From Diadema setosum (Eukaryota; Echinodermata; Echinoidea; Diadematoida; Diadematidae), in contig NC_092697.1 in NCBI RefSeq assembly GCF_964275005.1, forward strand, positions 14,305,327 to 14,369,326: DNA of 64,000 nt, written 5' to 3'. The position numbers and the translations under genes were made by a program. Position 1 is the stretch's first letter. Every line of letters begins with the position of its first letter. Below, one piece after another: positions 1 through 64,000 of the stretch. The notes under the pieces were generated by a model. The model saw only the letters and a list, made by a program, of their open reading frames with translations, had not been told where the DNA came from and ran no database searches.

Positions 1-160
1 AGCGGTGCGTTGGGATACCAGTGGCGATGGTATGTCCGCTCTCGTAGGTATACATTATGCGAAATTGATGGCTCCTCTCGGCTATGGTTTTACGTACGTG
101 TATATGATGCAAGGAAGGGCCACGTTTTGTTTTTGAGGAGTAAATTACCGTCCACGGCAC

Positions 161-485
161 ATGGAAACCCACCACCGCTTTGTTCTTCTCAAGCACCTGG
201 AGAGCATCTCCCGACACATCGACCCGGCGAAGGTTGCGGCCTCTCTCGCCGATGACCATGGGGTCCTGCCCGCCATTCTCCGGGAGGACGTTGCCAGGCA
301 ACCGTCTCCCAGGCAGCAAGCGTTCCGCCTGGTGGAGCTGGTGGTGTCGTGCGGGCCGCAAGCTTTCGAAGCGCTCTGCAGCGCTCTGACTACTCAGGGC
401 CAAGAGAAATTAGTTCAGACCATCCGACAGGCGGAGAACGACACAAGAGTGGCAGATCCAGCCGTCCTGAGACAGCTTCGGAAAG
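161..485 (+). CDS. Exon 1 of the CARD/Ubl gene: first CARD-like domain
   Basis: The ATG at 161 is the first in frame after a TGA at 134-136. The exon encodes 108 codons plus one base and ends at CGGAAAG|GTAACC. Regularly spaced hydrophobics give a six-helix death-fold pattern: RFVLLKHLESISRHID, then VAASLADDHGVLPAILREDV, RQQAFRLVELVVSCGPQAF and EALCSALTTQGQEKLVQTI. The 'G.QAFEALC.AL' stretch is typical of helices 4-5 of a CARD. Base composition is far more GC-rich than the flanking intron. An upstream non-coding first exon may lie outside the window. Confidence 0.82.
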
Positions 486-3400
486 GTAACCAAAGATTAA
501 TTTCTTTATTGAACCATACATTCATGCATGCTCATCTCTTTTTATCGATGATTTGGTCTCAAAGTGTGAAACATGACAAGCCAGATAAATTGAGTTGTAG
601 TCTGTGTAGTAATGCGTTGAGCTGTGCCGATATGTGTTGAGCTGCGCCGATAATGTGTTAACTCGGGTAAGTATGATTGTTTCAGCTGCTTTAGGCACAA
701 CGTCAATAGTTGTATCGACATCGAATTTCGTGTTTTTCCTACTTTTTTTTTGGGGGGGGGGGGGAGGGGGGAGGGGGAAGGAAATGCTCTTCGAGGACTG
801 ACCGACTTCAAAAAATTCTCTTTCGAATATACGTGATGCTTTATAGATGTTTATTAGATATAGTTTCCTTGTGTTTCATCGAACAGCTAATATGAGAAAA
901 AAAAGGCATGATTTTTGCAAAAATACCTTACCCTATAACCAACCACTCAACTTAAATCAAATCATATCAATCCTAAAAATGGACAACTGAAATCACTAGG
1001 TTTGCTTCAAAAGATTTTTTAGACCAAACAAGATGGAAAATGTTATTTTTTACAAGTGTCCGGCCGATCGATAAAATCTTGATTTCAAAAAATCGTCAAT
1101 TTCTCAGATTTAATACCAATAGTTTTGTTACGATGACACAAACAATATATAATTTGATACATAAGACTCTAGACGAACTGAAAATTACGTATTATCAAAA
1201 GCCAAAACCAATTCGATCAAGAAAAGAGCATGCACCAATAACAAGACAACAGAGAAGAGTATTTTGCTCAAGTAATAGGTTTTCAGCAAACCATGTGTTT
1301 ACGGCAATTTTATTACAGACGTGTAATCAACAATTCACTAGGATATCATTTCCAGTAAGTTCCTTTAGTATTATAAAAGTCCTGAGTTTGTACTGAATTT
1401 ATTACCTCCCTTCTTTCTTGCATTAGACCTCTCATAACCACCACTGGAAAACTGATTAAATATCATTTACAGTTCATTTGCCTGTTGGCGTATACCGACA
1501 AAGTTATTAGCCAGGTAGTGGGTGAAACTGTCCTGAGATAAATCATTATTTTTCTGAATGGGTTTCTCTTCAAGTGAAACGGCTTTCTGTTTGAAAAAGA
1601 AAATCTATATCCCGGACAAAAGTTCCCGAGTATAATAATACCTGTGTTCAGTCGCTGGTTGGATAATCCAAATTTTATTGTCAAAATCATTCCAGCACAC
1701 CATCTATGGATGCTAATCTAACGGAGCTTTCGCATCATGTCGTCTATGTCTATGGCAAAACGTAAAAGTTGCTTTAAGTTTAAGATCCCTCTCACTGTTT
1801 ACAAGTATCTTAACTCTGAATTATCTCCCTCCAAGACGTCTACGACCTAAGAACTCTAAGAAATCTAAGATCTATCCAAAGTCGAGGGCTAACACCAAGA
1901 TACGATGAGAAATGTTCAGTTGTATCGCATAGCTTTTACGCATGTAATGCCCCACTCTCCATCCAGCAAGCAACACCTATGAAAGCAAGCTGCAAGAAGT
2001 CCCCGAAAGAGAGAGAAAAAAAATGCATAATATACATATACAAATCTGTATTGTATCTGTCAATTACATGCACTCAAAGTTTATTTCGCTGTTTTTTATT
2101 TGATTATTATCATTAGATAAAGCTCTCTCTCTCTCTCTCTCTCATTGGTTCACGTTTCCACCGATTAATGTTCGCCGAATTCAGAGAGATATAGATATTA
2201 TACCGTTTGCCAAGAAATCATCACCACCTTTATAGTCAACGATAGTGCGTCCAGATAACATTTGCCTTAGCACACTCTATAAGCATATTGTCACGGCCGA
2301 CTGCTAAAGGTAAATCCGCGTGATATCATCTCGATCGTCACCAAAGATGAAACAGAGTAAAGATTATATTGGTTAAAGATTCAAGATTAGAATTTATTTC
2401 ATATCTAAAGTAGATATGAAATCATATTTAAACAAAGACTTGAATGAAGAAGAAGAATTTTAATTTTGTAAGGTTATTTTTGTAGGAGTACTTCTTGTCC
2501 AGGTCTTCTATTATTAGTGCTAGTACTAGCAGTAGTAGCAGCTATAGTAGTCGATAATCCCATGTGTTAGAATGATTCCTCTTATTCATGCAGGGAAGGC
2601 TGTTCAAAAATAGATCTTAAACACTTGATTTGTGTACGCCGGAATTCAGATCAGTGGCATATCCATCAATCTGAAATTTTTAGTTGCAATAAATCGTACT
2701 TTCGTGGTTCCTGCCATACTTCACAGGATTATCTATTGTCCGACATTTATAGCGCTGTCTGAGGTTTCGTCTGAAATGTGAGTTAATTTGACACGTGTTC
2801 AATGAGTTCAAATTAGATTGGTCTGCCTGTTGACATCTAGTGATTTGTCTCCTGGTGTATGTCGCATCGATCATTTCATGAAAGCCATCCGACGTTTACT
2901 CCCATGCAGATGATATGATTGATAGATACAAGCAAAGTCAGGTGTTTTGTTTTTTGTTTGTTTGTTTGTTTGTTTTTTGCTGCGGCCATCCCACAAGTTC
3001 GACACCCATGAGCATTAAACGGCCCACGAGTAACGCAGACACCGAGTAAAACAGGTAAATAATGCCCAAGAGCTCGACACTATTTAAGTAAATTAAGCCC
3101 CGTGGTGCAATGGTGAGCTCGTGGACCTTTTTTTTTCCTGCTTTTTGCATTTAGTCGGGAGCTCGTGGGAGTTTTTTTTTTTTTTTTTTTTTGCCTGGTG
3201 TTGAGCTCGCGGGTCTTTCATCTGCCTCATTTTTATCTCGTAGATGTTATAGTTAACGGGCCTAGTTTAGTCGATGTCGAGTTTGTGGGCCTTGTGCCTA
3301 TAGCTCGTGGGCTGTATGACTCGTGAGCTGCATATGTCGTGGGCTGTATGACTCGTGGGCAGTATGACTCGTTGACTGTATATCTCGTTGGTGTCGAGCT

Positions 3401-6400
3401 CTTGACGTGCCCCTGTTTGTCACTAGGAGAGACTCTGGCTTTGTTGATTTTACAGGTTGGCAGTGTGCCAAATTCTTTCTTCGATGTGTAATGTCATTTT
3501 TCGTAACAAATTCGATTATTAGGTAAACCAACACGGAGTATAATCACTAATTTATATCAAACGAAAAAAGACACCAAAATAGCAGAATATAATATATAAG
3601 TTTGTTTTTGCTGGAAATTTAAAAGAATACGTATACCTAGTATATACCTACGACCAAGATCACTTTAGTGTCAGACTGTGCAGAAACATTATGAATGTAA
3701 ATCCGGGTCCTTGTGTATTGATGGATAGCTATACAGTATTTCATCACCGAAAGTTTTATTCGTGATAGACTCGATATGTTTCATGAACCTAATGGCGGAG
3801 GTGCTCATTAAATTAAACACACTTCGCTGACTCCATTACCATAATGATATATTTACCTCCGATGATTAAAATGAAGATGTTAGCTCATCAAAGCATCCTC
3901 GTAGTCACTAAAGTACATGGTATCTAAACCGGATCCCTCTTCTACCCATCCTCCACTACTGCCCTATCTTGTTCGTACTCTTCTTCTGCCTTCCACTGCC
4001 TGTTCGTCCTCCTCGTTCTTCCCCCATCCTCCTAACCTCCTCCTCCTCCCAATCCTTGCCCTCGTCCTTGTCCTCCTCTTCCTCATCCTCATCCTCTTCT
4101 TCCTCTTCCAGCTGCTCATCCTCCTCTTTCTCATCCTCATCCTCTTCTTCCTCCAGCTCCCCATCCTCCTCTTTCTCATCCTTATCCTCTTCTTCCTCTT
4201 CCAGCTCCTCATCTACCTCTTTCTCATCCTCATCCTCTTCTTCCTCCAGCTCCCCGTCCTCCTCTTCCTCATCCTCATCCTCTCTTCCTCTTCCAGCTCC
4301 TCATCCTCCTCTTTCTCATCCTCATCCTCTTCTTCCCCTTCCAGCTCCCCATCCTCCTCTTTCTCATCCTCATCCTCTTCTTCCCCTTCCAGCTCCTCAT
4401 CCTCCTCTTTCTCATCCTCATCCTCTTCTTCCCCTTCCAGCTCCCCATCCTCCTCTTCCTCATCCTCATCCTCTTCTTCCTCTTCCAGCTCCTCCTCCTC
4501 TTTCTCATCCTCATCCTCTTCTTCCTCTTCCAGCTCCTCATCCTCCTCTTTCTCATCCTCATCCTCTTCTTCCTCCAGCTCCCCATCCTCCTCTTTCTCA
4601 TCCTCATCCTCTTCTTCCCCTTCCAGCTCCCCATCCTCCTCTTTCTCATCCTCATCCTCTTCTTCCCCTTCCAGCTCCCCATCCTCCTCTTCCTCATCCT
4701 CATCCTCTTCTTCCTCTTCCAGCTCCTCCTCCTCTTTCTCATCCTCATCCTCTTCTTCCTCTTCCAGCTCCTCATCCTCCTCTTTCTCATCCTCATCCTC
4801 TTCTTCCTCCAGCTCCCCATCCTCCTCTTTCTCATCCTCATCCTCTTCTTCCCCTTCCAGCTCCCCATCCTCCTCTTCCTCATCCTCATCCTCTTCTTCC
4901 TCTTCCAGCTGCTCATCCTCCTCTTTCTCATCCTCATCCTCTTCTTCCTCCAGCTCCCCATCCTCCTCTTTCTCATCCTTATCCTCTTCTTCCTCTTCCA
5001 GCTCCTCATCTACCTCTTTCTCATCCTCATCCTCTTCTTCCTCCAGCTCCCCATCCTCCTCTTCCTCATCCTCATCCTCTCTTCCTCTTCCAGCTCCTCA
5101 TCCTCCTCTTTCTCATCCTCATCCTCTTCTTCCTCCAGCTCCCCATCCTCCTCTTTCTCATGCTCATCCTCTTCTTCCTCCAGCTCCTCATCCTCCTCTC
5201 TCTCATCCTCATCCTCTTCTTCCTCCAGCTCCTCATCTTCCTCTTTCTCATCCTCATCCTCCTCTTTATCTCCATCTCTTCCTAGTTCCTCTACCTTCTC
5301 CTCTTCCTCCCGCAAACAACCTCAAATTGGCAACACGGATGTAGAATTTAATAATAGAAACATAACGTTGCCATGGCAATCAAAGCCACAATGACAACGT
5401 ATCGACAGTTGCTGTTTTTTTTTTTTCATGACTGTTGTATGTTGATGTGAGAGACCAAATGTTTTACGCTAATTAAGTGGGACGCGCCAGATCGCATATA
5501 CAGCTGGCAATCTCGGGTCTTGCAAACTTTTATCAGTAGCGGCGCAGTCTTTTTTTAAAATCATCTGATAATATGCGCTATAGGATATGAAAAAATTAAG
5601 AATAAATGAATGAATGGAAAATAATGCTAATGAAAAAAAAAATGAATGCAAAAAGTATAATGCTTATCATACACACGCATACAGATACAGATCGATCAAG
5701 AATAGGCCTATAACTTGTTGATGTGCCAATAGTAGCGTTGTCACCCTGGCAACGGCTAAGCCTGAATTAAATTGGGTCAGGGATGAGATTGCAAGAAGAA
5801 TTATCAACAATTATAGGCTTTCAATAATAAGGTTCTCTTTCACACCTTTCGAAATCAAATTTATCGCGATTGTTATCAACGGAGGTGAGAATATCTTCCG
5901 CTCAGTTTAACTCAGCACACATGGAATCTTTGCTTTCTACAAAACCCGATAATTTGTGGTGAGTGATGAGTTGATTAAATTTTCGCACGACGGTCTAAGG
6001 TTGATTTTTCCCGCAATGAAGTTCCTATGAAGATCAGTCTCTATAGAGTTAGTTGAGCGGAATAAATAAGTGAACAGAAACCACATCGATATAGAGCTGT
6101 GATAATGGGCGTTGAAAAAAAGAAGGTCCTCTTATAAATTGCCGAACTATTTTCATGCTTTCCCATTCAGCCGTTTACCGACGCGGAATAATAATCTCGA
6201 ACTTATTGCATCCGGAATTCGAAAAGTTGCAAACTGACACTCTCCCTGCAATATCGCGAGCAAAAGTAAGCTTATAATATCTCCACTTTGTAAACCATGT
6301 CATCCAAGTCTGTTAGTTAGCGCACCGTAGGCCTACACCGCGAAAGTAACTTGACAGTAAAGGCAGGATCCCACGGGATTTCCAATGAGGATGATAGCAG

Positions 6401-6588
6401 TCTTTTTTTAAGCTTTGGAAAGGTGCCAGCGTTGTTAGGGAAGGGATTATGCACGAATGCACCCTTCCACACACACTCATACCCGTATACTTTTGTCCAT
6501 ACAGATAGAGAACAAAAAATCTTAACATACACATAACGGCTATACTTACGCAATACTGTTGTACACACCACACACGTATAAATAAATG

Positions 6589-6673
<85 letters not shown>

Positions 6674-9600
6674 ATACATGTTTATACACAGTATGTCAAA
6701 AAAATTACAATCACATTTTTGCTTTGATGACTTCAATATGATTGAAATGTCAGGAATTTTCAAGGTGTTCAAATATAACATCTTAGCTGTTGCAGAATAT
6801 CCCATTCAATTTGGTTAAGTGGTCACAGAGTAATGTGGATCGTTGTAAAGCATGTCATGGGTCTGACTCTTCGACGTTTAGCACTTGGATGCTCTTGGAA
6901 CTGCACATTATATATGTGCAATGAACCTAATGGACAGAACTGTAAGATGTAAATGTAATAAGTTATGGTTTCATACGTACCCTGAAACTGTATATTTGGA
7001 TTGATTCACTATTTTTAAAGTTATCATTGCGGAGGGTCCCGTTGTAATTTTTTTGGGACGCATGGTGTATATAACGCCAAAGTGAATGTGAATGTGTGCG
7101 TTTATGACACTGCCTGTTGCTTTAAAAAAAAAGAAGGATGGTAGCTGTCTTAATTAAGTCCTTCAGAGTCCTTGATGCCGATGTCGTAGAGGATTTTGTT
7201 GCCAACATCATGAAACAATGGATATCATTCTCTTTTCAAGCCCCTCCCTCCCACCCCCTCTCCTAGTCTGTTTATAAGTGCTTTTAGTGAATTTTGGAAG
7301 AAAAAAAAAATCACCACTCCCGAACACATTTATCGCTGGCCTTCCTCCCCTATATGTTATTACGGAATGGTGTGATTAAAAGAGTAATCAATTTCAGGCC
7401 CATGCGCTGCGAAAGCTCCCCCGATGCCGCCATGGCCGTTCCAGGCGAAGTGGCACAAGCTCAGGGTTGCAACTGTTTCAAAAAGTCTGAGTGCAAAATA
7501 AAGAAGATTATTTGAATCTTTCGAAAGCTTAATAGCATCAAGCTAATTCCATCTGTTAATTAGGTACCTATCATGCGTGGCAAAAGTGAATGAGATCTAC
7601 TGGCAGCACTGTAACCCTGATGGGCATAATCGTTATTTTTTTCTGGTTTTATACCGATGTATTTTCAGATACGTTCTGCAGTTATTTCAATATGTTTATG
7701 TTAACAACGATGATGTGATACATAATGACAAAATAATCATGTGATAGAAAAAAGCAATTAATCAGTATTATGCTATGTTTATTCGATGCAAAGCCTTCTT
7801 TGATAACTTGATTTTAATAATTATGCTTAAAACATTGAAGGTCAAGTTCAAGTTCAAGTTCAAGTTCAATCATAGTTTATTTCCAATCAAAGAAAATCAA
7901 AACGTAATGCAAAGTATACATATCATAAAATGATATTGTCTACACTTTTACAAAAGGTTCATGTAATATACGAAATAAATTATATACATCAACATATGTA
8001 CAATAATCAGAAGGAACGATGCGTATACATGTATACTTCGCGAGCTTTCAGAAAATAACTTCAATTTTGGAAAATAGCGATCCACAAAAAAGCTAAGCTT
8101 GTAGGACGTGGATCCCTAGATAATTGATGAGTAAGCAGTATATCATTCAAGTTTGTTTTATTATTTTCTTACAGCATTTATATTAAATATAGATTACTTA
8201 AGTCGTTTGTAAAAATATAGCTATACGCTGGCTTCGACAATAATAGGAAATAAGTATCAATGCTAATGCCCAGACGGTGTTCACTGAACTGGTGTACCGG
8301 GAAAATATAAGAAGGACGACACACTCGTACATAAGAAGGACGACACACTCGTACAGACAGGTCAAACTATAATAGGCCATTTGTTGAAGCGAAAGTGGTC
8401 CCAAGAGTACACAAGTATAATTATGTGTGGAAGATTTGAAAAAAAAAATGAATGTAATCGTGATAATGATTTACCACTTTGCATAATTTCGCGAGAAACT
8501 GCATAGTTATGTAATGGATGCGTATTAAAGTTATTATCAAAAAGTTATTATAGGTTTTCCCGGCCAATTTCGCACTTTTGTCAGTCAATTTGATAAAAGG
8601 TTCATTCAATTTAGCGAAAATCCTCGTCACTGCACATTCTGTCATTCAAAATTGCAACTTGTTCGTTCAATTTAGCATTTCGGTCAATGAAATTCGCACA
8701 TATGCCTTTCGAATTCGTAAAACGGGCATTCAAATTGGCACGTGCTCTTCAGTCATTCAAATTCGCCAGCACTGGCGGAAAATGGTATTTCAGTCATTCA
8801 ATTTCGCGTATGGGCAGTCAAATTCCAAATATGTTCATTCAAATTGGCGTAATGTTATTTTTATTTTGAAAAGGTGAGAACCGTGATTTATGCGTATTTA
8901 AATGTGAATTTTTGTTTCATCCACACACTGTTAAGTATATAGTAAAGGTATCTTTGACCCTAAATAACTCAAATTTGTTGTTCTGTAACGCCCCTCTTCT
9001 TCCATTATCAGAACTATACATGCCATGCTTGCACCAGTACCATAGATTCACTTCACTTTCTTATGTCCAGTCATGGCAGCACGAGTTAGATACAGGCGTA
9101 TCTCTCAAGAAAACAGGGAAAGAATCATAGAAGCATTTGAGGGTAATAACCTTGACAAATTGATGGCTAGAGCTGATCCAAGAACTTTTATTTATTCCTA
9201 ATGATAATTAACGCAATCTAGCACCCACCAAATGAAAATAATGAAACATGCAGATGAAAGAAATAATCATGTAAATTGAAACCTCCTTCTCCCAATTATT
9301 GACAAAACAAACTTAAGATCAATGTATCTGTGAATGAAATAATGCTATCGAACATTATAAACACATACACTTATTTTGAAAGTACTGTTACAAAGGTGAT
9401 ATCAGAATAAAAGCATAAACGTGTCTGCTAAATTGACTGCAGTAAATGCGAAATTGGATGCCCAAGAATGAATTCGAATGAACGAGCGCAGCGTTTACGT
9501 GATCACGTGACTATATCGTGCTAAATTGAATGAACGATTTGCGAAATGGTGCTTGTCTTACGAATTTGAACCGAAAAAGTGCTGATTCGAATGATGTAAA

Positions 9601-11451
9601 AGGTAATTTGAATGCTCCAAAATGAATTTGAATGAAAAGATTATAAAATTGAAATACCGAACATGCCGTCTAGGCTAAATTGTGCTAAATTGAATGCAGC
9701 AATTAGGAATTGGACTGAAAAAAGTGCGAAATTGGCCGGGAAAACCTATATTAAAGTTATTATTGAAAACTGCGAATAAAGTGTATTGGTGGAGTGTGCA
9801 TATTGCTGGGAATTTTTACTCAGCCGAGTAATTTTGCCAGTGTTCTGAGAGAAGAAAATATGAGAAAGCACAGTCATCTTGACATTCAAATTAATCCTTA
9901 ATCGTCGTATTTCAACATTGAACAAAAATATTCTTCTTAATTTGGGTCTTAAAAGAAAGCAGAAGAATTCCATACATCAGAACCACTCTGGAATGACATA
10001 TTTTGATAGTCACGTTGATTCTCAGTTATCATGCTTATAGCAACATGCATAAAATGAGTAATCAAATCTGAAAATCAGAGAAAATTTACTTTTATCGGAA
10101 AACATTTTTATGCTTCATTTATTGGTTTATTATGAATATCATACCTTTGCTTGAAATTGGTAGAATTGCAGGAGTTTTACAGAGTCAAAGATTAAAATTA
10201 TCACACACAAACACACACACATACGCTAAGCACAAACAAGCAAAAAACACCAGATACTAACTTGACAAAATCGACTTTTCATCTATAATAATGTAAAGAA
10301 ACCTGAATAATACATTCAATGAACTTTTGCATGTAAATGGAGGTGTATAAGAAGAAAAGAAACATGTACCATGGCAATGTACAACAATGCTTAGACCTAA
10401 TTGAATAATACGACAAGCTCTATGTTGTCTTTTCTTTTTCCACTTTGAAAACTGAATACCCGTACATTTTACGCATAGATGACCAATAGATAGTGTATGA
10501 ATATCACAAATTAAATGTTATCTTGATTGATTTTGCATTTAACTCCAGTTTTGATGAAAGTGAAAGGCTTCATATAACATGTAACCTATAGAAATCTCTC
10601 TCATCTATTATCATTTCGCGATTGGTCATAATCATATATTTCTACGCAGAGTTTTATGACATTGTCAATATTTTTTTTAAGATAAAGAAAATAAATGTGT
10701 ACTATTTTAAGCCTGATTTTGTATTGCTGTATATCTCTTGTATGTCTATCATGTTTATGTATCTATGTTATACGTGTGCTTTGTATGTGTATAACGTATC
10801 GATGTAACCGGGTATGCATGCAAACAAAACAAATTTCCAGAAACAGACAATAAAATCGAATTGAATTGAATTGAATTGAATTGAATTGAATTTGCTTTTT
10901 ACGCAACGCTTCTTGCCAACACTGAATGACTCGATTCATAAATAGCACTTGTCTCGCGCCCTTGCTCTTTGTAAATTGAATTTTGCGGAGAAACGGCGGA
11001 ATAAAGCTCATCTGAATTTTGGGGCATCACCGCTCATCGCTCACATTGATAGCGCATTGACAATAATACAGGTCACGTGATCAAACGACCTCGATAACAG
11101 GCTGTGGCTTTCATTTCTCATGAGGATGCATGCAGTCAGGGTTATGCTACTTCATCACAGTGTTGAATGATGTAGATATACATAATGAGACATGACTGTG
11201 ACCTATGGTGAATGGGTCTTTTGGGTCACGTGACCGTGCAATTATCTACCTCATCGCGCACTCAGTAAAATGTGGTCGTGCATTATACAACCAATCGATC
11301 GCTGTCGCACTTGAACTCGTTGATGTTTATTCGGGTTATATGAGACCCGTTACGCAGCCAACAAGAGCGCTTCGTCCACGGGTTTTCACTGTTCCATGTG
11401 CACATTACTGCGGTGATATAATGTACAGGCCTATTGTTGCATTGTAGCGTG

Positions 11452-11482
<31 letters not shown>

Positions 11483-12041
11483 AGAGAGAAGGCAGGAGAG
11501 AGAGTGTGTGTTGTGTGTATGTGTGTGTGTGTATGTGTGTGCGCGCGCGAGGAAAGGCATGTACTAAGTATGTGTTTTAAGCAGAGAGTTGCTCTACTGA
11601 ATAGTTTTCTCTTGTTTGCAACTGCATCCTTGATGGAGGTCAATTAAATATCTGTCGAATAGCCTCTTAATGTAAGTCTGTACCCTCCCTCTCTCCCTCT
11701 CTCTCTCTCTCTCTCTATGTATGTATATATACATATATATACACATATATATGTGATAAAAACCTAAAATGGCATTAGACTAAAAATGTTTTATCCTGGC
11801 GAGGAAAGCGCATGATATAGAAACAACACACCAAAAAGATATATACACCTTATATATGTATATATATATATATATATATACCTACTTTTCTAGGTCCAAA
11901 CATGTTGCGAATTCACGTATTTGCTCCAATATAACGAAGAATCAAGAAATAAACTAGTAATAATAATCCTAGTAGTAATTCTACTTTTCTAGTATATATA
12001 TATATACACACACACATATATATATATACATATATATACCT

Positions 12042-12096
<55 letters not shown>

Positions 12097-14432
12097 TTAG
12101 TATAATTGTGTATACGTATAGGATCTATGTTATACATTGGCAGTTTTTATGCAATACACTTGCCTCCTAATATTGTGTCAAACATTGAGAGGCAATGTCA
12201 GGTGCTGTTAGTGGTAATCATACGACGAAAAACTATTATCCCATCGAGTTTCGCATGATGTGGACCTTCGATCTAAATGTTTGCACCTTCACATTGCGTT
12301 TTATCTTTATCAACTCGGAATTAATATTTTGTTTTCTAGCATGAAATGTTTGTGAGGACTATAATTAAATAGTATCCATAAAGATTGGTCGCTGACTGGT
12401 GATTACTATATGAAATAACGGGACCCATGCAGCCAGGACCTAAGTCGTTGTTATATTGCACCTCGACCGTCAGGTGTTTACAATGCAAGAATTTGACAAG
12501 CTTCCGCCGCGGCTAGAATGAAATGCTGTTCATCCATTTACACCATTATAGTCTAACATAGATGACCTTGTTTATTGTTATACCATAACACCTGAAAGTT
12601 TCTCACGGGAGTTGTATTTTCCCCTCAAAGTAAACAATAACATTCTTTTTTAATAATCTCTCGGGGAAAAATATAATTTCCGCGGTGATGTCAAATGTTA
12701 TATAAATTACACCTCTAAAAATGCAATAGCTTATGTGTATACCGTTTAATCCAGTGTAATATAAAAAAAAAAAAAAAAAAAAACGGGACCGGGACAGAAA
12801 TTTAGCATTTTCGACACGTGTGATTACGGCCACCCCCATTGTTCGACCCATAATCATGATTCATAATTACAGTATGAAGCTTCATCCATAAACGTTTGAA
12901 TACCAGATTCATGGAAGCCATCGCTGAACCGGAAATACACCGGTTCAAATTCAGTTCGGAGTTTATCTTCTGAAGACCTGGGCCCGTTTCATAAAACTTG
13001 TTGTGAATAACAAGCTACGATAGTTGATTGAATGAATGGTTTATTGATCATCAAACTTTGCAGCCGAATGGCTGAATTGCGTCTGATTTACAGGGATAAA
13101 AATACAGTGAGACAAAATAAATTACATGTACAAAACACAAACAAAATGCAATCATTACAACATAGTTGTTACAAGCTACTGAAATCCTTGCATCTGATCG
13201 GCTGAGAGCAAATTTGTCATCGAAATGGGGCAGTTGTTACTGATAACAAGTTTCATGAAATGGAACCTTGATCATCAAGCTATACCATCCGACTGTGGAT
13301 TACCAACTATATTTCAAAACTTAGAATCCCATTCGCATGCATTATTTTGAATATGTCAGGCTAGTCTTGTTCAAGCGTCCTACTTGTCATGAACAATTAA
13401 GGCGGTAGTTTGACTCAGACGGCAACGCATCTACCTCCCAATTTAAATAACTCGGATTCGATTCCCGAGTTTAGCTGAACTGTTATAATGTTGTGTGCAA
13501 TCATACCGTGCGTCCTCTCCAGTATCGACTCGTACGTGGCAAACCACTCTGTCCCAGATAAGTCATAAAATGGAGACTCCGTCTCCGTGTGTGCCAGAGT
13601 CACAACTCATGCACGTGAAAGATCCCGCTTCGTTCATCCATCGAAAAGAGCAAGGTGCACAACCTGGTGAAATAGTCCACCCCAAGTACACACAACTTGA
13701 CCCCACAGAGGACCAGCCAGTGCAGCTGAATTTGGACTATCCAGCCATCTTCTCAGATGGAAAATGAAACAGACACGTCAACAAGCAAGTAAACAAACAA
13801 ACAAACAAAGAAACAAACAAACAACCCCTGTCACCAATTAGATGTGGATGGGATCTAAATTATTATTTCTTTGTCAGTAAACCGGTCTACTGAATGACAG
13901 ATTTCAATTTTCGAATTTATGTCAGAAGGGATTATTTATGAAAACCCATGATCTCTTTGGGAAGTGACATGAATTCTAACTTTCCAAAAATCTAGCTCGT
14001 GGAAAATATGTATAAAATGATCCTGATTAAACGTTTTCTTAAAACAATTGCCGCCATCATTATTTTGATAAAATTTCGTGGAAATACAGTACTTTCGCGA
14101 AAAGAGGATTATCATTTAAACAAAAAAAAAAACCTTTTAAAAATGCAAATATGATTATCAGCATAACAAGATCGTCGTCAGCCCATAACCCATTTGTTGC
14201 TTACTGTCTTTTTTCCAATTGAATATGTCTTTGAAAATAGATATTCCGAATTCCCTCATATCGATATTAAATTGATATTCAAAGAATGACCCCGTAAATC
14301 GCAGAAGAAAAAAAAAAACATTGAGCAAATGAAGCTGTTAAATTATTAGTCATTCTTGCCAGGGGGTGAAAAAAGTAAGGACGGATGGACTGTGGGAAAG
14401 TGAAATGATACGACATTTGAGAAAAGGAGAAG

Positions 14433-14476
<44 letters not shown>

Positions 14477-17400
14477 AGGGGGAGTGAGAAGGGGGGGGGG
14501 GGGGTAAGGAAGAGAACGGGACGGGTGATTTGAGTGGAACGAGGACATCAAAAAAAAAAAAATGAAAGGGATGCAATGGTTCGTAGGTGTCGTCCGAGAA
14601 GTCAGCGTAGCCCGTGTTTCAAGTTTGAAATATTCATTCGATTCCATTCAATTCAATTATTCAGTTTAATTATTTCTTTATTCCAAAACATGGTCAGTGG
14701 TGTGTCCCAGAGCTTATCAATTGCTATGGTAACATTGTCATAATTCTATTCACAATTAGCTGTATAGGGATTGCAGTGACTAAATACTAAGATATATAAA
14801 ATGTGAACGATAATTATGATAAGATTGTTTCTTGACTAAACCGTCTAGAGATATGGTTTATTGACAAAAACAGTGATATCTCCTTTAATATATTTTAAGC
14901 TTTAAACATTGCGAAATTTTTATATGATCGGATTTTTGTGATACAACTGACCTACACATACAACATATGCATCAAATGTTTTTGTTTGTTTGATAGATAC
15001 TTTATTTTCTGCAAATCAGTATACATAAGTTACATAATCATGAACATGTGGAAAACATACAAAGCAAATTTAAAACAGAGTTGTTTGACTTGCATAAACA
15101 ACGATATAAAAGGAAATTAAAGATACAATATACAGTATGCATGTCTATGCAGCAGGGATTACAATAACAATTGTCGTTAAGAAGCGATTTGGCAGAGGGC
15201 CGCCATTGTAAGCATTGCTTGAAAGGATGGCCGGCCCGAGGAAAAGGTAGGCACGTACTAGATTCGTAACAATACAAATTCTGCTGCGAAGATTGCAGGG
15301 GAAAATAAAGTTAAATGTGTGATGGTGGTGAATGTGCGTGCAAGTGCAAGTGCTTGAAAGTGCACAAGGGCAGATAGGCTGGAATTTAGAATAATAGAAT
15401 TGGTTTTCTGAAAGAGGGAACGATATGCGATGTGATAACTATAGAACATATTTAAAATCAGTGCTTCCAATGGTAAACGGTACCTTTATAAGACTTGTGT
15501 AATATACTAGTATCTTATTGAAACTTCTATTTTCAGGAAAATGCAAAAGCCTCCATTAGGTGACAAAAATTAATGTTTGCTGCATCTACGCAGGACATAA
15601 TTATTTGATACATACCTTGTGTGCGTGCATGGCGTTTGTGTATGTGACTACGTGTGTGGGCGGGCTTGTGTGTGTGTGTAAGTACACCACATGCAACGTT
15701 TACAGGCTATCATGACAGACTGAACATTGCTTTTGAATATTTGATGAACTTATTGATACTGGTATAACCGTTTCTGTCAAAGTAATTTTTTTAAAAAGCC
15801 ACACAATACATAGCGATATATTTGAGAATGGTTAGCACTGGTCATTAAACATGTTAAAAGTTATTCGAGCCTCATGTCCACACAAACGTGTCGCGACTTA
15901 CCTTGACGTTTATCACGGAACCTTTCAACAATTTTATTCGATTTTAGTGGGGTTTGTTTCTCACGTTTCACTGCAAATTGCAAACAGTGAGGGTAAACGA
16001 ATGCAACTTTTCCTCCTCACGTTCAGTGTTTGAGTCTCGTCGAGACTATTTGACTTGTTCCCATGGCAACGGTATACCATTGTTCAGAACTTTGCATGCA
16101 GTCTTTGTTTGTTTGTTTAATAGATACTTTATTTTCTGCAAATCAACAGATCAATCAGCAAATCAATATACATAAGGCACATGATCATGAATATGTGGAA
16201 AATATACAAAATAGATTCAAAACAGAGTCGTTTGACTTGCGTAAACAAAGATATAAAAGGTAATTAATGATACAATATACAGTATGCATGTCTATGCAGC
16301 GGGGATTACAACAATTATAATTATGGAGCGATAATGCAGAGGGCCGCCATTGTAAGCATAGCTTGAAAAGATGGCCGGCCAGAGGAAAAGGTAGGGGAGT
16401 GTACTGGTAATACTACAATACAATACAGATTCTGCTGCGAAGATAGCAGGGGAAAAACGTGATGGTGGTGGATGTGCGTGCAAGTGCTAGAAAGTGCAGA
16501 AGGGCAGATATGCTGGAATGTAGAATAATCGAATTGGTTTTTGCTGAAAAAGGGAACGGTATGCGATGTTGCTATTTGGGAGACCAACATTAATCATATA
16601 AATTATTTGTTTTTAATTTGTATTTGAAGTATACTGTAATAAAATGTGCTTCTTTAAGTTTGCTTTAAATGAAAACAAGGAGGCACATTGTTTCAACTCC
16701 TCAGGAAGAGTGTTCCATGTATCCGGACCGTGATGTCTAATCGATTTTTGAGCAAGTAAAAGCTTTGGATTAGTTAAATGAAAATCATGGGAACGACGGG
16801 TTGGGTATGAATGAATATGGTCATTGGTTACTAAGGCATTATGAAAAAATGGTAATAAATTTCGAGTGTGTTTATACATAAATATAGCAGTTAGATATAT
16901 ATGTATGTCATGGGCTTTTAAAGTTTTTAGGCGATGAAATATAGGATCGGTGTGAGCCAAAAAATTTGAGTGTGTGCATATACGAAGAGCCTTTTTCTGA
17001 AGAATAAAAATTGTATTCAATTTACTTTTGCTACAGTTGCCCCATACAATATTGCAATACATTACATATGGTAAAAATAAAGTGTTATATAACATTATTA
17101 AAGTTTGATCATTAATCAAATACTTTATTCTCCTTAAAACACCAGTTGTTTTAGATATTGCTGTAGTAATATTCTGCGCATGAGTATTCCAAGTTAAATT
17201 GCTATCTAGGGTCACTCCTAGAAACTTGGTTGAGTGTTTCTCAGCAATGTTTATACCATCAATATAAATACTTTTGGGAAGGGTGGGTTGGGATTGAAGA
17301 GTATGAAAATATATAAAACATGTCTTATCAATATTCAATGAAAGCTTGTTACTTCTAAACCATTTCGAAATATTACCTAATTCCATATTAAGTGTATCAA

Positions 17401-20400
17401 TCAGTGTTGCAATATCCTTATGAGAATAAAAAACGTTAGTGTCGTCTGCAAATAAGATGAAGTTCAAACGAGGGGAGCAATTGGTGATGTCATTAATGTA
17501 AATCAAAAAAAGTAGGGGACCGAGGATAGATCCCTGAGGGACACCACATGACACGTTAGAATATAATGAGTGACTAGATTTAAATGCAACATATTGTTTG
17601 CGATGACTTAGATAACTTCTGAACCATGACAAAGTAATCCCTCTCACGCCATAATTCTGTAATTTTCCAAGTAAAATGTCATGATCAATAGTGTCAAATG
17701 CCTTACTAAGATCCATAAAAACTCCAATTATATGTTCTTTTTTACTAAGCGCATCAATAATATTATCGACAGATTTGATTATAGCATAATCGGTAGAAAA
17801 TCCTTTCCTAAAACCAAACTGATTCGTATTCAATATATCATTTCCAATCATAAACGAGTAAAGACGCTTGTAAACTACTTTTTCTAAGATTTTCGATAGA
17901 ACAGGCAACAATGAGATGGGTCTATAATTTTTCACCATTAATGGATTTTCTCTTTTATAGATGGGGATAACTTTGGCGATTTTAAAAGAGTCTGGAAACT
18001 TGCCATTAAGTAGGGATAGATTGAATATATGGGTGAGAGGGGCTGCTAGGGGGTAAATTATCTTTTTCAATAAATTCACCCTCAAATTATCGGGCCCACA
18101 GGATTTACTACATTTCAAAAGTCGAACAATATCAATAATTTCAGATTCATTAATTGGAGTAAAAAACAAAGAATTTTGATTATTTTCAGATAAATATTCT
18201 TTATAATTTTTTATATCATTTATGGGAATAGATGCTGCTAAAGAAGGACCAACATTAACAAAAAAATTATTAAAAATATTTGCAATTTGGTCAGGATTAG
18301 TGATAACATTATCATTATGAGTAATACTATCAGGACATTCCATAGGTTTCTTCTTAAGTATTTCATTAACAGTCCGCCAAAGAGCACTTTTATCATCCTT
18401 ATTAGATTCGAGTTTATTTGAAATATATGATTTACGTGAAACTCGAATTAAAGTAGTTAATTTATTTCTATATGTTTTATACCTTTTCACATTTTCAGGA
18501 GTGGGTTTTCTCAGAGATATCTTATAAAGACGGTTTCGAGTAAGAATGGCATGTATAAGACCTTGAGTAATCCAGGGTTGCCGGGCTCTTTTCCTTCCAT
18601 TTCTCTTTGTAGTTAAAGGAATATGTTTGTCATAATAATCTAATAATTTTTGTAAAAAAATTTCATAAGAAGAATCAACGTCTTGGAGTTCAAAGACGTC
18701 ATCCCATTGTTCTTCAAATAAATCTTGATTCAATGAATCAATACTTTGTGGTGTTTCATTTCTATACATTTTCAAGTATTGTTTGGGTTGGCGGCGTATT
18801 GGGGTTGTTACAGATTTGTCTTTAATCATAAAAATCGGTAGATGATCAGATATGTCTGAATAAAGAATGCCGTTCGTACAGGTTTCAGTAATGACATTAG
18901 ACAGTATATTATCTATTAATGTTTTACTATGGGTGTTATTGTTTATTCTGGTGGGTTTATTGATGTGGGGATGCAGTGAGTTGGAAAGTAATATGTCATG
19001 AAAATGGGTGGGTTGTAATAAATCTATATTGTAATCTCCCATCAAAAAAATTGATTTTCTCTCTCCAAGAATTTCATTAGCACATTGATCGAAATTGTCA
19101 AAAAAAGATTGAATATCATTTTGCGGAGGACGGTAGATGGTACCAACTATAATATTTTTCTCATTGTCATTTAAAATTTCAATAAATAAGCTTTCTGCTC
19201 CTTGAATATGCAAATCAGTTCGAATTCTGAACTTAATTTGATTATTAACATACATGGCAACCCCACCTCCTATGCCATGCTTTCTGTCATTACGAATAAA
19301 ATTGTAATTGTCAATGCCAAACAGGTCCGGGGAATTGGAGTGCAACCATGTTTCGGTAATTCCTATAACGGAAAATGGAAAATCATTGAGAGAATTTAGA
19401 AATAATTCAAACAATTCAAAGTTTCTATTCAAACTCCTTGAATTAAAATGAATTAAACTAAAATTAGCACAAATCTGATTTGCCTTATTGACAAAAAATT
19501 GACTGTTAAATTCATTAATAGTGAAATACTGACTTGTGTGGTTGACTAGCTGTTGGTCATCTATTCCAAAATCAGAATCCATTTACAATGAGTAACATTA
19601 CGTGATCGCAGCATATCATGGTGCAACGGGAAGTGTAGTGCACATCGTATACACGGGGTGTATACGATGAGGTGCATCGGTGCGTGTTGTGCTGTAACAA
19701 ACTATAGAGGAGCGCTTGAAATGTAATTATTGACATGATCTACAGGACTGCAGAGCATAGACACACAAAAACACAAATTCAAATAATATGCTACACTTTA
19801 GGGGTGACCTAGCAAGTAGTGTGACTTACACATAATGAAAAATAAACAGTATCATTATGTCAATACAACCTCCTTTCTGAAAGGAATTTGTCATTTTTAC
19901 AATATTCTTGTCTGACATTATAGAATGAGTCGAGATGGAATCGGGTGAAATAAAAGATAAAGAAATAAAGACAGACTCCAGAAAAGGGGGGGGGGGGTGG
20001 ACAAGAGAAATCTGGTTTCGGTATAGCCGTGTATATAATGCGGGTAGAGAAGAAAGGGAGGATATGGAGGCAGATACCGGAGGGAAGATGAGAATCTGAG
20101 AGCTATATAGGGTAGGATACGGGTAGATAAGACATTAAGCTGTGAAGACAAAGCATGAAAGAAGAGAAGAACTGGGCAGAACTGGTTGTGATACAGCAGA
20201 TTGATAGCTGCTGTGGTCACTGAAAACGGGAGGGTACGGTGTTTAAATTTGAAGTCCTTAACAACTATTTTAACTAACAATCATTCATAACAAAAGCAAT
20301 GACAAGGTAATCACACAATGACGTAACAGCGTAGGACGGCTATACAGTAAAAACATTCTTGCTAACAAGCAATTAAACAAGTGATACATCGACTTCAGTT

Positions 20401-23400
20401 ACATTGTTGGTTTCTGTATCAACAGAAACGTAACACTTTGTTGGATGCGAGCAGTGAACTCAGAAATTGCAACAATACAAACTGTAGGTCGTGCGTCGAC
20501 CTCGAAATCATTGTTCGCCGTTGTACCAACAGATGAAGCAAATTGTAAAATACATGAATAAAGTAGCACGCACATTACATAATCTTACAATATATGATGC
20601 TTGTCTCCGGAAGAAAAGCAGTACAGTGAGTGGGCTGAAATTTTTTTTTATGTTTTTTTTTTTTTTTTTTTTTTGAAGTGGCCATCTGTTTTAAAACTAA
20701 GCTTGTTCCTAGCAGTAACAATGCGGTGGTATGAAATAAATACACGCGTTAAATGCATTAGTCAACATTTGGACTTTAACAGCAAACAATTCCATTTCAT
20801 GTACATTGCTATAGCTCCATCATTTCCATTTTATGTACATTGCTATAGCTTCAAAATGTACAAAGAGCATCGATATAAACATGGATGTACATGTAGAAGG
20901 AAATGCGTTCATCACTGCACCACATCAATGTTGCTTCACGAGAAAAAAAAATATTTCATTATGTATCAGTTTATCATGTTAGAGTAATCATCTGTTTAAA
21001 TCAGAGTGCAGTCAAAATGCAATAAAGAAAAATGAATACGCTCTAATGTCTGAGGTAGACATTTTGATTTTAGTAAGAAACACTATTAAACCATAACTGA
21101 TGTCTTAATTACATGATATGCAAAAGACATCGGTATAGCAACAGTTTATCACTGTATCATATAAAATGGTTGCTTTATTTGATAATTTTTACTATATAAA
21201 AACTTTATGCAATAGCAATTAGTTACGAGTTCTTAGTCAAAAGACTGGTGCAGTCAGAAATAATTCAGTTATGGATCATGAAAAGTTGACAATGCCGCTA
21301 TGGTTCCTTCCTGCCATTCGAATGTGCCTTTAATTGTACTAATAAAAAAAAAAAAAAATCAAATCAACGTACCATAGCGAGTTACAACTTGGGTGGGGTT
21401 GTTTTAGTGGAGCGGAGCAAGCAAGATTACTGCCAACGAAAAATGGCGCGAATAGTGGGCTCAACCGATTGAATTACAAAAGGGATGGGTGTTTCGTTGA
21501 AGTGTGAATGCCTATGGAAAATTAGGTTTATACTCTTGGTGCGTACAGTGCTAATTCTGCATTCATCTTGCTGACAATGGTTGAATGATAAAAAGAGGTT
21601 AAGGCAGAGAAGTCCGGAACGAGGTAAAAATACCTCTCCAGAAAGGTTTGTCTTTAAAATGGATCCTTCCGCAGATCAGGTCGTGCGTCGACCTCGAGAT
21701 CATTGTTCGCCGTTGTACAAACAGATCTTTCTAACAAGCCATTAAACAAGTGATACATCGACTTCAGTTACATTGTTGGTTTTTGTATCAACAGAAACGT
21801 AACACTTTGTTGGATGCGAACAGTGAACTCAGAAATTGCAACAATACAAACTGTAGGTCGTGCGTCGACCTCGAAATCATTGTTCGCCGTTGTACCAACA
21901 GATGAAGCAAATTGTAAAATACATGAATAAAGTAGCACGCACATTACATAATCTTACAATATATGATGCTTGTCTCCGGAAGAAAAGCAGTACAGTGAGT
22001 GGGCTGAAATTTTTTTTATGTTTTTTTTTTTTTTGAAGTGGCCATCTGTTTTAAAACTAAGCTTGTTCCTAGCAGTAACAATACGGTGGTATGAAATAAA
22101 TACACGCGTTAAATGCATTAGTCAAACATTTGGACTTTAACAGCAAACAATTCCATTTCATGTACATTGCTATAGCTCCATCATTTCCATTTCATGTACA
22201 TTGCTATAGCTTCAAAATATACAAAGAGCATCGATATAAACATGGATGTACATGTAGAAGGAAATGCGTTCATCACTGCACCACATCAATGTTGCTTCAC
22301 GAGAAAAAAAAAAATATTTCATTATATATCAGTTTATCATGTTAGAGTACTAGTAATCATCTGTTTAAATCAGAGTGTAGTCAAAATGCAATAAAGAAAA
22401 ATGAATACGCTCTTTGAGCGAGAGGGAACGAGGTTTTAGGATCTAACGTTGATATCTGTTTGCAAGAGGTCCAGGTCGAAAATATTAAAGGGTAATAACG
22501 AACCACCTAAAATTTGACCGAAAAGAAGGAGTAAAATTTTGGAAGCGCAACGTTAGACATTAATTTTGATCAAAACCGGATAAAAAATCGGGGAAATTTT
22601 AAATTGTGATGTTTCGTTCATCTTATTTTCTATTTAAAAAAAAACAGATCTCGAAAAGGTGACATGAATATTCAAATAAGCGAGGTGGTAATGTCATCAC
22701 CTCATCAATTCATATTGATCGCTTACACACACACACACACACACACACAAAGAAGAAAAATATTCATTTCTTCCGAGTCACAAAAGTGTAAAGCACAATG
22801 ACCTCGAACAACATTGCTTAGGTGGGGGTCGAACATGAGCCGTTTGATTACAAAGCCTACAAAAGAATTTTGCATGTATAGGTTACTATCCACATCAGAA
22901 GTTGAATGGAATCAAAAGATATAATAATTACTATCACCGTTGCAGCTTAGTTTCTGTAAAGAAAGAAGCACTGTGCTCTATCAATACAAGGTGTACAAGG
23001 ATTTGGAGAGGATAGCAACGACGATGGCGTCGAAGACGATGCCGACATCGTACGTCTGTTTTCAAAGTCCAAATCTCGCTGCACTTTTCTGATTCTGATT
23101 CTGATCTTATTTCTGAACTTCTTTTTCATACATAAATGAAGTACAAAGTCAATTGAACAAACAAATTGAGCACAGTATAAATTGAATCTGACAGAAATAT
23201 TCAACTTTTTTTTTCTCCTGACACAATTCAAAATGAAAAGAAACTATTTGGTGCATACATTTATGCAAACATAAATTACAGTATATCTCTTGCTCAAAGA
23301 CAAATTAGGCAATCCTTGATGTACAGAAATTCAGGAGACCATAATCATTAGCAAGCGCTTGACGAAGACAATGGCCTCCTCGAAAAGTGCATTTTTGGTT

Positions 23401-25733
23401 CCTACTCGAAACGTGCATTTCTGATTTACACTCGACCGAAACAATAATTCAATGTGTGAAAAGCAATCTTCATAAAAGATCCATTATATAATTATGTCAA
23501 CGCTATCATATCTAATGTATGAAACACGCGGCATGCATTTTTAATCAAGTAATGACGAAACCGAAGTACGTCATTAGTGACAGAAAAGGGGAAAAGCTTT
23601 GTATCATTCTTAAATGACATTCAAAACACGCAATTATGTTGTTCCTGGCATTATTTTTGCGGGTGCTGTTCGTTATTCCGAAGGTTCGCTATTCCGAAGG
23701 GTCGTTATTCCGAAGGGTCATTAATCCGAAACACGCAATTCCCTATACCTAGAGGTTCGTTAATCCGAAAATGAAAAAGGGTTCGTTAATCCGAAAATTT
23801 GTTTCGTTATTTCGAAGGTTCGTTATTCCGAAGATTGGTTAATCCGAAAATGAAATTCGGAACAATGAACCTTCGGAATAACGAATCTTAGGAATAAAGA
23901 GCCTTCGGAATAACGAGCTGTTACCACTTTTGCATACTACCGACAGCAACAACAAATGGCTAATCACTTCGATGTTTTTCCATGCATCGGCATGGACCGC
24001 AATACTTTCTTGCACTATCCAGCCTTGATTTTGGAGAAAGATCATTTTGACGGCACAGTAAATGTTGTTTATTGATGTCTACGCTGCTATATACATGATG
24101 GTAAGCTTAAATTTAGTTGGATTTGTGCAGTGATGAAGCGATGAGCATTGCACGGAAGCACCGCATTTTTTTTTTTCTGTGGTTCGTCTGCGTGTGTACG
24201 TAATTGTATGTCAGTGGGAATGAGCACGATGAGCGTGCGACCGTCTGCTCTTGTGTGATCGTTTCAGATATATTAGAAACACAGAGCCAGCATGGCGCCA
24301 ATTTTGTGGCTACGTTGCTCTTCAACGTTGGCAAATCGATCGAGTCTTGTGGTAATTCCTTTATCAGAACTAATGATGCTTTGCATGAATGACATTAACA
24401 TACAGACGCATTATAGGATTTACACCAACGTTCCAAGTTATGATTTCTCTTTTTTGTTTACAGGTTTTTTTTTTTAAAATTTCCGTGAGGAGCCTCCTTC
24501 AGAAGTCTTGAAAAAAAAAATCTGATGGTAATCGCCTTTGTGATATGAAGGTCGCTCGAAGATTGCCAGAAGTTTGCGATGTATTATTTTGATAACTTCA
24601 CAAGCTCATATTATGGAATAACAAAAATGGTTATTTATATCTGATTCGATGAGAAATAGAGGCAGATAATCAGTTGACGAAGGCAACAAATCTAATTACG
24701 AAAACGAATCGATACCATTTATGAACTCAGCCCTGCGGAATATCTTACGAGTCGTAGTCTTCTGCAAAAAGTCGGCTCGGTTCTTATGCGAATTAAATGG
24801 CGTCTTTCCTACGTCACTTCGAAGTCCGTATGGTATTTTGTCAATTATTCAAGGACGACCTCTGTCGCTGAAATAGGAAATCAATACATCATTTATAACC
24901 TTTCTTTGATCTACGTTAAACTTCAATCGATATCACAAACAACCCTGCGTTCAGTCGAGCGCGAAAGAGAAAAGCCCAGTGGCGCAACCAATATGGTCAT
25001 TAATTTTTGCCATCTCTAGTTTTCGTCTTGACTGACAAATTAATGAACGCGCGTTCCTGAGTATAACTGGGGCTTGTTCTAATTACGCATGACCATCAAG
25101 TGGCCTCCTTAAGTAATAAGTCCCAAACTGCTCCGCTGTTCACCTGTTTCGTATGATTGGATTTTCTTTTTTTCTGTTACGAAACCACTTGGCCTTTATA
25201 AAATGTTTTGCAATTAGTACTTTGCTGAGTTAGTTTCATTATTTATCTGTACCTTGTGAACAACAATATTGTGCGTTTACTTGAATGCAATGGGGATCTG
25301 TGGGCTCTTTTTATTTGCTATAGTGCATTTGAAACAGACTATGTTCAAATGCACAGTTTATTGTACCTGATTGTTATATATAGAGTACATTTCTCTCCAG
25401 TTGTAATTTTTCATCTCTTAATCCGCGACCTTGTCAGGAATTAATCCAATTTTGCAAGCGCTGCATCCTAACAAAGCAGATTAAAAGTGATGTTATAAAA
25501 AAGAATGAAGAATGCAAAACAGGCTTGCCCTTCACACTGGCAGCCGGGCAAATTGTATTCCATCCTACTTATCGTATTCTAGAGCGAAAATGAATAATTA
25601 TGGCATGGCATGTCCAAGGAAGCACGCTTTCTCATTCATTACTTGTTTCGGTGGTCATGGTAACGTAGAAAATAGATGGTCAGTGACATAATTATGTCTA
25701 CATGGGTCATTGGGCATGGGTAAAAAGCTGTAA

Positions 25734-25771
<38 letters not shown>

Positions 25772-28681
25772 AGAGAAACGGAAATGGACTCTTACTAACG
25801 TTTTAGCTAATTGCCACCGTCATGCTCTAAACACCACAACCTATCAAGCACCACAAAACAGGCCTAATCGTTGCAATTTTTAGCATCCCTCGTCTCAGCT
25901 TGGAGCTACCTATAAGAAGAATTAAAAGTTTATGTGATATAAATCCGGCTTTGAAATAGCTGATATATCCACACACAAAAAAAAACCACAGTAAAACAAA
26001 GTGGTCGTATAATAAAAGGTTGGTCCCATCTTTTATTATGACCTCTTATTGATTCCTCTTAGAATTGTATGTTCTTTGATATTTCGTATAATGGTTTCTA
26101 ATAACTCGCAAAAAGTTAAAATCGCCATCTCAATCGACACCATACCATCCCTTTAAACGTTGTGTCCATGCCCAAATGACATAAAAAATGTTTCATTGTC
26201 TGCACTTCCATTCCTTGTAGGTAAAAACCATTCAACATCCCCTCCTCGCTTACTTTTACCTATTGTTAGAATTAGTTTTTTTTTTTAAGGTCACTATCCT
26301 GGACGAAATGATACTGACGATGCCGATCTTGTGCATATTTCCTATTCTAGTGGCCATTTTTGGCGCTAAGTTATGCAATGTTACTTATATTGATTTCTGT
26401 TTCACATTTTTACATTTCGTACAAAAACTGAAATTCGTTTTAATGCTCCTGGAGCATGAGCAGTTCTAAGACACCGTCCTTTCAAAATTGTTTGTATCTT
26501 TTTCATGACAATAAATCTGATGATTGTGACAACGATTATAAAAGTAATCGCAACAATAATTGTAATGATTACAGCGTTATCATGACTAATGGCAGTTCCA
26601 AGGAAAGAAGCAACGATAGAAATTGAGCTATTTGCAGTATACAACACGGCCGCGGCGTCACGTTTTGAAAAGTGGGGTTGGGGTAGTTTATATTTCTGGT
26701 GCCACTTCCCTCTCGTACAAGTTGCAATCGGCTTCTAATCGACATCGACATCGACTAACAAGCAAAACAAAAATAAGAAGTGGTTATGAACAAGTTTTCC
26801 CTTCTTTTCTTTTTAGTAGGCCTGCATTGTATTTGCACCTGTTACTACCTGAAAATGGAATCATACTACTGCCTTTCATTTTGTTGATGTTTTCGTTGTT
26901 GCTTCCTCCGACAGCAACCTCAAACTTGCCGATTCCTCGCTCGTACGCCGATGTATGCCGAAACAGCGCTCAGGCATTCACGAACGACGTTTGGGTGGAA
27001 CACGTGATCCCGATCCTCAGGCCGCCGCTCGACTTGACCGAATCCACCGCCCAGAGAGTCGCCGACGAGAAGACGCGACAAGGCAGGGCCGAGGTGTTTC
27101 ATGATTGGCTGGTTCGGCGGATCAGTGCGCATGGGCACATCGCCTTCTTCGCCCTTCTTGACGCCTTGCAGATAACGTATCCACATGTGGCGGAGGAATA
27201 CTGGGAGACATTGACCACAATCGTCATCACAAAACCGGATCCAAATATGGGTGAGAATCATTATTATTTTAAAGCATCGAGAATTCATGCCGTCTTCAAA
27301 TTGTTATGTGTCTACGCGGATCATTCTCATCTCTCTTTCAGGCGCGCGGAGCATTTATCATTATTTCTTTATCTGAACTTTGTACAAACAATTCAGTAGG
27401 AACTATTTTACACAGTGTGTATTTATAACCATATTTATGTTTATTTATTAAGGAAGAACTAGTGGACGTTGCAGTCGTTGATTAATTGCCTTTAATGATG
27501 CTTTCGACATTTTTAAGGGTCTTCGTCAGGGCTTGGCACGTGAAAATAACAAAAAGCAACCAATTTGCAACAAAACTTTAACAGAATAAGGCAAAAACAA
27601 AAGAAAACCAAAAGAAAAAGAAAACAGCAACATGACGTAATTCGACATTGACTACACCGCAAAGCAGCAATATATGACATACATTGACATGTACGGCGGT
27701 GTAAGCAATAGGAGAGCAATATGGCATAAATACACATCTGCAAAAGTTATAATATCAATGTATGTTACATTGCTGTTCTGGTGTAGAAAACAGGGGCCGC
27801 GGAACGTTTTTCAGTGTAGGGGGGGGGGGGGGGCTGCGGGACCGGGGGATCAGAGGGGGGTGGCAAAGGTCAAGACCCCCCCCCCAAAAAAAAAGTGTGG
27901 GGTGGCTGCAGCCCCCCAGCCCCCCGCTTCCGCGGCCCCTGTAAAACTCACAGACTGCATGCTATACTTTCTGCTTTACATTCTGTGTTTACAGGTAGCC
28001 AGAGCAATAGGCAAAAGTCTTACGCCATCTACGATGCTGCGTAACGACAAACGATCATATTTATATCGTGACGACAAACCTGACTGACGTCACAATTAAT
28101 TTCACTCAGCGCGATAAAGTGCATACCACTTTGCGTTGTCGTCAATATTGTGGCAGCCTGGCAGGGCGACGCGATTTGCCCAGGTACTTCTGGGTTAATC
28201 GTTAGTTGAACAATGTGCCACATATAAAATGAAAAGAAAAAAAGGGGGACATTCCGGTTCGCTAATATCGCGATGCACCATTGATTGACAAACGGATGCT
28301 GCTGAAAAGCCGGCCCAAGTCATGCAAGTCACTCGTTGATAACAAAATACACCAGTGACATCAACCTACACTCTATGAATAAAGTAGTTGTGGTGTCAAA
28401 AGATTTCATGAAAATTGCATGCATACCTCCCACTGACATAAAAACAGAGGGATTTGTGATATACGATCGGCCAGGCTGACGCTTAGCTACAGGTGGCCTT
28501 CATGTGCAAGAAATGAAGGCATGGCTTATTTTCATGTATATGAGATATAGGCTATATATCACATCAAAAGGAAATTAAAGAAGTCATATTCGTATAAAGG
28601 GGCCCCAAGTGCTGACCTTAGTTGTGGAGATCAATCAATCATCGCGTCAAACAGAGGATGCTTTTCATGATGGCATTTAAT

Positions 28682-28736
<55 letters not shown>

Positions 28737-31700
28737 GGCCTATACATATTTTTGAGGGGGTTGTCTTCTGTCCTGTTGTTTGTTTCATTTCATTGCTGTT
28801 GGTATTGCTTGGTTTCAGAAGATTGAATATTCTGGTGCTAGTCAAAAGATAAACTGAAATCGGTATTCGTTGTGTATTTCGATTGCCATCTGAAGATTTC
28901 GTTTGATATTTTTTCAAAATCGTTTGTGTGTGTGTGTGTGTGTGTGTGACATATACCCATCTGATTCTTTGTCGGTCTGGCTGTATGTTCATTCTTTTTC
29001 AAAAAAATGATAGTATCTTTTCCTTTCCTCGCGCTTTGGGCCAACGTATTTAGGTTTATATATCATGCATCCATCCACGTGTCTGGCTATTGCAAACCAT
29101 GCAAACTACTTCAAACAAGAGTTGAGTGGTGGTACACCAATCTCAACCACATGAATGGTTATCATTGTATATACTCAGCAAATTCCGTAATGCAACACAA
29201 TTGCGAAAAACAGGTGACTTCTTTTCCTTCATGCTTGGGTTGTTAGTAATACGCCACTTAGACCCGTTAATCAGGGAGGTCTCTTCCCACCTCTCTGCGT
29301 TAATATACTATCACGCCAATGTCGCTCACGCATCCTTAATTACCTAAACGACAGTGCGTATAGTACAAGTGTGATGACATATGTCTCGATATTGCCGTTT
29401 TAATAGTGGTTTTTCCCAGAAAATGATTATTGCTCCGTTTTCCCTATCAACGTTTTACCTTTCAGCTTCAAGGCTGACCGGGTCGAAGGGATCGAGAAAC
29501 GTGAATGGAGCAAAGCCGCGATCAAATCCTAAAAGTGAGTTTTGTGACTTACATCTCTCTGTCATGTATAGCTATGACTGAAAAGTCATATTAAGAAAAT
29601 TGATGATCTATGAAGTTAAGATATCTGTGTCGTATCGAGTAATACCAGACAGTCTTAAAGGTACATGGTCCCGGTGTTTTAGTCAAATGCGTACGCGGGC
29701 GCACGGCGCAAGTTTCCTGTAGAGACCTACGCTATCGACTCCTCTTTGGCGCTTACGCTGTGGCCCACTTCCCCGAGTCCGAAGAAGTCCGATTCACTGA
29801 AGTCAGTGGTCCGATCACAGTTCGGCTCATGATTCGGTTGAGGGGGATGACAGCTTTAGCAAACTTCTTTTGTGATGTCATAATAACAAGCACATATGCA
29901 CGCACCCTGGCATTACTACAGACTGCGCGATGCGCAGAGAAGACCACGAAGGCAACGTTACTTAGCAAAACCTACGCACTTTACTCTTGATGACAGCTCA
30001 ACTTCGGTTATCTTCGTATCAATGCTAACGGTGATCGGCAGCGGCAGTATCATCAACAGCGCCCTCTACACTACCGGGACTATGCACCTTTAATATGATT
30101 TTGATCTTTATGTGGGGCAACAATGTCCTTCAGTGTAAACTTGGAAGATAATTTATCCAGTTACTCATGTCATCTACAGAGCAGGATAAGATTCATAGGA
30201 TGAATACGAGCTGTCTTCACAAACGAAAATATATAAATGAATCATAGTTACTTCGGGGCGGAAATGACGTGTGATGAGAAAGTAAGAGATAAATGGCAGA
30301 GATAATAGGTTCAGGAAAAAACAAAGTATATATACATAATATCAGGGCTCGACATTAGCGTTGGCCAGGGACTACTAAAAATTTATGTCGGGCCAACAAA
30401 CTTTCAAAGAGCATATCTTTTGCCGTGGCCCAATTTTTTTTTTTAATTTTTTTTTTTATTTATTTTTTTTTTTTTGGGGGGGGGGGGGTCAGGCTAATAA
30501 GATTCATACTAAATTGCTGTTTTTCTTTTTCCTTTGAGTCACTTCTTTTTCGGGTCACCAACATTTGAATTTAATTATTTTATTCTCCAGAACGGGCCAC
30601 CAGCGCAATAATAATGATAATAATAATAATAATGTTGAGCAATGTTATATATAACATATACCCACAAAATGACACCAATATCTGTGCAATTCCAATTTGT
30701 GTCATTCGCAGGTGATCTATCGTCCAACGGGAAACTACCTCGTGACTCGGAGAGCAACGATGCCGACTATCACTCGCAGCTTGACCGAGCTGTTGAGGTC
30801 ATCGGTGAGGCGAACTCAACGATCAGGAGGATGGAAGACCGCGTGAAGACACTGGAGACAGAGAAAGGCGACTGGGAGTCAAAGATGAAGGTGGCGCTCC
30901 GTGAATCCTACAGCTTGAGGACGGAACTGGACACCTTGCGGAAGGAGAAGCAGGCCAAGCACGATATGGACCTGAAGGCAAAGCGCGCCCAAGAGCGACA
31001 GCTGAAGAACCTGCAGGAAGAGATTGAGAGCAAGGAATCCCTGATGGCCGACAGGGAGATCGAGCTGCGACGAAGGGAGCTCGAAGTCGACCAGAGCATC
31101 ATGAAGGTGAGGAAGCAGCAGAATGACGTGGAGAAACAGCTGATCGAGGTTCTGGAGAAGGAAAAGGCCTTCGAGGGCCAATTGCACGACCAATCTCGGA
31201 AGGACGAGGAGCTGAAGCGGCGAGACCGGGCCCTCACCGTCCGTGAATCCGTCATCGCCGACAAGGAGGATGTGTTGGTGAAGAACATCGAAGACGTCAA
31301 GATGAAAGAAGTCTCTCAGAAGAAGACACAAGGCGACCTGCAGAAAAAACGTGACAGTCTTGACGACATGAAGCGAAAGAACGAAGAGGTCGCTCTGAAG
31401 CTTGCTGACAGGAAGAAGGCACTGGACTCGAAGGAAAAGGAACTAGAAATCACGCTGATCGCACTGAAAAGGGACGAGGCGGACCTGTTAGAAAAGGAGG
31501 AAAGACTAGACCTCCTTGAGGAACAGTTGCAACTAAGGCAGAGTGATATACGAGAGAAGGAAATAGAGTTGGATAGGAAAGTCCGGGATGCCGATGCCTT
31601 TGCAAGGGAGAAGCGGGAGTTTGCACTTGAGAAGCAAAAGTGGTCGGCAGAAGCAGCCAGGATTCGCAATGAGTTGGATATCGAACGGAAGACCCTGAGG

Positions 31701-33356
31701 GAAAGGGAGCTTCAGCTGAAAACCAAGGAGCGAGAGTTTCAAATTAGAGAAAAGGAGTGGCGATCTGTTAAGTCTGCTCTAGACAAGCACCTTTATGACC
31801 AGGAGAAACTTGAGCGATCGATTAAAGCCATCGAAATGGAGCAGCACCGAATAGAGATGGAACAGAATGAAAGGCAGAGTGCAATAGAGAAAGAAAGAGA
31901 AGAGAAAGATCAGCACGACAAGTTGATGTCATCGCTCAACGCCAAGGAACAGCAAATGATCAAGAGGATCAACGAAATTCAGAGTAAGGAGAGGAATATC
32001 AAATCAAGGGAGAGGAGACTGAAGGATGATGAGACCAATATAAGGAAACGTGAACAGCAGCTGAAAATGAGAGAAGAACAACGGTCAAAAGACGGGGAAC
32101 AGGATATGTCTCTAGAAGACATATCGGAGACACAGACACCTTCATTCAGGCAACCAAGAAAACCATTTTTTCACACCCCTCTTGACCAACGCTCAACACC
32201 AGAGAGTGGGTTCTCTGACGGACATTCTGGCGAGTACAGAATCCTTCAGAGAGGTATTACTAGCGCGCATCATCGGAACCAGGCGTTCACCATCAAGGCA
32301 GGCAGTGTTCGCACTGTAAGTGAGATGAAGTCGCTCTTGATGCAGAAAGAAGGAATACCAGTTGCTTGGCAACAGTATTGCTTCAACGGTAAAGCGTTAT
32401 CGGACACATCCGCCGTGCCTCCGCCAGAAACCCTCGCCAACGGGATTTTAGACCTCAAGTTGGCTATCCCTCAAGGTAACCTCACCCTCGTCGTCAGGAT
32501 GAACAGCGCCATCTCGCGTAAAATCGAGTTTGATGACGCCGAAACGATTGCAGCCGCCAAGACAAGGATCTACAAATCGGAGGGTATCCCGCCCCATCAA
32601 CAGAATCTCTTCTACGGAGAGATGGAGCTGATGGACAAATTCCATCTGCGTGACTACAACGTCCAGGTGGGTTCGGAACTCTTCCTGAGGTTACGCTACG
32701 ACGTCTTCGTGGTCATTTCACATGACCGGCTCCTGGAGATGACCGTTGAGGACCTTGACACAGTGGGTTCCCTTAAGGCCATGATATTCGAAGAGACTCA
32801 CATACCTGTGGACCATCAGGTCGTAGCCTACGGTGCCACCACCATGAACAACCATCGTCCATTGGCACACTACCGCATCACCGAGGGATCTAGAATCTTC
32901 GTTGCCTACGTCATCCCCATCGTCATGGAGCCGCCGATGAAGGAGACTTTCACGGTCACCATCAATCTTCAGACGGATGGCAAGACGATCAAACGAATGA
33001 TCGGCAAGTTCCGGGAGTTCCATCCGCCGCAGATGAACCTGGTGCATCATGGCAGGCTCCTGGACGACAACGTGCCCATAGTCGAGCAGGTTGTACATGG
33101 TGGCACAATCCAGCTCTATCGCCGCAACATACTGGTACTCGACGCGAGCGGCACGCTCCTGCTCGACGATGTGCAGCCATGGCACTACGTAGCCAAGATC
33201 AAGGAGATCATCTCTCGGAAGACGGGGCTCCAGACCCGACATCTGCATCTGATGCACGGCGACGTGGAGCTCAAGACCGTCAACAGGGCGGTCAAGTACT
33301 TCGGCGTTAAGCGAGCCGACGTGCTCGTCCTGAGGACGGAAGCTAAGGTGTTGTAG
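161..33356 (+). CDS. Tandem-CARD, coiled-coil, five-ubiquitin-like-domain scaffold protein (complete, 4 exons, 1,124 aa)
   Basis: Join of 161-485, 26915-27250, 29466-29534 and 30712-33356. All three introns are phase 1 with GT/AG ends and the sum is 3,375 nt, giving 1,124 residues and a TAG stop. Visible order: CARD-like domain 1 (about 2-95), CARD-like domain 2 (about 112-215), short linker, long charged coiled coil (about 262-706), a Pro/Ser/Thr linker, then five consecutive ubiquitin-like (Ubl) folds at about 766-828, 833-906, 906-980, 987-1048 and 1049-1124. CARDs nucleate homotypic death-fold filaments upstream of NF-kB or caspases, and CARD plus coiled coil recalls CARD9/CARMA adaptors; the poly-Ubl tail is not part of those. 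No signal peptide, membrane segment or catalytic domain is seen, so a cytosolic scaffold is inferred. I know no named gene of this order. The domain calls are by eye; the exon chain is well supported by phase. Confidence 0.8.
486..3000. other. Start of the 26.4-kb intron 1: mostly unique AT-rich DNA
   Basis: No gene is seen. It contains a mixed T/G homopolymer run at about 743-780, a (CT)n tract at about 2122-2143 and a (TTTG)n run at about 2945-2975. Short open frames here have no coding character. Confidence 0.5.
2985..3415. repeat. Degenerate GAGCTCGTGGGC motif array with inverted symmetry
   Basis: On the right half the motif CTCGTGGGCTGTATGA and close variants repeat about every 16-17 bases between 3302 and 3395. 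On the left half the complement (CCCACAAGTTCGACACC, GGCCCACGAG, AAGAGCTCGACAC) occurs in the opposite sense. This looks like an old non-autonomous DNA element with reiterated subterminal motifs; its exact ends are unclear. Confidence 0.45.
3965..5300. repeat. 45-bp polypyrimidine minisatellite (about 1.3 kb)
   Basis: The + strand is almost pure C/T with A only in CATC/CAG positions. The unit is about 45 bases, alternating blocks like TCCTCCTCTTTCTCATCC, TCATCCTCTTCTTCC and TCTTCCAGCTCC, with units shortened by 3-6 bases. Long open frames on both strands (Ser/Pro-Leu on +, Glu/Asp/Lys/Arg on -) are by-products of the repeat, as no splice or start context supports a gene. A segment containing 4122-4300 recurs at 4905-5080, so higher-order duplication occurred. 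Confidence 0.85.
5331..6590. other. Intron 1, unique AT-rich sequence
   Basis: No gene, structural RNA or transposon end is seen. Confidence 0.4.
6592..6671. repeat. (TA)n/(TG)n compound microsatellite
   Basis: About 50 bases of TA followed by about 28 bases of TG. Confidence 0.95.
6687..7067. mobile_element. mariner/Tc1-type MITE, 381 bp
   Basis: The ends are imperfect inverted repeats: left CACAGTATGTCAAAAAAATT, right (complement) CACCATGCGTCCCAAAAAAA, both continuing TTACAA. A TA target duplication flanks each side (6685-6686, 7068-7069). It has no transposase ORF. Confidence 0.75.
7398..7501 (+). other. GC-rich island, possible alternative terminal exon
   Basis: A compact GC-rich stretch in AT-rich intron follows an AG (AATTTCAG) at 7397. 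Read in the phase that exon 1 would supply, it stays open for 33 codons and stops at TAA 7499-7501. An AATAAA (7496-7501) overlaps this stop. It could be an alternative last exon making a single-CARD short product, or chance. The acceptor tract is weak. Confidence 0.2.
7845..8080 (-). mobile_element. 3' end fragment of a non-LTR retrotransposon
   Basis: A (TTCAAG)n run at about 7845-7870 adjoins TTTATTTCCAATCAAAG and A/T-rich sequence. This is the layout of a CR1/L2-like 3' UTR ending in a short tandem tail, in - orientation. The inner boundary is uncertain. Confidence 0.4.
8549..9750 (+). mobile_element. DNA transposon, IS630/Tc1-like derivative with reiterated subterminal motifs
   Basis: Terminal inverted repeats are nearly perfect over about 35 bases (left TATAGGTTTTCCCGGCCAAT, right its complement). 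About 300 bases inside each end are filled with variants of TTCATTCAAATTCGC, in opposite senses at the two ends. A TA target duplication is plausible. The centre contains the start of a transposase-like frame (9073). The interior is largely lost, so it is non-autonomous. Confidence 0.75.
9073..9201 (+). pseudogene. Transposase N-terminal remnant (42 codons)
   Basis: Encodes MAARVRYRRISQENRERI followed by IEAFEGNNLD and a short unrelated tail to TAA. The 'R.RISQE.RERI..AFEG' start resembles the helix-turn-helix N terminus of IS630/Tc1-like transposases of invertebrates. The rest of the gene, including any DDE domain, is absent. Confidence 0.5.
9751..11448. other. Intron 1, no gene seen
   Basis: AT-rich unique sequence with a short CA-rich run near 10204 and a (GAATT)n pentamer repeat at about 10857-10892. 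Confidence 0.4.
11449..12100. repeat. Cluster of microsatellites: (GA)n, (GT)n, (CT)n, (TA)n
   Basis: GA/G-run at 11449-11500, GT at about 11507-11545, CT at about 11690-11717, and TA/CA tracts at about 11720-11755, 11855-11880 and 11995-12095. A short direct repeat (CTACTTTTCTAG) occurs at 11883 and 11980. Confidence 0.85.
12980..13266. mobile_element. Hairpin MITE (family H), interrupted by a LINE end
   Basis: The left arm GGGCCCGTTTCATAAAACTT and right arm AACAAGTTTCATGAAATGG are inverted. The interior matches the copy at 35588 once the insert at 13027-13161 is ignored, sharing CTACTGAAATCCTTGCATCT and GCTGAGAGCAAATTTGTCA. Confidence 0.7.
13027..13161 (-). mobile_element. 135-bp LINE 3' fragment nested in the MITE
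   Basis: Flanked by a 7-bp target duplication ATAGTTG (13020-13026, 13162-13168). The sequence TTTATTGATCATCAAAC...GCAGCCGAATGGCTGAATTG looks like a CR1-like 3' UTR. Confidence 0.65.
13399..13824 (+). mobile_element. tRNA-derived SINE
   Basis: The first ~75 bases look tRNA-like, with an A-box-like TAGTTTGACTCAGACGG and a B box GGATTCGATTCC (13454-13465). A ~300-bp body follows, including GCACGTGAAAGATCCCGC, which resembles a conserved core found in many animal SINEs. The tail is (ACAA)n at about 13787-13824. A 90-codon open frame across it is not a gene. Confidence 0.65.
13825..14977. other. Intron 1, no gene seen
   Basis: AT-rich sequence with a (GA)n/G-run block at about 14418-14505. Confidence 0.4.
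14980..15445 (-). mobile_element. Truncated 3' UTR copy of the LINE at 16.1-19.6 kb
   Basis: Closely matches 16106-16572 base for base with scattered changes and small indels: it begins TTTGTTTGTTTGATAGATAC, shares GCAGAGGGCCGCCATTGTAA and ends at GGGAACGATATGCGATGT. The match stops about 40 bases short of the LINE stop codon, so this is a 5'-truncated insertion or a non-autonomous element using the same 3' end. Confidence 0.75.
16106..19620 (-). mobile_element. CR1/L2-group LINE, antisense in intron 1
   Basis: Consists of a full ORF2 (16613-19582) and a ~500-bp 3' UTR (16106-16612) ending in a CAAA-type tail. The 5' boundary is not visible; no ORF1 was recognised upstream to about 20.3 kb. 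The open ORF points to recent insertion. Confidence 0.85.
16613..19582 (-). CDS. LINE ORF2: APE endonuclease and reverse transcriptase, 989 aa
   Basis: One uninterrupted frame. An apurinic-type endonuclease occupies residues about 38-255: HFNSRSLN (N47), TETW (E77), GDYN (D183, N185) and SDISDHLP (D246, H247). The reverse transcriptase spans about 490-770: NYRPISLLP, NQFGFRKGFSTDYA, the first catalytic Asp in FMDLSKAFD (D624), VPQGSILGPLLF, and FADD (711-714). The C terminus has the conserved CR1/jockey-type segment with Y..I.WG and a basic helix; no RNase H domain is seen. All key catalytic residues are present, so the protein looks functional. The group assignment (CR1/L2 rather than another jockey clade) is from motif style only. 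Confidence 0.93.
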   Translation of the reverse strand: MDSDFGIDDQQLVNHTSQYFTINEFNSQFFVNKANQICANFSLIHFNSRSLNRNFELFELFLNSLNDFPFSVIGITETWLHSNSPDLFGIDNYNFIRNDRKHGIGGGVAMYVNNQIKFRIRTDLHIQGAESLFIEILNDNEKNIIVGTIYRPPQNDIQSFFDNFDQCANEILGERKSIFLMGDYNIDLLQPTHFHDILLSNSLHPHINKPTRINNNTHSKTLIDNILSNVITETCTNGILYSDISDHLPIFMIKDKSVTTPIRRQPKQYLKMYRNETPQSIDSLNQDLFEEQWDDVFELQDVDSSYEIFLQKLLDYYDKHIPLTTKRNGRKRARQPWITQGLIHAILTRNRLYKISLRKPTPENVKRYKTYRNKLTTLIRVSRKSYISNKLESNKDDKSALWRTVNEILKKKPMECPDSITHNDNVITNPDQIANIFNNFFVNVGPSLAASIPINDIKNYKEYLSENNQNSLFFTPINESEIIDIVRLLKCSKSCGPDNLRVNLLKKIIYPLAAPLTHIFNLSLLNGKFPDSFKIAKVIPIYKRENPLMVKNYRPISLLPVLSKILEKVVYKRLYSFMIGNDILNTNQFGFRKGFSTDYAIIKSVDNIIDALSKKEHIIGVFMDLSKAFDTIDHDILLGKLQNYGVRGITLSWFRSYLSHRKQYVAFKSSHSLYSNVSCGVPQGSILGPLLFLIYINDITNCSPRLNFILFADDTNVFYSHKDIATLIDTLNMELGNISKWFRSNKLSLNIDKTCFIYFHTLQSQPTLPKSIYIDGINIAEKHSTKFLGVTLDSNLTWNTHAQNITTAISKTTGVLRRIKYLINDQTLIMLYNTLFLPYVMYCNIVWGNCSKSKLNTIFILQKKALRICTHSNFLAHTDPIFHRLKTLKAHDIHIYLTAIFMYKHTRNLLPFFHNALVTNDHIHSYPTRRSHDFHLTNPKLLLAQKSIRHHGPDTWNTLPEELKQCASLFSFKANLKKHILLQYTSNTN
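19621..20357. other. Intron 1 between LINE and duplication, no gene seen
   Basis: May include the LINE 5' UTR. It has a G-run at about 19987 and AG-rich sequence around 20040-20110. Confidence 0.35.
20358..21042. repeat. Direct duplication, copy 1
   Basis: Matches 21728-22412 nearly throughout, sharing AGTGATACATCGACTTCAGT, AACACTTTGTTGGATGCGA and a 3' end GCAATAAAGAAAAATGAATA. Differences are few: single bases, the length of a T-run, and one 5-base insertion. Confidence 0.9.
21680..21726. repeat. Extra fragment of the duplication unit
   Basis: CAGGTCGTGCGTCGACCTCG...TTGTACAAACAGAT repeats the inner segment found at about 20488 and 21857, just before copy 2 begins. Confidence 0.7.
21728..22412. 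repeat. Direct duplication, copy 2
   Basis: Second copy, 1,370 bases after the first, in the same orientation. Confidence 0.9.
22413..23660. other. Intron 1, no gene seen
   Basis: Contains a (CA)n tract at about 22724-22750; otherwise unique AT-rich DNA. Confidence 0.4.
23664..23922. mobile_element. Palindromic element built of TTCGTTATTCCGAA motifs
   Basis: The ends are inverted (left TTCGTTATTCCGAAGG, right CCTTCGGAATAACGA). The body is at least eight variants of GTTCGTTAATCCGAA, itself near-palindromic. It is probably a non-autonomous DNA transposon. Confidence 0.65.
23925..25735. other. Intron 1, no gene seen
   Basis: Unique AT-rich sequence. Confidence 0.35.
25736..25772. repeat. (GA)n microsatellite
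   Basis: About 30 bases of pure GA. Confidence 0.95.
25900..26152. mobile_element. Partial TTAA-type MITE related to 45322-46077
   Basis: Shares the diverged blocks TTCCTCTTAGA...TATGTTCTTT and ...ATGGTTTCTAATAA with the larger copy. It has the same right end (CCATCTCAATCGACACCATA then CCATCCC) followed by TTAA. The left end is not found. Confidence 0.5.
26915..27250 (+). CDS. Exon 2 of the CARD/Ubl gene: second CARD-like domain
   Basis: The acceptor is CCTCCGACAG|CAACC and the donor ATATGG|GTGAGA. Phase 1 at both ends fits exons 1 and 3. The 112-residue product has a CARD pattern: WVEHVIPILRPPLDLT, STAQRVADEKTRQGRAEVF, HDWLVRRISAHGHIAFFALL, DALQITYPHVAEEYW. The 'G..AF.ALLDAL...YPHVAE' segment is the most recognisable. 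It shares little identity with the exon 1 domain, so the duplication, if it was one, is old. A CARD next to a CARD is seen in a few adaptors such as NOD2. Confidence 0.8.
27251..29465. other. Intron 2 of the CARD/Ubl gene
   Basis: Apart from the hAT-like MITE at 27791 it has a (TA)n tract at about 28684-28732 and (GT)n at about 28923-28948. Confidence 0.5.
27791..27941. mobile_element. Short hAT-like MITE, 151 bp
   Basis: Inverted ends CAGGGGCCGCGGAA and TTCCGCGGCCCCTG around G- and C-runs. The 8-bp flanks do not match clearly. Confidence 0.6.
29466..29534 (+). CDS. Exon 3 of the CARD/Ubl gene: short basic linker
   Basis: Sixty-nine bases between a pyrimidine-rich acceptor (TTTACCTTTCAG) and a consensus donor (AAAA|GTGAGT). 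It is phase 1 at both ends, so it could be skipped without breaking the frame. It encodes about 23 residues rich in Ser, Gly, Arg, Lys and Asn (ASRLTGSKGS...KPRSNPK), a flexible linker between the CARDs and the coiled coil. Its call rests on splice sites, phase and GC content only. Confidence 0.65.
29659..30089. mobile_element. TTAA-flanked MITE, 431 bp
   Basis: Left AGGTACATGGTCCCGG, right complement AGGTGCATAGTCCCGG, flanked by TTAA at 29655-29658 and 30090-30093. TTAA duplication is typical of piggyBac and Kolobok. It lies in intron 3. Confidence 0.75.
30345..30600. mobile_element. hAT MITE fragment
   Basis: Begins CAGGGCTCGACATTAGCG like the element at 53181 and shares GGCCAACAAAC and GGGCCACCAGCG blocks; a T-run and G-run sit inside. 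The right end is eroded. It ends about 110 bases before exon 4. Confidence 0.5.
30712..33356 (+). CDS. Exon 4 of the CARD/Ubl gene: coiled coil plus five ubiquitin-like domains
   Basis: A 2,645-base terminal exon after the acceptor GTCATTCGCAG. Residues about 262-706 are Glu/Lys/Arg/Leu-rich with heptad-like spacing (e.g. RRMEDRVKTLETEKG, KERELQIREKEW-type stretches), a long coiled coil. Residues about 710-765 are a polar linker. Then come five Ubl folds; the second is clearest, with EGIPPHQQNLFYGEMEL and LRDYNVQVGSELFLRLR closely tracking ubiquitin's EGIPPDQQ...LSDYNIQ...LHLVLRLR. None ends in the Gly-Gly needed for conjugation or cleavage. The stop is TAG at 33354-33356. All these domains share one exon although the CARD part is split over separate exons. 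Confidence 0.85.
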
Positions 33357-34268
33357 AAGATGAAGTATGAAAATGAACTGGGTTACAGGAGCTGTGGGGT
33401 CTTTTCTCATTTGATTTGTTGAGAGGCTCACTGCTTACTTGTTATCATTTCCCCTTGGAGAAACGGGTCTCTGTCTATAAATGGAAAATCAACTGAAAGT
33501 TTGTTGGATCATTGGTTCAATGAAAAAGGTATCGTTTTACAATGCGTTCGTTGTCTCACCCACATTAGAATAATTTCGCAGTTGAGTCAGCGAACAATCT
33601 GGGCAAACTTCAACAAAGTTTCAGATTAAACCATCAAGATCCGATGTTAAACACCAACTGCAGAAAATGGTCTTCACTCAACCCGAAAGTTGCATTTACG
33701 TATCGCTGAATCAGATTCGTAGCGTTCAGGAGGTCATGACATCACTTTCGCTCTGTTCGGGTGTCACTAAGAAGATATAGGCAAATGCTCTAAAAAAAAA
33801 TGAACAATATTACAAAACAGTTACTGTTATCAACGTGAGCAACGAGTTAAGCTTTGTTTACGACTTTTTCTTGACGTCTAGTACTCACGTGTATCTAATC
33901 AGTCATTCTCCTTCTGGTTTGTTAGTTCATGTTCTGTGTTTTCTTCTTGCCAAGTCAAAGATCAAATTCGATCAAATATTTCAAACCGAGTGTCTTTATT
34001 TTTATACTTAATGCAAATACCTGTTGTCTTTCTGAAATCATTTGGCAATATATTTTCTACGCAGGAAAACTGTGCAGTATCTCGAAATATTTGCGAAGTT
34101 GTAGGCAATATTTGTTATTCGTGTGTTTTTCGTACAGTCACGTTATGATAAGTTTCGACGTCTAAAAATGAATTGCGAACAAAATTACTGTACGTGTATT
34201 TGAAAAGTATAAACGGACTATGCAACACTCCTACTAACATGATGCATGAAATCTAGTTTTGCAATAAA
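33357..34268 (+). other. Probable 3' UTR of the CARD/Ubl gene with poly(A) signals
   Basis: Sequence after the stop turns AT-rich at once. The first hexamers are ATTAAA at 33625-33630 and AATAAA at 34263-34268; either could set the transcript end. No coding signal is seen. Confidence 0.4.
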
Positions 34269-34833
34269 TGTTGATCGGGGCAGAGTTCAGTGTTATTCCA
34301 TCCTTTTTGTGAATAGTGATGTAAAAGTTTCCGAGAAATAGGAATATCGGAGAGTAAACAGAACAAGGGGGCCTATAATGCCAGTCTTGCGCGCCCTTAT
34401 CGCTTTTATCATCATTTCGTTGGATTCTTTTCTTTTTTTTTGTCTTCAATGTCACAATTCAAATTCAAACATACGAAAAATATACTTGAACAAAACACGA
34501 TCCCTCCATTGTAAATGTTGCTGTGCAGGTAGTCATGAAATCTGTATTAATCTTGTAACTAAGGCAATGTAAAATGAATGATACATTGTGTTAAACAAGC
34601 GGTCTTTTTGATATAGAAATATGATTTTATCTGATAAAACCGTTGAAATTTGATTGAGTTGTACAGGATAAGCCAGTTCATAGTTCGCTCACTTTTTTTT
34701 TTCTTCTTCTTCTTCAATTGGTGAGGCAATCTTTTTCAGAGTGACATAATGCATAAGCTTGCTGAACGTAACTACAACGGAATCCATCAGTACAGTGAAT
34801 CAAATTCAAACAGAGAATGACCTTGCGTAGACC
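34269..34833. other. Intergenic, no gene seen
   Basis: AT-rich unique sequence between the convergent genes. Confidence 0.35.
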
Positions 34834-35006
34834 GGGGGGGGGGGGGGGGGGGGGGGCATTTCATGAAGCATTTTGTCAGATATTTTTTTACTGACAAACT
34901 GTTTTAAGGTACTGAATTCCTTGCGTCTGACTGGCTGAGGGCAAATTTGACACCAAAAAAAAAAAAAAAAAAAAAAATCTGACAAAATGCTTCATGAAAT
35001 GCCCCC
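34834..35006. mobile_element. Hairpin MITE (family H) with 23-G and 23-A runs
   Basis: Arms GCATTTCATGAAGCATTTTG and its complement (right end at 35006) are perfect over about 25 bases. The interior GCGTCTGACTGGCTGAGGGC matches the other family H copies. It has a 23-base G-run at 34834-34856 and a 23-base A-run at 34955-34977. Confidence 0.75.
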
Positions 35007-35392
35007 AGGTGACCACAATGGTCCGTCTCATAACATTTGGGGTGGCATCAGTTTCACTATTTTGCATTGAATGTACTGAACTGACAATCTTTTTCTATCA
35101 TTCAATGTCGGCGTTTGCTAAATATCGGGCTTGCATTCTGGTGGATGTGTTGGCAAGTGTCATTTTTAAGAATTACATGAACAACGATTTATATCAAAGG
35201 TGCTTATCTTTTGAATTTAAATACCAATATGTCTGTTGGTACAAATGTGCAAAGTGTTACTCTGAACTGGCTTATTGAGTACTTTCCCCTTTTCTTATTC
35301 TCTGTGTTGGTTTCACATTGATCATCGAGAAGACGTCACAACACTAACTTATCAGAAAGATGTGCGTTTACAATCTGACAGGACTCGTAATA

Positions 35393-35749
35393 CAGTGTAA
35401 ACTCAGTATAACGAGATCCTTTGGACCAAGACAATTGATGTTCTTTATAGCAGATATTTTGTTATATCACTTGTCAATAAACAATACAAAGGAAATAAAT
35501 TCATTGGGACTGGAGAAATTACATGTAGTTTGTTATATCATATATTTTGTTATATCGGATCTTTTTATATTTTGTTACAGCAAGAAGGTCCCGTTTCATA
35601 AAACTTGTTATCAGTAACAATTGATTTCTGTGACAAATTTGCTCTCAGCCAATCAGATGCAAGGATTTCAGTAGCTTATAACAACTATGACAACTTGTCA
35701 CTGATAACAAGTTTTATGAAACGGGGCCATCTTTGTCAAGTTTCAACTG
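35393..35749. mobile_element. TA-flanked MITE carrying a nested hairpin MITE
   Basis: Left CAGTGTAAACTCAGTATAAC, right complement CAGTTGAAACTTGACAAAG, with TA at both sides. It is pogo/Tc1-like in style and is interrupted by 35588-35727. Confidence 0.5.
35588..35727. mobile_element. Hairpin MITE (family H), complete copy
   Basis: Arms CCCGTTTCATAAAACTTGTT and AACAAGTTTTATGAAACGGG are perfectly inverted over 20 bases, 140 bp in all. Confidence 0.85.
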
Positions 35750-36202
35750 TACCATATTTGATCTAAGTAATGGTTACAGAGAATATCCGTTTACATAATT
35801 TCATTGCTGCTTGCTGTTATCATTCCAGTTGAAGTGCAGACATCTTGATGTTTAATAGCCAAAGTCCTAATTTCTGTATCCATGTCAATTACGACCTATA
35901 TAATGCTTTACGACAATCATATATACATGTAAATACCTCTTGCAAGGTGTAAAAAGCTTACATTAAATCATTTAATTATGCAATATCAACATGTCACTCA
36001 GGGTTCTCATTATTTTGAGGGGTTTATTGTTATCTGTAAATTTTGTCAGAAGACACTGGGCATCGTGCACCTAATTCAATTTCATGTTAGAGTACAGCAT
36101 TACACTATCCGCTTTCACTTTTCCAGGACCACTTCTTGATCAAGTCACCTTTAGAAGACAAACGGGAGTGTAATTTTTAATCCTCTCTAAAGAATACATG
36201 TA

Positions 36203-36393
36203 CATTGCACTCCCGTTATAACGAACATGGTTTTAACGAAATTCCGATTACAATGAAATAAAAGAAAAATTCAGGCCGCAACATTACCCACACTATGTAT
36301 TTTCATTGTTTATTTGTTCGGTTATAGCGAAATTTCGATATAACGAAAGAAAACTGCCGGTCCCGAGGACTTCGTTATAACGGGAGTCCACTG
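36203..36393. mobile_element. pogo/Tc1-like MITE, 191 bp
   Basis: Left CATTGCACTCCCGTTATAAC, right complement CAGTGGACTCCCGTTATAAC, both continuing GAA, flanked by TA. Confidence 0.8.
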
Positions 36394-36395
36394 TA

Positions 36396-36632
36396 TCAGA
36401 ATTACATTGTACCATGGTTGTCTTTTGCATAACAAATGAGGAATTCTCTTCAAGATTTTGATATGATAAGGAATGAACATGGTTTCCCCACACATGACAG
36501 TCTGTTAGTGAAAACGCCGAAGTAAGTGTGAAGTGAACATCATTAAGTAGAACGATGCAATATGAATTGACCACCACTTGCAAATGTGTGCATGGCATGT
36601 ACTACGTGTGTATGAATGTATGTATGCATGCA

Positions 36633-36669
<37 letters not shown>

Positions 36670-37511
36670 ATGCTATGCATGCTGTAGTCCTATGTACAAA
36701 CTTGTATGTACATAATTATGTATATTATGCATATAAATATATATTATGCACAATCATTCAGTCGATGACACAAATGACACTTGATTCCTTTTCCTGAATA
36801 TTTATTTCACTGAAAACATCACAGCAACAAAAGGAAATGTCTTTGTTTCACAATACATGAAGACAGCTAGTGCCTACAAATCAGAGTGGGGGAAAAAATA
36901 ATGCATTATAAATTAGTCATATTTTAAAAGTCATTTCATCAAAAAAAAAAAAAAAAAATGCAGAAAATGCTGAGAATAATTATTTACAAAACACATTCTT
37001 TCAAATTTATACAACAAAGACACGCAGTTTGGAGAGTGCTTGAATATAGTTGATGCTGGGGTGATCTAATGTTGCCTCACGAAGAAGAAAACTGTCCCCA
37101 ATCTTGAAAAGGTTGAACACGGATTTTTTTTTTTTTTATTTGTCACTAATAATTACAGTTTATTTGTGAATTTAGTCTTCATGTCGAAACAAAAAATCCC
37201 AAATCCAGATTCTACACAGGTGTACTGGAATACAAATATGTATTGGTGTTGCATGGATGCAAGGCTTTGAACAGTTATACCAGCTTTGGTATTTATATAG
37301 GATGTAATTCTGCTGAGAAGTTTTCTTTCCCCAACATTGCATAACTACATGGCATGGCTATGATTTAAACTATCTGCGCCAGGAGCTCTGGAAAGCGTGT
37401 ACAATGCAGTGGGGGTTTTCTGTGCTAATCAGAACTCAAAGCACCCAAAAGGTTAAGCTTTGCCTTAGGAGAACACTGTGCCACCTTCGCCTTCATCAAT
37501 TTCAAATAACC

Positions 37512-37542
<31 letters not shown>

Positions 37543-40500
37543 CTCTAGTGTCTATGGAATGATTTAAACTGAATCTTAATGATTTTTAATAGCATCTAAA
37601 AAAAGAAGAAGAGACAAACATTTTTTTTAACACGAGATTTCAAGTTGTTGGACAAGAGGTGTCGTTCTGACCACAGTGGACACTAGCATCAAACATTCTG
37701 ATCTGGACAAAACTTCCAAAGATGAAAACATTACGGAAATAAAAAAATCTTCATGAATACCATACAAGAATCCTTTCGCTACTTCAAATTCATATATACA
37801 TGTCTACAGGTCCACTGTATTTACCATATTTCAAATAGGTATAAAAAATTCTGTATAATCTTTAATCATGTACAAACAAACATTTTACCCAAAACTTCCA
37901 ATCTTACATGCTTGCATCCTTTTCATGTAACTGGATATGGTTTCGAGTACAGTAAACAAATTTTGGAGAAATGCATGACAAAAGGACCATTTCCCTTTGA
38001 CAAAAAAGGGGAAAAAATAAACCTTTCAAAAAAAAAAAAAATGGTTCCATGAGTGAGTTTCGTTACAAAATTCTACAATAAAATTCTATAATGTGAACCC
38101 TTTCCTTTACAAACTTTGCAACAAAATGCCAACCACAAAGGAACAACCACTCTGATCTTGCCATTTGTAAGGCTGGAGATGAAGCAGCATTAATGAACAT
38201 GTTTTGTAAGAGAAAAAAGATTCTCAATTCATAAAAAGCAACATATTAGGTCTACATTGAGCATGGGCATATGCAGAGTTCTGTTCAGATCACTGGAGAA
38301 CTTGAACATTGCACAGAGTACCAAAGTGACGATGTCACGGTCTTTTGCCATACACCATAGCTTGGCTTGGAACCAGGTGCATGCATGGTTGGCAACAATA
38401 GTGTTCACAGACCGGGCCATCTTTGAAATTCTATAGAACCAGTTTCCATGGCGATGAACGGCTCGGACATCACACTTTAGTACACTATAGCAGCAATCAC
38501 CTACCGATTTTGATTTTGGGAGGACAAGATTTTCAGCTACAATATCCTGACAGAGAATTACAAAATGCATAAATGCTTTGTACGAAAGGAAAGATACTTC
38601 CTTCACTTACCAGTTAATTATATTCTGTAAGCCATAAACTTGTGTTGTTTTTTATATTAAGAGGATCATAACAATCTCCAAAGCACATACTTCATACTTT
38701 CATGTAACAAAAAAAAAAAAAGAAGAAGAAAAAAGAATATGTCTGCATTTATCCATTCTCACTGTTAGTTGCAAGTACTGATTTTTAATGGAATACTTCT
38801 ATCATTAATTTACCATATCCTAATTTACCCACATGATGACACTCAACATCGTCTTTCCTCTAAGCCAGCCAGTGCACAAAGAGCCGAGGAATTTAAAACA
38901 CTGCTGCCGGCACCCCTACACGGTACAGGCATGAAACAAAGGATGGGGTATTGGGGAAAACCGTTGGTAGAATGCAAGAAATGAGCACACAAGTCTCTGA
39001 TTGCATCTTATTGACAAGGAATCCCACGTCTGATGGACATAGACATTTCAAAAGTTTTGAGCTTTGTAACGAGTGCTTCTGAAAAAGAAAAACCAACCTT
39101 GTGAAGAAAGATTTGGGCACTCTGTCTACTTCATTTCAAGCCACATACAGTAGAGCCTTGCTCTTTTCTAATTCTTTTTCAAAGACAGTGTGTTGTTAAC
39201 CAATTGTGTCTCACTGTTCTCTTTTTTTTCCTACCCCCACCCCCCATTCCTGACCTCATACAATACTAGATGCAGCTTGTGGGATAGCTAAATATATAAT
39301 CTAAACAGTGGAAGATACCATGCAGTTGCTGTGAAGTGACTAAAGATACAGAAAAGCTGATGGGAGGTGTTTCTAGTGTAAGGCAGAAAATGTTTGTCAG
39401 CTGGAGAATGCTATTTCAGGTGACACACACTCCATGTGTTGTATGCAGGAGCGTTATAAACATACGAGCAAAAAACAAAAATGAGAAAAAAATACAGAGC
39501 ATATGGCAAATGAACAAATGAGAAAAAAATACAGAGCATATGGCAAATGAACTATCAGCTGTCGGGCATGTTTAACAAAATAGTGATCACAACAGAGACT
39601 GGGCGAACGTGAATCTCGGTGTAATCTATATAACATGCCGATTGTGTGTACAGTAACATTGCATACATGGATGAATATTATATACAGCAGCTTCTTAATT
39701 GAGATCTGAGTGGTGCAAACCATCACTTCGATCTCCTTCAACATCGACACAATTTAAACTTCCCAGGCAAGAGCCAATATCAGATCGTACCAGACATGTT
39801 ACACCTCACCGATGGGAGACTGAAAATTGGAACTGGCTACCCAATCTGGATGAACATTGGTCCTAATATGGTATCTGTCAGCATAACCTCCCCCACAGTT
39901 GGGACCCTGGCATCTCCCCATTCCCATCGTACTTGGATTGGCAAGATTGAAGCAGCCCTCCTCAGCAGGACCGTCACCGGTAATACCACGCACGGATTGT
40001 CAAATCTTGGATATGCTTCCAGGTAAATATTTCCTACCAAAGGCAGCTTCACCTTCCATCCAGATTTTGAGGGAGAGAGAAGACACAGAATGCTCCTCCT
40101 TCACCCGTTGAGGACGAGTCCAGACTACACTCAGGCACGTGTCTATGGGAAATGCATGTTGTAGCAAAATCAGCCTGTCCTCAACGGGTTAGAAGCTACT
40201 AAATTCTTATATTCTCTGTAACAGTCATTCACACATGGCCCTTTTTCATAAACCTGTACAAATCATCATATGGTGTTCAATAAACTTATCAAGTTTGTGA
40301 AAGGGGGTCTTTCAGCCAATTAATTTCAATCATCTGGCATACAAAAAAAACCCCAAAAACGTTCTCAAAAATTCTCTTTGGTTTTGATTTGTCCATTGAT
40401 TTAGTAAGCTGGGGATGCAATGTTCTGTAAGCAGGGTCAATAAACATTCAAATAGCACACTGGCCACAGCATCAGTCTCTCGGAAGAATCAAATGTTAAA

Positions 40501-41589
40501 AATAACCTGTGTGTGAATACAGAGGAATCCACTTCATATCAGATCTGCATTAAGGTTTCAAACAGATTTGTGATCTCAACAAGCCATTAATATCATGGTG
40601 TTAACACTCAGAATTTGTGATCTCAACAAGCCATTAATATCATGGTGTTAACACTCAGAAATTGTGATCTCTGCGAGCTCCAAAAACTAAACAGCCATTA
40701 CGACAGCTTCATGTTATTTGCAGCAGAACTACCTACGCATCACATCACAGTGACGTGCAGAACTAAATCCAACAATGTGCTAAGCAGCAATGACAACTTC
40801 TTGCATACGAATACAAACACGGCCATAAAGTTAATGCTCTTTTTTTTTTTCTTGTAACACTGAACAACCTGCCATGTGCAAGCAAGAGTTAAACAAAGAA
40901 ATGAAGAAGAAAAAAACAGTGTATCATGTGCCAAAAATGTATGTACAATATACTTTACAGTCTGTACAGCGAGGTCACAGGTGTAAGAAATGAATTCATG
41001 GTTTTCTCCCTGCTGGAGACACAGCCCACATGAATTCCCCACATCACCAAACTTTGGTCGACATGTGAGCTTGCTCCTTTAACTTCTTGTCCTACTGAGA
41101 AACGAGTGCTTTCTTTCAGAGTATTTGAAACCAAATGGCACTTTATCACAATTCATATCTCCTTACAGAGATGAAAACCATGAAAGAAAAATAGACAAAA
41201 CACCCCAACATTTTGGGACTGCATAAATGTGGAAATAGTGAAACAGTGTATACTCATGCCTTTACAACAAGCATCCCTGATATTGCATTATTACTTCCAT
41301 GGCCCGTGTGTCCACTGCATATATCACATACATCCATTTCCCCCACTGAAACGGCCATGAAACCAAACAGTTATCCCTTTTTTCAAATCGCTGCCAAAAA
41401 AAAAGAAAAAAAGTCTGGTGTTGGAATGATGAGGGATCTCATCCTGAAGAGGTAATACTGGGCTGTGCAAGTATATCAGAGGAAATCAAATGTCGATACC
41501 CATTTTAGGAAAAAAAAAAATATCAAGATGGACAAGATTTTACTGCGACTGACACAGAAGCGACAGCTGGTTGCAGCAAAGACAGATGT
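36396..41589. other. Intergenic and/or long KDM4 3' UTR, no gene seen
   Basis: Holds (GT)n at about 36637-36664, A-runs, a 37-bp tandem duplication (39486-39552), a 45-bp tandem repeat (about 40570-40670) and a small inverted element at about 40102-40192 with arms CCCGTTGAGGAC/GTCCTCAACGGG. Minus-strand AATAAA occurs near 36801 and 37139. Confidence 0.35.
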
Positions 41590-42096
41590 AAAGGTGCCTT
41601 GGAGCGCTTTACAGCAAACCAAAGCGAACTGAACCAACGTGTACCATACTGAACTGTGCCAGATTTGGAGCATTTGAGCACTCTGTGGAGAAAGTGTACC
41701 TCACGAGTTATTTTTAGAGGGGGTCACGCATTTGTAGCAAGAGGATCACTCACCTGACGTGCTTTAATTACTTACAGATGTCTCGAACGAACAAAGAGAA
41801 TGAACTCTTTGCATTATGATGTACAAATGTGCATGTTACATGCATTCTTCACATGCGAACTTTTTGTACACTTTTGGTACCCTTTTGGAGCACATCGAGA
41901 AGTGGTCCCCTTAACATTCTTCACATGCGAACTTTTTGTACGCTTTTGGTACCCTTTTGGAGCACATCGAGAAGTGGTCCCCTTTTGGCTTGTTTCAGTT
42001 CGGTACGGTACACTTTTAGGAGTGTTCGAGTGCTCCTCTGGCACGGGTGCAGTACGGATCAGTTTGCTTTGGGAGAGTGCTCGAACGCACCCTTAG
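41590..42096. mobile_element. Degenerate inverted-repeat MITE with internal 72-bp duplication
   Basis: Left AGGTGCCTTGGAGCGCTTTA...CAAACCAAAGCGAACTG and the right complement AGGGTGCGTTCGAGCACTC...CCCAAAGCAAACTG correspond over about 100 bases. Units 41843-41914 and 41915-41986 are near-identical tandem copies. Confidence 0.5.
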
Positions 42097-43695
42097 AGTG
42101 AAAGTGAAAGAGGATGATGGGATGCAGCTATGGTCTCTGGTTACTTCTAATGGTTGCTGCGGGAGATGATAGAGTTTTAAAAAAAGAGCATCTAAGGGAG
42201 GCTGCAATCCAAGCTCTTCATATAAGCTCCCATCAGCTAAATACATGTCTCTGGGATCCATCATTCAAAGAAGTGATCATGTTAAAAAACAATTACACAC
42301 ATAAAATAAGAGACGATCACAATGTAGTGGCACTGGTAACTGAGCCAGCAAAGGACATTATGCAATATGCAGTACCTTGACAAGTATAAAGATGGAAAAT
42401 GACTCATACAAAGTGATATGTGAAAGGCAAGAAAGGCTGGTGTTAGCCAAAGCATAATAATGTGGGTAATCAAAGGAAAATCAATACACTTATACAAACT
42501 CAAAAATAAAAGAGAGAAAAAAAAAAAAAGATTTCGCTTTGATCACATACAAGATGGCCTCCAAGTAAATTCAGTAAATTCATCATTATCCATTGTTTTG
42601 AACGATTAAAAAAAATGAAAGAAAAAAAGATCAACTGATTGTGACAGTGATGATTGATGATAATGACATCTTAAACAAAAACAATTCTCTAAGCACTGGA
42701 AAAAAAAAATATAGGGCAATTTCATATGGAAAAGAATGTAACTAGCTTTTCTGTGTGTAATTTGGGGAACAAACTTCAAGACTATTGTGTATCCTGAGTC
42801 AAATCACGCTGTCAGAACTTGGTTTTCCCCCACATAAATACAATAGTAATAATCACTAAAAAGGATTGGTGCACTAACTGAATAAAATGAACCATAATTA
42901 GGGAAGACATGTTTAGCCACGGCTCTAAACTAATAAAATTCCATCTCTTTTACAAATGCATTTATTGTCACTGTCGAAATCAGACTAAATTTGCCCCGCA
43001 TGATATTTCATCACTAGTTTTTCTCTTTGCTAAACTACAAATCTTTATTGAATTTTTATTGTGCTGACTCATCACTTCATGAGCAACAAACTGCTTCAGT
43101 CAGAGCTGATGTTTGGGTCAATCAATATTGGACTGACTTGGTTTCTGCACCATCAATTTATTTCCCTTCTAGCAAGCATGTGTTCTGTCAAACCTGGGGC
43201 CATTCAACACAGAATCTTAGTGTGTTTGTGTGTGCACATGCGACCATAGCCACGGCTCAGACAATAGCCAGCAACACATGTGGTTCTCTCTCCTGGTGAG
43301 GCTGGAAGCAGTCGCCATTCCTCCGCTCCTGGCATCGTTACATGGAAATCTGCACCAGAGCAAGATGTTCCACGAACAAGCAGTTCGGAGGAGCGCTGAG
43401 AAACCTGCGATATGTCTACTCAAGCCATGGCAAATACTGTGGCTCCCAAAGGCTTTCCGAAACCAGTATCTCCATTGGGACTCTGTTGCAGAACTCCACA
43501 TATCTTTGTGCTGTTCTCGCATCAACAGATGCGTTGCATTCAGGCAGTTCTAGTGCAAATATTTCAATTCATGAACAACGAATGAACTCATCTTCTTCCA
43601 AGTCTTGCTTTATATATATATATTTATATTTATATATATATAAAAAAACGAACAAACACAAATCACATTGGCAAAATGTCTGCCTTTCTGAGGCC
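42097..43695 (-). other. Probable KDM4 3' UTR region
   Basis: Follows the TGA at 43696-43698. Minus-strand AATAAA hexamers are at 43044-43049 and 42961-42966, the first plausible poly(A) sites. A (TA)-rich tract lies at 43613-43640. Confidence 0.4.
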
Positions 43696-63449
<19,754 letters not shown>

Positions 63450-64000
63450 TCAATTGTTATCAACAGTTCTATCAACAATGTCCGGTTACGGTAAGAAAAT
63501 GTAAATGTGCATATATCTGTCAACATCCTTTACAGTCCTATCCTGTCAGGATTGCATTGCCCTTCTATTGTAATCTTAATGAGAAATTCAATTGCGATAT
63601 ATCATGCTAATTGTTACTAATGTCATTAATTTTCATATTTCTCAAATACAGTATTTGGGCACAGACAGAACTTATCAACCAAGAAGGACATTCAAATATG
63701 AACTAATCTTATTACATGCCGAGAACAGGCCTGAAGATATATATATATATATTTTTTTTTTCAGAGAAAAGTAAAAACTGGTGAGTTTTGTGTACAAACC
63801 GAATGAAGAGCTCCTCAACACCCTGGATTTTTACAGATATTTTATGTGTGTATATGTGTGTGTGATTTTTTTTTTTTCAAAAATTTTCAGTGATCTACTT
63901 CTCTGATTTTTCTATTTTCATACAAATCAACATATTATCAGGATTGCATTTCCCTTTAACATTCCTGTTTACACTCTGTGTAAATTACTAAGTAGTAAGG

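What the first reader, a model, noticed from the sequence alone, without database searches (positions are those of the whole stretch)
161..33356. Undescribed-looking scaffold: CARD-CARD-coiled coil-5x ubiquitin-like
Four exons with agreeing phases give one 1,124-residue protein. CARD plus coiled coil is the layout of CARD9/CARMA adaptors, whose signalling depends on ubiquitin chains built on partners. Here a row of ubiquitin-like domains is part of the same chain. A protein that can form a filament, dimerise and present a fixed Ubl array could recruit chain-reading kinase complexes without an E3 ligase. The domains are seen; the function is inferred.
Basis: partly seen in the sequence, partly recalled or inferred. 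Interest (0 to 1): 0.9.

Follow-up and report, generated by a model that had tools for sequence, protein, structure and literature searches.

The report
CARD scaffold with built-in ubiquitin-like row
A sea-urchin gene makes one long protein joining two immune or cell-death assembly domains (CARDs), a long rod, and a fixed row of five ubiquitin-like domains; acorn worms have a related protein of the same layout, which databases list under misleading names.

Summary
Four exons (161-485, 26915-27250, 29466-29534, 30712-33356; phase 1, GT-AG) splice to 1,124 residues, identical to an uncharacterized NCBI protein of Diadema setosum. CARD1 passes Pfam's cut-off; CARD2 is weak by sequence but folds confidently as a CARD. 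Then come a coiled coil with a 3.50-residue heptad and five ubiquitin-like (Ubl) modules. The same order occurs in Lytechinus pictus and two hemichordates, with a sixth Ubl there, so the fusion is real and probably predates the split of these phyla. The S. purpuratus model lacks the CARDs.

CARD sequences are nearer Apaf-1, caspase-9 and RAIDD than CARD9. Echinoid Ubls keep the fold, but 0 of 20 keep ubiquitin's 8-44-70 patch and none ends in GG, which weakens 'stand-in for a ubiquitin chain' in urchins; hemichordate Ubl2 keeps the patch. Most likely: a CARD-nucleated, coiled-coil scaffold whose non-conjugable Ubl row docks specific partners. No description appeared in the listings of six open-licence literature searches.

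The parts
134..136 (+). in-frame stop (TGA) upstream of the start codon
161..485 (+). exon 1 of the Diadema setosum gene: start codon and CARD1 (residues 1-108; CARD fold about residues 2-93)
26915..27250 (+). exon 2: CARD2 (residues 109-220), symmetric phase 1-1 exon
29466..29534 (+). exon 3: 69-nt basic Ser/Gly/Asn linker (residues about 221-243), symmetric phase 1-1 exon
30712..33356 (+). exon 4: coiled coil, linker, five ubiquitin-like modules, stop codon
30768..32057 (+). coiled coil (residues 263-692)
   Evidence: heptad period 3.50 over residues 256-705, 0 of 1000 shuffles as strong; helices 263-395, 413-533, 540-692 in the AF2 model; its start is conserved in hemichordates
32232..32471 (+). 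Ubl1 (residues 751-830)
   Evidence: i-E 1.5e-10; strands and helix (pLDDT mostly about 60); groups with hemichordate Ubl1, support 100/98
32475..32699 (+). Ubl2 (residues 832-906), the most conserved module across phyla
   Evidence: i-E 7.8e-21; 39% mean echinoid-hemichordate identity; support 89/95
32700..32915 (+). Ubl3 (residues 907-978), joined to Ubl2 by one continuous predicted strand
   Evidence: i-E 1.1e-17; strand 899-913
32916..33125 (+). Ubl4 (residues 979-1048)
   Evidence: i-E 1.2e-5; beta-grasp pattern
33126..33353 (+). Ubl5 (residues 1049-1124), no GG tail
   Evidence: i-E 4.1e-7

Best explanation
A single-gene, probably cytoplasmic scaffold of an innate-immune or cell-death pathway, conserved in echinoids and enteropneust hemichordates. 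The two N-terminal CARDs nucleate or join a CARD assembly, with partners more likely of the Apaf-1 / initiator-caspase / BCL10 kind than CARD9-like. The coiled coil oligomerises the chain and so sets the valency. The C-terminal row of Ubls (five in echinoids, six in hemichordates), which should not be conjugated or released because it lacks GG tails, is a permanent docking rail for particular partners, each module with its own surface, rather than a generic ubiquitin chain. Shown: gene structure, domain order, conservation, folds (predicted), lack of GG, lack of the canonical patch in echinoids. Inferred: filament nucleation, oligomeric state, partners, pathway, localisation.
For: Architecture. 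[quoted passage not shown] Saccoglossus P0023 found with the Ptychodera CARDs, 69%; start of the coiled coil, Smith-Waterman 86 and 88 against shuffled maxima 58 and 56. CARD affinity. Heptad period. Modules are not interchangeable repeats: Ubl1, 2 and 3 each group by position across phyla (support 100/98, 89/95, 68/79, the last weak). Ubl2 helix and loop are the densest invariant block: 14 of 19 positions 855-873 invariant in six rows; by my comparison nine of these are the same as in ubiquitin, leaving five family-specific (A857, A858, R862, Y864, H872). Fold kept (core 93% hydrophobic) while patch and GG are missing: 0 of 20 and 0 of 20 in echinoids.
Against: No expression, binding or localisation data. 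CARD filament formation cannot be judged from sequence. The S. purpuratus model (P0002, 916 aa) starts at the Met lying at the exon 2/3 boundary and has no CARDs: either an incomplete model or a real CARD-less isoform, which would make the CARDs optional. Ubl4 and Ubl5 are not resolved as position-matched between phyla; echinoid Ubl5 groups with hemichordate Ubl4 at 89/90, with a long-branch warning, and echinoid-hemichordate identity there is only 16-18%. The hemichordate coiled coil is far shorter (about 80 against about 430 residues), and the Ptychodera coil scores almost as well (83) against Diadema residues 591-690 as against the coil's start (86), though Saccoglossus does not (51 against 88). 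The full-length model is of modest confidence (mean pLDDT 64, pTM 0.32), so the Apaf-1 match of CARD1 in it is indicative; that list is crowded by ubiquitin and cannot rank CARD families.
Confidence: 0.5

Rival explanations
1. Cis-acting ubiquitin-chain mimic: the Ubl row is read by chain-binding proteins of the NEMO/TAB/ABIN type and recruits kinases without an E3 ligase.
For: A head-to-tail row of Ubls; Foldseek's best matches of the whole model are linear tetra- and tri-ubiquitin chains solved with HOIL-1L, ABIN1, optineurin and TNIP2. Hemichordate Ubl2 keeps V8-V44-H68-V70 in both species. Precedent: the two tandem Ubls of human OASL are reported to mimic K63-linked polyubiquitin (PMC6019448, passages).
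Against: Echinoid modules: 0 of 20 keep hydrophobic residues at 8, 44 and 70. With pairwise alignments 0 of 11, against 48 of 133 for modules of the 17 other Ubl-array proteins returned; the letters placed at 68 and 70 differ between the two methods, the zero does not. Modules 2-3 and 3-4 are joined by continuous predicted strands (899-913, 971-982) rather than ubiquitin's flexible LRLRGG tail. The rmsd to the six best chains is large (14.3-17.4 A), so only the single folds match.
Confidence: 0.15
2. Intramolecular switch: Ubls (or partners bound to them) compete with the CARDs for the coiled coil and so release or lock CARD assembly, as one ubiquitin conjugated to Lys125 does in CARD9.
For: [quoted passage not shown] Here CARDs, coiled coil and Ubls share one chain, and the segment of the coiled coil nearest the CARDs is conserved across phyla.
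Against: The patch used in CARD9 is missing from echinoid Ubls. The long coiled coil separates the two ends in echinoids. No CARD-coil interface was tested.
Confidence: 0.2
3. RIG-I-like logic in cis: the Ubl row stabilises a twin-CARD tetramer as K63-linked ubiquitin chains stabilise the RIG-I 2CARD tetramer.
Against: Profile searches with CARD1 and CARD2 list no RIG-I or MDA5 chain at E<=10. There is no helicase or RNA-binding domain. The ubiquitin patch is missing in echinoids.
Confidence: 0.08
4. Structural coiled-coil (golgin- or cytoskeleton-like) protein, as the S. purpuratus record is named, with the CARDs incidental or absent in the main isoform.
For: Database name 'golgin subfamily A member 6-like' and a CARD-less model for S. 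purpuratus. About 430 residues of coiled coil.
Against: The record is marked PREDICTED. The CARDs are 63-64% identical in the one echinoid pair that has them and 30-32% to hemichordates, about as conserved as Ubl1 (61% and 31%). Pfam listed no golgin domain at E<=1.
Confidence: 0.05
5. Fused gene model: CARD exons and the coiled-coil/Ubl exon belong to neighbouring genes.
For: Intron 1 is 26.4 kb and holds a LINE; the S. purpuratus model lacks the CARDs.
Against: Agreeing phase-1 splice sites and identity to the NCBI model; the same fusion in Lytechinus pictus and in two hemichordates with shorter proteins. All of these are database protein models; transcript support was not seen.
Confidence: 0.02

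Closest known systems
CARD-coiled coil family (CARD9, CARD10/11/14 = CARMA)
   Same: N-terminal CARD followed by a coiled coil; likely oligomeric CARD scaffold
   Different: Two CARDs; CARD sequences nearer Apaf-1, caspase-9 and RAIDD; no PDZ-SH3-GUK; a Ubl row instead
Apaf-1 / caspase-9 / RAIDD CARDs (apoptosome and PIDDosome adaptors)
   Different: No NB-ARC, WD40, death domain or caspase domain listed; coiled coil and Ubls instead
RIG-I / MDA5 (RIG-I-like receptors)
   Different: No helicase or C-terminal RNA-binding domain; not listed in the CARD profile searches
OASL and ISG15
   Same: Tandem Ubls in immune proteins; OASL Ubls are not conjugated (recalled) and are reported to mimic polyubiquitin (PMC6019448, passages); chicken OASL tandem Ubl 7sbi and ISG15 are among the matches of Ubl2-3
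   Different: Two Ubls, no CARD; ISG15 has a GG tail (recalled)
Polyubiquitin (UBB/UBC)
   Same: Head-to-tail ubiquitin folds; the hemichordate records are named 'polyubiquitin-C-like'
   Different: No GG junctions, divergent modules, canonical patch missing in echinoids; CARDs and coiled coil
USP7 C-terminal five-Ubl array
   Same: Row of five Ubls used as a docking rail (recalled); found by Foldseek
   Different: No deubiquitinase domain listed; very low identity (8-9%)

Membership tests
CARD-CC family (CARD9/10/11/14) | N-terminal CARD | tested here: met
CARD-CC family (CARD9/10/11/14) | coiled coil after the CARD | tested here: met
CARD-CC family (CARD9/10/11/14) | a single CARD | tested here: not met
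   second CARD in exon 2
CARD-CC family (CARD9/10/11/14) | CARD sequence closest to CARD9/10/11/14 among solved CARDs | tested here: not met
CARD-CC family (CARMA members) | C-terminal PDZ-SH3-GUK | tested here: not met
   none listed in Pfam at E<=1; the C-terminus is the Ubl row
CARD-CC family (CARD9/10/11/14) | nucleates BCL10 filaments | not testable with these tools
   needs a biochemical assay
RIG-I-like receptors | tandem N-terminal CARDs | tested here: met
RIG-I-like receptors | DExD/H helicase and C-terminal RNA-binding domain | tested here: not met
   none listed at E<=1
Polyubiquitin | ubiquitin repeats ending in GG | tested here: not met
   0 of 32 modules have GG in their last 8 residues
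Polyubiquitin | near-identical repeats | tested here: not met
   modules diverge within a protein and group by position across phyla for Ubl1-3
Ubiquitin-chain mimic | L8-I44-V70 type hydrophobic patch | tested here: not met
   0 of 20 echinoid modules; but 3 of 12 hemichordate modules keep it
Echinoid/hemichordate CARD-CARD-coiled coil-Ubl family (defined here) | CARD, CARD, coiled coil, 5-6 Ubls in this order | tested here: met
   complete in 4 of 6 members (P0001, P0004, P0020, P0023); P0002 and P0003 have the coiled coil and Ubls only

The most novel reading that the evidence does not exclude
An ancestor shared by echinoderms and hemichordates hard-wired the ubiquitin step of a CARD signalosome into the scaffold: CARD assembly clusters a permanent, DUB-proof Ubl row that stands in for E3-built chains. 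The row stayed patch-bearing (chain-like) at Ubl2 in hemichordates and was re-specialised into private docking surfaces in sea urchins.
Probability: 0.2. Interest if true: 0.88.

Novelty: new variant of a known kind. Interest (0 to 1): 0.66.

Why it matters
CARD assemblies and ubiquitin chains are the two halves of many innate-immune switches and are normally joined by E3 ligases acting after assembly. A conserved protein that carries both halves in one chain would show a way to couple them without a ligase, or show that Ubl rows can evolve from generic chains into dedicated docking rails. It also corrects database names that hide the family ('polyubiquitin-C-like', 'golgin subfamily A member 6-like', 'uncharacterized'), and offers sea-urchin and acorn-worm genes that can be tested directly.

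Tried and rejected
Whole-protein Pfam scan of P0001 showed no CARD at E<=1; scanning exon by exon recovered it. P0001's CARD region as a protein query found only itself and L. pictus among 1,690 candidates; Ptychodera's CARDs found only itself and Saccoglossus among 2,402. This search needs shared 5-residue words (it missed Ptychodera from the Diadema side), so these small counts do not show absence elsewhere (sea stars, sea cucumbers, crinoids, amphioxus, molluscs untested). The 17 other Ubl-array proteins show no CARD in their precomputed domains; 11 of the 17 were rescanned whole and none listed a CARD, but P0005's table was cut at 25 of 31 families and such scans can miss a CARD, as with P0001.

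The window's own assembly could not be searched. No tRNA and no Rfam match at gathering level in the window.

Considered and rejected: single alpha-helix instead of coiled coil (the 3.50 heptad argues for a coiled coil); chance CARD-like helices; chimeric model. RIG-I and CARD9/11 were absent from the CARD1 profile list; absence from such a list alone does not exclude kinship. In that list the two top rows are designed proteins, not natural CARDs.

Literature: no title or abstract start about a CARD-CARD-coiled coil-Ubl protein in the listings of six searches aimed at it (11 of 12, 14 of 14, 20 of 605, 20 of 61, 12 of 361 and 2 of 2 papers listed) of the open-licence PMC library. Lists were capped and papers outside them were not seen; subscription journals, including the 2006 sea-urchin immune and apoptosis gene surveys (recalled), were not searchable. 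PMC5978004: passages and section 5 read. PMC8195603, PMC4565553, PMC6019448, PMC6652118, PMC6624267: passages only. Other papers: search listings only.

Full report
What is there. The window is Diadema setosum (long-spined sea urchin). A protein search with the 30714-33353 translation returns an NCBI 'uncharacterized protein [Diadema setosum]' of 1,124 aa at 100% identity. Splicing 161-485, 26915-27250, 29466-29534 and 30712-33356 gives that protein letter for letter. The short third exon, which the finding implied but did not list, lies at 29466-29534. All three introns are phase 1 and GT-AG, and an in-frame stop at 134 precedes the ATG at 161. The finding's coordinates, exon count and length are therefore right.

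Relatives. One search (Ubl region) returned 22 proteins. (CARD regions) added one more, making 23 in all. I place six of the 23 in this family. P0001 (Diadema) and P0004 (Lytechinus pictus, 1,152 aa) are complete. P0002 (S. purpuratus, 916 aa, named golgin A6-like) and P0003 (unnamed 6-kb contig) lack the CARDs. P0020 (Ptychodera flava, 860 aa) and P0023 (Saccoglossus kowalevskii, 877 aa), both named polyubiquitin-C-like, have CARD-CARD-short coiled coil-six Ubls. The Diadema and Ptychodera CARD-CARD blocks align over 221 residues at 32% (E=3e-35). The start of the coiled coil is conserved too (Smith-Waterman 86 and 88; shuffled maxima 58 and 56), although the Ptychodera coil also scores 83 against Diadema residues 591-690. 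Parsimony puts the fusion in the common ancestor of echinoderms and hemichordates. Members outside echinoids and hemichordates were neither found nor excluded.

What the Ubl row tells. On an alignment of 32 modules (20 echinoid, 12 hemichordate), core positions are 93% hydrophobic in both groups and K27 is kept in 32 of 32, so the fold is kept. None of the 32 has GG in its last 8 residues, so release or conjugation in the usual way is not expected. The ubiquitin patch (8, 44, 70 hydrophobic) is kept in 0 of 20 echinoid and 3 of 12 hemichordate modules; both hemichordate Ubl2s have V-V-H-V where ubiquitin has L-I-H-V. A control with independent pairwise alignments gave 0 of 11 echinoid, 3 of 10 hemichordate and 48 of 133 modules of 17 other Ubl-array proteins; modules are related and some letters at 68 and 70 shift with the method, so these are counts, not a test. 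In a module tree Ubl1, Ubl2 and Ubl3 each group by position across phyla (100/98, 89/95, and weakly 68/79). Ubl4 and Ubl5 do not: echinoid Ubl5 groups with hemichordate Ubl4 (89/90), with a long-branch warning. So at least Ubl1 and Ubl2, probably Ubl3, have been separate entities since the phyla split, unlike polyubiquitin repeats. The densest invariant block is the Ubl2 helix and following loop (14 of 19 positions, 855-873, in six rows). Nine of the fourteen are as in ubiquitin by my comparison, leaving A857, A858, R862, Y864 and H872 as family-specific candidates for a docking surface.

Mechanism. Best reading (0.5): CARDs nucleate or join an assembly, the coiled coil multiplies it, and the Ubl row docks dedicated partners. 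The CARD sequences point to Apaf-1, caspase-9, RAIDD and BCL10 as the kind of partner.

Comparison with the known. It works somewhat like a CARD-CC adaptor but fails membership of that family on CARD number and CARD affinity. It fails RIG-I-like receptor membership for lack of a helicase, and polyubiquitin membership for lack of GG and of repeat identity. The CARD-CC evolution paper places Bcl10 and the Bcl10-dependent paracaspase in hemichordates (PMC5978004, passages and section 5), so a CARD pathway for such a scaffold plausibly exists there; the same paper found that the Saccoglossus paracaspase, poorly expressed, did not activate NF-kB in human cells. The passages seen do not mention this protein. 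The listings of six literature searches aimed at the architecture showed no description, within an open-licence library and with capped lists.

Verdict. New variant of a known kind; interest 0.66.

Noticed in passing
exon 2/3 boundary (27247-27249), P0002 and P0004: The last full codon of exon 2 is ATG. The S. purpuratus model P0002 starts at the corresponding Met and 'MAS' is conserved in Diadema, Lytechinus and S. purpuratus; either a truncated model or an alternative start giving a CARD-less isoform.
   Followed up: partly
26915-27250 and 29466-29534: Exons 2 and 3 are both symmetric (phase 1-1), so skipping either keeps the frame; in-frame isoforms without CARD2 or without the linker are possible.
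   Followed up: no
16613-19582 (-): 989-aa open LINE-type ORF (endonuclease plus reverse transcriptase, RVT_1 E=2.6e-37) inside the 26.4-kb intron 1, opposite strand.
   Followed up: partly
4071-5266: Pyrimidine-rich minisatellite (93/48-bp period) that keeps several reading frames open for hundreds of codons; these long ORFs are probably low-complexity artefacts.
   Followed up: partly
44754-45146 (-) and 46881-47198 (-): Probable exons of a KDM4/JMJD2-like histone demethylase on the opposite strand downstream: JMJD2A Tudor E=1.2e-13 and PHD-like zinc finger E=3.3e-11.
   Followed up: partly
56651-57571 (-): 306-aa Lys-rich ORF without a Pfam match at E<=1, possibly an exon of a nucleolar-type protein.
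   Followed up: no
P0008 (unnamed ENA contig, 1,263 aa): Twelve ubiquitin-family stretches and a C-terminal protein kinase domain (PF07714 E=1.9e-31, residues 1006-1257): another Ubl-array fusion, organism unknown.
   Followed up: no
P0006 (unnamed ENA contig, 1,367 aa): Fourteen Ubl stretches and a C-terminal stretch that looks like a coiled coil (read by eye); Ubl arrays with varied partner domains may be a broader, unnamed group.
   Followed up: no
P0001 whole-protein annotation: Whole-protein Pfam scanning misses the CARD that exon-level scanning finds, perhaps because the charged coiled coil biases the filter; other CARD proteins with long coiled coils may be under-annotated in the same way.
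   Followed up: no
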